From the NCBI GenBank assembly GCA_013115135.1, contig JABANP010000108.1, positions 62,001-126,000 on the forward strand: a stretch of 64,000 nucleotides of DNA, in the 5' to 3' direction. Origin of the DNA: Perkinsus olseni (lineage: Eukaryota; Perkinsozoa; Perkinsida; Perkinsidae). The notes under the pieces are model-generated. The model had not been told where the DNA came from. It made no database searches and was given only the letters and a program-made list of their open reading frames with translations. The position numbers and the translations under genes were made by a program. Shown here one piece after another: positions 1 through 64,000 of the stretch (its first letter is position 1; each line of letters opens with the position of its first letter).

Positions 1-66
1 AATGGCATGAACGTGACTCCATTCGACGGTGTGCGTTGCAGGCTTTGAATTTATTTATCACAACCA

Positions 67-1188
67 ATGACCGAGCGCGTTGATGGTGGCCATGGCCTTG
101 GCACGGTGGTTGTTTTAGACCTCCCTTTTGAGTCGTATAGTAAAGGAGAGGAACAGCACCAACAACAGCAACATGGGCCATATCAACAACAGCCATCATC
201 ATCGTCACAACCACAATCGCCTCTGTGCGCCTCTTCTTCGTCTTCTTCTTCGGCTTCTACCACCACCAGCTTAACAGAGGAGGACCCGTCTTTGCAGACT
301 ACCACTACTACTACGGCCACTAGTTTGGGATACGATCTCAACGTTCATCAAGCGCTTGAGTCCTTAACGCGCATTTTGTCATCGGAAATCGTCACCAGCG
401 GCAGTAGCGGCCAGCAGCCTCCTCCTCCTAAGCGGCATCGAGTGTTAGGGAACGCATCGTCAATGAACGGCTCCAACGGACTGCCTTGCCCGTCGCCACC
501 GCCCGCTTTGCAACCCGGCATGGGTGGTCAGCTCGCGTTCCCGGTTTTGACAGGTTCCAGTGAACCTCATATCACTTGGAATCCTCCCTCAGCGAGTGCG
601 GCTTCTGTGTGTTATGATGGTCTGATCGAGCAGTCGGTTGCGACGCCTCCCACTGGTCCGGCCCTTAATAACGTTTCTGACACTCAGACTGGCTGCTTGG
701 GAGCTTTGTTGGAAGAGCTTGCGAGACCTCTGAGGTCGCCTGCAGTGGAGAACGTCCACAACATGGTCTCTGTGAACTCCACTCGCAAGAAGGATTACTC
801 GGCCCCTCCCGGGGTTTGGAAGAATTCTGGTGGTTACATATCGACCGTGTACATCAACAAGCGTCGAGTTTACGGTCCCCTCAGACAAACGCTCGAGGAA
901 TCTGTAAGAGACCGTGAACAGATGTTACTGGCGAAGGAGAGAGGTGCCAGTGAGGATGAGATCAGAGATCTCGTTATTACGATGAAGAGGCTGCATCCAA
1001 GTCCGTCTCCTGTTAGAAGGCCAAACTCTAAACGGGCTCGCAGTGCTTCTACTACTGCCACCGCTGCCGCAAAGGCGGTAGCGGAGTACGGCGTGGACGG
1101 ATTGGTCGCGAGTTACGAAATGGATGGTAGGGCTCATCCGCCAATGAGCGCAGCTGAGTGTCTCATCCCGTTCGCCCTCCAACGGTAG
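67..1188 (+). CDS. AP2-domain-like putative DNA-binding protein
   Basis: Uninterrupted 373-codon frame beginning with ATG at 67. The first ~120 residues are low complexity (runs of Gln, Ser, Thr), as is common in alveolate regulatory proteins. Residues ~245-300 contain GVWKNSGGYISTVYINKRRV followed by YGP and a charged helix (EESVRDREQ). This has the layout of an AP2/ERF-like domain: short beta strands with a GKRVYG-type turn, then a helix. The tail is basic (KRLHPSPSPVRRPNSKRARS) and could be a nuclear localisation signal. The AP2 assignment comes from pattern memory and is moderate; an unrelated lineage-specific nuclear protein is the alternative. No intron is needed, and the gene is isolated from its neighbours by about 1.2 kb. 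Confidence 0.55.
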   Translation: MTERVDGGHGLGTVVVLDLPFESYSKGEEQHQQQQHGPYQQQPSSSSQPQSPLCASSSSSSSASTTTSLTEEDPSLQTTTTTTATSLGYDLNVHQALESLTRILSSEIVTSGSSGQQPPPPKRHRVLGNASSMNGSNGLPCPSPPPALQPGMGGQLAFPVLTGSSEPHITWNPPSASAASVCYDGLIEQSVATPPTGPALNNVSDTQTGCLGALLEELARPLRSPAVENVHNMVSVNSTRKKDYSAPPGVWKNSGGYISTVYINKRRVYGPLRQTLEESVRDREQMLLAKERGASEDEIRDLVITMKRLHPSPSPVRRPNSKRARSASTTATAAAKAVAEYGVDGLVASYEMDGRAHPPMSAAECLIPFALQR

Positions 1189-2405
1189 TCGGCAAAAATT
1201 CCACCGTGCGTGGAGTTCATCTCAAGCACAGTGGTTACACAGGCTACAGGTCGTGTTGGCTCATCATTATCATCATCATCATCGCAGCTGCTTTTCACCA
1301 CTGATGCGTCTAATGATTCTCTAAGTGGTAGCCGCTGTATTGGTATTGTACTTATTTCACTTTTTTCTTGTCGAAAATTTCCCCCTTATCCACCTTAACT
1401 GTGCCAAAGATTCGTTGCACTAGGCGGCCAAACTGTGACCATCTTTTGAACTAGTGCTACTTCTCGCGTCTATTACAAATTTTCAGTCCTGTTCGGGTGA
1501 GTATGAGAATGCCCTAGCATTGTGTGGGTAAAACCCAAATCCAGCTCCCCCCATGTGGTTCGGCAAGGATTTGTACGAAACTCGCCAATCCACGAGAAGC
1601 ACTATGAAACTCTGTTCTGTTATCATTACTATTATTAATACTACTACTGTTATTATAGGTTACGGGCGGCGACTTATGGCGAGTGCATTGTTGTTGGTGC
1701 TGAGCCATTAGTGTCATATTGATCGAACATTTTCAATGCTGGTGGTGATGGTCGTGGTGGTGGTTGTTGTTGTTAGCGATGTATTGTAGTAGCTGTCGTT
1801 GAAGTCGTAAGAATGCTTCTTCTGTGCCATTATGATTTCCCTTTTCTGATGCGGTTGATACTGAGCGGTTGATGTCTATGTTCGACTCACTTCAACTGCG
1901 TTTATAAGATGCAAAAGCTCTGAGTGTTGTGTTATCAATAACGGTGTCAAAATCGGTAGGCGCAGTGCTCTGTCACCGAGTAAAGGGCGGTAGAATTCTC
2001 TAGCGCTAGATGGTCACTATTGGACACGCTCCACTCGTGATGTCTTTGTGTTTCCGTTCACCAGTCGCAAGCTTAGTTGGCGCGAACAAGTCGTAGGAGA
2101 TTCTCGTACTGAGTCTGTTGCGGCAAGGGGTTCGCGATTTCGAAGGCCTCTCGTTGAGGAGCCACTGTCAGGCTACAAAACTTGGAGAGGATAAGCCCGG
2201 TATTTGGGATGATTCAACTCGAAATTTTTGTGTTTTTTTCGTGAATTTAGTAAATAAAGACTGAATTTTCGAGGGGAGTGCCAGAAATTGCCGCTCGAGA
2301 CGAACGTGGAGGAGTAGGGCGGCCTACTAGGCAGTTGAAGTAGCATGGTTGAGTGGTGGTGCTGGTGATGGCTAAAACAACGTAACGTTAGTGTTGTTAT
2401 TGACG
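1189..2405. other. Intergenic/UTR region without a convincing gene
   Basis: No exon-like frame with homology is visible. It holds short simple sequence (TCA/TCATCA stretch near 1261-1284, ATT/ACT runs near 1627-1660, GGT/TGG runs near 1740-1775), probably the 3' region of the upstream gene and the 5' region of the HSDL2-like gene. Confidence 0.5.
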
Positions 2406-4666
2406 ATGACTTCTAATCCTCGCCTTGTCAAGCCGAATCTGACGGGTAGAGTGGCACTGGTGACTGGGTCTAGCAGAGGGATAGGTCGGGAGTGCGCATT
2501 GGCACTGGCAAGGTACCACTCCGAACTTCGGCTCTCCCTCTGTGTCCGTCAGCCTCCATGGAATGATGCGTGATTAGTTATTCAACTTTCTCTTCACCGT
2601 TTGAACTAGTTCGCTGAGCTGAAGTGCTCGTTAGCGAACACACTGCAGTTCAAGGGGAAATGTTGGCTAGGACTGTTTTCGTGAAGTTTTCCCGGCGTTA
2701 TCACGCCCATCTTCGGCGGCTGGGAGGAAGAGAGATGGCTTCTGTAAGGATGTTAGTGAGGTTCGTCGACTTTCTATTTTGTGCGTCATGTGTGTGCATT
2801 CTCATTTACCACCAATAGGGCTATGGGGGAATTCTTGCCTTTGGATTCACCAGCGTGGATTGATGTCTCGCTTATGGAGATATCTTTCTTTCGCTTCGAC
2901 CTCCGGAGTGCGAGTTGGAATCTTTCAGATGCGGAGCTAAGGTTGTTGTGGCAGCCAAGACTGTAGATCCTACCCCCAACTTGCCTGGTGAGCCGACTGG
3001 GCTCGAACGTCGTAGAGGTTAGCGCCGACTTGTTGTCGCGGGTTGGTAGTAGCGTAGGCGTGCAGCTTCTCTCGGCCAGAGGATCCTTCTCGAACTGTGC
3101 GAGGCTTTTTCGAGTGGCAGAGAAAAGGTTTCACTGCGGGAACGCCCCCGTTAACAGTTCTCGCCACTAACGGCCGCCCCTGTAGAAGTGCGCGTAACAT
3201 GTACTGCTTCGCGACGAGCAGAACTGCAGTTCCCGAGCTCTCGCAGTGATTCTAGTAGTTAACAAGGGACACCGATAGCATGTGAAGGCTGAGGGGAACT
3301 TGTGCCGAGTGGAGTTTCGGCTTTTCAACCGCCTTCATAGATCCGCACTCCTATTGGGAAGGTACAATATACACCGTAGCTCGAGAGATCGAGGAAGCCG
3401 GTGGAGTCGCCCTACCGGTCCAGATGGATCTGCGAGACGCTGAGTCTTGCGAGAGATGTGTGGTTGATGTTATCGCGAAGTTCGGCCGCATAGACATTCT
3501 CATCAACAACGCCAGCGCGATGTGGTGGCACACTATGGAGGACACTCCCGTCAAAAAGTAATCCGTGCCTCCTCAAAAGTTCGTACAGCGGCTGTCATGT
3601 TCGCTTCCTTCTGGGGCGTTCTGGCTAGAGCGAAATGCGAGTGTTCGGTCAGATTTGATCTGATAACCTCCATCAACTCGAGAGGCAGCTTTATCATGAC
3701 TAAACTGTGTCTGCCGCACATGAAGAAGAACAACTATGGAAGAGTTATCAATATGTCTCCACCTATCAGCACCGACTTCATGAGGTTAGTGGAGCTACAG
3801 GTGTCAGAATCGTATGTACGCTGGATTTTGTCCGGCCGAGAGGTCGCTCGGGAGTCACAGCGAACTTCGGCAATCGCGAATCACAAACATCGAAGCTCTA
3901 TTCTCCTGTGCTTCGAAGTTACCGCGGTCTAACGGCGTACAACATCAGCAAGTTCGGCATGTCGATGTCCGCGTTGGGAGCTGCGGCTGAGGGGCAAGGC
4001 TGTAACGTCACCGGTAAGGGCCATCCTTCGTGTGCTCTTAGCGGACATATTGTCCTTCACGAGAATCTCGCGTTATACATCGAAAGATCGTCAAGCTAGC
4101 TGGGACAGCTCGCACGGTTCGCTTCCTGCTTGGTAGGGAATTGTCTATGGCCCGCAACAGTAGTGGAGTCGCAGGCAGCTACAAATTTCGAGCTGGGGAG
4201 TAAAGATGATTGGAGGAAGTCGACCATCCTGGCTGATTGTGTGAGTCCTATCGTACCTCGAATTATCAGCATTCCGATGTAGTCTAGCTGGTTAGGATTC
4301 GTGGCTCTCACCCACGCGACCGGGGTTCGAGTCCCCGCATCGGAATTTCTCGTGCGTTCTTTCATGTCCGTTACGAGTGCAGGTACTCTCCATCATCAAT
4401 GACCCCGAGCTCACAGGGGAGATGCTCATTGATGATGAATACCTGACCAGCTCCAGAGTCGGTCTCACACAAGACGACCTTATCGTTTATCGGAAGAATC
4501 CTGCCGTTGAACCTGTAGGGCATTTTGGTTGGTTAGCGATGATTCCATTCTCATTCAGCGGAGGCACCTGGCCGAAGCAGTCCACAAGGGTCGAAGCTTC
4601 GGAGAGCGAGTGGCGCGAGGGGATGTTCGTCAAGTCTCGGTTGATAAGAGAAGGTCCATGCTTTGA
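2406..4666 (+). CDS. HSDL2-like short-chain dehydrogenase/reductase, 8 exons
   Basis: Spliced model: 2406-2512, 2929-2987, 3362-3557, 3653-3784, 3919-4013, 4137-4240, 4383-4514, 4559-4666 (933 nt, 310 residues). All introns are GT-AG and phases match. Visible SDR motifs are the nucleotide-binding TGSSRGIG (residues 20-27), INNAS in exon 3, the catalytic Ser156 in NMSPP, and YNISK with Tyr172 and Lys176. The order VVVAAKTVDPTPNLPG, GTIYTVAREIEEAGG, CLWPATVVES and LTGEMLIDDEYL follows the hydroxysteroid dehydrogenase-like protein 2 family closely. There is no C-terminal SCP2 domain. The last exon ends in Ser-Met-Leu, which resembles a weak PTS1 signal and would fit the peroxisomal location of the family. 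ATG 2406 was preferred because the NAD-binding strand follows at the usual distance. The sixth intron contains a tRNA-Glu gene. Confidence 0.85.
4273..4345 (+). tRNA. trnE(CTC): tRNA-Glu (CTC), nested in an HSDL2-like intron
   Basis: A 73-nt cloverleaf. The acceptor arm TCCGATG pairs with CATCGGA, the discriminator is A, the anticodon stem CGTGG/CCACG encloses CTCTCAC with anticodon CTC at 4307-4309, and the T arm is CGGGGTTCGAGTCCCCG. It lies on the same strand inside intron 4241-4382. No obvious sequence decay, so it is probably a functional RNA polymerase III gene. Confidence 0.93.
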
Positions 4667-5456
4667 AGTCGGTGATCGAGCCGAACGATTTTTTAGACAA
4701 TTTTCCTTGTTGCGATTTCTGTTTTTTGAGTGGACTCACGGATCAAGGGAGAGTACTTGACCGGTCAATTTATTGGGCGAGTTTAAAGTGAGGCGCGCGC
4801 GATTGCAACTTGGGGGGGAACATATGGGACGAGACCTGAGTGCCTCCACGATTTTAACGTGCCATCGTAACGTGTGATCGCGTGCAACGATACTTCAACT
4901 GAGAATGAAAATATTGCAACGGCAGCGATGGTTCACCCGGCATACATGTAAACGCTGAAGGCGATCCAGAGTAACGTGTGTTAACGGGCTGCCTCTATTT
5001 CATGCGTTTGTGCGTACATCCTTATTGGTAGTCGAGCCTGTGAATGACAATAGCTGAACGATGGTGAGAGTTGAAGTTTTTCTAGCCCTTCGAGACCAGC
5101 ATGGCATTGAGTTCTGCAGGCGGACGCACGTTAGTTACGGGAAGCCTAGCAATAACGATTCAAGTGTCTACTCCGGTCGGATCTATGCCTCTCATCTCGT
5201 TAAGCCCGAATGCAGAAATGACTTCGTCAAAGCTCGTTAAATGCACAAGTAACAATACTCCGGTTACGCGTCAGCTCTGGCAAGGCTCTATCCATGGAGA
5301 TGTCGATATCACGAATAACTTGATCTTGCAGAAGATCGATGAGCTGGAAAATATCGAAAATATTGAACAACCGAGCTCTACAGCACAGAACAACCTACTG
5401 GCGTAGGGGATCTGATCACATCTACAAACGTAGTGCTAAGAGTCATGGCAGGAGCC
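4667..5456. other. Intergenic, one weak ORF
   Basis: A 101-codon ATG frame runs 5101-5406 with no recognisable domain and a Ser/Thr-rich composition. I cannot tell a small gene from chance. Nothing else is supported here. Confidence 0.35.
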
Positions 5457-5461
5457 AAAAA
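5457..5461 (-). terminator. T-run downstream of tRNA-Thr
   Basis: On the minus strand the tRNA-Thr 3' end is followed directly by T residues (A run at 5457-5462 on the plus strand), the usual RNA polymerase III terminator. Confidence 0.7.
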
Positions 5462-5534
5462 AGCCTTCTGCCGGAGTCGAACCGACGACCTCCCGCTTAC
5501 TAAGCGGGTGCTCTACCAACTAAGCTAAGAAGGC
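5462..5534 (-). tRNA. trnT(AGT): tRNA-Thr (AGT)
   Basis: A 73-nt minus-strand cloverleaf. The acceptor GCCTTCT pairs with AGAAGGC. The anticodon arm is CCCGC-TTAGTAA-GCGGG (anticodon AGT), with D-arm TAGCTTAGTTGGTAGAGCA and T-arm GTCGGTTCGACTCCGGC. It lies between the HSDL2-like gene and the Pam18-like gene. Confidence 0.93.
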
Positions 5535-5867
5535 GCACGTGCAAGATTGCAGAAAGACTTCCATATCACAGCTGGCTGGGTCGGATACGAATCGTGAGAA
5601 GCACGAAACGAGGAGTTCGGTTCTAGCCCTGAGTTTGTACTCGGCAAGGACTCCGTCGGGAAGTGACACAAATCATTTCGAGTATATTCCTACGCCTCAA
5701 CCCTCATTACTCCAGGAGCCCGTCTAATTGAGACGTTCGAGGGAACCAAAGACGGCACAGGTGATGCAGTGAACCGCGGTGTTTAGCTTGAATGGTAGTA
5801 TAAGACAGCAACAAAAGCAAACAAACTTTACATCAGTCGGGCTACAGCCGGGCGTTTTTTCGATCGC

Positions 5868-6149
5868 TCATCGTCTTTTCCCCAGCAGCACCTGATAGAG
5901 CGAAAACACAATTAATAGCAGAGTGCCCAGTATACGGTAAATGTACATCCTTAGCTTCGTTGATTTTGGACGCTATATAAGTACTTCCACCACGATCCGG
6001 ATGGTTGGCCAGCAACAATTGCCGATGATGCTGACGACAAAGGGCAACAGACATGTCCGTGACCAGTGCTGTCTGCGATAGAGTACCTTCTGAATATTAT
6101 CCCTGCTCAGTTGAGTTTGACCCAGATTGAGGATCTTGCGCGCTTCGGA
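5868..6149 (-). CDS. Pam18/Tim14 (DNAJC19-like) J-protein, C-terminal exons
   Basis: Three minus-strand exons with matching phase: 6149-6087, 6030-5947 and 5891-5868, separated by 56-nt and 55-nt introns. They encode 56 residues: [10 protein letters not shown], then [20 protein letters not shown] with the J-domain HPD motif, then SKINEAKD and VLLGKRR with a TGA stop. This is the short divergent J domain of the mitochondrial import-motor component Pam18/Tim14, which stimulates mtHsp70 at the TIM23 channel. The first exon here is preceded by TTTTCAG, a normal acceptor. The N-terminal membrane segment should lie further upstream (above 6165), but I could not find its exon. Confidence 0.8.
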
Positions 6150-9100
6150 CTGAAAAGACAAGGCATGGCCTCCCTACAGCTAGGCCACTGATTGTGTAAG
6201 GAAGGCGATTGAGGAACTAGTTAACGACAAATAGGGTGACAGTGATAGTGAGCACAACGATGAAGACATGAGTTTTAAAATCATGTATCATCCTACTGTA
6301 CGACTGCAACCTCCATACCCGAGAAAGCGTACAGCGACAGTAATAGTAACGATAAAAATTCAAGTGCTATTAATGCACAAAATAGACGCACATAGAAACG
6401 TGTCGTAGATTAACACGCACATTAGAACGAAAACAAAATCACCGTATGTTATACACTGTACAGTCTCGATTATTCCTAGCAACTAGCTCGACCCTATGCG
6501 TAATACAATTATAGTGTACACCTCCCTTATCCTAGGCCCGCGCTGTGAGCAGTTCAATATTGATGTTAAATCATGTAACAGTGTGATTCAACGCGGCATG
6601 TACCGCTAATCACGTCCAGTGTCCACTAATTGCTCCAAATGAGCAACAAGATTCACCCGAAACCCCCACACGAAGCCATAGCTTATCATTGACATGGAGT
6701 TGGCTATCTATAGATATACCAGTAGGAAAATTCCGTATCTTTAGGTTACCCCTGTCTGTTACACAGAAGCGTAGAAAATTTAATTACTAATGACACCATG
6801 ACGCATCTTTACGGATAAGAGATCCCCAAATGTCGAATAACGTTCGCGCAGACTCCCGCGGATTTCGCATTAAAAAACTCTCCTCAGAATGAAGGTTCGT
6901 TCGGGAGAAATTATATTACAAGTTCCACATGATAATATTATCCCAGTGGCAGCGACCACTACAAGATTCGTATATAGAGTATTCATACAAGGGGACTTCG
7001 CAGCGTCTCTGAACGGATGACTATTTTTGCTGTGTCTGAGCTAACTAGGGTATCCAAAAGCCAGCCTCTCCTGAGTTTCACGAGCGCTTCCAGGATCATC
7101 TTTAGCACGTTAAATTCAATCCTTGGAGCGCTCCTGTAATTCAAAAGAGGCAGCAGTCTCTTGAACACACCCAAAAATGTCCGTTTCAAAATAAATTGTC
7201 AGTCACAACTGATGACATTATACAACATTTTATACTTATTAATAGTGTCTCGTCAGACGCACGGTGTGAAGTGGTAGGAAAGAAGTTCTAGGGAAGAAAA
7301 TCCCGAAGACATTCAGTAATACTAGACTGATATTAGTGTAAATTAAGGTAGTGTCAATGGTGACTGGTGCGATCTCGAGATCCCTCCCCGGAATGCTCGA
7401 GACCGCACTGCCTGTGAATGTGGATATCAAAGTGTTGCTAGTGCTATGCATACCACTAGACGAGCTTTTAGCACTGTGTATTGAAGAATGTGATTATCTC
7501 ATCGCTTGCCTTGTGATGATCTGAAAATTTTTGGAATTTTTCCCGAGAACTTTCCTACCGGTTGTAACCGTGCGTGCGATATAATTACTGACTAGTATCA
7601 GTAGTCCAAGTATTTTCTACGGCAACTACAAGATACGCCGAAGCATCGCGAAAATGATAGGTCACGGGAGCCCCCCCCCAGTGATTACCCGAGACATGGT
7701 CTGATCGAAGCCTTCGAGACCCCTCAGACTTGACGCCTGGAAAAGCGTCGACATTCTTGGTAAGGCAAGACCAGCCGCACTCGCGAACCGAATACCTGAA
7801 ATGAGGAATCTTAGGTTGACTCGAGGTGTTCGCAGAGTCGAAAGATACGCCTTGAGCGTGGAGGTTTAGATACGAGACAGGGCATCACTAGGTCTACCGA
7901 AAAGTCTCCCGGGAGGTCGCGGCCCTGTGACCGGGAAAGAATTTTTGTAATGATTTTAAAAGTATTTAGAAAAGGAAGATTTAGATTTTGGGAAAAAATT
8001 ATCCAAAAGCGATTGTTACATATCTTTCGCATGCATGGGATATACGAGGTTAAAAGATACGCCAGCGAATAGCAAACCTTTAAACTCCTCCCACTCACGC
8101 GTCACATACAAAGATATGCTCAACCTTCCGCGTCATGTGCAAGCTTAACCTCAAGATACGTTTCACTATATCGCCTTCTACGACCCTTCAAACGCCCCAA
8201 TTTTAACTCAGTCGCTCACCGCTACTGCCCCTAGCTCTCCCAGAATCCAGAAAAGTATCTTACCTTGTCTCACAGCCAAAGCACCAACTCCTACTCCGAA
8301 TAATAGGGGAAGCATTATGTTACGTGGGGAATAAAAATCGATTGCTGGGGCGCGCGCTACTCGCAGACGGTTAGGTTCGACCTCAGGATTCGGCTAGATC
8401 CCTCAGTCTCAGAGTTGATTTATTGACGAATCATTGGTCTGAATGGTGTGGCCTTTTTCCTCTTCCTCGAGTTCCCAGGCGACGCAGGACGAAGATACTA
8501 ACAGGTGGGTAATGTTGATCGTATCTTAGGGCTCTGTGTTACACCACCTTCAACCTAAGATACGGATTATCAGCACCATTTCTATTTGGTTCGTTCGCAC
8601 ATCACCAAATCGCGAAGTTTAAACTAGGATTTTCCGTATGTAATTTTTTATAAAAGCGTTTACGAAAATCGCGCCTGTTGTGTAAGGTAATTTTCGACGA
8701 AACAGCGTTTTTCGAGTTTTTTTCAGATGAGAATTTTTATTATTTTGTGAATTTTTCGGTATTTTATTTCTCATTTTTCGTGAATTTTCATATTCACACT
8801 ATGGGGTTACTCGCTTCAATCGGAACAAAGTTACGTAATAATTGGTATCGATTAACACTAGCTAATAATATTCAACAATAATAACTCAGAAATCTTAGTG
8901 TACTCCTAGTCCGTACTTTTTCAAAGATTTTTTATATTTATGAAATTACACCATAAAAAGCGTATATTTCTTAAGGCACTTGAGTTTTTCACAATTTTCG
9001 TGTTTTCGGCTGCGCGAAAAATACCGCACCTCGCGCGTTTCGTGTGAACCTTCAACATAAAAGAAGCTGCATAAATATCAGTATCTATCAATATGTATCA

Positions 9101-9518
9101 CAATTTATCAGCTACTGTTATGCACGGTATGTGGTACTCAAATCTGAATGAAGTTACGCAAAGATTGGTATTGAGTCAGTACCAATAAATACGTCAATAC
9201 TATTGATAATGTTATTTAATAATATATACTCAATAAATCGTGGTACGAGTCCTGTGTATTCCTCAGTCCCATAGAGTCCCACATAGCCCCTCCGTCCGGT
9301 GGCAGCGTTCCTGTGCCTGAGCCACCCAAGGGATACAAATCTGTGGCCCCTTCCGCACAGCATCAGCAACAGCAGAAGGAAAGCGAATTCAAAGGCTTCA
9401 CTCCGCCACCACCGAAAGAAGTCGAAAGTAATGCGTGTTTTAGTAAGCTAGAGGTGTCAGAAAAGTCTTTCGTCAGGCTCGTCGTATAAACCTATTAAAT
9501 TGGACTACACTCCCATGC
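6150..9518. other. Long intergenic region with recurrent AAGATAC motifs
   Basis: No homologous exon was found apart from a possible Pro/Gln-rich exon at ~9283-9430 (contains PPKGYKSVAP and FTPPPPKEVES), which may belong to the next gene. 8640-9240 is AT-rich. AAGATACG-type and CCTAAGATAC-type words recur (see findings). The missing Pam18 N-terminal exons may also lie here. Confidence 0.45.
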
Positions 9519-11126
9519 ATGGCGACGAGAAGGACGATCCCTACGCTTCCTGAGGACTTCTCCAAGTTTGCCTCGTCCGTACCCGCTGAAGAGCCCGGTA
9601 GGTTGGTGGTGATGGGAGATGGCTTTTCGAGCTATCGGAATTCAATGTCATGTAGTTTTTGTATTTTGAAATCGTTATCAATAATTAATTATGAAAGTTA
9701 GAGATTCACTATTGTCGAACTGTGGAGTGATGCCCATCAAGATTTTTGAAGTTGAGAATATTGAGGACCGAGGGGTATCAAATCATGGTGTTTTCGTCCT
9801 GGTACAAAATTCACTGGATTCTCGAGTTCACGGCCAGACTCGTTATGTGCCATGGTCAACCTAAGATATTCCCTACAGACAGTTCATATCACATCTCATC
9901 GTAGCTCTATAAAATCTTCGTCTCTTCTATTAATGCTTCGCTCGTTCTCTCGTAATGTTTAATCATAGTAAATTTAGTTGTTCACTCTCCTGGTTCTTTC
10001 AGGCTTCAAGGATGACTATTGGATGAAGATAAGCAGTGGCAGATGGATCTCCAACCCGAGGGCGAGGGCCTGCTATCAGAGCATCTTGGTAGTAGCCACA
10101 ACAGCAACAATGATACGAAGGCGTAATGGCAATTTCGCTAGACTTGTACTGGTGATTGCAAATTGTACCCTGAAATTTCTGATACAGAGTGGTGAGTGAT
10201 TATTCTGAAACTGCGCTCGTGATTCCTTAGAGCCACTCAGTTTTATATCTGACTTCTTTCTTATTGTGAGTGTGTCGAAAATTGTATTAATTGTGTCCGG
10301 AATTTTTCCAGGATTCTCTCCCATTCCGCGAACCTCTTTCGTATCTTGCACGCTTCGACCTAAGATACTTTGTTTCAGATGGGTGGGAAGATGGGTGGAG
10401 CTGTTGGAGGTATCTTTGGCGTCCTTGCTGGTGGCTACAGTATGGTTGCTTATAGAAACTTCTGGTAATATACGGAACAACAAAGAATTCTCTCCTCGTA
10501 ATTTTGATACTAATTACGGTTTCTCGTTTCGATCTACACTTTTATTGTGGAATGATCTGATGACCCGCATGCCAAATGCTCGGTTTAATTTCATCGGAAG
10601 TGGCAAGTGTGAGATCACTAATTCTCGCGTCGCAATTTTACCTGAGGTGCGGAGTAGAAGGGCTGAGAAATTCTCGCTCTGCTAGTTGACCCGAACGAAC
10701 GTTCTCTAGTCGGCAATGCGTTCTGGAAGGCTGCTCTGGTCTTGAATGTGGAAGGCGTTCAGGATCGCGAGCAGCCTACTGAGTAGTGAGGGTAAGTCTG
10801 GCTGTCTCCATCGCAGCCGATGGAATTATGGTCCCCAATTTTGATTTACACCTTCGCAAAAATAAAAAAAATCCTTAAAATTCTTCAATTTCTTATTATC
10901 GGAATGAAAATTTTTCCCTTTTTTCAGGTATCTTCCGATGAGCATTATCGGCGGTGCTGCGAGTTTTGGTTTCTTCTTGGGTTGCGGTATGATCATTCGT
11001 TGTGACGAATTACGTGGCGCGCGGTCAGAACTTGCCTCATCATCAGTGCCAGCGGACTACAGGGGCCCTCAGCACCTTATGTTCTATCCTATTGATGGAA
11101 GATATCTTAGGTTGAAGGAGGAGTGA
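9519..11126 (+). CDS. ROMO1/Mgr2-like inner-membrane protein, 4 exons
   Basis: Model: 9519-9597, 10003-10088, 10379-10464, 10928-11126 (450 nt, 149 residues). All junctions are GT-AG with matching phase. Exon 3 encodes a Gly-rich membrane segment, [20 protein letters not shown]. Exon 4 encodes a second one, [18 protein letters not shown]. Two GxxxG-type helices, with a Cys just before the first (RACYQSIL) and a closing IRC, are the layout of ROMO1/Mgr2 proteins, which sit at the lateral gate of TIM23. The length from that Cys to the first helix matches the family exactly by eye. The ~40-residue tail after the second helix is longer than usual and may reflect a missed splice. The true start could lie upstream if the Pro/Gln-rich exon at ~9283 belongs here. 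With the Pam18-like gene, this would put two TIM23-associated genes close together. Confidence 0.62.
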
Positions 11127-11330
11127 TACGAGTTGTTTCTTGGAAATTTATTCAGTAATTTTGGACGAGAACTGCGTTCAATGGTTGGTCATTTCGGGGA
11201 GGATATTCTCTTTCCGCGGGGATGGGCAAAGATACGTCAGCGCGCACTGCGAAGGTTTTTATTTTCAGTGTGATTGTTTGTTGTTTTTGCTGCACAGTTG
11301 TGTGCACGCGGGTCGGTCAGATTGGCAGTA

Positions 11331-12774
11331 ATGGGTTGCGCTTCGTCTACTGTCGAGGTGGCAGAAGGTGAGGTTTACGCGATAAAAATGAGCGGAGCGA
11401 AGCAGGCGGAGCGTAGCGAGTATGAAGTTAGTAAATATGAAGAACCGAATATTGAGGACACGGAAAAGGAAGAGGGGACAATCGATGAGGGAGGAGAAAA
11501 ACCGGCTATTAAGGGAGGATCAGGTGATAAGGGGATAGGTCCCGGGTTCGATCCCGTCGTGTGGCATTTTTGGTATTTGTGGCGTTGTCGATTTTGTTCC
11601 GCATGGAGATCTTGTGATGGGGAATTTCTTCTAGAATGAATTTTGGCGGGAAAGTGTCGTATTCAGCGTGGTGGGTATTATGCCATTTCAGAACCCGCGG
11701 TCATGAATCCGGCAGAGGTTCCAATCCTGGTGGGAGCATCTCCCGACTCGGTTGAGGAGTGGCATCGTAAAAGGAGGCGCAGTAGTAATGATTTCGAGGA
11801 GCAGATGTGGAAGAGATGTGATTTTGGGAATGGTAATAGGTGGGTGAAAATACTAAAAATTCAATACCATAAATCGAACTGAACGTATAATTGATCAAGC
11901 TGAATGAAGTAGATCGAGACGATTTTTCTCATGGACAAAGTGCCAGCGGGCGCAAAGTGGAACTAACCTTCCGAGCATCTTTAGGAAAACATTCTAGGAT
12001 GCTTGCCTCGATTGGCAAGCAATACAACTGTATAAGAAGGCCCTTAGCTAAAATTTCAGGTCCGAATTCGATCTAGGGTAATAGTTACCACGCGTAGTTT
12101 GCGTCTTTAGATGACCTTGGGGAAAGTGAGCTGCGTTCGAATTCACAAGCGCAGAGCTCATCGAAGCAGTGGAGCAGCTTCGATCAGCTTAGCGATTAAT
12201 TGCTCGTAGCTTCGTTGTATGATTGCGCGCATATTTTCCAGCTGCTGGTGATGGCCGGTGGTATCATTTTTCTTGCGTGTTGGTGCCGCCCGATGAAGGG
12301 TTTGCAGAACTTAACGTTTGGCCGTAGAAGAAAAAATCTGAGAGTCATTTTCCTCGATGAGAAGTGAACATACCATTCGGAAGCTCTAGAATTTAATCCG
12401 GTCTAATGAGTCCGACCTCGGTCTAATAATAAAATTTAACAAAATTTGACAATTGTTTTTGACTGGATTGTGTCTTTAGGTAGCATTCAACACGTTCCTC
12501 TGCCCCCTTCGTCTATGAGGCAGTCACCCTCCTCCACCTCCCCCCTCTGTACAATCTTGGAGGATTCGCCCCTTTCAAGTCGCCAATTGCACTACTACAC
12601 TCCGAGAAGCTCGGTTGAATTAACGGGCGCGCGGTCATCGACGACGATCAATGAGAATTGGAGAAGGTCGTGTAACAGAGGGATGCCTCATCATCATGAA
12701 AGGCGTCGTCGGGAGCAATTCCGAGCGCCTCCGCGGTATCGTTATCGTAGGGGAGAGGGGAAAGCCGGCGGTTA
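11331..12774 (+). CDS. Hypothetical protein with N-myristoylation motif, multi-exon
   Basis: ATG 11331 gives MGCASS, a good N-myristoylation/palmitoylation start, followed by a Lys/Glu-rich low-complexity exon to about 11523. Later exon-like frames lie at ~11690-11840 (PAEVPILVGASPDSVEEWHR), ~11905-12050 (KVELTFRASLGKHSRM) and ~12480-12774 (Ser/Pro-rich, then Arg-rich RRREQFRAPPRYRYRRG, stop). Whether these form one gene is inferred from strand and spacing only. No family recognised. The intron after the first exon contains a tRNA T-arm-like sequence (11541-11557). Confidence 0.45.
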
Positions 12775-13576
12775 AAGTCGCGTGAAGAATTCACGAATGC
12801 GGAATATTTTACGTGGTTGTTCATATCTGGATTGCTGTTGCTTGTTTTCCACAATTTCTATCAGAAACTAGATTCGAGGTTGGTTGAAGGCCGGCCGATT
12901 GTTGTACTAGTGAAAGATGCTATATTATGTGCACGCGTGCAATTTTTTTGTGTGCAGGGACAGTCGGCATTTGCTTGTGTATTGCGGGGAAGGAACTCTG
13001 TAGTAAACTGTTCGCATTCATCTATTTAGAGCTGGCTGCATGTTGATAGTAATCTTGAAATCTTGAGGTATCTTGCATTTCCTCAACGCCATCCATCGGA
13101 GGCGTCATCATTTTAGTTGTTAGCTGCTGTTGCTGCTACTGATATCATCTTGTTGTTCAAATCGCTTCTAGAGGACTTCCGTATTTTCGTGTTTGGTTTC
13201 TCGATAAGACCAAGTCTTCGCTTCTTCTGCGGACTTAATACTTCCACCCGCCTGGGTGAGGAGGGTTGAGTGAGATGGTCCATCCTTCGGTGAGCTTTTC
13301 AGGCATACCAATGTAGGTGCGAACGTTTCGGTGTGGGTAGAGGGAGTCTGAATGCTAAGGACGAGATTTCTGGGCCTTGCGACTTGAGGGTTTCAGGGAG
13401 GTTGTGTATGGGTCATCGACTAAGCTGAGTCAGATGGCACGGCCAGCCTGGCGAAAATTGCGGAATAATTTCTGTCATTTTTTCGCTCAGTGTAAAATTT
13501 TCGAATTCTCAAGTTGCTTGCGAATTTCGTGGTGGATCACCCTGTAGTTTCATCAGTTTTATTATCAGTAGTAATA
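12775..13576. other. Intergenic, nothing convincing
   Basis: Short spurious frames only. It probably contains the promoter or 5' UTR of the gene beginning at 13577. Confidence 0.4.
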
Positions 13577-15596
13577 ATGTCTAGTTCATCAACCACAGAA
13601 GCCTCAGCGGCGGTAAAGGACTATAATGATAGATCCGCCCAAGGCACGCAGTTCGTGATGGAAGCAGCGTCAGCAGAACAGGAGGCTATGATAAGAGATA
13701 GGGCTAATCAGTTGCAAAGGGCAATATCATGTAATGGAACGTTTTTACACGGGTAAAAACGCTCAGTGGGTTTTCAGATTATGTGCAAGCCAGTAATAGG
13801 CTTTCGGAGGCCTTGGCTGTGTTGCCCCTCCATCATCCAGATTCGGAGGCTATCAGACAGCATAAGGTGATGGTGGAAGCGATTGGGTTTTTGTCGCGCG
13901 CCACGAAATTATTGCACATCTGATTGCTTTCAGTCGGAGATCGATGCCCGAGCGAACTACCTCCGCGACACTTTGGACTCGGGGGTGGATACAGCCGGTG
14001 TGCCATTGGAGCAGCAGATACATCCGGTAGTAAGGGGCTAACAATTTCGTGGCGCGTGACAGGTTCGAACGCCTGGGATAGCAGAAACCTTGTTTATGGA
14101 TACTCGAAAAATTGCGATAATTTTCGGCTATGGAATTTGAGAATTTTGGCTAGAATTTTATTTCGTTGTTTGCAACGCATGCGGTGGTCTATCAGGTCTC
14201 CTTAACAATGACGAGCACGGAGCCTGTAGTGGCTGGCGCTCATCGGGAGGCTACCAGAGGAGCGGCGATGGGGGGAGCAGCTGCCATAGGGGGACTGGGC
14301 GGACTTCTCTTGCTCGGTAGCGGATGGGCGTGGGTTCAATTCCCGGGGATGACGCTCGTCTTACTGGATTTTTTTCATCGCTATTAGTCGTACATCCGAT
14401 ACTGGGTCCAAAAATTTACTTCATCATAGTTCTTTAATATTGTGAGTCCTTGTTCTCATTCTATACAGTATACAAAATGTGGAACGCCGTTTCGTTCACA
14501 AGTGACTTACCGTGAGAAGCGATGTTCGTGCCTTGTTGGGCCGGCATGATTGCGCCCATCTTTTTCGTCGTCAATTGCTTCAATCCAAGTTGTCATTCAG
14601 GTCCAATCGGTTTGGTTGCCGGCGCTGCGGGGAGCGGCTTACGCTACTACTCGAAGCGACAAGTTTGGGTCGGCGGCCAGGACAGTCGGTAGTGCTACTA
14701 CGAATGTTACAAGCGACGCTGTGGAAAAGGTAGAAGAAAAGCAGGGCTTGAATGATGGGGTCTCGGGAGGGAGAGTAGGATTGCTGTCGTCGTTTTCAGG
14801 GTGCGGAAATCGGCGAGGAGTATGGTGTAACGCAGAAGGTCAGGGGAGCAGCTGATGCTGTGAGTTCGGTAAGTTATGGTATGGAATTTAGGGTTGAACT
14901 TGCGCTTGTGGAGAATAGATGTCGCTTCTCACATGGCGGAAGCAGTTGACGTGGAAGGGCGATCATCGAAGGTTAACAATGATATCCACGAGGGGATTCA
15001 ATGATTATCGAAAGGTGTGGTATTACCATCACTTCTCGTTAATTATTGAATCCTCTTCACTATAGTAAAATTTTGAATATCATCACGCGTGTGAAAATAT
15101 GCCTCGTTTTTTGAGATAACGATTGGGCGTCGCGCAAGTCAAAATCGCCTGTTCTCTTCATTTGCCGATTCTCGCCTCCTCCGAAACTGCAGTGGTTGGG
15201 ACTATGCGGTTGGTGTTTGGTTGCGCGTCATTGAAGCTGTCGTTTGAATGTTCGCCTCAACCATGCATTGCTTAGTATTGATATGTTATTCTTTCTTAGA
15301 AAGCCCGTGAGTTTGACCAGACTTATGACGTGTCTGGTAAAGTAAATTCGGGCGTTCAAGCCGTTGGCAGTAAGATGTCTGAGATAAATCAGCAGTACCA
15401 GATTAGTGAGAAGGTAGGTCGCAGCTTTGTTATCCGGGAGGTCTCTGGTTCAATTCCTTCCCGAGACATTATTGTTGTTCAGGTTGGCTCCTCGCTATCA
15501 AGAGGCATGAGCGCCATGAACAATTGGATATCTGGCAATCATCAAGATGCCAATAATAGACCGGTAGCAGCTCGGGAAAATCTTCGCTGTGCGTGA
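13577..15596 (+). CDS. MIT-like helical protein with Gly-rich membrane-like segment
   Basis: Exons read as 13577-13730, 13778-~13920, 13934-14026, 14196-14316, 14601-~14729, ~14802-14868, ~15301-15413 and 15483-15596 (TGA). Exons 1-2 encode a three-helix stretch (QASNRLSEALAVLPLHHPD, then IRQHKVMVEAIGFLSRATKL) that resembles a MIT domain, the VPS4/ESCRT-binding fold. Exon 4 gives GGAAAIGGLGGLLLL and exon 5 GPIGLVAGAAG, a hydrophobic Gly-rich hairpin. The C-terminal exons repeat YDVSGKV / YQISEKVG units. Two oddities: exon 2 lacks an obvious GT donor, and the frame in exon 5 shifts at a GGGG run near 14630. Three of its introns carry T-arm-like sequence. Confidence 0.5.
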
Positions 15597-15989
15597 AGAT
15601 ACGCCGAGGGGTGCATCCGATCGTAGGCTTTGTGGTCGCTCCCTTCAACGGCTTGTTCTCAGTTGAATCACTAATGATTGAGCGTTGAGGAAATGCAAGA
15701 TGAGCAAGATATTAGGCAGTTTGTACATTGCCATTCATTTCTATACCGTTGATTGGAGTAAATACCGGTATTTCTACTGATCGTTGTTGCGTTAGTAGTT
15801 TTCCACCGGAAAAGGTAGATCGAAGTTGCTCGTCTCTTAGGGCTGCGTTTTCATTTCTTTTTGTATCCATTCGGAGAAGGAGCAGCGGAGATGTCGACGT
15901 TAGTGTACTATTATATACCGTCTGATAAAGGTGATAGCGGGAGGGGAGGAGGGCGGTTGCTCTGCGTAGAAAAATTTGTATGGGGTCGT

Positions 15990-18363
15990 TTGTACGGCTA
16001 GCGGACTACGACCTGGATTGCTGAATCGAATTTACGATAGCTTGGATTTTACTGGTAAGCCATGAAGTTCCCTCTTCTGCACGAAGTTGCTCTACGTTCC
16101 CCACGGTTGCCGAAAACACCTCATATTTTTTACGAACTTTTCACCTGCCAAGTATGATTTCCGCGATGGGATGAGCGAAAAGATTTTTTACCAGCGTTTT
16201 TTCTAGTCCCGGGGTGAACTCCATCGGCCGGCTTTGTAGCGTGACAACGGTAACGAGCACGTAATGCCAGGCAAACGATTTCTGTATATTTTCGAAAAGT
16301 ATGATGGAGAGGATCTTTTTTCGACCTCAATGGATTGGGGCTTGGCACCCAAGTTTTGCGTCGGCGTTGTGATCTTGGTGAAATTCTTCGGTCGGGTTCC
16401 TCAGAATTCGTCTTTGCGGAGGAGCATCTAAACACCGCCGTTGTAGATTTCCGTGGATTTTTGTGGAATGGCTTGAATCCGTATCACTTTGTTCTCGTAA
16501 TGACTTCGAGGCGACTAGGAGAAGCTGACGTAGCACGGAAGTTGGAAAAATCTGAGTAGAATATGATCGGGCTTTTGCAGTGTTCTCCGCTCCGTTATTG
16601 TGGTCGTGGACAGCATCTTTAGGTTGCTTCTTGCATGATTCATGTCGCTGTTGGCGAAAGCATATCTTTCCGAGTCTATCGACCATAAGATTTCATTTCT
16701 TCTAGCTGGGTCCCTGTGACCAGCTGTAATCGCGTTCTTTCGATTCAGACGAGGTGGGCCATCCGAACGCGTTTCCGATTCCGAAGCCACCGGAGGCGAT
16801 CAGGTGAGGGAGAGTTAAGGTCGATTCATCTCGCAAAGACATTAGCGAGCAGAGTTCCTCTGTACCACGGTTGAATTTGGCGAGAATGTCGCGCGCCACG
16901 AAATTATCTCTGCATTCAGGTTGCGAGATATCCGGGAGAAGTTCCATTGCCGGGTACTTACCATTTCGGTTTAAGCTGAAGTAGTAGTACGGGAAAGATT
17001 CTTTGGCTTGCCTTCCTGATTCCGTACCACTCGGTCGCCAAATCATATCTGAGGGATGCGAAGTTGATCAGTCGTGATGCATCAGGTACGATACAGGAAG
17101 CGTTTGGATTGACGTCACCAATGATGATGTTCCGGTCCCAATTTACAATAATAAAATCGTTGCTAAAGTAGTGGACAGATTTCTATCGTTTTATTTATTT
17201 TATTTTTGTCTTGAGTTGGCAGGTTCTACGCATATCGTGGAAGGAAGGGGCCGGAAGTTCGTCGACCGCCGAAGCGCCACAGAAAGCCGTGGAATCGATG
17301 GTAATTGACGGTGCGGGCTGCGTCTGATGAAGCGTTGTAGTGTCAGGCTTCTAGCGTCCCGACAGCATCGTCTGCGCCAGAAGTTCGATCGGAGTTTCAA
17401 TCGGCAGCACCGTCGCCTCCACCACCACCACCACGGAGGCAGTCAGGCGGGCAGAGTCAACAGGCTGAGGCAAACTTACTGAGTAGGGGTTTCGCCCGCT
17501 GTGTGGAGCACAATGATCGCGACTTCAGCTATTGCCGTTCCGTGGGGTTTTCTCTGTTCTCCCTGCTTTCAACAGTTTTCCGAAGAATGTTTTTCTTATC
17601 GTGGGTAAACCTCTAGTGAAGTTCCACAGTTTCCGCTCTCGGTTGAGTCCTCTTTCTATGTGTCTGGGGCTCTCTCTGCCTTTTTCGAGCTAGCGCAATG
17701 CAATAGACGAGAGATGATAAGAGCGAGTTCAGTCTTTTAGGTGGTGGCGAATCGCTGAGGCACGCTCTTCCGAGGACACAGCAGTCCATCCTTGGGGCAT
17801 CGGCAGCAGCAACAGCACGCTGATGGCGTTGTTGGGAATGTGGATTTTTTTGGCGTAAGACGTGCCCGGCTAGTCGATGCTTGATGAGGACACAAATCTC
17901 CCGCGGACGCACTCCATTGCGCGGCATAGTACTGGAGTGGAATTTATTCTCGAGACTGGTTCCTACAACGCGCAGAGAACGAATGCAATTCAATTTCAAT
18001 GGTAGAACTTTGAATAGCTTCGCGCCAAGTCGCGAAGGAGCTTCGTAGCTCGATCATCCGGGTGACTGACGGGGGTGAGATGGGGCGATCAGCTCGGTAA
18101 TGTCGTTTTTGTCCTCTCAGAACGATCTTGGCCCGTCTAGTCGCAAAAAGGTGAGTTGGGTGGATTTAGTTGGCATTGCCTTTCCAAGGGGAGAAAAGAT
18201 TTGAGTCGTGCTGAATATCGGCTGTGTGGTCTAGTGGTATGATTCTCGCTTTGGGTGCGAGAGGTCCCGAGTTCGATTCTCGGCCCAGCCCTGTGTTTTG
18301 AACAGTCCTTTCCGGATTTTTCTTTCTCAGACCCAAGATGAGCTCGACGCCCTATTCAGCTGA
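15990..18363 (+). CDS. Unassigned multi-exon gene(s); last intron contains tRNA-Pro
   Basis: A run of plus-strand exon-like frames with GT-AG borders: ~15990-16051 (GLRPGLLNRIYDSLDF), ~16335-16500 (EFVFAEEHLNTAVVDFRGFL), ~16748-16804 (GHPNAFPIPKPPEAI), ~17023-17083 (PYHSVAKSYLRDAKLISRDA), ~17222-17310, ~17355-17550 (Pro-rich, then NLLSRGFARCVEHNDRDFSY), a Gly-rich exon near 17740, then 18121-18150 and 18331-18363 (RKKTQDELDALFS, stop). The last two exons are in phase with each other. I do not recognise the protein, and the run could be two genes. A minus-strand frame at 16702-17046 overlaps and is less likely. Confidence 0.4.
18220..18291 (+). tRNA. trnP(TGG): tRNA-Pro (TGG), nested in an intron
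   Basis: 72 nt. The acceptor GGCTGTG pairs with CCCAGCC (one T-C mismatch). The anticodon arm is CTCGC-TTTGGGT-GCGAG (anticodon TGG) and the T arm CCGAG-TTCGATT-CTCGG. A TTTT run follows at 18295. It lies within GT-AG intron 18151-18330 on the same strand as the host exons. Confidence 0.9.
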
Positions 18364-18517
18364 GCCAGGCTGTATCGATCGGAACCAATCTCATAGCGAA
18401 CTGCCTACAGTACAATCGCTGACTGAGTGTATCCTTCTGACTCATTTCAATCGGTTTGAGTTGGGAGTTGTAGATATCGAAGAGCACATACGAAGTTACA
18501 TCCTTAATTCTCCTTCC

Positions 18518-19509
18518 ATGCCGTTCGGAGGCAAGGGTAAAGGGAAGGGTCGCGGAGGGGGGCCGTAAGTCCAGGGCCGAGCGTGATCAGTGGCTCGGAT
18601 ATTGACTGACCGTCTCAGGCGGTTCGGTGGTGAAAGACGGGGTCCTTTAGCGGCGCCTCCTCCACCTTACCCTGCAACGTACGAAGTGTCCGAGTTCCAG
18701 GGCTTGACGCAAGAAGACGAGATGCTCGTCAGTTACCAGAGAGACCTTGTCAACTACTGGATTCAGTGAGCAGCGGAGAGGATTCGTGGTTGACTCGGTG
18801 GGGTCCTCCGTCACTCGCTTCTTCTCAGAGTTTCGACGTCCGAGCGCTCAGTGAGCTTCACTTCGTCTGGCGCGGTGCAGGCGTCGAAGCGGCGGAAGCT
18901 GAGCCAACCTGGTTGGCGAGAGACGGAAAAAGAGTCGGGCGAAAGTCTCTGGAAACAGCTCGTCACGTGAGTCTGTGGGAGATCCTCCTCTACGCCGTTC
19001 GGTGGTTCAGTAGTATTGAAAAATTGGCGAAGCCAATCTTACTCCCCGTGTCTCCATCGTAGTGAGAGTTCATTGTTTTACTGGCTTAGGGAAGTTGGCT
19101 CTCCCGACTACTTCCCACTGGAGCTGCAGACCGACACGCTAGCGACCTTCCGTTCCAAAGGAAGCGAACGAGCGGCGGAAGAATCGGAAAAGCTTGCTCA
19201 AGAGGCTTGAACAGGCAAGTACCCGAGGTTGAACCAGCAGTTGGACGCTGTTCGCTATAGGCTGGAGGCGAGGCGGACGATGATGGTGGAGAATCTGATG
19301 ATGATGGTAACGAGGCCATGGAGGAGTATGCCGAAGTAACGGATAACGAGAGCTTCGGAGGGGATGACTATGAGATTACTGGTGAGTTGACTGCCATCTT
19401 CCCTTTCCAGTCGAAGTGTCTTTCCTGTGCAGGTGAGTTCGAAGATGAAGGTGCTCGGGGAGGAGACGAAGATGATGATGAAGGAGGAGGGCCGGCAGAC
19501 TACTTTTAG
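18518..19509 (+). CDS. RNA polymerase III subunit RPC7/C31-like
   Basis: ATG 18518 gives MPFGGKGKGKGRGGG. Intron 18565-18618 follows, then exon 18619-18765 with RFGGERRGP, a Pro run and FQGLTQEDEMLVSYQRDLV. Later exon-like segments are ~18890-18966, ~19090-19208 (GSPDYFPLELQTD), ~19230-19380 and 19432-19509, which ends in a very acidic tail (DEDDDEGGGPADYF). A Gly/Arg-rich start, a PPPPYP-LT-E-E-L block and an acidic C-terminus are the layout of POLR3G/C31, a subunit of the initiation subcomplex of RNA polymerase III. The middle exons are uncertain in frame. Its neighbour contains an intronic tRNA-Pro, which RNA polymerase III would transcribe. Confidence 0.55.
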
Positions 19510-20276
19510 TTTCTCTACGTCAAGCCTTTGGTGTCTGGTTTTGTAGTTGTTATTCAAAAAGTTGCACATCCTGAGAGCGAACCCCCACTCGAACACACAA
19601 CGTTGAATTGACAGATCGACAAGACTAAGGATACTCTAATAAGTACTGAAGCGAGAGAAGGTGTACAGTTCCCGGGCTCGCCTCGGCAGAAGGCACTTGG
19701 CTGAGAATTACTGTATCGACACAATAACGAGAGTGATCGGCGGGCGAAGTTCGGGCTTCTGAGCATACTGAGTTGCCATGCCTTTCCGCAAAAGAAGATA
19801 CAGGCGGTCTGTGTGGCCAGCCAGCGTACTGCTATGGCAAACTCCTGTGAACCGCTAACCTTTGAAAAATACGACACATGCGTAACACGAGGGGATGGCA
19901 TTGGATTCACGTACGTCTGCCACTAAGAGTGTTAGCTTCCGGGGAGAGTAAGTCTCAGCTAGGGCATGGACTTGTGGAGGCTCGAAGATGATTCTTGTGG
20001 TGGATACACTGTGGACAGCGCCAGTGTTTCGTGGTCGTGCACAGCCCCCACACCTGGGAGCGGATTCTGCCGGGAGGAAAGGAAGTACCTTAGCTGACTA
20101 AGACCTCGCCCTGAGAGCAACATTCTTGGTTTGATGCTTGCGCCCCAGCAGAGGCTTGATGAGCGGGGCCTATTCAACAGGCTAAACTGATCCCCCATAG
20201 AGAGGCTCATCGGCATGAGTCTAACTGAGCCGTACTGTCGACGTGGACTTGGAAGTTTAAACTCACACACACGGAC

Positions 20277-20333
20277 GGTCCGTGTCACCTTCTGTGCGGG
20301 CCCGTGATTCACGCACAAAGGGTGACACGGACC
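20277..20333. other. Long conserved hairpin in SD (also 43088-43144)
   Basis: Arms of 22 bp (GGTCCGTGTCACCTTCTGTG then CG, against CGCACAAAGGGTGACACGG then ACC) around a 13-nt loop, with one mismatch and one wobble. It is preserved in SD1 and SD2, upstream of ORF298. It could be an RNA structure in a 5' leader or a recombination relic. Confidence 0.7.
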
Positions 20334-20711
20334 CTATGGGCAGAGTGGATGTAACCTCGAAGATCCGTACGCTGTGTCGATTTCCCGTTGGTGCATTAAT
20401 TGTGGGTGGTAAGGGAGGGAATGTTTTTATTGGCGAGCTTCCTACCTCGCCGTTCCATTAAAGCCTCGGCCATTGATCGGATAACCAGTATTCGCGCATT
20501 GCGTGCTATCCCCTTCTCACACTCCCGTACCATGGGTTTTTACTTTGTCGGCTCCACTAGGGCGACTGGTGCACTTCTGACCGTCGCTATCCAGCAGCAC
20601 GCTCTCTTCTCATGCCGCCTTGCGATAGTATGGCGAGACACTGGTAATAGTAGCTCAGTTCCGTAAGGTGTTATTCATTCACCGCTAGTGCTCCTTCACG
20701 TGATCGCCCCC

Positions 20712-21607
20712 ATGTCCTTCATCGCCATTCTAGCCCATGGTGGTGGTGGCAATAACCGCCGCTGTACCACAACCCGACCGATTCCGACTCTAAGCCCTAC
20801 CACTTGCCCCACAGCAGTTGTGAGTACCCCTCTCAAGCCCACTGGCGGCATTTTCGAGCGCCCTGGCCAATTTGTCTATCAGACTCACGGTCCAAAGTCC
20901 CGTGAAGATGATCTACTTCTTTGCGGACCCTGTCTTACCTTTCGGTCCCAGTATGTTCTCCATACAGTGTGGAACTGGAGCACCATATCAGACTAACTGG
21001 ATTGACCCTATCCCTGGGTCCGACGACCATGATCGTTTGATTGCTGAAGCAAGAGCTGCTTGCCCCCTAGCTGGCATCGGCCCCGGTGATTTTACCGTAT
21101 TTAAACTCGATCAACGAGGTCGGGTGATCACCAATTTCGGAGGCAAGGATATTCTCCTCGAGCGCGTCTGGCATCCATTCTAGCCTGGGACGTATAACTC
21201 GGAGCCAGGTTCTCCATTAGAGATGCATTACAACGTCAGTATGGACGGAACCGTTGCGGTGATTCTTAGCTGCGCTACCGGTGGCACCGGCTTTAAGAAG
21301 TTCAAACTCGTAGGTACGGGTATTGGTAACCCCTACAAGGTGGAGCCTATGGACGGCGGAGAGACGTTGAAGGACCTAGTCGATACCCTTAAATGGGTTT
21401 AAGGATTTATCGGAAGAGTACTTTTTCATGGACAACTATCAGACCGTGGGGTTTGCGAGCGAAGAAAAGATTTATGTTACTGGCGACTACTTCATTTCTA
21501 GTCTCCATAGACTATCGAAATCGTCACAATTTTCATATCTTTCTCCTCCTGTTGTTGGCGACTTTTCCGATCCAGTTTTCCCTCCCCAGAAGAGCAGGAT
21601 CAGCTAA
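20712..21607 (+). pseudogene. ORF298 family, broken copy
   Basis: The counterpart of the intact frame at 43523-44419. Compared with that copy it has an extra A near 20893 (CCAAAGTCCC against CCAAGTCCC), a nonsense codon at 21181 (TAG where the other copy has TAC), and a short substitution/deletion near 21391-21396 that shifts the frame. The blocks between are otherwise nearly identical, so inactivation is recent. Function unknown; see the SD2 entry. Confidence 0.75.
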
Positions 21608-22401
21608 TGACGTTCGCGTCGGTTCCAGAATTGTCTTACGCGTTAACGTCGACCAGTGTGGTAGTAAATCGGTGACGACTGTTGAGGAGTCAATCTCTAG
21701 ACTACGTCCCGCCACTCACTCGCAATTAGCGATGTTGAGTTCAGTTCGTCGGACAGGGTGTCAATACTGTGTTCGAGGCAATAGACTTTCAAACCAGATC
21801 TCGATTGGAGAAGGGTACGCAAGGAGCATAAGCCTAGATGAACCAGATGATAGTAGTTGCCGATAAACGACTCGCTTCAAGCGAGTCACACGAAGCGCAC
21901 ATGCAAGCCAGCAGGTTGTGCAGCAACCTAATCCCGAATCTGAGCTCGTGGACATCTGGGGCGTGAGTAAGCCCATATCCAAGGCCATCACAAACTCTTG
22001 AGCTAATAGTCTTAACCAAAGTTTGGTAGTATCATCAATTCAATCATTCAGTCGGAATGGTTACCAAACATGTTGTCTTTTTTTTGTTACCAAACATTCG
22101 GACTAAATGATTTATGCCTGACTACGATCGTATAAAATCTTCGTTATCTCAAGGGTATCCCTTAACTTCTCATCGAATTTCAGCGTTGAGTGTTTGATGA
22201 TTATGGTTTCATCGTGGGCCGCAACTTGTACCAGAAGTATGACGAGTTTCGTTTCGATATTCGCTGCGAACTCTTCACGACGGGTCGCGGCGCAAACGTT
22301 CTCTAGGGGGTAAAAACCTCAAGTTCCCGACCCAATTCTTTTTCCACTTCAGAAGAATGTAAAAATTTCCGCACCTGTTCGCCTGTGTCTCGCTCGCTCT
22401 A

Positions 22402-22650
22402 ATGAATGACACCACCTGTGCTTGGACTCGAACCTTCGATTCAGGACCTACGCCTAGCTCGATTAGTGACATTCGGATAGTCAGCTTCGAATGGAAGTGG
22501 ATACTTGACGATGCGTCAATGATGAATGAGAATTGTACCCAGTCGTACTCAATCAATGAGTACTACTCTCGGGTCTCTTATTTCTCGGTACCCATTCAAG
22601 GTACTTTCCGCACGGATATTTTCCGCTCATCGGTTACCTGTGTGAGGTGA
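22402..22650 (+). CDS. Small ORF identical in SD1 and SD2 (also 45258-45506)
   Basis: An 82-codon frame, identical in protein between SD1 and SD2 while surrounding DNA shows scattered differences. It contains an aromatic/Ser-rich block, INEYYSRVSYFSVPIQGTF. A related block (CYSRVLYYSFPIEGALRA) is encoded at ~28100-28165 in region H upstream of the Gly-rich genes, so this is part of an older duplicated exon family. No function recognised. Confidence 0.4.
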   Translation: MNDTTCAWTRTFDSGPTPSSISDIRIVSFEWKWILDDASMMNENCTQSYSINEYYSRVSYFSVPIQGTFRTDIFRSSVTCVR

Positions 22651-23039
22651 GTAGTATCCGGCCTGTATTCCGACTGTCTTCCGGTGTTCTAACTGCCCCG
22701 CCGTCCTGTTCTCATTGTGGCACGCGCTACGATCATCTAAACCCTTCCACAAAATTATATCCCATCGCCTTTTTTCTCATTTCTTGCCATTCATCGCGAT
22801 TGGGTGTCTGAAACTTGGCATACGGGGTAATCAAGCATGGAGAAAAACATATATAAAAATCAAATCGAATCTCGCTCGCCCTAGTAAAATATCTGAAACC
22901 GTCGATTTCAGCACGTCCACAAAGAAATATCACATAATGCCCTAATAGGGCACTCTATATCTCATAGTATGAATAATTCATAGTATGAATTATTTCAACG
23001 CAATGACACCATCACCTGCCGATAGAAACTACATAGGAA

Positions 23040-23830
23040 CTAACAGTATTTCGTGGAACCACCATGGCACTTCAAAGCTTCGACCAGGCGACTCCTAGTC
23101 GATTTTGTGAGAGCCTTGATGTCGTCTTGATGTCGGCCTCGGCCACCTCCGCAGACGAGCAGAACCAGCTTACCCCAGCAATGTTCAAAACAGTTGAGGT
23201 CTGGACTTATCGCGGGCCATGCCGAGCACGCCACTCCATTGCGGTCGAGTCATTGCCTGATGGAGAGAGACACGTGCGGACGGGAACCAACTTGTTGGAC
23301 GGTATACTGCACCCCATTCTCCCTTCCCTCTTCCGTTAAAGCCAGAAGATCGGCCTCGAGTAACGCCTGATATCCGTCACTGTTCAGGCTTCCGTGAATA
23401 TCGACAAGCGCGACCTTCTGATCTCTTGCTATGGCGCCCCAGATCATTATGAAGCCTCATCGGAAACTTTCCGACGGAAAGAACGCTTCGATGGAGTGGG
23501 CTTCCGCTGCCCAGGGAATGCCCAACGGTAATAGATGCCGTCCGGGCCATTGAGATTGAAGCGTTTCTCGTCAGAGAAGATCCAGGTCTAGAAGTCCGTG
23601 CCGGCTGCCAGATGTCCGGAGGCGAATTCAATCCGTGCGGTATTCGTCCAGTACTTTTGCTCTCCTCTTCATTCGGCCGCCGGTAGCAGTGGCTCTGAGT
23701 TCGTACGTTTGGGGGCTCTCGAAACGTGACGCGATCGATCTTCAGACACCTCGCAAGATGCCAAGTGTTTACCCTTACCATCCCCAGACTGTGTTTCTGA
23801 CGGTGTGGTAGGCATGCTCAGTTAACGAAA
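23040..23830 (-). pseudogene. Tc1/mariner-type transposase relic, SD1
   Basis: Minus-strand frames spell mariner landmarks in order: FSDEKRFNLNGPDG (first catalytic Asp), VWGAIARDQKVALVDIHGSL (GLNSDGYQ follows), and SPDLNCFEHCWG (catalytic Glu). The frame is broken several times. The block that should read QQD-N-A-P-H reads QQVGSRPH, so the second catalytic Asp codon is Val (23289-23291). A nearly identical relic lies in SD2. The terminal inverted repeats of this transposon were not identified. Confidence 0.8.
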
Positions 23831-24146
23831 CGGTAGGATTTGATCCGAGATGGCAACTTCTCACCCAAGTCAAAACCGCGGAATACCCGTCTTGATGACA
23901 TCCGCGATAGGGCGAGGAAGGAAGGCACTACACGCATATAGCCTCAATGGGGCTGGATCACCAATGCAATCAGATAGGGCTAGGGACAGAGTCCTCTCGA
24001 ACTTGTCATAGCTAGAATTTAGCTTACTAGCGTTATTATCTTTCAAGACGTTGGATAACGTAGGATCGTAGTAGCTTTCCTTGTGCACTGGCAACGACCA
24101 GGACTTGCTGAAACCGGTAAGGCTCGAACCAATCCTACGACCATCA

Positions 24147-24640
24147 CTACACCATTTCCAGACCTACTTAGTAAAACCTCAGAGCAAATTAGTAAAACCC
24201 CAAAGCAATTTGATTTCATGAAAGACCAATTCAGTAGAGCTCAACAAAATTTCTAACAAGTACGGAAAAACACACAGCGTCGGCCTACATGATGTAAGCC
24301 CTCGGTATCCTACAGATCGCAGGTTGAAGTTTGATCGTTAAACATTCGAATTGGGGCTCCGACTGGCATGCCTTCCATAGGTGAGCAAGGAGGTACAAGC
24401 TTTGGGCGTGATTGGAGCATCGTCTACAAAGTTAAGCTTCAACCCCTTTTGGAAGCAACTTCCCACAGTGCGGCAGGAGGCACTCTGATTTCGTTCCACA
24501 GCCTGTCCCACCACTCATCGCCGGAGTCCCCAGACCGGCAGGAGGGACGACCCGGATGCGTCTCGCGTGCCGACTAAATTGTTCTGGAGTTCTACTAATT
24601 TGGTCTGGGGTTTTACTAAGCAGGTCTGGAAATGGTGTAG
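24147..24640. mobile_element. Non-autonomous element with ~55-bp terminal inverted repeats, SD1
   Basis: The left end CTACACCATTTCCAGACCT and the right end (reverse complement) CTACACCATTTCCAGACCT continue as imperfect inverted repeats for about 55 bp. Each repeat is built of a ~20-bp sub-repeat (AGTAAAACCCCAGACCAAAT type). The 494-bp body has no transposase. No clear target duplication was seen. A half-copy of the same terminal repeat lies at ~24772-24830. Confidence 0.65.
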
Positions 24641-24867
24641 AATGCCAATAGACGTCAAATGCGTCCCTTCCATGATAGCATTCCTCTTGCAGCATGGACC
24701 ATTTCTAATATCGTGTCAAGCATCAGATCTCAAGCCATGACGAGGAGGTGAGTAATAATGTAGTACTACAACACCATATCCAGACCTACTCAGTAAAACC
24801 CCAGAGCAATTCGATAAAGCCCAGGTCCAAATAGTAGAGCCCAAAAGCCGGTAAATTTCAGGCTCTC

Positions 24868-25560
24868 ATGAATCGTGAGAGCGTCCCTGAACTGCGGGAC
24901 ATCTGCGGGAGTTTATTGACGGTCCCGAGTGACTTGAAGGCACGTTATCTGTTATCCTCATTTTGCTATTGAACTGAGTCGACAGAGCAGCTCTGCCGCA
25001 GGGTCTCTGTACTCGACAGCTACTACTGTAGCTCCTTGCGACAGGTAGCCGTTACCTGTCTCAATTGTACTCGTGCATTATTGGAGAATCTCACTTCGCA
25101 GAGATCACACGTGCTTGAGGGGGTCGAGGCCCGAAATGAAGAAATCGGTGGAGAGCTTGACGACTTGGGCGAGCAAGACGGGGACCTCATCAGCGCTCTG
25201 GAGAAACAGGTCACTGTGGCTTTTCAACGCTTGACGGGCAGAGGTGGTGATGCTAGGTGGAGAAAACTCGTCGGGGCAGGCTGCGGGTGCAGAAATCAGA
25301 GGATCGCAAGCGGAAGGTCGAGCAGAGACTGATGGCTGCTTATCAGCGTATGGAATCTTCGAGTAAGGGAAGAGGCACTGTGAAGCCGATACGGTAATCT
25401 TGTCGAGGAGGGTTCCCATGACGAGGGATGGCTCACACTGACTAGGTTTCGGTCGTCTCCCCAGGACGCCACGAAGAACAAAAAACAAGCTGCTGAGGAC
25501 GCTAGGAAACGGAGAGAGCGAGAATATTCTGAAGTAAGCGTGTCGGAAAAGAGCTTCTGA
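24868..25560 (+). pseudogene. Coiled-coil protein gene, SD1 copy (frameshifted)
   Basis: ATG 24868 begins MNRESVPELRDICG. The main exon (~25040-25260) gives a Glu-rich helical stretch (EEIGGELDDLGEQDGDLISA) and then stops matching because one A is missing from a run near 25262 relative to SD2. After a short intron ending CCCCAG, an exon encodes KKQAAEDARKRREREYSE. Predicted coiled coil; function unknown. Confidence 0.5.
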
Positions 25561-27283
25561 CTGGACGGTCTGCAGTTGCTGGGCGTGGACGCTGCTCAAA
25601 TCGGAGCACGGAGGAGATCTTCTGGAAGAATTCTCCACTGATTGTATGATCGGGAAGAGAGGGATGATGGGGTAAGGAGGGAATAGGTATCTATTTATTA
25701 CCGAGTTTTTCGATGCGGGTACGTTTGGCATTATCGAACGTTAGCTCAGCGCTTATCCAAAATTTGGGTTACTGCGCCTCACGGGAGCCTTCTACTGCGT
25801 AGGAAATTCAGTATAGCCCATAGACTGTGAGGGAAGCGGAAAAGGTCTCGGGGGATCTTGCCGGTATGTATCTCGAAGAGCTTAGATGGCAGAGCTTAGA
25901 GGTTCTGATTACGAAACACGGTCAGTCCTCATACTTAATCTTCACAGGCTGTTAGTTCGTTTTTGACAATATCTCTCGATTCGCTGGGTTGATTCCCATC
26001 CCCTTCTCAGGTTGCAGCCGAATCGAGAGTACGCGGAACATTTATTTCGACCAAGTCATTTCATCAGTCACGTGCATGAGTGGTGGCTTGAGCAATTCGG
26101 AGTCTCCCTGTTGAATAGTGTTAGTTGCGAAATTATTGGTTGCGGACGCCACAAGTGAGTTTCCAGCGCCTACGTATTACATTAATCGCATCCTGCCGAG
26201 GGAGACGTGGTGAAGCCAAGAGAGGTGATCCATGCGGGGTGAATTGTCCCGAGTGCACTCAGTGCACTGCACTGCACCCGGTTCACCCGGTGAACCGATC
26301 CCTTATGCAAATATCAAAAATTGAGACTCCTCTGTAAATACTACTCACTTGGTACGAGATTCTTTTGTATGGAAATCGCTGTACTTATGTGCTTTGAAGA
26401 CAGGATCTCACTTACTTGTCGATCGGCCGGTTCATTGGGCAATGTCCATTGGACATGCACTTGTTAACCGCGAATTTCGCGGCGCGAAATGGCGTTGAAC
26501 ACGAGATGCAAATGACGGAAAGTTTCCGTCGGAAACTGCGAAGTGGTAGTCGACTCTATTACATTGCGAAGAAAGTTTCTTCGCTGGCAGCGAATCGCTG
26601 CGGAAACCGGGCGGTTACCATGGTGATACCACGGAAGCTCCACTGCCTTGCAAGAACTACGCTTAAGCCATCAGCGCGCGCCACAAACTGTTTTGAAAAG
26701 CACTACGTGCTGGAAGGGACAATGCGTCGAATGCCACGATGAATTCCTCACGGTTGTTTCTATTTCTTTCCTGATCGGATTCTGGCGGCCTGGGATGATT
26801 GTGTGTGACTACATGTTGTGTCGTAGCCTTAAAGAACGTTACTAGCTTCGCGAGGCTAGAACTATCTCTGGTACTCTCAAGAACGAGGTATGATTGTAGG
26901 ACGATAGTTCGTCCGAGACCTTTTGGTATGGTGAATGTTTCGCTGAGAAGGGGGAATATAATGATTGATAGTCAGTAGCTGGTATTGTTTGATTTTTTTC
27001 TTTTACCCCACCCACAGCCTCCCGGGGCGAGCTGTGAGTCACAGCCTGTGACGCTGAGTTGCTCGCATTGTCTCTGACCCGTTCCTGTCGCGGTTGGTCT
27101 CGCGGGTCATCATGGGTCTCGGTGGGTGATCAGTTATAGATGATAACTAACTGTGGTACGGTCACTCCACCGACGTCTGCACTTTGACCTGTGTTTTGGT
27201 GTGCAACTATCAGCGTCAGTACGACTGCACTCATAGATTCGTCTGTTTTGTGTCACAAGTTCTCGTCCGAGGCCATATGCTAC

Positions 27284-28672
27284 CCAGTTCGAGTGCTCCG
27301 TGCCCGCCAATCCCCGAGACGAAAAACGCTGTTGACCTTGGTGCGACACCTGATGCCGACTCAGCGTCCACGGTGGCGGAGTAGTTTCAGTCGAGGTCAT
27401 GACTTGAATAATGTAGAGACTCCTCGGTTTATCCGAAGACTAGCGAGAAGGGCGCACAAAAACTGATCGGTTCGTCGGCGTCAGGGGTTCGCCGACGTAA
27501 ACCCACACGTCACCGCAGGGGAGGAGCACAACACCGAAATGTCGATTCACCAGATTCACCGCTTAACACCAGAACATGTGGAAACTTCATTCTACCTCAC
27601 GCTAGTTACTAGCCACACTGTCCCGGGGACAGTGTCCCCATCTCGTTGTGCAGACGCCGAACTTGTGAGAAACTTCCTCAGAGAAAGACGTCCCCTCATG
27701 GAGGTGCAACCACGGCAGACTTTCATTTTGGTTTATAATTCTGTAGTGCGAAGAGCACATGACGCTTAGGTAACTCCGGGAGCAGAGGAGAGGAGAAGAA
27801 TCAACTTAGCGTGAGTTGCACAGAGCCTGCGAAGCTGACTTGCTCAACCCCAGCAACATTCGGGAGTTGAGCATTATCCCAGCTCCAACAGAGGGAACAG
27901 CCCTTTGCTGCGGGCTGGAGCTCCACTTGATGGAAATTGTTTCCTTTTGACCTGAAAGTTCCAGCTCTTCCTCTCCACTTCTTTGCGCTTGGACCATTTT
28001 TTTCCACGACGCGCTATGAGCATGCGTGCATCCTATGTTCATGACTGATTTGCAGTTGAGGTTGGATGTAACGACTCTCATTGGCGCCACTCACATCGTA
28101 GTGCCAATGAGTGCTACTCTCGAGTCCTCTACTACTCATTTCCCATCGAAGGTGCTCTCCGCGCGAGCATCATCCCGAATCATCGATGACCGGTGTCACG
28201 AGAGTCGTCTCGTCCCCGTCTTCCGGCTGTCTACCGGTGTTCACACTACAATCGTGTTCATATGGGTCTGGCGGCACCGGTGGTGCCGACCCCGCCGTAC
28301 TGCTCATCTTATGGCACGCACTACGATCATCTCATATTTTTGTTTTCCTGTGAAATCCCGTGAGAATTTCGCAATTTCATTCCGTCGCCGCTCGTAGTGG
28401 CACTCAGGCTGAGTGACTCAGCGCATACGTGACGCGATCGATTACTTGAAGCTGAAAATGTGCAAAATTCCCGACAAAATTCCCGACATGTGTTCTTTCT
28501 AGGACTCACCTCGCCACGGAATGTTGACACTTACAGGACAGAGCTTTGTCTCGTATGAGCCGCTCTCGCCGACTGTGCCTCATACTGTTAGTCACACGTG
28601 TGTCTCGCTGCTGTGAGAACAGAACGCCCACGCCTACCAAAATACAAGATTCCTCTTGCGTCATGACCAACG
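27284..28672 (+). promoter_or_regulatory. Region H1: conserved upstream region of Gly-rich gene G1
   Basis: Matches the reverse complement of 51377-52735 (H2) and most of 58689-59850 (H3). In loci 2 and 3 region H lies directly upstream of the Gly-rich gene, so it should hold the promoter. Here it has been cut off from G1 by the retrotransposon. A plus-strand fragment of the YSRV exon family lies at ~28090-28170. Confidence 0.6.
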
Positions 28673-28863
28673 TGTTGCTGTACGCGGACTCAGTATGGTA
28701 CCAACTTGTTACCTTGTGATTCTTCGGCATTTTACATTAGCTGTAGCACGCAAGTACAAGATAGATTGGTGCAATACCTTTTGTTGATCCCTTTGTTATT
28801 ATCACTACCACAAGCTACATCACCAAGGTGTTGGGTTGACTATGAGAGCGACCAGGAGCAACA
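28673..28863 (+). repeat. 5' LTR (191 bp)
   Basis: Matches 39476-39666. It has TG...CA ends and 7-bp terminal inverted repeats TGTTGCT/AGCAACA. The first ATG of gag (28842) lies inside the LTR. Confidence 0.9.
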
Positions 28864-29515
28864 ATCATCCGAGAAAGAACTCCCCCTCCAAGCAGAAGCC
28901 TGCAACTTCGAGTTCGGCGACTCCCCCGCCGATTGTCGAGGAGACACAAGGCTCCCCCCAAGGCCCCCCAGCGGTACAGCAGACGCCTTCCGAGGCCACC
29001 CCTTCCCCCTTGAGACCCAAAGACTATGAGGATGCCCGTAAAGATGCAAGGAAGGAGGCTGACCTCATGAGCAAGTTCAAGGGGACTGATGATCCACGAG
29101 GTCTGGACGGCTTTCTCTCCCAGCTCAATGTGAGGTTGAGGTTGAATGGTTGGGTCACAGGCTCGCCTCAGTCCTATTATCTCCTTGTGAATTCGTTAGA
29201 TTCTGAGGTAGTCGAAGAGATCTTCGTCAACACTGCTGAGTCCCTTCTTCAAGTTCAACGTACTCCCGAATGGTTCGAGCACGCCTTCAACGACACACTG
29301 ACTGAATTGTACGTTAATTACTATGACCCTTCCATGCGAACTCTCCTCCTTGCCAAATGGCAGCAGACTCAGCAAGCCCACACCCAGTCCTTCGAGGAGT
29401 ACCTCAAGGAATTAGAGAGACAGCGAGTACTGTTGAAGCACAACAAGCACCATATCTCTGATCTAGCAACACTCGCAGCTGAGCCGCTAGACGTGCAACA
29501 TAGGGTCAGGAGGTA
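28842..29515 (+). pseudogene. gag, N-terminal part
   Basis: ATG 28842 opens MRATRSNNHPRKNSPSKQKP, then a Pro/Ser-rich region and a helical capsid-like stretch (GFLSQLNVRLRLNGW, LLLAKWQQTQ, SFEEYLKELERQRVLL). The frame ends at a TAG created by the inserted array. The remainder of gag resumes after 34661, so the gene is split. Confidence 0.75.
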
Positions 29516-32500
29516 GTGGAGTGCGATAGAGACCGTTTCAACCGACGCTCCGCTTTGCCATATACAGTGAGCACAGCACAGCATGACCGACCATGTCACT
29601 AAGTTCTGTCTGTGAGGGACGTACGCGAGGGAGATCAGGCATAGGTAGACGAACAGACGGGGATGAACGCGCGATGAAGATCCAGGAGGAGGTGTGTGCG
29701 GCCCGGGCAGGTCTCCGACGGAGAACGCTGCCCGGGCCGCAAGATTGACGTGTGACTTCGTGGTTGAGCATAGACTCACCGGCTTGGAAGGTTAAGAAAA
29801 CTGAATCCCTGGGCGTCATTCGTACTGGCAAACATCTTCTTGAGCAAACCGGAAGGCGAAAATATGCGACATAGTACCTTATACCTCGAGCAGTAGTCCC
29901 GTTTTGTAGTACGGGTACATGCCAGCCTGTGATTCACAGGACGTGATTCCTAAGTCGGGAGTCGGGAGCATCACGATATCAGACCTGTACACGGCCACTA
30001 ACGGCCTCCTTGTCCCGAGCCTAAACACCGAAAACCGAAGCCCAGTCCGGCTGCCATGGCGTGCGCTTTCGTGTTTATGTTTTCGCGCGGCCCCAAACAC
30101 GATTTTCGTAGGTAGAGCCGCAACCAACGCGATTGAACCTCCCATACATTAGGATATGGATCTTATTGCCGTTGGGAATATTCTTGTCAATTTTCGTGTT
30201 AAATGTGACTCATTTGAAGCCTGCACAGCGCACGAACGAAAATTGTGAAACGTGCACCATTATGGCAGCGGAGCGTAGTTCTGTCCCATTTGTGCGCCGC
30301 GTCACCTGAAATTCCCACGAGAAATGGTTGGTTTGTGGCGTGGATGTTTTCGTTTGGCATGAGACTGTGCAGGATTACTCATATGCACGGTAAGAGTACT
30401 CGTGCAAAGTTTGAGAAAATTTCATAGGCTAATTTCGAAAATCGCTCCGATTCGATGCAGATGTAATATGGTTGTTTCCGGTGGCAGAGACCACCCGCGC
30501 TCGCCCTAGGCCCTCGCGGGGCCCTTCCCGCTCGGGCTAACATTTGTGAGGTACCCCGCATGGAACTCGCCCTCCGTTCACCTAGAGACCGAACGTCCAG
30601 AGGCCGCTAGCAGCTTAAGACGGGGCGAAAACTACCGCTGAGGTGGCAGAGGAGCAGCACGGGAGGCTCGTAACTCGCGGAATCCTACCCCAGGCCTTTG
30701 CGCTCGTGTACACAAGAAGCCGAACGGGGAAGGCTGCGGCGAGACAAAGAAGGAGCGAACACCACGAAGACTGAAGAGTAACACAGAATGCAGCGGGAAA
30801 CTTGATACACATACAGCGGCCCGGGTAAGTGCCCACATGTGGTCTCTTACCCGGACCGCAGAAGGTAATGGTTGACGTTCGTAGGATGGTGGGCGTGCGC
30901 CAACGAAGCTGCGCAGTTGTACGTCGCGCGCGCCTGTCCCTGTCGTGCGACCATGATGTGCGGTGCAGCTAGCGCGCGCCCGATAAGCGGACTGAATGCT
31001 GCAGAGGTCGGTAGTGGCCCATACGCGAGCAGACCGTGGAGGAAAGCAGCTGCTCATGCACGAGGGAGCCGTTTGGGGGAGCGTAGAACATAGGAGGGGG
31101 GCCTAGTCGAGTGTGAACAACGTGCGCAAGCTTTAGCACGATGTATAGAGCGCGAATCGCGTCATGTGAGGTGGGCAATCGGGTAGTACATTAAACAGGT
31201 TGTTCGGAGTACGTTTGCAAAGTTTCAGGCCAGCACAACTCAGACTCGTGGAGATATACGCGCGTGACGTCGATGCGAAGAGCGAAAAGTGCAAAACATG
31301 CGGCGTGACGTGAGCGGAGCGATTGTCCCGTAGTGACGTAACTTTGCACACTTATATTGAGCTAACTAGGCTATAGATCGACACCGGGACAAGTCGAATC
31401 TGATTATTTTCAGGGTATGTGTAATCGTGCAAAGTTTGAGAAAAATTGAATGGTAAACAGCGAAAAGGACCCTTGGTTGGTGCAGTCCGGTAGTAGGATC
31501 AAGCGGTGAGGATCACCCGAAAAGCGCGCGCCCGCACGGGCCCCTCCCCGCGCGGGCGAAAAGTGTGCGAATGGGTGGGGGTGGGATCGACGCTTTTCCA
31601 CCGTCCACCTAGAGAAAGACGTCCTAAGGCCGCGAGCGCAAAAATGAGAGAAAACCGTGGAGCAGGAGCGCGCTGCTGGTCAGAGTCACGCCGGTAGGGC
31701 AGTCGAGTAGTGTCCACAGTCTCTACGTCTGCAGCTCGGTACGCTTCAAACGTACGAGTGCCAATACAGCGAGTGTAGGACCGGGGGATGTAACTGGTGC
31801 GCTTTACGATGGGACGGTGACACGCAGCTGTCGGTAGGGTATGGCGATCCGGGCTCCCCCACAAATGGGGACCCTGCCCGGATCGCAAGGTTACGTTAAG
31901 TGTGTAACAGTCGCCGGCGGGCGTGCGCGGTTGACGATGCGCAGTGGCATGGAGCACGCGCCCAGGGCGCGGCGCCCTGACAGGTTTGGTGGACTTGCGA
32001 GGCAAAGTACGCAACAAGAAACCGATTGTGGCCCGCGAGGGCATAATGATGAATATCAGGATATAATTTATACGCCGAACAACCCACCGGCTAGAGAAGA
32101 GCAGTGCTAACTCGCTCATAACGTATAACCGCACGGACGCGGCTGTGGCGTGCCCTTTCTCGCGTATATTAGCGCGCGCCCGTAATCCCCAATTTTGCCT
32201 CCTGCGGCGGTGCCAGGAGCCTCGAGCATTCGAGCGGCTAGGCTATGGGTCTGTAGGCACTGTGGAGTCTTGTGGCGAAGATCCAAGCGAAACCCGTTGC
32301 ATCTGAGTACTCTACAGCGATGATTCGAAAAGTGTGGAACGTGCGCCATTTTAAAGGCGGAGCGTAGTTCTGTCTCTTTTTTTGCGCCACGTCACGCGCG
32401 CGGCCCATGAAAATAAGTTAGTGTTTAAGTGTAAACGTTTCGTTTGAGACGAGATATAGCAGTGACACCATTTTAAAATAAGTAGAGTCGATTTGCAAAG

Positions 32501-34655
32501 TTTCAGCGAATTTTAACGGCTGGGAGTCGAGATGGGTGTCTGGGTATAGCTTGGAACCTTTAGATATACACGGTCACTCTCCCGACCATTTAGCGCGCGC
32601 CTCGCTGGGGCCCTTCCCGCTCGGCGACATTTCCCTGGGCATACAGCATGGCGCTAAACCCCCGTCCACCAAGGATGCGGGTGCGAGCAACGCATAGACG
32701 GTGAGAATATAACTAAAAATAATCGTCCTGTCGGTTGTCAGTCGTTTCTCCCTCACCGGACGACGTACCGGCGGTACAAGGTAGATCGCATAACGCAAAT
32801 GGTGGTAGAGAAAGAAAGGAAACCGACATTCTTGTTTTCTGGGGCGGTTCGGCCAGCAAACCTGTCCGAACCGCATTTCCTGAGCACTCCCGCGACGTGT
32901 CATGCACAGTGCATAATGAAGTGAATAATGCACAAATTAAGTGCAGTACACTTAATGCACAATGCACGTCACTCGTCCATACATATGCAACGTCTCCTAT
33001 GGTCGATATATTAGATTACCTCTTCGATCATAACAATTTAGCTATCGTCCTAAACATCATCGCAGGATTTCTGCTGCACGTTCAAAAATTTGTATGAGAA
33101 CTGTGGTGTGCCAGGATCGAACCTGGGTGAAGGAGATTTCCAGTCGATCGCTCGGCCTACTCGACTAGTGAATGCGCGAGGAGACATCGTAATCTTGCGC
33201 GGAGACAGTTTCATTGTGCGCAGAGACAGACCTAATCTTGCGCAGATGTCTCTAAGTTGTACGCGCACACATGAAATGTTTTAAGTTATTTCTCGAGAAC
33301 TACTCGACAGATTTTGACCAACATTCGCGTGCTGTCTTAGTTGGACCATTTGGCACCTCTTTGCAAAGTTTGAGAAAATTCTGACGGTGAACAGAAAAAA
33401 AGACCACTTTTCTGGGCCACCTTTAGCCTTATGCGCAGGCTGGCGACGGATTAGTCTCGCTCGCCCGGAAATGTTCCGTGCGGCGAGCCCGCTACCGCGT
33501 CTGTTTTTGTTTCTGGTGAAACCCGTCGCCTATCCACCCAGAGGCTTCGGGAGGGTTCAAGCTTGACGCCTGCCCTTGAACTTGCCGAATTGTGAAGACG
33601 CAAAATAGTTGAAAGGAGAGACTGAAGAGCGTAGAGAGGCCTACCTGCACTGCCTCGAAGACGCAGTCGCGCAAACCAATAATACTTCCATTGTTATCAG
33701 AACAAATAGACCCACTCAAAATGCACGCCGATACTCTTACAACTATTACTCTAAAAGTAATGAAGCGGCCAGCGGCCGATTGCGAGAATTATGTAACAAA
33801 AAAACTTTGTTGAAGTACGAAAATCGAAACGATGGTTCTCCCTTCGGGCGAGGCTGACGCCTCGACGAACCATCTCGTCATTTCTTGCTGGCAAGAAGAT
33901 GCTGCAGCTCGCTTATAAGTCGTTTGAAAGCTCCAAGCTAAGACCACGTGCAGGTGAGATCCACGTAGTGGGCCAGTAGGCAGATATATAGCGAACTTGC
34001 GCTCAAAATTAGCACTCGAAGAACATGCGAGCGAGGAATTGTCAGAGCTGCTTGGAGCAGCCTGCTTCGAACCAGGGAAGCAGCTGCATAATACATCGGC
34101 GTATAGTCAGTGTTTTAAAATAGGTGGGATAGGAGCAAAAACAAAGTAAACATGACATAGTGAAGAGAACCTTCGATTGTTAGGACCCCAGAGGAAGTAT
34201 GCACAACAGCACGTATCGCGAAAAAAGGTCGTCGCCGCGGCGGGAATGAGCGAGGTCTTCCTGCACGCGGGAAATTAGAACTTTGTGACACGAGGCGTGC
34301 GCTATATGCAGAGCAGTTTGTGCGTCGCAATGCGCACAATGTGCGACGCCGTGACGCAGCGGCGCGCGCTTTTTGAGCAAAGAAATGCAAGTGCGCAAGC
34401 GGAGGAGACGTGACAGGAACCATGGTTTGTGGTTAATGTGAGTGTCAAAACATTTCGATTCGCATCGGGATAGTAGGAATAAACTTTGACGGACCATATT
34501 GAATGATTTGGAAGGTTTGAATAAATTGTAATGGGTAGGAGCAAAGATAATATATAGGAACGGGGGGGCCTAAGCACGATAGGTTCCGGCCAGGAATGCC
34601 CGGAAGTTGTTTCTAGCGCTCGCCCTAAATTAGGACCCTCCCCCAATTGGCTCGC
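29516..34655. repeat. ~5.1-kb insertion of degenerate ~1-kb tandem units inside gag
   Basis: Bounded by GGAGGT on both sides (29510-29515 and 34656-34661), a possible 6-bp target duplication. Units share landmarks: GCAAAGTTTGAGAAAATT-type boxes at ~30403, 31425, 32493 and 33363; a GC-rich block with GGGCCCTTCCCGC near 30520, 31535 and 32610; and a strong hairpin near 29707, 30818, 31845, 32854 and 33828. Units are heavily diverged from one another. No convincing ORF was found inside. Confidence 0.6.
33102..33170 (-). pseudogene. tRNA-Ser-like relic
   Basis: On the minus strand there is GCCGAGCGATCGACTGGAAA, as in a tRNA-Ser with anticodon GGA, followed by a good T arm (CCCAGGTTCGATCCTGG). 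The 5' acceptor strand does not pair with the 3' end, so it is probably dead or tRNA-derived repeat material. Confidence 0.5.
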
Positions 34656-34661
34656 GGAGGT

Positions 34662-35613
34662 CTTTGACTCCAATTGTGGATGTGTTCACCAAGATCTAGT
34701 TGAGAAGCTGTTGCTGACCACAACATCGCCTTACAAGGATTGGGTTGCAGAGTGGGTTGCTGAGGAGAGAGAACCGAAGGAGGTGGTGAGGTTACTGAGG
34801 AACCGTGCCCGAGCTACTGTAGCTCAGAATATGTTCAAGTCCAGCACTGAGACTCTGGCTGGTATTAACGACTCCGATAGGAATCACCAAGAAACCGATG
34901 CCACCAACAACAACGCCGATGCTGCTACTGGGTCTACCCCACGCCGTGTTAACTACAAGGTCCTAAGAGAGAACAACCGCTGCTGCCGATGCTTCCGTGT
35001 TGGTCATATCAGTAGCGTCTGCGAAGCCCCAGAACCAGCGTCGTTATCGAGTAGGTGTTTGTCCTGTGGAGGCTCCCATGAGACTTCATTGTGCCGTCTG
35101 TCACAGAAGGTTGGGGTACAGAATCTTCAATGTCGTCGATGCAAGGGATCTGGTCATGTCGCTCACATCTGCAGAGGAGTCAAGGTTGCCAACAAGACTC
35201 CATCGACTTCAGCCTCTGGTCTCTCAACAACGAAAGATGATCCACCTGAAGGACCGTCGACGAAGACCTCAACCAGCACTCAACAACAAGATGATAAGCA
35301 GGATCCCAAGGTCCATCCCCTTAGCATGCTCTCCGAGATGGACACTGACACTGACCCCCTCTACACGGAGATAAGGTTTGTAGCAGCGAAGCCTTTCAAG
35401 TGCACGGCAATGATCGACACCGGTGCGGCGAGGGTCTATGTTCGTCAGAGTCTGACCAAGTCCTTGGAAGAGGCCGGTGCTGTGGCAGGGTCACGACAGG
35501 TGAACCGTCGCATTGTTCTCGCTGATGGTCACGAGGGCCTCGTGACGAGGCCTTTGCCACTAAGGAGATTACCTTCTATGTCGAGCTCCCCAAGGGTCGC
35601 CATGTCTGCTTAA
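34662..35613 (+). pseudogene. gag C-terminal part with zinc knuckles, and protease
   Basis: Continues gag after the insertion (KDWVAEWVAEEREPKEVVRL). Three Cys/His clusters follow: CCRCFRVGHISSVC near 34980, CLSCGGSHETSLC, and CRRCKGSGHVAHIC. The protease active site is AMIDTGAARVYV near 35407. One frame change near 34690 and another near 35545 separate it from the flanking coding parts. Confidence 0.8.
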
Positions 35614-35624
35614 GTGCACTCGAG

Positions 35625-38096
35625 TTGCCGACGTTGACGTCCGAAATGATCATCGGACTGAGCGGCCTTCGACTGATGGACATGGCGATATGCGTGTCTC
35701 TCACTACTACTGTGCTCAGGTGCGATGCATCATCCCAAGATCAAGCGGCGAAGGGCAGTCAAGATCATGTTAACCACGTTGCCCAAGAGCCAAGTGATTC
35801 CGGAGATGAAGACCACTCCATTGACGATGACGACTCGGACAAAGGCCCTATCTTCTTATGCAGTCTCCAGCCCAGTGAAGACCATGATAATGATGATGAT
35901 TGTGATCCTGTTAAGAAATGTTTCACTGGCTATACGGTAGATTGTTCACCCCAGGCTTTGAATGGCGACTCTAGTAGTGAGATTAGTGTAACTCGATATA
36001 CGTTCAATCTCCCGTGGCTCAGCAATAAGCGCCCAGAGACTTTTCGTCTGAGTGACATACCGAATGTTGTCAAGCGTGACGAGAGGCTCATTAGATCGCT
36101 GAAGCGCAATAAGTGTTACGATTGCTATAAGAAGCTTATTGATGATTATCTCGCTAAAGATATTATCCGTAAGACGGACGTCTCGGGCGTGAAGTTGTTG
36201 TTGCCACATTTTGCTGTACTCAAGGATAGTCTCACTACTCCTTGCAGACCAGTATTTGATGGTCGTATCTTTCAGAACTTGCTGTCGAAAGGTGATGTTG
36301 GGCCTATTTCGTGCACGCCCAGCCTGCTTGCTATGAGATGTTATAAGTATGTTACCTTACTCGATTCTCATAGAGCGTTTCTGATGATACAGCTCTCTGA
36401 AGCCTCAAAGCCCTGGGTCTCCTTCTATTTCGAGGGAGAATATTATCAGTTTAATCGCGTTGTTATGGGTCTTCCGCCGTCTCACGCGATACTTCGTTAT
36501 TGCACTTCTGAAATGGTATCTGAAGTTCATAGTCGTACAGCGGTTGCCCATGACTACTCTGTTGTTGATTATGTTGATGATCTAGTAGTTGGTAGCAATG
36601 ACTCTACCACTAGGGACACTGTGGTTGTAGAAACTAGATCAGTCTTCGGCTCTCACGGGTTCTGGCTAGATCCTGCAAAGGAATGCCAGGAGGGCCACAG
36701 CGGTCGTGTTAAGGCTTTTGGAATGCTGTGGGATGGTCCTACTGATAGTCTTCAAGTTACGCCTATACGTGAGTTACCGTCTCCGGTCTTTCAGCATGTT
36801 GACCCTCCCATCAATTTAGAGTCGAGTGATGTCCCTAATCTCAGCTCAAATGACTTCCAGTCCGTCTCTCCCCTGACCCTTCGAGAAGCGCTATCGTGGC
36901 TTGCCAGTAATTATGACCCACTGGGAGCCGTCGCTGAAACCGTGCTCCGTGGCAAACTTGTACTTCGTTATGCTCATCGATGTGGTATCACCTTCGATCA
37001 ACTACTACCAGGCCCATTGTATCGTGAATTCTACAAAGTCTACCAAGCCCTCAAAAGCCCCAAGCCTGTCCCTCGATTAGTTGATCATCAAGTTCTACAT
37101 GTCTTCGTCGATAGCTCCAGCTATGCTCATGGATGCTCTGTTCCCGACAGTAACATGAACAGGGTATATGCTAAGGCGATGCTACACGAGTTACCACATC
37201 TCCCATGGACCATTGTGCGCAAGGAACTGCTATCCTTAAGATATGGTCTTAGCTTCGTCAAGCAACAAGTACTCCCAAGTCTCCCCGAACAGGAAGCATC
37301 TCGAGAGTTGTATGTCTACACCGACAATTCTGCCAACTTCCAACGTGTCAGGAAGGCTCTGCGAGATGGCGCTCCGTCACCAGATCTACCAGCATGGGAA
37401 AAGACATGTATCGCCTCTATCATCGAGTTGGCCAATGACTTACATCTTACCCTGCGATTCATCCCAGGACCGTTGAACCCCGCTGACTGCTTATCAAGGG
37501 GCTCCAGTGACGGCGTCGACTATCAGTGCCTAAGAACGACTATTACGGCAATGAACGAGGGTAAGGTCGATCCCCTACAGATTCCAGTGGCCTTAACGGC
37601 TACTGGTAATGCATCTCCTCTCTTGTCCCATCTCAAGAACCAGTGCTCTGCTACTGAGATCGCCGATGTCTTGGAGAGAATCCGTCGAGCTCAAGAGAGG
37701 GACGACGAGGTTACACACATCAAGCTGGCCATCGTTCACAATGATAATCGTTACAAGGATATGTACCACGTTATCCACGACCAGAACGGTGACGTACTGG
37801 TGAAGAAGCATCCGATCATCGCCGACCATGTCCAAGTCTATGTCCCTCAGAGCTGCAGAAGAAGTCTGGTTGATCGCATCCATACTGTCTATGGTCATGT
37901 TGGTACGTCGAAGTTACCAGGGTTGCTAAGCAGAGACTTCTACTGGCCCGGGTTATCAGGAGATGCTCGACGTTATGCTAAGAACTGTGCTACCTGCGTC
38001 AAGTTTAAGGGCTCGTGTTTGTTGCGCGCCGGAGGATTGGGGCAGTCCCCGCCAAGAGTCCTATATGCATGGAAATGGTGGGAGCTGACCTTATAG
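35625..38096 (+). CDS. pol: reverse transcriptase, RNase H, integrase zinc domain
   Basis: An 823-codon open frame. RT landmarks: PCRPVFDGR, FNRVVMGLPPSHA and VDYVDDLVVG (catalytic YVDD at ~36568). A YDPLG block follows near 36915, then an RNase H region starting VFVDSSSYAHGC near 37105 and FIPGPLNPADCLSRG near 37460. The C-terminus has an integrase HHCC-type domain (HTVYGHVGTS, then CATCVKF). The first codons lack a convincing start, because the true frame enters from upstream through a frame change. Confidence 0.85.
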   Translation: MPTLTSEMIIGLSGLRLMDMAICVSLTTTVLRCDASSQDQAAKGSQDHVNHVAQEPSDSGDEDHSIDDDDSDKGPIFLCSLQPSEDHDNDDDCDPVKKCFTGYTVDCSPQALNGDSSSEISVTRYTFNLPWLSNKRPETFRLSDIPNVVKRDERLIRSLKRNKCYDCYKKLIDDYLAKDIIRKTDVSGVKLLLPHFAVLKDSLTTPCRPVFDGRIFQNLLSKGDVGPISCTPSLLAMRCYKYVTLLDSHRAFLMIQLSEASKPWVSFYFEGEYYQFNRVVMGLPPSHAILRYCTSEMVSEVHSRTAVAHDYSVVDYVDDLVVGSNDSTTRDTVVVETRSVFGSHGFWLDPAKECQEGHSGRVKAFGMLWDGPTDSLQVTPIRELPSPVFQHVDPPINLESSDVPNLSSNDFQSVSPLTLREALSWLASNYDPLGAVAETVLRGKLVLRYAHRCGITFDQLLPGPLYREFYKVYQALKSPKPVPRLVDHQVLHVFVDSSSYAHGCSVPDSNMNRVYAKAMLHELPHLPWTIVRKELLSLRYGLSFVKQQVLPSLPEQEASRELYVYTDNSANFQRVRKALRDGAPSPDLPAWEKTCIASIIELANDLHLTLRFIPGPLNPADCLSRGSSDGVDYQCLRTTITAMNEGKVDPLQIPVALTATGNASPLLSHLKNQCSATEIADVLERIRRAQERDDEVTHIKLAIVHNDNRYKDMYHVIHDQNGDVLVKKHPIIADHVQVYVPQSCRRSLVDRIHTVYGHVGTSKLPGLLSRDFYWPGLSGDARRYAKNCATCVKFKGSCLLRAGGLGQSPPRVLYAWKWWELTL

Positions 38097-39019
38097 GTCC
38101 CTTCGTCTCTCCGTCTCTAGCTGATGATCCAGAGCACAAGGTTGAGTACGCCCTAGTCTTAGTCGATTCAGCATCGAAATTTATCGTCGCCAAACCTCTG
38201 TTCAGCAGTGATACTGATTCTACTTTGGAGACGATGGTGGATTGTTTCTTCTCCGTGGGATTCCCATCCCTAATAGTAAGTGATAGAGATGGAAGATTCC
38301 TATCAAAGGTTGGAGTAGCTGCCCAGAAGCTTTTCCAGTGGAATTGGAAGTTCTTACCTGCTCATGCGTCTCCATTGAACTCCTGGCAAGAAATCCCCCA
38401 TCGACTGTTGAACAGTATCATGCGAGCTATTATAGATGGTTCCGGGTTGCAGCTCCGTGATTGGTATCGCCTACTACCATGTGCAGTATGGGCTTACAAC
38501 AATGTTCCGATCGATGAGAACTGCCCGGTTGCCCCTGCTGATCTCTTCTTCCATCATGGTGCTACTGCTCCCAGCTCCTTGCAGCCACGTCGATTATCAG
38601 AACAGGCTGCTCAGTGGTCGAGTGTTCTTCAAGGATTCCCGGCTTCTCTGCAACGTGATGTCGTCCAATCTATGGTCAAGAATATGGAGCGAGTCTATGC
38701 ATCTACCTTTGATATCTATACTATCCACAACTATGTTCTCAGGAATAAGAGTGAGGCGTCACTAGCACGCCAGCCCGGTCGACGCGTTCCTGAGCTACGC
38801 GTGGGACAGCACGTGATGCTTGTGCGTCACCAGAGGCGCAAGTTGGATCCTCTGATGACAGGTCCCTTTCGTATATGTGGAATTGTTACCAAGTATTTGG
38901 TCGAGCTCGAGGACAAGGACCACAAGAAGCTGGGAAGACATTTTGTTGGGAATTTACGACTACTTCCTGATGATGCTGATATTCCCTTAGCCACGGCGAC
39001 GAGCACGGATTTGCAGTGA
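38015..39019 (+). CDS. pol: integrase core and C-terminus
   Basis: Overlaps the previous frame in another reading frame (frame change near 38040). Core landmarks: EMVGADLIGPF (first Asp), SDRDGRF near 38279 (second Asp), and SWQEIPHRLLNS (candidate Glu). The C-terminal part has HVMLVRHQRRKLDPLMTGPF, an SH3-like tail typical of LTR-element integrases. Ends at TGA 39017-39019. Confidence 0.8.
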   Translation: MFVARRRIGAVPAKSPICMEMVGADLIGPFVSPSLADDPEHKVEYALVLVDSASKFIVAKPLFSSDTDSTLETMVDCFFSVGFPSLIVSDRDGRFLSKVGVAAQKLFQWNWKFLPAHASPLNSWQEIPHRLLNSIMRAIIDGSGLQLRDWYRLLPCAVWAYNNVPIDENCPVAPADLFFHHGATAPSSLQPRRLSEQAAQWSSVLQGFPASLQRDVVQSMVKNMERVYASTFDIYTIHNYVLRNKSEASLARQPGRRVPELRVGQHVMLVRHQRRKLDPLMTGPFRICGIVTKYLVELEDKDHKKLGRHFVGNLRLLPDDADIPLATATSTDLQ

Positions 39020-39153
39020 GGTGAGGTGGGTTGGACTGGCTTTGGCTGCGTCTATGCTTCTTTGAGGTAAGGTGTTGAGATTAGACAAGTCTTGAGCTTC
39101 GATAGAGTATTGTTGTTCGTCACAGCATTATGAGTTGTTAAATCGTATCCGTT

Positions 39154-39621
39154 ATTATCAGTTCTGTTATTCGGTAGTGCCTTCAGTAGTGACGTATAGT
39201 CTATGCTAGCGATCAGTGACTGTTTCTGGCCCTGGCCGGAGTGTTGCTGTACGCGGACTCAGTATGGTACCAACTTGTTACCTTGTGATTCTTCGGCATT
39301 TTACATTAGCTGTAGCACGCAAGTACAAGATAGATTGGTGCAATACCTTTTGTTGATCCCTTTGTTATTATCACTACCACAAGCTACATTATCAGTTCTG
39401 TTATTCGGTAGTGCCTTCAGTAGTGACGTATAGTCTATGCTAGCGATCAGTGACTGTTTCTGGCCCTGGCCGGAGTGTTGCTGTACGCGGACTCAGTATG
39501 GTACCAACTTGTTACCTTGTGATTCTTCGGCATTTTACATTAGCTGTAGCACGCAAGTACAAGATAGATTGGTGCAATACCTTTTGTTGATCCCTTTGTT
39601 ATTATCACTACCACAAGCTAC
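39154..39621 (+). repeat. 234-bp tandem duplication at the 3' LTR boundary
   Basis: A unit beginning TTATCAGTTCTGTTATTCGG, made of about 88 bp of internal sequence plus the first ~146 bp of the LTR, is present twice in a row before the LTR ends normally. The duplication must have arisen after, or during, reverse transcription. Confidence 0.85.
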
Positions 39622-39666
39622 ATCACCAAGGTGTTGGGTTGACTATGAGAGCGACCAGGAGCAACA
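39476..39666 (+). repeat. 3' LTR (191 bp)
   Basis: Same length and ends as the 5' LTR; followed by AACG. Confidence 0.9.
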
Positions 39667-39720
39667 AACGGCGACTTTTACAGCTGAGTGGCCTATCAGT
39701 TTCAGTTTCTTCATACAGAT

Positions 39721-40578
39721 ATGAGGTCCCTGGTCGTCCTCGGAGCAATCCTGCTCACAACTTCTGTAGCCGTCGACATACAAGACGATGCTACCAAGCC
39801 CACCGATGTGGAAGAGTTCAACTTCTACGATGCTCATGATGACGATGCAAAGAAGCAATATCTTCTGAGCGGTGCATCCGTCGACAGTGCTCCTGCTCAT
39901 ACCGATGGTCGCTCGCTCTCTACCGAAGCTCTTCGTGCCTCCTACTATCGTCGTTTTTTCGAACGTCCAGACGGCAGAGGTGCTACTTTTGGCGGCGACG
40001 GCGGTCGTGGGGGCGACGGCGACTTCAGTGGTGGCTTAGGCGGTAATGGCGGCAGCGGCACTTTCGGCGGCTTTGGCGGTCGTGGAGGCGACGGTGGTGT
40101 CTTTGGAGGCGATGGTGGTCGCGGCGGCCGTGGTGGCTTCAGTGGTGGCTTAGGCGGCAATGGCGGCAACGGTGGTAGATTTGGCGGCTTCGGCGGTCGT
40201 GGAGGCGACGGTGGTGTCTTTGGAGGCGATGGTGGTCGCGGCGGCCGTGGTGGCTTCAGTGGTGGCTTAGGCGGCAATGGCGGCAACGGTGGTAGATTTG
40301 GCGGCTTCGGCGGTCGTGGAGGCGACGGTGGTGTCTTTGGAGGCGATGGTGGTCGCGGCGGTCGTGGTGGTTTCCGCGGTGGCAACGGCGGTGACGGCGG
40401 TAGCGGTGGCTTCCGCGGTGGCAACGGCGGTCGTGGCGGTAACGGTGGCTTCCGCGGTGGCAACGGCGGTGATGGCGGCAGCGGTGGTTTCCGCGGTGGC
40501 AACGGCGGTCGTGGCGGTAACGGTGGGTCCCGTGGTGGTAACGGCGGTGATGGTGGCGATGCTGGCTTTCTCCTCTAA
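39721..40578 (+). CDS. G1: secreted GGX-repeat glycine-rich protein
   Basis: 285 residues. ATG 39721 opens a signal peptide ([19 protein letters not shown]), then ~60 acidic/normal residues ([22 protein letters not shown]) that look like a propeptide ending [11 protein letters not shown]. The rest is a Gly-Gly-X array ([35 protein letters not shown]) in units of about 38 residues. Such arrays may form polyglycine-II helices packed as bundles and are common in wall or matrix proteins. TTCTTCATACAG just before the ATG could be a splice (leader) acceptor. An LTR element sits 55 bp upstream and separates G1 from its H region. Confidence 0.8.
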
Positions 40579-40737
40579 AGTAACCTGGTGTTCGGATAGC
40601 AGTGCTACCGGAGCACGAGTCGTGCTGCACGACTACCATTGGTAATGGTCCATTACGGCCCGCATGAGCAATCCTGCGATGGCTCTGGCTTTCGCCATAA
40701 ACAGTGTTCATTGAACATCCAGTTGTTTTTGTATGAG

Positions 40738-40883
40738 CAGTTGTAGGGACGACTGCTGTTCGATAGCCGCATTACGATAATCGCCAAGATGATTTTTTAC
40801 TCGCAGTTGTAGGGACAACTGTCGTTAACTATACTCCTATTATCACCAAGTCAATCTTGTATCAGCAGTTGTAGGTACAACTG
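40738..40883 (+). promoter_or_regulatory. Three short hairpins downstream of G1
   Basis: CAGTTGTAGGGACGACTG, CAGTTGTAGGGACAACTG and CAGTTGTAGGTACAACTG at 40738-40755, 40804-40821 and 40866-40883, each a 7-bp stem with a 4-nt loop. The same triplet follows G2 (~50094-50240) and G3 (~57350-57500), so it may belong to the 3' UTR. Confidence 0.65.
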
Positions 40884-42056
40884 TTACGCGCGTAAGACTG
40901 TGTCTGTTGTGCTCAGTGCCACCGTTGTAACGGAACGGAACTTCAGCAGACTAGTGGTTGTGGTAATAGCATAGGGCCTCGCACGAGATTCTCGTGCTCG
41001 TGTTCTCGTGACGAGAACTTGTGACACAAATTTTGTGTACTGTGCACTTAGCAGCTAAGTCTTAGCTTGAGGGAAACTTCACATGCTATAGAGGTATGAA
41101 CGAAGCCACATGCCGTCAATGAGGCCAGCCGCGTAGGGACATTCGACACGGAGGTGCAGTGTATGGTGGGAGTCTATGCACTCCGTCTTACCCTGTTTGG
41201 CGAGGCCCCTTAGCTGTTGTAGCTCCTAGACTACGCTGTGTGTAAATCGACTCCGTTCAGCTGTCATTAGCTTAATTTGACGGTTGATCGTGTGGCCCTG
41301 CCTGTGCGAAGTAAACAATCCGCCCACCACTTCGTTCCTCAATTAAGCAACCCGACTCCGTCGTCTTGCTGCTATGACATAAAACAGACGAATCTATGAG
41401 TGCAGTCGTTCTGACGCTGATAGTTGCACACCAAAACACAGGTCAAAGTGCAGACGTCGGTGGAGTGACCGTACCACAGTAGTTAGTTATCATCCATAAT
41501 AGAGGATCACTTGTTATCCTGAGTTAAATACCGGAAACGTAGCGCGCGTAACAACACAACGCAGTATAAAGATTCTCCTGGCATCGCTCGCCCGGCAACG
41601 GAACTGCCACTGTGGATTGCTGCTGTTATCCTCCATGGTCCACGTAATGTCACCAGGACCTAAGTTATTTCAAGCTATTTAAACGTCAACTGTCGGGGAG
41701 CACGCTCTAGTCGAGTCTCTGCCCTCTTCCGTTGGCGTTTGCGGCTCGCCCGGCAGACCGCTGACGGTGTGCATCACCCCTTCGTCTACCCGAATAAGGC
41801 ATAGCGATTGGGTCGATCACACCGAAGGCGGTCTCTTAGAGACCGCTTAGAGACCGTCTCTAGGAGAGGGCCCTGCTCACCCCTGTGGCTATTACAGGGT
41901 GAGCGCAGCGGTCTTCGGGCCCAATTGCGGGGCAGCAGTGGCTGCCAGAGCCTCTGGCCCAGAGGCGAGGCGGCCCTCTGCAAGGGAAGCAGCTGGTTTA
42001 CGGGGGACAGTCCGACGGCTTGTCAGTTGACATTTGTCTTCTTTCCGTGCGAAGAA
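40884..42056. other. G1 3' flank and junction region
   Basis: 40884-41510 is shared in inverted orientation with 49698-50090 and 56915-57345, and in part with 27130-27255. It contains nested palindromes (40983-41030, and 41826-41862 with GGTCTC/GAGACC repeats). No gene is seen before the ORF starting at 42057. Confidence 0.5.
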
Positions 42057-42750
42057 ATGTCCGAAATGTCCGATGTCGGCAACGCCTCCGTCCACGACAA
42101 CGCCAGCAACGCGGGAGACGAACGCCTCGATCGAGGTGGTCCGGGCTTCGCCCAGCCAGCCGAGTTCGCCGTACAGGGCGATGGCGGTGACCGTCCTGCG
42201 GCGGTCCAGGACGCAGCCCAGCAGCCTGCCGAGGCGGCGGTTGCACCAGCGGCGGGTTTGGCTCCTGGCTCGGAAGCCGCTCTACCGGCCGCGGTTGTCG
42301 CGTTTATCACCTCTAAGCTGTCCCCTGATGCTCAGTATGACGTGTCAAGCGTCTTGGTACAAAACGGCATTACGTCCCCAGAACTGTTGGCAGAGCTGGA
42401 TGACTGCAACGTCTTGGCTGCAGCCCTGCAGAACCCCATCAACATCTTCGCTCTGAGGGCCATCGCAAAACTGTACAGAAGCACCGATGCTGGGGCCGGC
42501 ACCCCGAATGCGAGTAACGGTACTCCGCAGGCGGTATCGGAGGCGCAAGTCCAGGCGTGGCTACGCGACTTCGAGAGCAAGCACTCGGTTAGGGTTCCTG
42601 CCCGCTGGCGGGTTTCTCCAAAGGTCATGTGCCGTTTGCGCAAGGACGAGCATGTCCGCGAGGAGGACTGCGCCTACGTTGCCGGTAGCAAGGCTGTCAA
42701 GCGCAAGGTGAAGTTCGACTTCGAGTCGGGCGACATTGAGGCGACGATGT
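42057..42750 (+). pseudogene. Ala-rich protein cut off at the SD2 boundary
   Basis: ATG 42057 (MSEMSDVGNASVHDNASNAG) opens a 231-codon stretch ending DFESGDIEATMWG, where the frame runs directly into the first bases of SD2 and stops after RVSLS. The middle region (AAVVAFITSKLSP, ELLAELDDCNVLAAAL) is helical. The region near the cut (EAQVQAWLRDFESKHSVRV, ARWRVSPKVMCRLRKDEHV) is basic. It may be a gag-like or nucleic-acid-binding protein. The truncation shows that SD2 arrived in, or deleted, the 3' half of a gene. Confidence 0.55.
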
Positions 42751-43522
42751 GGGGGAGAGTAAGTCTCAGCTAGGGCATGGACTTGTGGAGGCTCGAAGAT
42801 GATTCTTGTGGTGGATACACTGTGGACAGCGCCAGTGTTTCGTGGTCGCGCACACCCCCCACACCTGGAAGTGGATTCTGCCGGGAGGAAAGGAAGTACT
42901 TCAGCTGACTAAGACCTCGCCCTGAGAGCAACATTCTTGGTTTGATGCTTGCGCCCCAGCAGAGGCTTGATGAGCAGGGCCTATTCAACAGGCTAAACTG
43001 ATCCCCCATAGAGAGGCTCATCGGCATGAGTCTAACTAAGCCGTACTGTCGACGTGGACTTGGAAGTTTAAACTCACACACACGGACGGTCCGTGTCACC
43101 TTCTGTGCGGGCCCGTGATTCACGCACAAAGGGTGACACGGACCCTATGGGCAGAGTGGATGTAACCTCGAAGATCCGTACGCTGTGTCGATTTCCCGTT
43201 GGTGCATTAATTGTGGGTGGTAAGGGAGGGAATGTTTTTATTGGCGAGCTTCCTACCTCGCCGTTCCATTAAAGCCTCGGCCATTGATCGGATAACCAGT
43301 ATTCGCGCATTGCGTGCTATCCCCTTCTCACACTCCCGTACCATGGGTTTTTACTTTGTCGGCTCCACTAGGGCGACTGGTGGACCTCTGACCGTCGCTA
43401 TCCAGCAGCACGCTCTCTTCTCATGCCGCCTTGCAATAGTATGGCGAGACACTGGTAGTAGTAGCTCAGTTCCGTAAGGTGTTATTCATTCACCGCTAGT
43501 GCGCCTTCACGTGATCGCCCCC

Positions 43523-44419
43523 ATGTCCTTCATCCCCATTCTAGCCCATGGTGGTGGCAATAGCCGCCGCTGTACCACAACCCGACCGATACCGACTCTA
43601 AGCCCTACCCCCTGCCCCACGGCGGTTGTGAGTACCCCTCTCAAACCCACTGGCGGCATTTTCGAGCGCTCTGGCCAATTTGTCTATCAGACTCACGGTC
43701 CAAGTCCCGTGAGGATGATCTACTTCTTTGCGGACCCTGTCTTACCTTTCGTTCCCAGTATGTTCTCCACACAGTGTGGAACTGGAGCACCATATCAGAC
43801 TAACTGGATTGACCCTATCCCTGGGTACGACGACCATGATCGTTTGATTGCTGAAGCAAGAGCTGCTTGCCCCCAAGCTGACATCGGCCCCGGTGATTTT
43901 ACCGTGTTCAAACTCGATCAACGAGGTCGGGTGATCACCAATTTCGGAGGCAAGGATGTTCTCCTCGAGCGCGTCTGCCATCCATTCTACCCTGGGACGT
44001 ATAACTCGGAGCCAGGTTCTCCATTAGCGATGCATTACAACGTCAGCATGGACGGAACCGTTGCTGTGATTCTTGGCTGCGCTACCAGTGGCACCGGCTT
44101 TAAGAAGTTCAAACTCGTAGGTACGGGTATTGGTAACCCCTACAAGGTGGAGCCTATGGACGGCGGAGAGACGTTGAAGGACCTAGTCGATACCCTTAAA
44201 TGGGTTTGCCCTGATTTATCAGAAGAGTACTTTTTTATGGACAACTATCAGACTGTGGGATTCGCGAGCGAAGAAAAGATTTATGTTGCTGGCGACTACT
44301 TCATTTCTAGTCTCCATAGACTATCAAAATCATCACAATTTTCATATCTTTCTCCTCCTGTTGTTGTTGGCGACTATTCCAAACCAGTTTTCCCTCCTCA
44401 GGAGAGCAAGATCAGCTAG
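43523..44419 (+). CDS. ORF298: unknown protein, intact copy
   Basis: ATG 43523 (the frame is open from 43499 without an ATG). 298 residues: MSFIPILAHGGG, then a Thr/Pro-rich segment (PIPTLSPTPCPTAVV), then a globular-looking part (YFFADPVLPFVPSMFSTQCG, DFTVFKLDQRGRVITNFGGK, TGFKKFKLVGTGIGNPYKVE, LKDLVDTLKWVCPDLSEEYF). A shorter start at MIYFFADP (43716) is possible. No family recognised. It is intact here and broken in SD1. Spacing of aromatic and Gly residues suggests a beta-rich fold. It lies downstream of a conserved 22-bp hairpin. Confidence 0.55.
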   Translation: MSFIPILAHGGGNSRRCTTTRPIPTLSPTPCPTAVVSTPLKPTGGIFERSGQFVYQTHGPSPVRMIYFFADPVLPFVPSMFSTQCGTGAPYQTNWIDPIPGYDDHDRLIAEARAACPQADIGPGDFTVFKLDQRGRVITNFGGKDVLLERVCHPFYPGTYNSEPGSPLAMHYNVSMDGTVAVILGCATSGTGFKKFKLVGTGIGNPYKVEPMDGGETLKDLVDTLKWVCPDLSEEYFFMDNYQTVGFASEEKIYVAGDYFISSLHRLSKSSQFSYLSPPVVVGDYSKPVFPPQESKIS

Positions 44420-45940
44420 TGACGTTCGCGTTGATCCTAGAATTCTCTTACGCGTTAATCTCAACTGGAAATCAACACCCCTGATAACCTACCCTGGTTA
44501 ATTCGTCGACCAGTGTGGTAGTGAATCGGTGACGACTCTTAAGGAGTCAATTCCTAGGCTACGTCCCGCCACTCACTCACAATTAGCGATGTTGAGTTCA
44601 GTTAGTCGGACAGGGTGTCAATACTGTGTTCGAGGCAATAGACTTCCGAACCAGATCTCGATTGGAGAAGGGTACGCAAGGAGCATAAGCCTAGATGAAC
44701 CAGATGATAGTAGTTGCCGATAAACGACTCGCTTCAAGCGAGTCACACGAAGCGCACATGCAAGCCAGCAGGTTGTTCAGCAACCTAATCCCGAATCTGA
44801 GCTCGTGGACATGTAGGGCGTAAGTAAGCCCATATCCAAGGCCATCACAAACTCTTGAGCTAATAGTCTTAACCAAAGTTTGGTAGTATGATCAATTCAA
44901 TCATTCAGTCGGAATGGTTACGGAACATGTTGTCTTTTTTTGTTACCAAACATTCCGACTAGATGATTTAAGCCTGACTACGATCATATGAAATCTTCGT
45001 TATCTCGAGGGTATCCCTTAACTTCTCATCGAATTTCAGCGTTGAGTGTTTGATGGTTATGGTTTCATCGTGGGCCGCAACTTGTACCAGAAGTATGACG
45101 AGTTTCGTTTCGATATTCGCTGCGAACTCTTCACGACGGCTCGCGGCGCAAACGTTCTCTAGGGGCTAAAAACCTCAAGTTCCCGACCCAATTCTTTTTC
45201 CACTTCAGAAGAATGTAAAAATTTCCGCACCTGTTCGCCTGTATCTCGCTCGCTCTAATGAATGACACCACCTGTGCTTGGACTCGAACCTTCGATTCAG
45301 GACCTACGCCTAGCTCGATTAGTGACATTCGGATAGTCAGCTTCGAATGGAAGTGGATACTTGACGATGCGTCAATGATGAATGAGAATTGTACCCAGTC
45401 GTACTCAATCAATGAGTACTACTCTCGGGTCTCTTATTTCTCGGTACCCATTCAAGGTACTTTCCGCACGGATATTTTCCGCTCATCGGTTACCTGTGTG
45501 AGGTGAGTAGTATCCGGCCTGTATTCCGACTGTCTTCCGGTGTTCTAACTGCCCCGCCGTCCTGTTCTCATTGTGGCACGCGTTACGATCATCTAAACCC
45601 TTCCACAAAATTATATCCCATCGCTTTTTTTCTCATTTCTTGCCATTCATCGCGATTGGGTGTCTGAAACTTGGCATACGGGGTAATCAAGTATGGAGAA
45701 AAAACATATATGAAAATCAAATCGAATCTCGCTCGCCCTAGTAAAATATCTGAAACCGTCGATTTCAGCACGTCCACAAAGAAATATCACATGATGCCCT
45801 AATAGGGCACTCTATATTTCATAGTATGAAATTCATAGTATGAATAATTCATAGTATGAATGATTCATAGTATGAATTATTTCAACGCAATGACACCATC
45901 ACCTGCCGATAGAAACTACATAGGAACTAACAGTATTTTG

Positions 45941-46731
45941 TGGAACCACCATGGCACTTCAAAGCTTCGACCAGGCGAGTCGCCTGAGGCGACTCCTAGT
46001 CGATTTTGTGAGAGCCTTGATGTCGTCTTGATGTCGGCCTCGGCCACCTCCGCAGACCTGCAGAACCAGCTTACCCCAGGAATGTTCAATATAGTTGAGG
46101 TCTGGACTTATCGCGGGCCATGCCGAGCACGCCACTCCATTGCGGTCGAGTCATTGCCTGATGGAGAGAGACACGTGCGGACGGGAACCAACTTGTTGGA
46201 CGGTATACTGCACCCCATTCTCCCTTCCCTCTTCCGTTAAAGCCAGAAGATCGGCCTCGAGTGACGCCTGATATCCGTCACTGTTCAGGCTTCCGTGAAT
46301 ATCGACAAGCGCGACCTTCTGATCTCTTGCTATGGCACCCCAGATCATTATGAAGCCTCATCGGAAACTTTCCGACGGAAAGAACGCTTCGATGGAGTGG
46401 GCTTCCGCTGCCCAGGGAATGCCCAACGGTAATAGATGCCGTCCGGGCCATTGAGATTGAAGCGTTTCTCGTCAGAGAAGATCCAGGTCTAGAAGTCCGT
46501 GCCGGCTGCCAGATGTCCGGAGGCGAATTCAATCCGTGCGGTATTCGTCCAATACTTTTGCTCTCCTCTTCATTCGGCCGCCGGTAGCAGTGGCTCTGAG
46601 TTCGTACGTTTGGGGGCTCTCGAAACGTGACGCGATCGATCTCCAGACACCTCGCAAGATGCCAAGTGTTTACCCTTACCATCCCCAGACTGTGTTTCTG
46701 ACGGTGTGGTAGGCATGCTCAGTTAACGAAA
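45941..46731 (-). pseudogene. Tc1/mariner-type transposase relic, SD2
   Basis: Same relic as in SD1 with the same frame breaks and the same QQV in place of the expected catalytic QQD (46190-46192). Both copies therefore descend from an already dead element carried along by the duplication. It contains an extra 14-bp palindromic insertion at 45979-45992. Confidence 0.8.
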
Positions 46732-47047
46732 CGGTAGGATTTGATCCGAGATGGCAACTTCTCACCTAAGTCAAAACCGCGGAATACCCGTCTTGATGAC
46801 ATCCGCGATAGGGCGAGGAAGGAAGGCACTACACGCATATAGCCTCAATGGGGCTGGATCACCAATGCAATCAGATAGGGCTAGGGACAAAGTCCTCTCG
46901 AACTTGTCATAGCTAGAATTTAGCTTACTAGCGTTATTACCTTTCAAGACGTTGGATAACGTAGGATCGTAGTAGCTTTTCTTGTGCACTGGCAACGACC
47001 AGGACTTGCTGAAACCGGTAAGGCTCGAACCAATCCTACGACCATCA

Positions 47048-47541
47048 CTACACCATTTCCAGACCTACTTAGTAAAACCTCAGAGCAAATTAGTAAAACC
47101 CCAAAGCAATTTGATTTCATGAAAGACCAATTCAGTAGAGCTCAACAAAATTTCTAACAAGTACGGAAAAACACACAGCGTCGGCCTACATGATGTAAGC
47201 CCTCGGTATCCTACAGATCGCAGGTTGAAGTTTGATCGTTAAACATTCGAATTGGGGCTCCGACTGGCATGCCTTCCATAGGTGAGCAAGGAGGTACAAG
47301 CTTTGGGCGTGATTGGAGCATCGTCTACAAAGTTAAGCTTCAACCCCTTTTGGAAGCAACTTCCCACAGTGCGGCAGGAGGCACTCTGATTTCGTTCCAC
47401 AGCCTGTCCCACCACTCATCGCCGGAGTCCCCAGACCGGCAGGAGGGACGACCCGGATGCGTCTCGCGTGCCGACTAAATTGTTCTGGAGTTCTACTAAT
47501 TTGGTCTGGGGTTTTACTAAGCAGGTCTGGAAATGGTGTAG
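47048..47541. mobile_element. Non-autonomous terminal-inverted-repeat element, SD2
   Basis: Equivalent of 24147-24640 with the same ends (CTACACCATTTCC) and no expansion of the 20-bp sub-repeats. Confidence 0.65.
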
Positions 47542-47768
47542 AATGCCAATAGACGTCAAATGCGTCCCTTCCATGATAGCATTCCTCTTGCAGCATGGAC
47601 CATTTCTAATATCGTGTCAAGCATCAGATCTCAAGCCATGACGAGGAGGTGAGTAATAATGTAGTACTACAACACCATATCCAGACCTACTCAGTAAAAC
47701 CCCAGAGCAATTCGATAAAGCCCAGGTCCAAATAGTAGAGCCCAAAAGCCGGTAAATTTCAGGCTCTC

Positions 47769-48468
47769 ATGAATCGTGAGAGCGTCCCTGAACTGCGGGA
47801 CATCTGCGGGAGTTTATTGACGGTCCCGAGTGACTTGAAGGCACGTTATCTGTTATCCTCATTTTGCTATTGAACTGAGTCGACAGAGCAGCTCTGCCGC
47901 AGGGTCTCTGTACTCGACAGCTACTACTGTAGCTCCTTGCGACAGGTAGCCGTTACCTGTCTCAATTGTACTCGTGCATTATTGGAGAATCTCACTTCGC
48001 AGAGATCACACGTGCTTGAGGGGGTCGAGGCCCGAAATGAAGAAATCGGTGGAGAGCTTGACGACTTGGGCGAGCAAGACGGGGACCTCATCAGCGCTCT
48101 GGAGAAACAGGTCACTGTGGCTTTTCAACGCTTGACGGGCAGAGGTGGTGATGCTAGGTGGAGAAAAACTCGTCGGGGCAGGCTGCGGGTGCAGAAATCA
48201 GAGGATCGCAAGCGGAAGGTCGAGCAGAGACTGATGGCTGCTTATCAGCGTATGGAATCTTCGAGTAAGGGAAGAGGCACTGTGAAGCCGATACGGTAAT
48301 CTTGTCGAGGAGGGTTCCCATGACGAGGGATGGCTCACACTGACTAGGTTTCGGTCGTCTCCCCAGGACGCCACGAAGAACAAAAAACAAGCTGCTGAGG
48401 ACGCTAGGAAACGGAGAGAGCGAGAATATTCTGAAGTAAGCGCGTCGGAAAAGAGCTTCTGACTGGAC
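47769..48468 (+). CDS. Coiled-coil protein gene, SD2 copy (frame best preserved)
   Basis: Starts MNRESVPELRDICG. The main exon stays open through GRLRVQKSEDRKRKVEQRLM and GRGT to a GTGAAG donor near 48280. After CCCCAG, an in-phase exon (48367 onward) gives KKQAAEDARKRREREYSE and a stop. An extra A at the GAGAAAAACT run restores the frame relative to SD1 and SD3. The long charged helix predicts a coiled coil. Upstream splice sites are unresolved. Confidence 0.5.
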
Positions 48469-50395
48469 GGTCTGCAGTTGCTGGGCGTGGACGCTGCTCA
48501 AATCGGAGCACGAAGGAGATCTTCTGGAAGAATTCTCCACTGATTGTATGATCGGGAAGAGAGGGATGATGGGGTAAGGAGGGAATAGGTATCTATTTAT
48601 TACCGAGTTTTTCGATGCGGGTACGTTTGGCATTATCGAACGTTAGCTCAGCGCTTATCCAAAATTTGGGTTACTGCGCCTCACGGGAGCCTTCTACTGC
48701 GTAGGAAATTCAATATAGCTCATAGACTGTGAGGGAAGCGGAAAAGGTCTCGGGGGATCTTGTCGGTATGCATCTCGAAGAGCTTAGATGGCAGAGCTTA
48801 GAGGTTCTGATTACGAAACTCGGTCAGTCGTCATACTTAATCTTCACAAGCTGTCAGTTCGTTTTTGACAATATCTCTCGATTCGCTGCGTTGATTCCCA
48901 TCCCCTACTCAGGTTGCAGCCAAATCGAGAGTACACGGAACATTTATTTCGACAAAGTTATTTCATCAGTCACGTGCATGAGTGGTAGCTTGAGCAATTC
49001 GGAGTCTCCCTGTTGAATAGTGTTAGTTGCGAAATTATTGGTTGCGGACGCCACAAGTGAGTTTCCAGCGCCTACGTATTACATTAATCGCATCCCGCCG
49101 AGGGAGACGTGGTGAACCCAAGAGGGATGATCCATGCGGGGTGAATTGTCCCGAGTGCACTGCACCCGGTGAAACAATCCCCTATGCAAATCTCAAAAAT
49201 TGAGACTCCTCTGTAAATACTACTCACTTGGTACGAGATTCTTTTGTATGGAAATCGCTGTACTTATGTGCTTTGAAGACAGGATCTCACTTACTTGTCG
49301 ATCGGCCGGTTCATTGGACAATGTCCAATGGACATGCACTTGTTAACCGCGAAATGGCGTTGAACACGAGATGCAAATGACGGAAAGTTTCCGTCGGAAA
49401 CTGCGAAGTGGTAATCGACTCTATTACATTGCGAAGAAACGCCACTGGAATATCACTACATCACGTAATGTGAGATGATCATCGCTGTTACGCTTTCCCT
49501 CGAAATCCAGTACAGTTCATCGCGATATTCGCTGGCACGAATCGCTGCGGAAACCGGGCGGTTACCAATGTGAGACCACGGACGCTCGACTGCCTTGCAA
49601 GAACACCAAAAGTCTGTTCTTAGAGATCGATCCTTTGAGTCAAAGGCTTTGACGCATCCACACATAAGCTACGCTTAAGCCATCAGCGCGCGCCACAAAC
49701 TGTTTACTTCGCACAAGCAGGGCCACACGATCAACCGTCGAATTTAGCTAATGACGGCCGAACGGAGTCGATTCACACACAGCCTAGCGTAGGAGCTACA
49801 ACAGGCTGTTGTCAACAGCTAAGGGACCTCGCCAAACAGGGTAAGACGGAGTGCATAGACTCCTACGGCACGCTGCACCTCCGTGTCGAATGTCCCTACA
49901 CGGCCGGCCTCACTGACGGCATGCGGCTTGTTAGCAAATTTTGTGTGCTGTGACAGTACACAAAATTTGTGTCACAAGTTCTCGTCCGAGGCCATATGCT
50001 ATTAGTAATAGCACAACCACTAGTCTGCTGAAGTTCCGTTCCCTTACAACGATGGCACTGAGCACAACAGACACAGTCTTACGCGCGTAACAGTTGTACC
50101 TACAACTGCTGATACAAGATTGACTTGGTGATAATAGGAGTATAGTTAACGACAGTTGTCCCTACAACTGCGAGTAAAAAATAATCTTGGCGATTATCGT
50201 AATGCGGCTATCGAACAGCAGTCGTCCCTACAACTGCTCATACAAAATCAACTGGATGTTCAATGAACACTGTTAATGGCGAAACCCAGAGCCATAGCAG
50301 AGTTGTTAATGCCGACCGTAATGGACCATTACTAATGATAGTCGTGCAGCACGACTCGTGCTCCGGTAGCACTGCTATCCGAACACCAGGTTACT

Positions 50396-51322
50396 TTAGA
50401 GGAGAAAGCCAGCATCGCCACCATCACCGCCGTTGCCACCGCGGAAGCCACCGCTACCGCCATCACCGCCGTTGCCACCGCGCAAACCGCCACGACCGCC
50501 GCGACCACCATCGCCTCCAACAACACCGCCGTCACCGCCGCGACCGCCGAAGCCGCCAAATTTACCACCGTTGCCGCCATTGCCGCCTAAGCCACCACTG
50601 AAGCCACCACGGCCGCCGCGACCACCATCGCCTCCAAAGACACCACCGTCGCCTCCACCACCGCCAAAGCCGCCGAAAGTGCCGCTGCCGCCATTACCGC
50701 CTAAGCCACCACTGAAGCCACCACGGCCGCCGCGACCACCATCGCCTCCAAAGACACCACCGTCGCCTCCACGACCGCCAAAGCCGCCGAAAGTGCCGCT
50801 GCCGCCGCGACCACCATCGCCTCCAAAGACACCACCGTCGCCTCCACGACCGCCAAAGCCGCCGAAAGTGCCGCTGCCGCCATTACCGCCTAAGCCACCA
50901 CTGAAGCCACCACGGCCGCCGCGACCACCATCGCCTCCAAAGACACCACTGTCGCCTCCACGACCGCCAAAGCCGCCGAAAGTGCCGCTGCCGCCATTAC
51001 CGCCCAAGCCACCACTGAAGTCGCCGTCGCCCCCACGACCGCCGTCGCCGCCAAAAGTAGCACCTCTGCCGTCTGGACGTTCGAAAAAACGACGATAGTA
51101 GGAGGCACGAAGAGCTTCGGTAGAGAGCGAGCGACCATCAGTGTGAGCAAAAGCACTGTCGACGGATGCACCGCTCAGAAGATATTGCTTCTTTGCATCG
51201 TCATCATGAGCATCGTAGAAGGTGAACTCTTCCACATCGGTGGGCTTGGTAGCATCGTCTTGTATGTCGACGGCTACAGAAGTTGTGAGCAGGATCGCTC
51301 CGAGGACGACCAGGGACCTCAT
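50396..51322 (-). CDS. G2: secreted GGX-repeat glycine-rich protein
   Basis: 308 residues. Same signal peptide and acidic linker as G1 ([21 protein letters not shown]). The GGX array has more [23 protein letters not shown] units than G1 and ends with a shorter tail. Region H lies directly upstream (51377-52735). The copies differ mainly by gain or loss of whole repeat units. Confidence 0.8.
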
Positions 51323-51376
51323 ATCTGTACGAAGAAACTGAAACTGATAGGCCACTCAGCTGTAAAACTCGCCGTT

Positions 51377-52735
51377 GGTCATGACGCAAGAGGAATCTTG
51401 TATTTTGGTAGGCGTGGGCGTTCTGTTCTCACAGCAGCGAGACACACGTGTGACTAACAGTATCAGGCACAGTCGGCGAGAGCGGCTCATACGAGACAAA
51501 GCTCTGTTCTTCAATAGTCAACATTTCGTGGCGAGGTGAGTCCTAGAAAGAACACATGTCGGGAATTTTGCACATTTTCAGCTTCAAGTAATCGATCGCG
51601 TCACGTATGCGCTGAGTGCCTCTACGTGCGGCGACGGAACGAAAATGTGAAATTCTCACGGGATTTTAGAGGAAAACGAAAGCATGAGATGATCGTGGCG
51701 CGTGCCACAAGGTGAGCAGTATGGTGGGGTCGGCACTAACGGTGCCGACAGAACCATATGAACACCTCTGTAGTGAGGACACCGGTAGACAGCCGGATGA
51801 CGGGGACAGGACAACTCACGTGACACCCGTCACCGATGATTCTGGATGATGTTCGCGCGGAGAGCACCCTCGATGGGAAATGAGTAGTAGAGGACTCGAG
51901 AGTAGCACTCATTGGCACTACGATGTGAGTGGCGCCAATGAGAGTCGTTACATCCAAGCTTAACTTCAAATCAGTCATGAACATAGGATGCACGCATGCT
52001 CATAGCGCGCCGTGGAAAAAAATGGTCCAAGCGCAAAGAAGTGGAGAGGAAGAGCTGGAACTTTCAGGTCAAAAGGAAACAATTTCCATCAAGTGGAGCT
52101 CCAGCCCGCAGCAAAGGGCTGTTCCCTCTGTTGGAGCTGGGATAATGCTCAACTCCCGAATGTTGCTGGGGTTGAGCGAGTCAGCTTCGCAGGCTCTGTG
52201 CAACTCACGCTAAGTTGATTCTTCTCCTCTCCTCTGCTCCCGGGGTTACCTATGCGTCATGTGCTCTTCGCAATACATAATTGTAAATCAAGACGAAAGT
52301 TTTCCGTGGTTGCACCTCCATGAGGGGACGTCTTTCTCTGAGAAAGTTTCCCACAAGTTCGGCGCCTGCACAACGAGATGGGGACACTGTCCCCGGGACA
52401 GTGTGGCTAGTAACTAGCGTGAGGTAGAATGAAGTTTCCACATGTTCTGGTGTTAAGAGGTGAATCTGGTGAATCGACACTTCGGTGTTGTGCTCCTCCC
52501 CTGCGGTGACGTGTGGGTTTACGTCGGCGAACCCCTGACGCCGACGAACCGATCAGTTTTTGTGCGCCCTTCTCGCTAGTCTTCGGATAAGCCGAGGAGT
52601 CTCTACATTATTCAAGTCATGACCTCGACTGAAACTACTCCGCCACCGTGGGCGCTGAGTCGGCATCAGGTGTCGCACCAAGGTCAACAGCGTTTTTCGT
52701 CTCGGGGATTGGCGGGCACGGAGCACTCGAACTGG
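51377..52735 (-). promoter_or_regulatory. Region H2: uninterrupted upstream region of G2
   Basis: Reverse complement of H1 (27284-28672). It shows the pre-insertion state of the retrotransposon target (CGTT at 51373-51376 on the plus strand). It probably holds promoter and 5' leader. No complete ORF of its own is convincing. Confidence 0.55.
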
Positions 52736-53307
52736 GTAGCTCAGTCTGGGTTCCTGGTACTTCAGAGAGCCAGTGTAGACTGTGTGTGTACAGACGCTGG
52801 AGAGTCTCCAGTGGGCATCATCGAGAATGTCAGCGAGGAGGTTGTGGCTCCCGCTGTTGGCTAAGCAGCGCTCGAACGATGGTTTGGGCGTGCAGAAACG
52901 AATGGATATTCCAGCTGACAGCAAGCTACTCCGATGCTTATGATGCAGCTTGGTATTTCCTATCGAACAGATGGGCGATTCTGAGTTCTTCTGGGATTGA
53001 AGCAATAAAATGCGTGAGAGAATGGTGATCGTGCGAAGCCGGTAAGGACTTCATCAAGAGTCGGCACGTGCACCAGATTTGTAGAATTTATGCGATCGCA
53101 GCCACCACGTGCTTGCCCTCGCTCGATGTGAGTTTTGCGTGAGCGCCAAATGTGTGACGCTCAGACGGGCCCCGGCCCGTTAGGAAGGAGAATGGTTCAC
53201 TCTCCCGCTATTGAAGGAAACTTGGAAACGAATTACACGATCATCACTAAAGATCACAAGCGACAAAATGAAGTACCCTTCCTCCCACATTGGGATGTAG
53301 ACCATTT

Positions 53308-54008
53308 CCAGACCTACCATTAGTGAACCCCAGACCACATTAGTAAACCCCAGACCACATTAGTGAACCCCAGACCACATTAGTAAACCCCAGACCACAT
53401 CAGTAAACCCCAGACCACATTAGTGAACCCCAGACCACATTAGTAAAACCCCAGACCACATCAGTAAACCCCAGACCACATCAGTAAACCCCCAGACCAC
53501 ATTAGTAAACCCCAGACCACATCAGTAAACCCCAGACCACATCAGTAAACCCCAGACCTACTTAGTAAAACCCCAGACCACATTAGTAAACCCCAGACCA
53601 CATTAGTAAACCCCAGACCACATTAGTAAACCCCAGACCACATTAGTAAACCCCAGACCACATTAGTAAACCCCAGACCACATTAGTAAACCCCAGACCA
53701 CATTAGTAAACCCCAGACCACATTAGTAATCCCCAGGCCACATTAGTAAACCCCAGAACACATTAGTAAACCCCAGACCACATCAGTAAACCCCAGACCT
53801 ACTTAGTAAACCCCAGACCACATTGGTAAACCCCAGACCACATTAGTAAACCCCAGACCACATTAGTAAACCCCAGACCACATTAGTAAACCCCAGACCA
53901 CATTAGTAAACCCCAGACCACATTAGTAAACCCCAGACCACATTAGTAAACCCCAGACCTACTTAGTAAAAACCCAGACCACATTAGTAAACCCCAGACC
54001 ACATTAGT
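53308..54008 (+). repeat. 20-bp satellite array (about 35 units)
   Basis: Head-to-tail CCAGACCACATTAGTAAACC units with occasional variants (CATCAGTAAAC, CTACTTAGTAAAA). SD1 and SD2 have only two or three such sub-repeats at the same place, inside the left terminal inverted repeat, so the array is a local expansion. Confidence 0.95.
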
Positions 54009-54710
54009 GAAACCCGAAAGCAATTTGATTTTATGAAAGACCAATTCAGTAGAGCTCAACAAAATCACTAACAAGTACGGATTCCGTACTACGGAAAAAC
54101 ACACAGCGTCGGCCTACATGAAGTAAGCCCTCGGTATCCTACAGATCGCAGGTTGAAGTTTGATCGTTAAACACTCGAATTGGGGCTCCGACTGGCATGC
54201 CTTCCATGGGTGAGCAGGGAGGTACAATGTTTGGGCGTGATTGGAGCATCGTCTACAAAGTTAAGCTTCAACCCCTTTTGGACGCAACTTCCCACAGTGC
54301 GGCAGGAGGTACTCTGATTTCGTTCCACCGCCTGTCCCACCACTCATCGCCGGAGTCCCCGGACCGGCAGGAGGGACGACCCGGATGCGTCTCGCGTGCC
54401 GACTAAATTGTTCTGGAGTTCTACTAATTTGGTCTGGGGTTTTACTAGGCAGGTCTGGAAATGGTGTAGATTCTACACTTTAGAACGCCAATAGACGTCA
54501 AATGCGTCCCTTCCATGATAGCATTCCTCTTGCAGCATGGACCATTTCTAATATCGTGTCAAGCATCAGATCTCAAGCCATGACGAGGAGGTGAGTAATA
54601 ATGTAGTACTACAACACCATATCCAGACCTACTCAGTAAAACCCCAGAGCAATTCGATAAAGCCACGGTCCGAATAGTAGAGCCCAAAAGCCGGTAAATT
54701 TCAGGCTCTC

Positions 54711-55403
54711 ATGAATCGTGAGAGCGTCGCTGAACTGCGGGACATCTGCGGGAGTTTATTGACGGTCCCGAGTGACTTGAAGGCGCGTTATCTGTTATCC
54801 TCATTTTGCTATTGAACTGAGTCGACAGAGCAGCTCTGCCGCAGGGTCTCTGTACTCGACAGCTACTACTGTAGCTCCTTGCGACAGGTAGCCGTTACCT
54901 GTCTCAATTGTACTCGTGCATTATTGGAGAATCTCACTTCGCAGAGATCACACGTGCTTGAGGGGGTCGAGGCCCGAAATGAAGAAATCGGTGGAGAGCT
55001 TGACGACTTGGGCGAGCAAGACGGGGACCTCATCAGCGCTCTGGAGAAACAGGTCACTGTGGCTTTTCAACGCTTGACGGGCAGAGGCGGTGATGCTAGG
55101 TGGAGAAAACTCGTCGGGGCAGGCTGCGGGTGCAGAAATCAGAGGACCGCAAGCGGAAGGTCGAGCAGAGACTGATGGCCGCTTATCAACGTATGGAAGC
55201 TTCGAGTGGGGATAGAGGATCTGTGAAGCCGATAAGGTAATCTTGTCGAGGAGGGTTCGCATGACGAGGGATGGCTCACACTGATTAGGTTTCGGTCGTC
55301 TCCCCAGGACGCTACGAAGAACAAAAAACAAGCTGCTGAGGACGCTAGGAAACGGAGAGAGCAAGAATATTCTGAAGTAAGCGTGTCGGAAAAGAGCTTC
55401 TGA
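54711..55403 (+). pseudogene. Coiled-coil protein gene, SD3 copy (frameshifted)
   Basis: Same exons as the SD1 and SD2 copies. It shares the shorter A-run with SD1 (GAGAAAACTC), so the main exon frame breaks after GGDARWRK. Otherwise nearly identical. Confidence 0.5.
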
Positions 55404-57659
55404 CTGGACGGTCTGCAGTTGCTGGGCGTGGACGCTGCTCAAATCGGAGCACGGAGGAGATCTTCTGGAAGAATTCTCCACTGATTGTATGATCGGGAAG
55501 AGAGGGATGATGGGGTAAGGAGGGAATAGGTATCTATTTATTACCGAGTTTTTCGATGCGGGTACGTTTGGCATTATCGAACGTTAGCTCAGCGCTTATC
55601 CAAAATTTAGGTTACTGCGCCTCACGGGAGCCTTCTACTGCGTAGAAAATTCAGTATAGCCCATAGACTGTGAGGGAAGCGGAAAAGGTCTCGGGGGATC
55701 TTGCCGGTATGTATCTCGAAGAGCTTAGATGGCAGAGCTTAGAGGTTCTGATTACGAAACTCGGTCAGTCGTCATACTTAATCTTCACAGGCTGTCAGTT
55801 CGTTTTTGACAATATCTCTCGATTCGCTGGGTTTGATCCCCATCCCCTACTCAGGTTGCAGCCAAATCGAGAGTACGCGGAACATTTATTTCGACAAATT
55901 TATTTCATCAGTCACGTGCATGAGTGGTAGCTTGAGCAATTCGGAGTCTCCCTGTTGAATAGTGTTAGTTGCGGAACTATTGGTTGCGGACGCCACAAGT
56001 GAGTTTCCAGCGCCTACGTATTACATTAATCGCATCCTGCCGAGGGAGACGTGGTGAAGCCAAGAGAGGTGATCCATGCGGGGTGAATTGTCCCGAGTGC
56101 ACTCAGTGCACTGCACTGCACCCGGTTCACCCGGTGAACCGATCCCTTATGCAAATCTCAAAAATTGAGGCTCCTCTGTAAATACTACTCACTTGGTACG
56201 AGATTCTTTTGTATGGAAATGGCTGTACTTATGTGCTTTGAAGACAGGATCTCACTTACTTGTCGATCGGCCGGTTCATTGGACAATGTCCAATGGACAT
56301 GCACTTGTTAACCGCGAATTTCGCGGCGCGAAATGGCGTTGAACACGAGATGCAAATGACGGAAAGTTTCCGTCGGAAACTGCGAAGTGGTAGTCGACTC
56401 TATTACATTGCGAAGAAAGTTTCTTCGCTGGCAGCGAATCGCCGCGGAAACCGGGCGGTTACCATGGTGATACCACGGATTCCGTGGCACGGAAGCTCCA
56501 CTGCCTTGCAAGAACTACGCTTAAGCCATCAGCGCGCGCCACAAACTGTTTTGAAAAGCACTACGTGCTGGAAGGGACAATGCGTCGAATGCCACGATGA
56601 ATTCCTCACGGTTGTTTCTATTTCTTTCCTGATCGGATTCTGGCGGCCTGGGATGATTGTGTGTGACTACATGTTGTGTCGTAGCCTTAAAGAACGTTAC
56701 TAGCTTCGCGAGGCTAGAACTATCTCTGGTACTCTCAAGAACGAGGTATGATTGTAGGACGATAGTTCGTCCGAGACCTTTTTTGGTATGGTGAATGTTT
56801 CGCGAAAAAAACATTAAGGCAGAAGGGGGAATATAATGATTGATTGTCAGTAGCTGGTATTGTTTGATTTTTTTCTTTTACCCCACCCACAGCCTCCCGG
56901 GGCGAGCTGTGAGTAATTGAGGAACGAAGTGGTGGGCGGATTGTTTGCTTCGCACAGGCAGGGCCACACGATCAACCGTCAAATTAAGCTATTGGCAGCT
57001 GAACGGAGTCGATTTACACACAGCGTAGTCTAGGAGCTACAACAGCTAAGGGGCCTCGCCAAACAGGGTAAGACGGAGTGCATAGACTCCCACCACACAC
57101 TGCACCTCCGTGTCGAATGTCCCTACACGGCCGGCCTCATTGACGGCATGTGGCTTCGTTCATACCTCTATAGCATGTGAAGTTTCCCTTAAGCTAAGAC
57201 TTAGCTGCTAAGTGCACAGTACACAAAATTTGTGTCACAAGTTCTCGTGCGAGGCCCTATGCTATTACCACAACCACTAGTCTGCTGAAGTTCCGTTCCG
57301 TTACAACGGTGGCACTGAGCACAACAGACACAGTCTTACGCGCGTAACAGTTGTACCTACAACTGCTGATACAAGATTGAATTGGTGATAATAGGAGTAT
57401 AGTTAACGACAGTTGTCCCTACAACTGCGAGTAAAAAATCATCTTGGCGATTCTCGTAATGCGGCTGTTCGCCATCGAACAGGAGTCGTCCCTACAACTG
57501 CTCATACAAAATCAACTGGATGTTCAATGAACACTGTTTATGGCGAAAGCCAGAGCCATCGCAGGATTGTTCATGCGGGCCGTAATGGACCAATAATAAT
57601 GGTAGTCGTGCAGCACGACTCGTGCTCCGGTAGCACTGCTATCCGAACACCAGGTTACT

Positions 57660-58634
57660 TTAGAGGAGAAAGCCAGCATCGCCACCATCACCGCCGTTAC
57701 CACCACGGGACCCACCGTCACCGCCACGACCGCCGTTGCCACCGCGGAAACCACCGCTGCCGCCATCACCGCCGTTGCCACCGCGGAAGCCACCGTTACC
57801 GCCACGACCGCCGTTGCCACCGCGGAAGCCACCGCTACCGCCATCACCGCCGTTGCCACCGCGCAAACCACCACGACCGCCGCGACCACCATCGCCTCCA
57901 ACAACACCGCCGTCACCGCCGCGACCGCCGAAGCCGCCAAATCTACCACCGTTGCCGCCATTGCCGCCTAAGCCACCACTGAAGCCACCACGGCCGCCGC
58001 GACCACCATCGCCTCCAAAGACACCACCGTCGCCTCCACGACCGCCGAAGCCGCCAAATCTACCACCGTTGCCGCCATTGCCGCCTAAGCCACCACTGAA
58101 GCCACCACGGCCGCCGCGACCACCATCGCCTCCAAAGACACCACCGTCGCCTCCACGACCGCCGAAGCCGCCAAATCTACCACCGTTGCCGCCATTGCCG
58201 CCTAAGCCACCACTGAAGCCACCACGGCCGCCGCGACCACCATCGCCTCCAAAGACACCACCGTCGCCTCCACGACCGCCAAAGCCGCCGAAAGTGCCGC
58301 TGCCGCCATTACCGCCCAAGCCACCACTGAAGTCGCCGTCGCCCCCACGACCGCCGTCGCCGCCAGAAGTAGCACCTCTGCCGCCTCGACGATCAAAGAA
58401 GCGATCATAATAAAAGGCACGAAGAGCCTCGGTAGAGAGCGAGCGACCATCAGTGTGAGCAAAAGCACTGTCGACGGATGCACCGCTCAGAAGATATTGG
58501 TTCTTTGCATCGTCATCATGAGCATCGTAGAAGTTGAACTCTTCCACATCGGTGGGCTTGGTAGCATCGTCTTGTATGTCGACGGCTACAGAAGTTGTGA
58601 GCAGGATCGCTCCGAGGACGACCAGGGACCTCAT
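57660..58634 (-). CDS. G3: secreted GGX-repeat glycine-rich protein
   Basis: 324 residues, the longest of the three. The signal peptide is identical. The junction before the repeats differs from G1/G2 ([20 protein letters not shown]). The array has four [19 protein letters not shown] units and a tail of [15 protein letters not shown] units like G1. The stop is followed by the conserved three-hairpin region. Confidence 0.8.
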
Positions 58635-58688
58635 ATCTGTATGAAGAAACTGAAACTGATAGGCCACTCAGCTGTAAAACTCGCCGTT

Positions 58689-59850
58689 GGTCATGACGCA
58701 AGAGGAATCTTGTATTTTGGTAGGCGTGGGCGTTCTGTTCTCACAGCAGCGAGACACACGTGTGACTAACAGTATGAGGCACAGTCGCCGAGAGCGGCTC
58801 ATACGAGACAAAGCTCTGTTCTTCAATAGTCAACATTTCGTGGCGAGGTGAGTCCTAGAAAGAACACATGTCGGGAATTTTGCACATTTTCAGCTTCAAG
58901 TAATCGATCGCGTCACGTATGCGCTGAGTGCCTCTACGTGCGGCGACGGAACGAAAATGTGAAATTCTCACGGGATTTTAGAGGAAAACGAAAGCATGAG
59001 ATGATCGTGGCGCGTGCCACAAGGTGAGCAGTATGGTGGGGTCGGCACTAACGGTGCCGACAGAACCATATGAACACCTCTGTAGTGAGGACACCGGTAG
59101 ACAGCCGGATGACGGGGACAGGACAACTCACGTGACACCCGTCACCGATGATTCTGGATGATGTTCGCGCGGAGAGCACCCTCGATGGGAAATGAGTAGT
59201 AGAGGACTCGAGAGTAGCACTCATTGGTACTACGATGTGAGTGGCGCCAATGAGAGTCGTTACATCCAACCTTAACTTCAAATCAGTCATGAACATAGGA
59301 TGCACGCATGCTCATAGCGTGTCGTGGAACTTGTGGGAAACTTTCTCAGAGAAAGACGTGACGTCTTAGACGTCCCCTCATGGAGGTGCAACCACGGAAA
59401 ACTTTCGTCTTGGTTTACAATTATGTATTGCGAAGAGCACATGACGCATAGGTAACCCCGGGAGCAGAGGAGAGGAGAAGAATCAACTTAGCGCGAGTTG
59501 CACAGAGCCTGCGAAGCTGACTCGCTCAACCCCAGCAACATTCGGGAGTTGAGCATTATCCCAGCTCCAACAGAGGGAACAGCCCTTGGCTGCGGGCTGG
59601 AGCTCCACTTGATGGAAATTGTTTCCTTTTGACCTGAAAGTTCCGGCTCTTCCTGTCCACTTCTTTGCGCTTGGACCATTTTGTTCGGCGCCTGCACAAC
59701 GAGATGGGGACAGTGCGGCTAGTACTTAGCGTAAGGTAGAATGAAGTTCCACATGTTCTGGTTTTAAGCGGTGAATCGGGTGAATCGACATTCCGGTGTC
59801 GTGCTCCTTCCCTGCGGGGACGTGTGGGTTACGCCAACGAGCCGATCAGT
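58689..59850 (-). promoter_or_regulatory. Region H3: upstream region of G3 with an internal inversion
   Basis: Follows H2 until ~59330. Then ~360 bp (59331-59693) is present in the opposite orientation, after which H2 order resumes at TTCGGCGCCTGC. It also carries one 14-bp insertion at 59360-59373 and lacks the one found in H1/H2 (52387-52400). Confidence 0.65.
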
Positions 59851-60599
59851 TTTTGTGAGCCCACCTCGCCCTCTACGACCCAGCGGCTGGGTCCCAGCCG
59901 AGCTTTCGGGGAGCATTCTCTACGCTATTTGGACCATGATCTCAACGCTGGTGTTAGTCTTTGCGAAAAACGCTGACATTCAGGGATGACGTAGGATCTA
60001 AACGGTATGTTTTCAGGTGCCCACGTGTCCCTCCAGTTATCGCGGCGCATTGTGTATTGTTATGACTCCGTTTTCTCTTGTTACTCTAGTACAAAATTTC
60101 GATCCACCCGCCCACTAGACTCGAGTGACTCCACGATTTCATTAGAGGGCGAACGTGAGCGGCTCACGGCGAGCCTTTTATGGAAGAGTACGAGATTAAC
60201 GAATGACTCCGAAGCTCGTTTGATCGGGCCAAGGAACGCTTGAGGCTCATCTATTGCCTCGGCGAGCCCTGCGCTCGCGCGCTCGACACTCGTCTACTAC
60301 ATTGCGTACGTCGGGCCGACGTCGTCGGCGAAACTGATACGGACCGTGCGAGACACGGCGCTGTTCGCCGGAAGCTTCCGGTTCAAGGCGAGTCAGCCAG
60401 AATGGCACAGTAATCGGAGGCGAGTTAGGGTGCTTATTGAGACTACGGAGAAGCGACAGTCGATACAGTAATTTTCGGCTGAGTGTCATACAGCCGAGGC
60501 GAGCCCGGAGAATCGCCGTCCAGCGAATCTGTCGCTTCACATCTTCCAGACTCCCGTTCCAGTACCCCATGAGTACTCCTAGTCTTTCCGATCTGTCAG

Positions 60600-60784
60600 T
60601 TGAAGCCTGTCTGTACGACCGTGAGTTCGCGATTCTCTATTCCGGTCCGGAATAGTTTATAGTAGTTCTCCGGAATTTCCGGAGAATAACAACTACTATC
60701 AACGGCAAGTGTTCCGCTCCCTCGAGGGTTGCCAAACATTGACTGAACCCAACAAATCAAAACTTGAGCCAAGATGGCTACGGA
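60600..60784 (-). pseudogene. Spliced-leader-headed retroposed cDNA candidate
   Basis: Minus strand 60784-60763 reads T + CCGTAGCCATCTTGGCTCAAG, the 22-nt dinoflagellate/Perkinsus spliced leader (consensus D-CCGUAGCCAUYUUGGCUCAAG). The next bases are TTTTGATTTG, not a GT donor, so this is not a leader RNA gene but looks like the 5' end of a trans-spliced mRNA copied back into the genome. A small ATG frame (MFGNPRGSGTLAVDSS) begins 24 nt downstream of the leader and stops at ~60596. The parent gene is unknown. Confidence 0.65.
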
Positions 60785-60995
60785 CTGACTTATACCAATC
60801 TCATCAATACTGACCGCAGAACAACCAACCAGCGTTGCCATAGCTAAAAGGGTGCACGCATGCACACTGAGATTGGGAGATAGACAACAATAAGTGTAAT
60901 GATTTTGATGATTCTGATTCTGTTATGGTCACATATTCCAGTGAGCCGATCATATTACGATACGATCACACACGATACGATCATCCAGCGTCATT

Positions 60996-62138
60996 GTGGA
61001 TGAAGGGACACGAGTTGCTCTGGCAGTACCTTCTGAATCCACGAGTACCCGGGATGTGGTCCAGGCTCTGCTCCAGTGGTATGCCTGCTATGGTGTTCCT
61101 TCAACACTTCAGATGGATATGGCAGGGGCTCATCAATCGAGAGAGCTAGCCATGTTCTTACGTATGATGGGAGTCTCCTCAAGGCCAGGAGTGCCTCGGA
61201 GGCCGCAGAGCCAAGGATTGACCGAAAGGCTCATTCGTGATATAAAATCCTCGATCCAGACTGCGCAGTCTGATAGGAGAGGATACTCTACTCCGTGGTG
61301 GGCGGCGGCTCTGGTTGCTGTCATGGTCCATAACCACTCGACTCTCTATGACACTCATCTTTCCCCTCATGAACTTGCTACTGAGCCTCCACCTGGGCTC
61401 GTATCCCTCCCTGCTTGTGACGACTCCGACGATGAGTCCGAAGTAGCTGATGCTGAAGGCGCTGTTAACACCTGGTTGAAGCTGCATAAGTGGGTTGGGT
61501 CAGCTCATGCTCTGCTCACTCAGGTGAGGAATGAGAAGCAGTTAGCTGCCGAGATGAAGTCGGTAGTCTCCTGCACTCAGCTCCACGTTTTCCACGCTGG
61601 CGACAAGGTCCGCCTCTACAGAGTTATTGATGGCCGTCGCCGCGTTGAGGGTCCTTTCGAGGTGGATCGTCGTGACCCTAATAATTGTTACCTCTATTTT
61701 TTGAAGGGAAGAAAATTTCCTGCCCCTTTGTCTCATCTCTTGTGAGGATGATTCTGAGAAAAAGCGGGAAGACGAGACTGGGCCGCATCGAGCCCATCGT
61801 CCATGCTCCGAGGGCAAATGCCACTAGGGATCGCCCTTGCTGACCTAAGGGGCGGTGAATGGTTGGTTATTCGTCAGCTCACAACTGTCGATGGAGGTCC
61901 GACTATTTGCCACATGGCCGAGTTTAAGAGAAGAGAAGGAGAGAAGTTTCTCGTTGGATGCCTCGATAGAACTGCGTCTGGCAAGTGGGTTTTACCAAGG
62001 TCTGATGATACCGAGGAGACGGTTAGTGCCGGGGACATCCTAGGAGAACAGGTGTTCCACCCCACCAGAACCAGACGCATACCTCCCCGCGTAACAGAGT
62101 GGCTGGAGTCACATGGCGACAGTCATGTTCGCCACTAA
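60996..62138 (+). pseudogene. Retroelement integrase fragment and downstream tail
   Basis: 60996-61745 encodes TLQMDMAGAHQSRELAMFL (second catalytic Asp), RRPQSQGLTERLIRDIKSSI (catalytic Glu) and a C-terminal SH3-like part (HAGDKVRLY, GPFEVDRRDPNNCYLYFL). A stop follows, then 61803-62138 continues with a polyprotein-tail-like frame (GEWLVIRQLTTVDGG). No LTR, RT or protease is nearby, so it is a truncated remnant of a different element from the one at 28673. The motifs fit Ty3/Gypsy-type integrases. Confidence 0.7.
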
Positions 62139-62274
62139 GGGAGGATGTGTGGCCAGCCTGCGTTATTAGTGGCCTCACCATGAGCGGGGCGCGAGCTATG
62201 AGTTTGATCGATATGAACAGTAGTTGCGTCACGCTCGTTTTTGCTCATTGATTTTTATCTCCATCTTCCCGTGG

Positions 62275-62628
62275 TCATGTTGAGTTCACCCAGTGGGCAG
62301 GCGGCCGTACACCAGCATTCATAGTAGTGTGTGACGCCATTTGAAGCCCACAATGCTCCCGACAGAGATCGTACAGCAGCATTACCTTGCCCTTCTGCAC
62401 CGCATTGTCGAGGAAGTTTACCGCAGTTGTTACCGCTCCAGCGTTAACGAAGGCAAAATTGGGAATGAGCGGAATGCAGTCCTTCGCCGCGCCGAGCGCT
62501 ACCGAGACCATCTCCCATGTCTTATCACCAACATCCGCTTTCCCCTCCAGATCTTCTATGGAGATCCTAGCGCGATCGACTCTAGCCATGAGAGAGGACT
62601 CCGAACTCGGTTTTTTGGCTGGATCCAT
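62275..62628 (-). CDS. Hypothetical protein
   Basis: A 117-codon minus-strand frame, MDPAKKPSSESSLMARVDRA..., with a charged N-terminus and an Ala/Val-rich helical centre (WEMVSVALGAAKDCIPLIPN, VTTAVNFLDNAVQKGKVML). No family recognised. It may be an exon of a larger minus-strand gene that also includes 62767-63024. Confidence 0.4.
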   Translation of the reverse strand: MDPAKKPSSESSLMARVDRARISIEDLEGKADVGDKTWEMVSVALGAAKDCIPLIPNFAFVNAGAVTTAVNFLDNAVQKGKVMLLYDLCREHCGLQMASHTTMNAGVRPPAHWVNST

Positions 62629-62736
62629 AAAAAAAATCGGGCAATCTCAGATACACTCAACAGTCGAATGATGTAAATAGGTATCGTAACCTCGACTCTC
62701 AGATCTAGTAACTAGATTCTAGTTAGTAATGTCGCG

Positions 62737-62786
62737 TGGAGCTAGTCGACGGCGGTGCACATGGAGCTAGTCGACGGCGGTGCACA
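62737..62786. repeat. 25-bp direct repeat x2
   Basis: TGGAGCTAGTCGACGGCGGT + GCACA at 62737-62761 and again at 62762-62786. Confidence 0.9.
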
Positions 62787-63024
62787 GTTGCCCCGCGGTG
62801 GCAGTCGTCTCAATCTTTGCTACTAACGGCGCAATCACCTTGCGCTCTATGTTTCTTTCTGGGTATAAGGGTTTTCGGCCGCCCGTAGCGTTTACAAGTG
62901 CGGCACGTAAGTTGATCGATTCTCGGAAACCGAAGAACTCGCGAATGAGTGAGACTTCGGGACTTTCTCTGTATTTCTCCAAACTCATCAGAATGGAGGG
63001 TTTATGGTAGCAAGTTGTAAACAT
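62767..63024 (-). CDS. Hypothetical protein
   Basis: An 85-codon minus-strand frame with a helical, charged composition (SLEKYRESPEVSLIREFFGF, RKVIAPLVAKIETTATAGQL). Its end overlaps the 25-bp repeat. No family recognised. Confidence 0.35.
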   Translation of the reverse strand: MFTTCYHKPSILMSLEKYRESPEVSLIREFFGFRESINLRAALVNATGGRKPLYPERNIERKVIAPLVAKIETTATAGQLCTAVD

Positions 63025-63300
63025 CTTCTGATGGCAAACTCATCATCAAGCGTGCCAACGAATGTTGGGTTTCTCACCGGAAGTGAATGGCTTGACCAAG
63101 AAGACGCTACAGTAAGTAATCGATACACTCCGTGTGTCGAAGGAAAATCCACGGTAGTCCGCCGCAGGAGACAATCGTGTGTATGCGTACGGGACGGTGT
63201 ACGTCACCGAGCCGTTCATCGTGAGAGGTCAGCGTCTGGCACGGTAGTGCCGGGTGTCCTGTCGATGTTTTTGACCCACCCGTCCCTCCCTCAATGGTGG

Positions 63301-63420
63301 GGTCGCCTGGTAGGAGTGTCTCCTCCCCGGCTGATCGATTCGCGACTTGAGCTCTACTCCGGTCGCCTGGTAGGAGTGTCTCCTCCCCGGCTGATCGATT
63401 CGCGACTTGAGCTCTTTTCC
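63301..63420. repeat. 60-bp tandem duplication
   Basis: Two head-to-tail 60-bp units starting GGTCGCCTGGTAGGAGTGTC, differing only near the end (CTACTCC against CTTTTCC). Recent duplication, in an otherwise featureless stretch. Confidence 0.95.
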
Positions 63421-64000
63421 CATTGTATGTTACGCAAGGTCGCGGACGAAGAGCCGGAAAGTAATGTAGGATCCAATCACATGCCGTATCGTCAACTCAC
63501 CAATGGTGAGTCACCATGATCATCATCATCACCCGGCAGCCAGCTATTGCCCACTTGCAATTCCTCCATTCCCTCACGCCGATCTTGAACTCTTAAGGGG
63601 TAACTACAGATAGCGAAGGAAGTCACTGAATAGTCAAGGACCAATCTTGCTCGCCAAAATCGTCAAGAAGGCTGAATTACACATTGAGCGAGAAAAAGAG
63701 CGAGAACGGGACACCGGAGACCACGAAAAATCCAAATCAAGTGATTGACACAATTTAATTGTGACAATTGAGCACAACTTTGCAGTATTGGCAGTATTCC
63801 ATACTGAGCAACCAAGTTTGACAATGCGTATTCAAGTTTGACACTGCAACACAAAGCTCGCGCAGGGGGGAATTCCGAGGGTTGTTGAACCACCGTGGTT
63901 CAAGCCTCAACCATGCCTTACTCAACACTCGCGTCGTCAGAGTCTGTTAAAAACTGCCTCGCGACTACCGAGTTGTCGAAGATTCAACTCGCAAGGCCAT

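Follow-up and report, generated by a model that had tools for sequence, protein, structure and literature searches.

Uniform 14-bp insertions in Perkinsus olseni, probable excision scars of hAT-type transposons

Duplicated copies of DNA within a 64-kb stretch of the genome of the shellfish parasite Perkinsus olseni (hereafter, the window) differ from one another by insertions of exactly 14 bp, which raises the question of what process could write inserts of a single length and structure at many different sequences. A sequence-only reading of the window had described ten such sites, each as a 6-bp target duplication around an 8-bp inverted copy; that reading named no mobile element. Its assumption of a Perkinsus source agrees with a protein match that points to Perkinsus olseni. 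The described sequence was found in place at 10/10 sites, nine as exact 22-mers and the one at 54465 with one change. The list itself proved incomplete: exact 22-mers with the structure TSD[1-7] + revcomp(TSD) + TSD[2-8] occur 34 times in the window, where ~0.0002 are expected by chance, and these include an additional clear polymorphic site at 28401-28422. Our pattern scan of the window tried targets T5-T15 with 0-3 extra bases and gave hits only for T6 plus one extra base. Additional hits from a wider geometry scan were the same scar sites read another way, and no second clear geometry was present in the window besides a TSD of 8 bp with one base lost per side. The fixed 14-bp geometry was thereby confirmed, but its unit was not: judging from the sequence, the repeated unit is an 8-bp target minus one base per side, rather than 6 bp. 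The sites are as follows (window positions, no strand assigned).

23460..23481: exact scar, 8-mer TCGGAAAG; pattern scan and paralogue scoring; paralogue 46321-46422 has the scar too
26253..26274: exact scar, 8-mer GTGCACTG; present at 56097, absent near 49115-49193
26468..26489: exact scar, 8-mer CCGCGAAA; present at 56312, absent at 49307-49394
26515..26536: exact scar, 8-mer ACGGAAAC; in both paralogues (49380, 56359)
26580..26601: exact scar, 8-mer TTCGCTGC; paralogue scoring
27031..27052: exact scar, 8-mer GCTGTGAC; paralogue scoring
27618..27639: exact scar, 8-mer CTGTCCCC; present at 52380, absent near 59683-59752
28401..28422: exact scar, 8-mer CACTCAGC; absent at 51571-51658 and 58883-58970; missed by the earlier reading
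31957..31978: exact scar, 8-mer CGCGCCCT; paralogue scoring
35530..35551: exact scar, 8-mer CACGAGGC; paralogue scoring
40612..40633: exact scar, 8-mer AGCACGAC; in both paralogues
41046..41067: exact scar, 8-mer ACTTAGCT; paralogue scoring
41944..41965: exact scar, 8-mer GCCAGAGG; paralogue scoring
45972..45993: exact scar, 8-mer CAGGCGAC; absent at 23045-23132 (98.9% identical)
46361..46382: exact scar, 8-mer TCGGAAAG; paralogue scoring
49314..49335: exact scar, 8-mer TTGGACAT; also at 56279, inexact in SD1
49380..49401: exact scar, 8-mer ACGGAAAC; paralogue scoring
49632..49653: exact scar, 8-mer CCTTTGAC; paralogue scoring
49798..49819: exact scar, 8-mer ACAACAGC; absent at 41173-41258 and 57001-57086
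50341..50362: exact scar, 8-mer GTCGTGCT; paralogue scoring
52380..52401: exact scar, 8-mer GGGGACAG; absent near 59683-59752
54075..54096: exact scar, 8-mer GTACGGAA; absent at 24220-24307 and 47121-47208
54464..54485: inexact scar, a single change in arm 3, 8-mer GTGTAGAA; paralogues show a 14-bp indel here
56097..56118: exact scar, 8-mer GTGCACTG; paralogue scoring
56279..56300: exact scar, 8-mer TTGGACAT; paralogue scoring
56312..56333: exact scar, 8-mer CCGCGAAA; absent at 49307-49394 (flanks 100% identical)
56359..56380: exact scar, 8-mer ACGGAAAC; paralogue scoring
56473..56494: exact scar, 8-mer CCACGGAA; absent at 26589-26676 (98.9%) and 49538-49604
57192..57213: exact scar, 8-mer AGCTAAGT; paralogue scoring
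57605..57626: exact scar, 8-mer GTCGTGCT; paralogue scoring
59353..59374: exact scar, 8-mer AAGACGTC; absent at 52289-52360 (100%) and 27659-27732
59878..59899: exact scar, 8-mer ACCCAGCC; paralogue scoring
60308..60329: exact scar, 8-mer ACGTCGGC; paralogue scoring
62703..62724: exact scar, 8-mer ATCTAGTT; paralogue scoring
63496..63517: exact scar, 8-mer CTCACCAT; paralogue scoring

Every exact site was re-scored against its paralogous copies for presence or absence of the insert. The insert was missing from a paralogue at 12/34 sites; three pairs among these 12 are duplicates of one event, so that nine events are represented. Presence and absence at the sites noted earlier were reproduced, including the 26254 and 26469 scars in SD1 and SD3 and not in SD2 (the empty alignment for the former being poor, 83% with 9 gaps) and the 49315 scar, which recurs at 56279 and is present but inexact in SD1. 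The sequence-only reading had also proposed a length spectrum. Run on insertions between repeats, it showed a sharp peak at 14 bp (19), flanked by counts of 0-2 for every size of 10-13 and 15-17 bp; 1 bp was the most frequent size (62), and sizes of 2-9 bp occurred 2-11 times each. The 19 indels of 14 bp, among which are duplicate copies of single events, comprised 16 exact scars and three readable as scars with one change each.

The same geometry prevailed in a 345.5-kb sample of the genome, where 109 exact scars, comprising 91 distinct 8-mers, were present versus 0.001 expected. Compared with other stagger and insert lengths, as had likewise been suggested, a TSD of 8 with a loss of one base gave 109 scars versus 0-2 for each of the remaining 17 geometries listed; for a TSD of 8, a zero- or two-base loss gave 0. 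The earlier reading had seen no obvious consensus in its 6-bp targets, but the scar 8-mers carry a weak one: nTnnnnAn (T at 2, A at 7) was found in 18/91 versus 5.6 expected (p 9e-6), T2/A7 being the most frequent of 16 symmetric base pairs tested. Absent in full from 73/91, the motif is a preference and no rule. It is also the target preference published for Hermes/hAT (available text of PMC10368747 and PMC2803484).

Could such inserts arise with no transposon, through template switches during replication or polymerase errors that hairpins guide at quasi-palindromes? Formally, the scar N T6 n' t6 n T6 N' is expressible as a double switch, and the genome shows a mild general enrichment of short-spaced hairpins (spacers 0-12). 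However, template switching predicts a spread of lengths, whereas one geometry dominates, and it predicts no nTnnnnAn motif, whereas the motif is seen. We consider this origin very unlikely, in agreement with the doubt expressed by the sequence-only reading.

Candidate elements are present in the genome. The hAT dimerisation domain PF05699 has 21 matches, a lower bound, and a 666-aa open frame contains DUF4371 and Dimer_Tnp_hAT domains. Two near-identical 2,675-bp elements each lie between perfect 8-bp TSDs (TAGGGCTT and CCTGATTC); the second copy is one base longer and aligns over the full length of the element, at 100% as displayed. In both copies the ends, CAGTGGCGGCG / CAGGRGCGGCG, form imperfect terminal inverted repeats. 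Element-free paralogous sites exist, so that both states of a site, with and without the element, are seen, and one element-free paralogue (L053) has at another place in its repeat a 14-bp scar (8-mer GTTTCTCG) that is polymorphic. A filled-site scan of part of the sampled sequence, requiring perfect 8-bp TSDs and at least 11/12 matching end bases (too strict for the C941 element), returned at least one filled site. No locus was found in which one copy has the element and another copy a scar at that very site, in comparisons that included 39/187 scored candidates. The hAT copies showed no clear nTnnnnAn in their TSDs or left-flank 8-mers, their number (n=8) being too small for a test. Exact scars were denser in 19 hAT loci, at 522/Mb (37 in 70.9 kb), than in 20 stretches elsewhere, at 170/Mb (Mann-Whitney p 4e-4).

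We consider it highly probable that hAT-type DNA transposons of Perkinsus olseni left the 14-bp insertions behind as scars on excision; the excision at the scar sites is inferred. A hAT element would insert across an 8-bp target N-T6-N' and duplicate it, as seen for two elements of this genome. On excision, following reported hAT chemistry, the transposase would nick one base outside each element end, with loss of N' from the left flank and of N from the right flank, and the free 3' end would attack the opposite strand, leaving flank hairpins (on the left N T6 continuing into n' t6 n, on the right the mirror image). The palindrome centre base is the complement of the base adjoining the element, as in a one-base-offset nick with a putative hairpin. 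Hairpin opening at or beyond 8 nt from the tip would leave the 3' tails n' t6 n and N T6 N'; their annealing, followed by trimming of unmatched flaps, gap filling and ligation, would yield N T6 n' t6 n T6 N', and this predicted sequence is exactly the observed scar. Because both TSD copies are identical, the tails would be complementary over exactly 8 nt, and any nick beyond 8 nt would give the same product and hence a constant scar length. The earlier suggestion of a fixed-stagger enzyme or self-templated end repair was right in direction, since the data fit a transposase followed by hairpin-templated repair, but the stagger would be 8 and not 6.

A different superfamily with 8-bp TSDs, namely Merlin, Mutator-like or P, might instead have made the scars. 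TSDs of 8-9 bp are known from Merlin and from some Mutator-like elements (PMC8101967, PMC5225508), and Merlin-related sequences are reported in Perkinsus marinus (PMC8101967), according to the available text. However, the Merlin DDE domain (DDE_Tnp_IS1595), the one transposase domain of these three superfamilies that was searched for, had 0 matches in the genome, in a search that intron-split genes may escape. The Mutator-like Muta1 in yeast is similar in its 8-9 bp TSD and TSD-dependent repair, but its excision is mostly precise when TSDs are present, it shows no target sequence preference, and the available text of PMC5225508 describes no palindromic addition. The one-base offset, the palindrome and nTnnnnAn, in contrast, are reported hAT features (PMC5873905, PMC10368747, PMC2803484, PMC1978519; available text), and another superfamily appears an improbable source.

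Published hAT scars are more heterogeneous, and the uniformity seen here therefore needs an extra, putative host property. In the available text of the cited papers, Ac/Ds (hAT) footprints in yeast, Arabidopsis and Candida albicans often show microhomology at the joint (PMC5873905, PMC1978519) and are varied: C. albicans yielded 28 types among 128 clones, two types making up 53, palindrome arms in S. cerevisiae reached up to 20 nt (PMC5873905), and at one Arabidopsis donor site 11/17 scars were alike, but short (PMC1978519). In Perkinsus olseni, by contrast, the sole clear class is the full 8-nt palindrome, at 91 different 8-mers. Hermes/hobo resemble the P. olseni scars in their 8-bp target duplication and nTnnnnAn preference (PMC10368747, PMC2803484) and form donor-flank hairpins (PMC2803484), which are putative in P. 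olseni; uniform genome-wide natural scars of one geometry are not described in the available text of these two papers. No report of such a uniform scar class was found in the open-licence literature, covered in part through the best-ranked 15 of 186, 8 of 270 and 8 of 42 papers. The uniformity looks new, described hAT scars elsewhere being mixed. We take scar homogeneity as a trait of host repair and not as a defining feature of the hAT family; it may reflect microhomology annealing in which the full 8-nt pairing is nearly always used. Matches to Ku (one exon-sized match), DRMBL (Artemis/Pso2 type) and Pol A-family are all present in the genome, so a missing repair factor is no simple answer.

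Work on hAT transposons and on V(D)J recombination meets the same question, namely how chromosome ends capped by hairpins are opened and then joined. During V(D)J recombination RAG makes a transposase-like cut, the flanks form hairpins and off-centre opening produces P nucleotides; the joints, however, are variable and lack an 8-bp target duplication, and RAG belongs to a different enzyme family from hAT. The analogy is drawn in the available text of PMC1978519 and PMC2803484. In the cited model systems the outcome is mixed and blurred by trimming, whereas a genome with one dominant outcome would supply thousands of natural repair products and open the annealing step to direct tests. Any genome can be scanned with the same simple pattern.

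Extrapolation gives about 10,000 exact scars genome-wide (interval about 4,000-19,000), vastly more than the visible elements (at least 21 hAT-domain matches). The chances seem to us even that Perkinsus resolves transposase-made hairpins by a single, highly uniform annealing route, whether through a host pathway dedicated to the task or through pairing of the two hairpin ends by the transposase, each hAT departure leaving the same 14-bp mark and the ~10,000 marks forming a permanent datable log. Scars would record former element positions even once copies are gone and, if a single route is indeed used, the log of past insertions and excisions would far exceed the surviving element set. This excess would also suit a domesticated hAT-like transposase or programmed rearrangement, with short-lived insertions and with scars reflecting a host function, not selfish traffic. 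Hairpin-making domesticated hAT transposases are known elsewhere, Kat1 reportedly being one. Yet ordinary transposition suffices, given that near-identical copies of at least one element family occupy two sites with perfect TSDs. Long open frames are also depleted of scars, as for neutral or harmful damage; a host function thus seems most improbable.

Since 14 is not a multiple of 3, a scar shifts the frame of any exon hit, and depletion in long open frames is expected of such frame-breaking inserts. Frames of at least 200 aa held 5/109 scars versus 15.8% of bases (p 2.5e-4); the figures were 17/109 and 28.4% at a 150-aa threshold and 3/109 and 9.0% at 300 aa. This depletion, together with the fixed geometry, the target motif and the scars common to diverged duplicates, is not expected of an assembly or sequencing artefact (fold-back reads), which we regard as extremely unlikely even though a single assembly is the whole basis of the analysis.

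After masking of scars and arrays, some other hairpin-opening combinations showed a small excess (for example 10 vs 0.3, mostly in AT-rich repeats, and 8 vs 1.3), and minor scar classes may exist besides the 8-nt palindrome.

The 22-base pattern named in the sequence-only reading, N T6 n' t6 n T6 N' (complementary bases in lower case), is exact in the sequence. With the 8-mer N T6 N' written as a target duplication (TSD), the same 22-mer becomes TSD[1-7], the reverse complement of the TSD, and TSD[2-8]. A pattern scan of the 64-kb window counted 34 exact scars, for a chance expectation of ~0.0002 with 14 constrained bases. Scanning 345,500 bases of the same 61.5-Mb genome yielded 109 exact scars versus 0.001 expected, with 91 distinct 8-mers. 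This small sample comprised the window, the hAT loci, 20 stretches from along the contigs and some small pieces, with overlaps counted once; the 20 stretches were hand-picked and are not random.

The geometry was specific. Within the window, a scan of T5 to T15 with 0-3 extra bases gave no match for any combination besides the scar geometry. Comparison with other stagger and insert lengths, as first proposed from the sequence, bore out the fixed dimensions: 17 other geometries, from a scan of TSD lengths of 5-11 with loss of 0-2, gave 0, 1 or 2 matches each in the 345,500 bases, versus 109. A control pattern with complement replacing reverse complement had 0 matches.

All-against-all alignment of the sampled repeats confirmed that scars are insertions. 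The length spectrum showed the peak at 14 bp on which the sequence-only reading had staked its claim: 14-bp insertions were found at 19 places, sizes of 10 to 13 and 15 to 17 bp 0-2 times each, and sizes of 2-9 bp 2-11 times each, the sole commoner size being 1 bp (62). Exact scars make up 16 of the 19, and the remaining 3 are readable as scars with one change. In site-by-site alignment to sampled paralogues, a copy without the insert was available for 12 of the 34 window scars, representing nine separate events. The presence or absence of insertions previously read from the duplicated segments (SD1-3, G and H) held at the named sites, the empty alignment of 26254 against SD2 being poor. Since some scars are common to diverged duplicates and others are confined to one duplicate, scars arose at different times. 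At 40988-41016, a 28-bp insertion between paralogues is composed of an 8-mer in reverse complement, six bases of that unit, and then the 8-mer once more. It resembles a slipped or doubled scar, and two simple events do not account for it.

Thymine at position 2 with adenine at position 7 occurred in 18 of the 91 distinct scar 8-mers versus 5.6 expected (p = 9e-6), the commonest of 16 symmetric base pairs tested; C3/G6 (11), G4/C5 (10) and G1/C8 (9) came next. This preference matches the nTnnnnAn target preference reported for Hermes in the available portions of two sources (PMC10368747, PMC2803484). A profile search found 21 matches to the hAT dimerisation domain (PF05699) in the genome, and none in 14 control genomes, which carry little weight as those known by name are prokaryotes. 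A hAT open frame of this genome matched two Perkinsus proteins, a hypothetical one of P. olseni (93% over 76% of the query) and a named one of P. chesapeaki (69% over 64%), and we take the source to be P. olseni or a species very near to it. Merlin, considered as another source, had 0 domain matches in the genome.

hAT elements
Contig C941: 2,675-bp hAT element; 666-aa open frame with DUF4371 and Dimer_Tnp_hAT domains
Contig C816: second copy of the 2,675-bp element; end-to-end alignment, 100% as displayed, one base longer
Locus L004, 537-1967: second-family element; 8-bp TSD GTCCGGAG, a less certain assignment because one side runs into a short tandem repeat

The C941 and C816 copies are flanked by perfect 8-bp TSDs that differ between the two places (TAGGGCTT and CCTGATTC), and end in imperfect inverted repeats of CAGTGGCGGCG type. 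Joined-flank queries identified element-free paralogues of the first site on contigs C737 and C456, checked base by base, and of the second site on C72 and others, from alignment coordinates only. The C456 paralogue carries a polymorphic 14-bp scar (8-mer GTTTCTCG) ~160 bp from the element's site within the same repeat. Ends of the second hAT family (TAGAGATGGGCA) had 35 genome matches versus 5 for the reversed pattern.

Element insertions and the scar product are both seen. Between them, we infer hairpin formation, opening and annealing. For a TSD of 8 bp and an offset of one base, the hairpin strand of the left flank would read N T6 n' t6 n and that of the right flank n' t6 N T6 N'. Opening of both hairpins at least 8 bases from the tip would leave 3' tails n' t6 n and N T6 N', which would be complementary across exactly 8 bases. 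Annealing of these tails, followed by trimming, filling and ligation, would produce the scar 22-mer, N T6 n' t6 n T6 N'. Subtracting the 8-bp target from these 22 bases leaves the constant 14 bp, which would then derive from the transposase target, so that no other measuring device would be needed.

The joined-flank search at the sites of the two hAT copies recovered only empty alleles and no scarred allele. A 10-kb scar-rich query gave no split with an 8-bp overlap among the 39 of 187 candidates scored, nor did a further search among 40 of 58, and no site both filled and scarred was found in these searches. For each visible element there are hundreds of scars, element counts being a lower bound; such a surplus needs long activity with element loss, or short non-autonomous copies, of which none were found.

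At L012:1234-1260, one end of a hAT element (TAGAGATGGGC), whose far end was not found, directly adjoins GGGGACA CTGTCCCC, the two left-hand arms of a scar. An element may have inserted into the central 8-mer of the scar; alternatively, a hairpin, once opened, may have rejoined the element, an arrangement reminiscent of the inverted repeat beside Ds in the available part of PMC1978519. Perfect palindromes with arms of 22-23 bp and a one-base centre lie near hAT domain matches at L008:1270-1316 and L020:1784-1828; these may represent opened hairpins of unusual length, or structure of the elements.

One scar class is prominent among the 91 distinct 8-mers, whereas Ds scars are varied: in the accessible text of PMC5873905, 128 Ds excisions in C. 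albicans produced 28 types of scar, with the two most frequent together accounting for 53, and palindrome arms in S. cerevisiae reached up to 20 nt. At a donor site in Arabidopsis, 11 of 17 scars were of one kind, though a short one, as excerpted from PMC1978519, and TcBuster scars in human cells were small mixed insertions and deletions in the portion available of PMC3499496. Absence of end joining (NHEJ) as a simple cause of the uniformity was rejected because the genome contains one exon-sized Ku match. A DRMBL protein, of the Artemis/Pso2 type, and Pol A-family genes are also present, and with Ku they leave the uniformity without a simple explanation. The most economical reading is a microhomology-annealing route using the full 8-nt match.

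In the window, 34 exact scars in 64 kb amount to 531 per Mb; the 19 hAT loci have 522 per Mb, and 20 other hand-picked 10-kb stretches have 170 per Mb (bootstrap 65-305), with at least one scar in 11 of the 20. Extrapolation from these 20 stretches gives a rough figure of ~10,000 exact scars in the genome. Only 5 of 109 scars fall in open frames of at least 200 aa, which cover 15.8% of bases (p = 2.5e-4), a depletion that is expected because a 14-bp insert breaks the frame.

Other candidate classes were weighed. The (9,1,3), (9,3,1) and (10,3,3) classes are the same scars re-read, requiring solely that the base outside the target complement target position 2. Other hairpin-opening combinations had a small excess over chance, which after masking of near-scars and tandem arrays was at most 10 versus 0.3, 9 versus 1.3 and 8 versus 1.3 (classes with 9-10 constraints). 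Much of this remainder is AT-rich or short-period repeats, and we claim no second class on it. Isolated 7-1-7 hairpins numbered 188 versus 21 before near-scars were removed; after removal, spacer 1 gave 88 versus 49-80 for spacers 2-7, so we do not claim one-armed scars as a second class. Allowing 0, 1, 2 and 3 mismatches gave 109, 50, 60 and 95 matches in the 345,500 bases, versus 0.001, 0.05, 1.1 and 12.6 by chance. This series was rejected as a record of scar ages, the 2- and 3-mismatch counts containing true scars re-read at a shifted position.

Other repeats were noted in the window and loci.

Window 28672-39667: BEL/Pao-like LTR-type retrotransposon, with RVT_1, Peptidase_A17 and integrase domains

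Its end copies are identical (193 bp each), and two exact scars lie inside it. About 390 bp at 56552-56942, absent from paralogues with a roughly 5-bp overlap and matched elsewhere in the genome, is probably a solo LTR. Self-alignments revealed a tandem array at 53308-54015 with a unit of ~20 bp. At L041:120-652, three same-strand tRNA genes spaced by ~230 bp lie within a tandem repeat, close to a hAT fragment.
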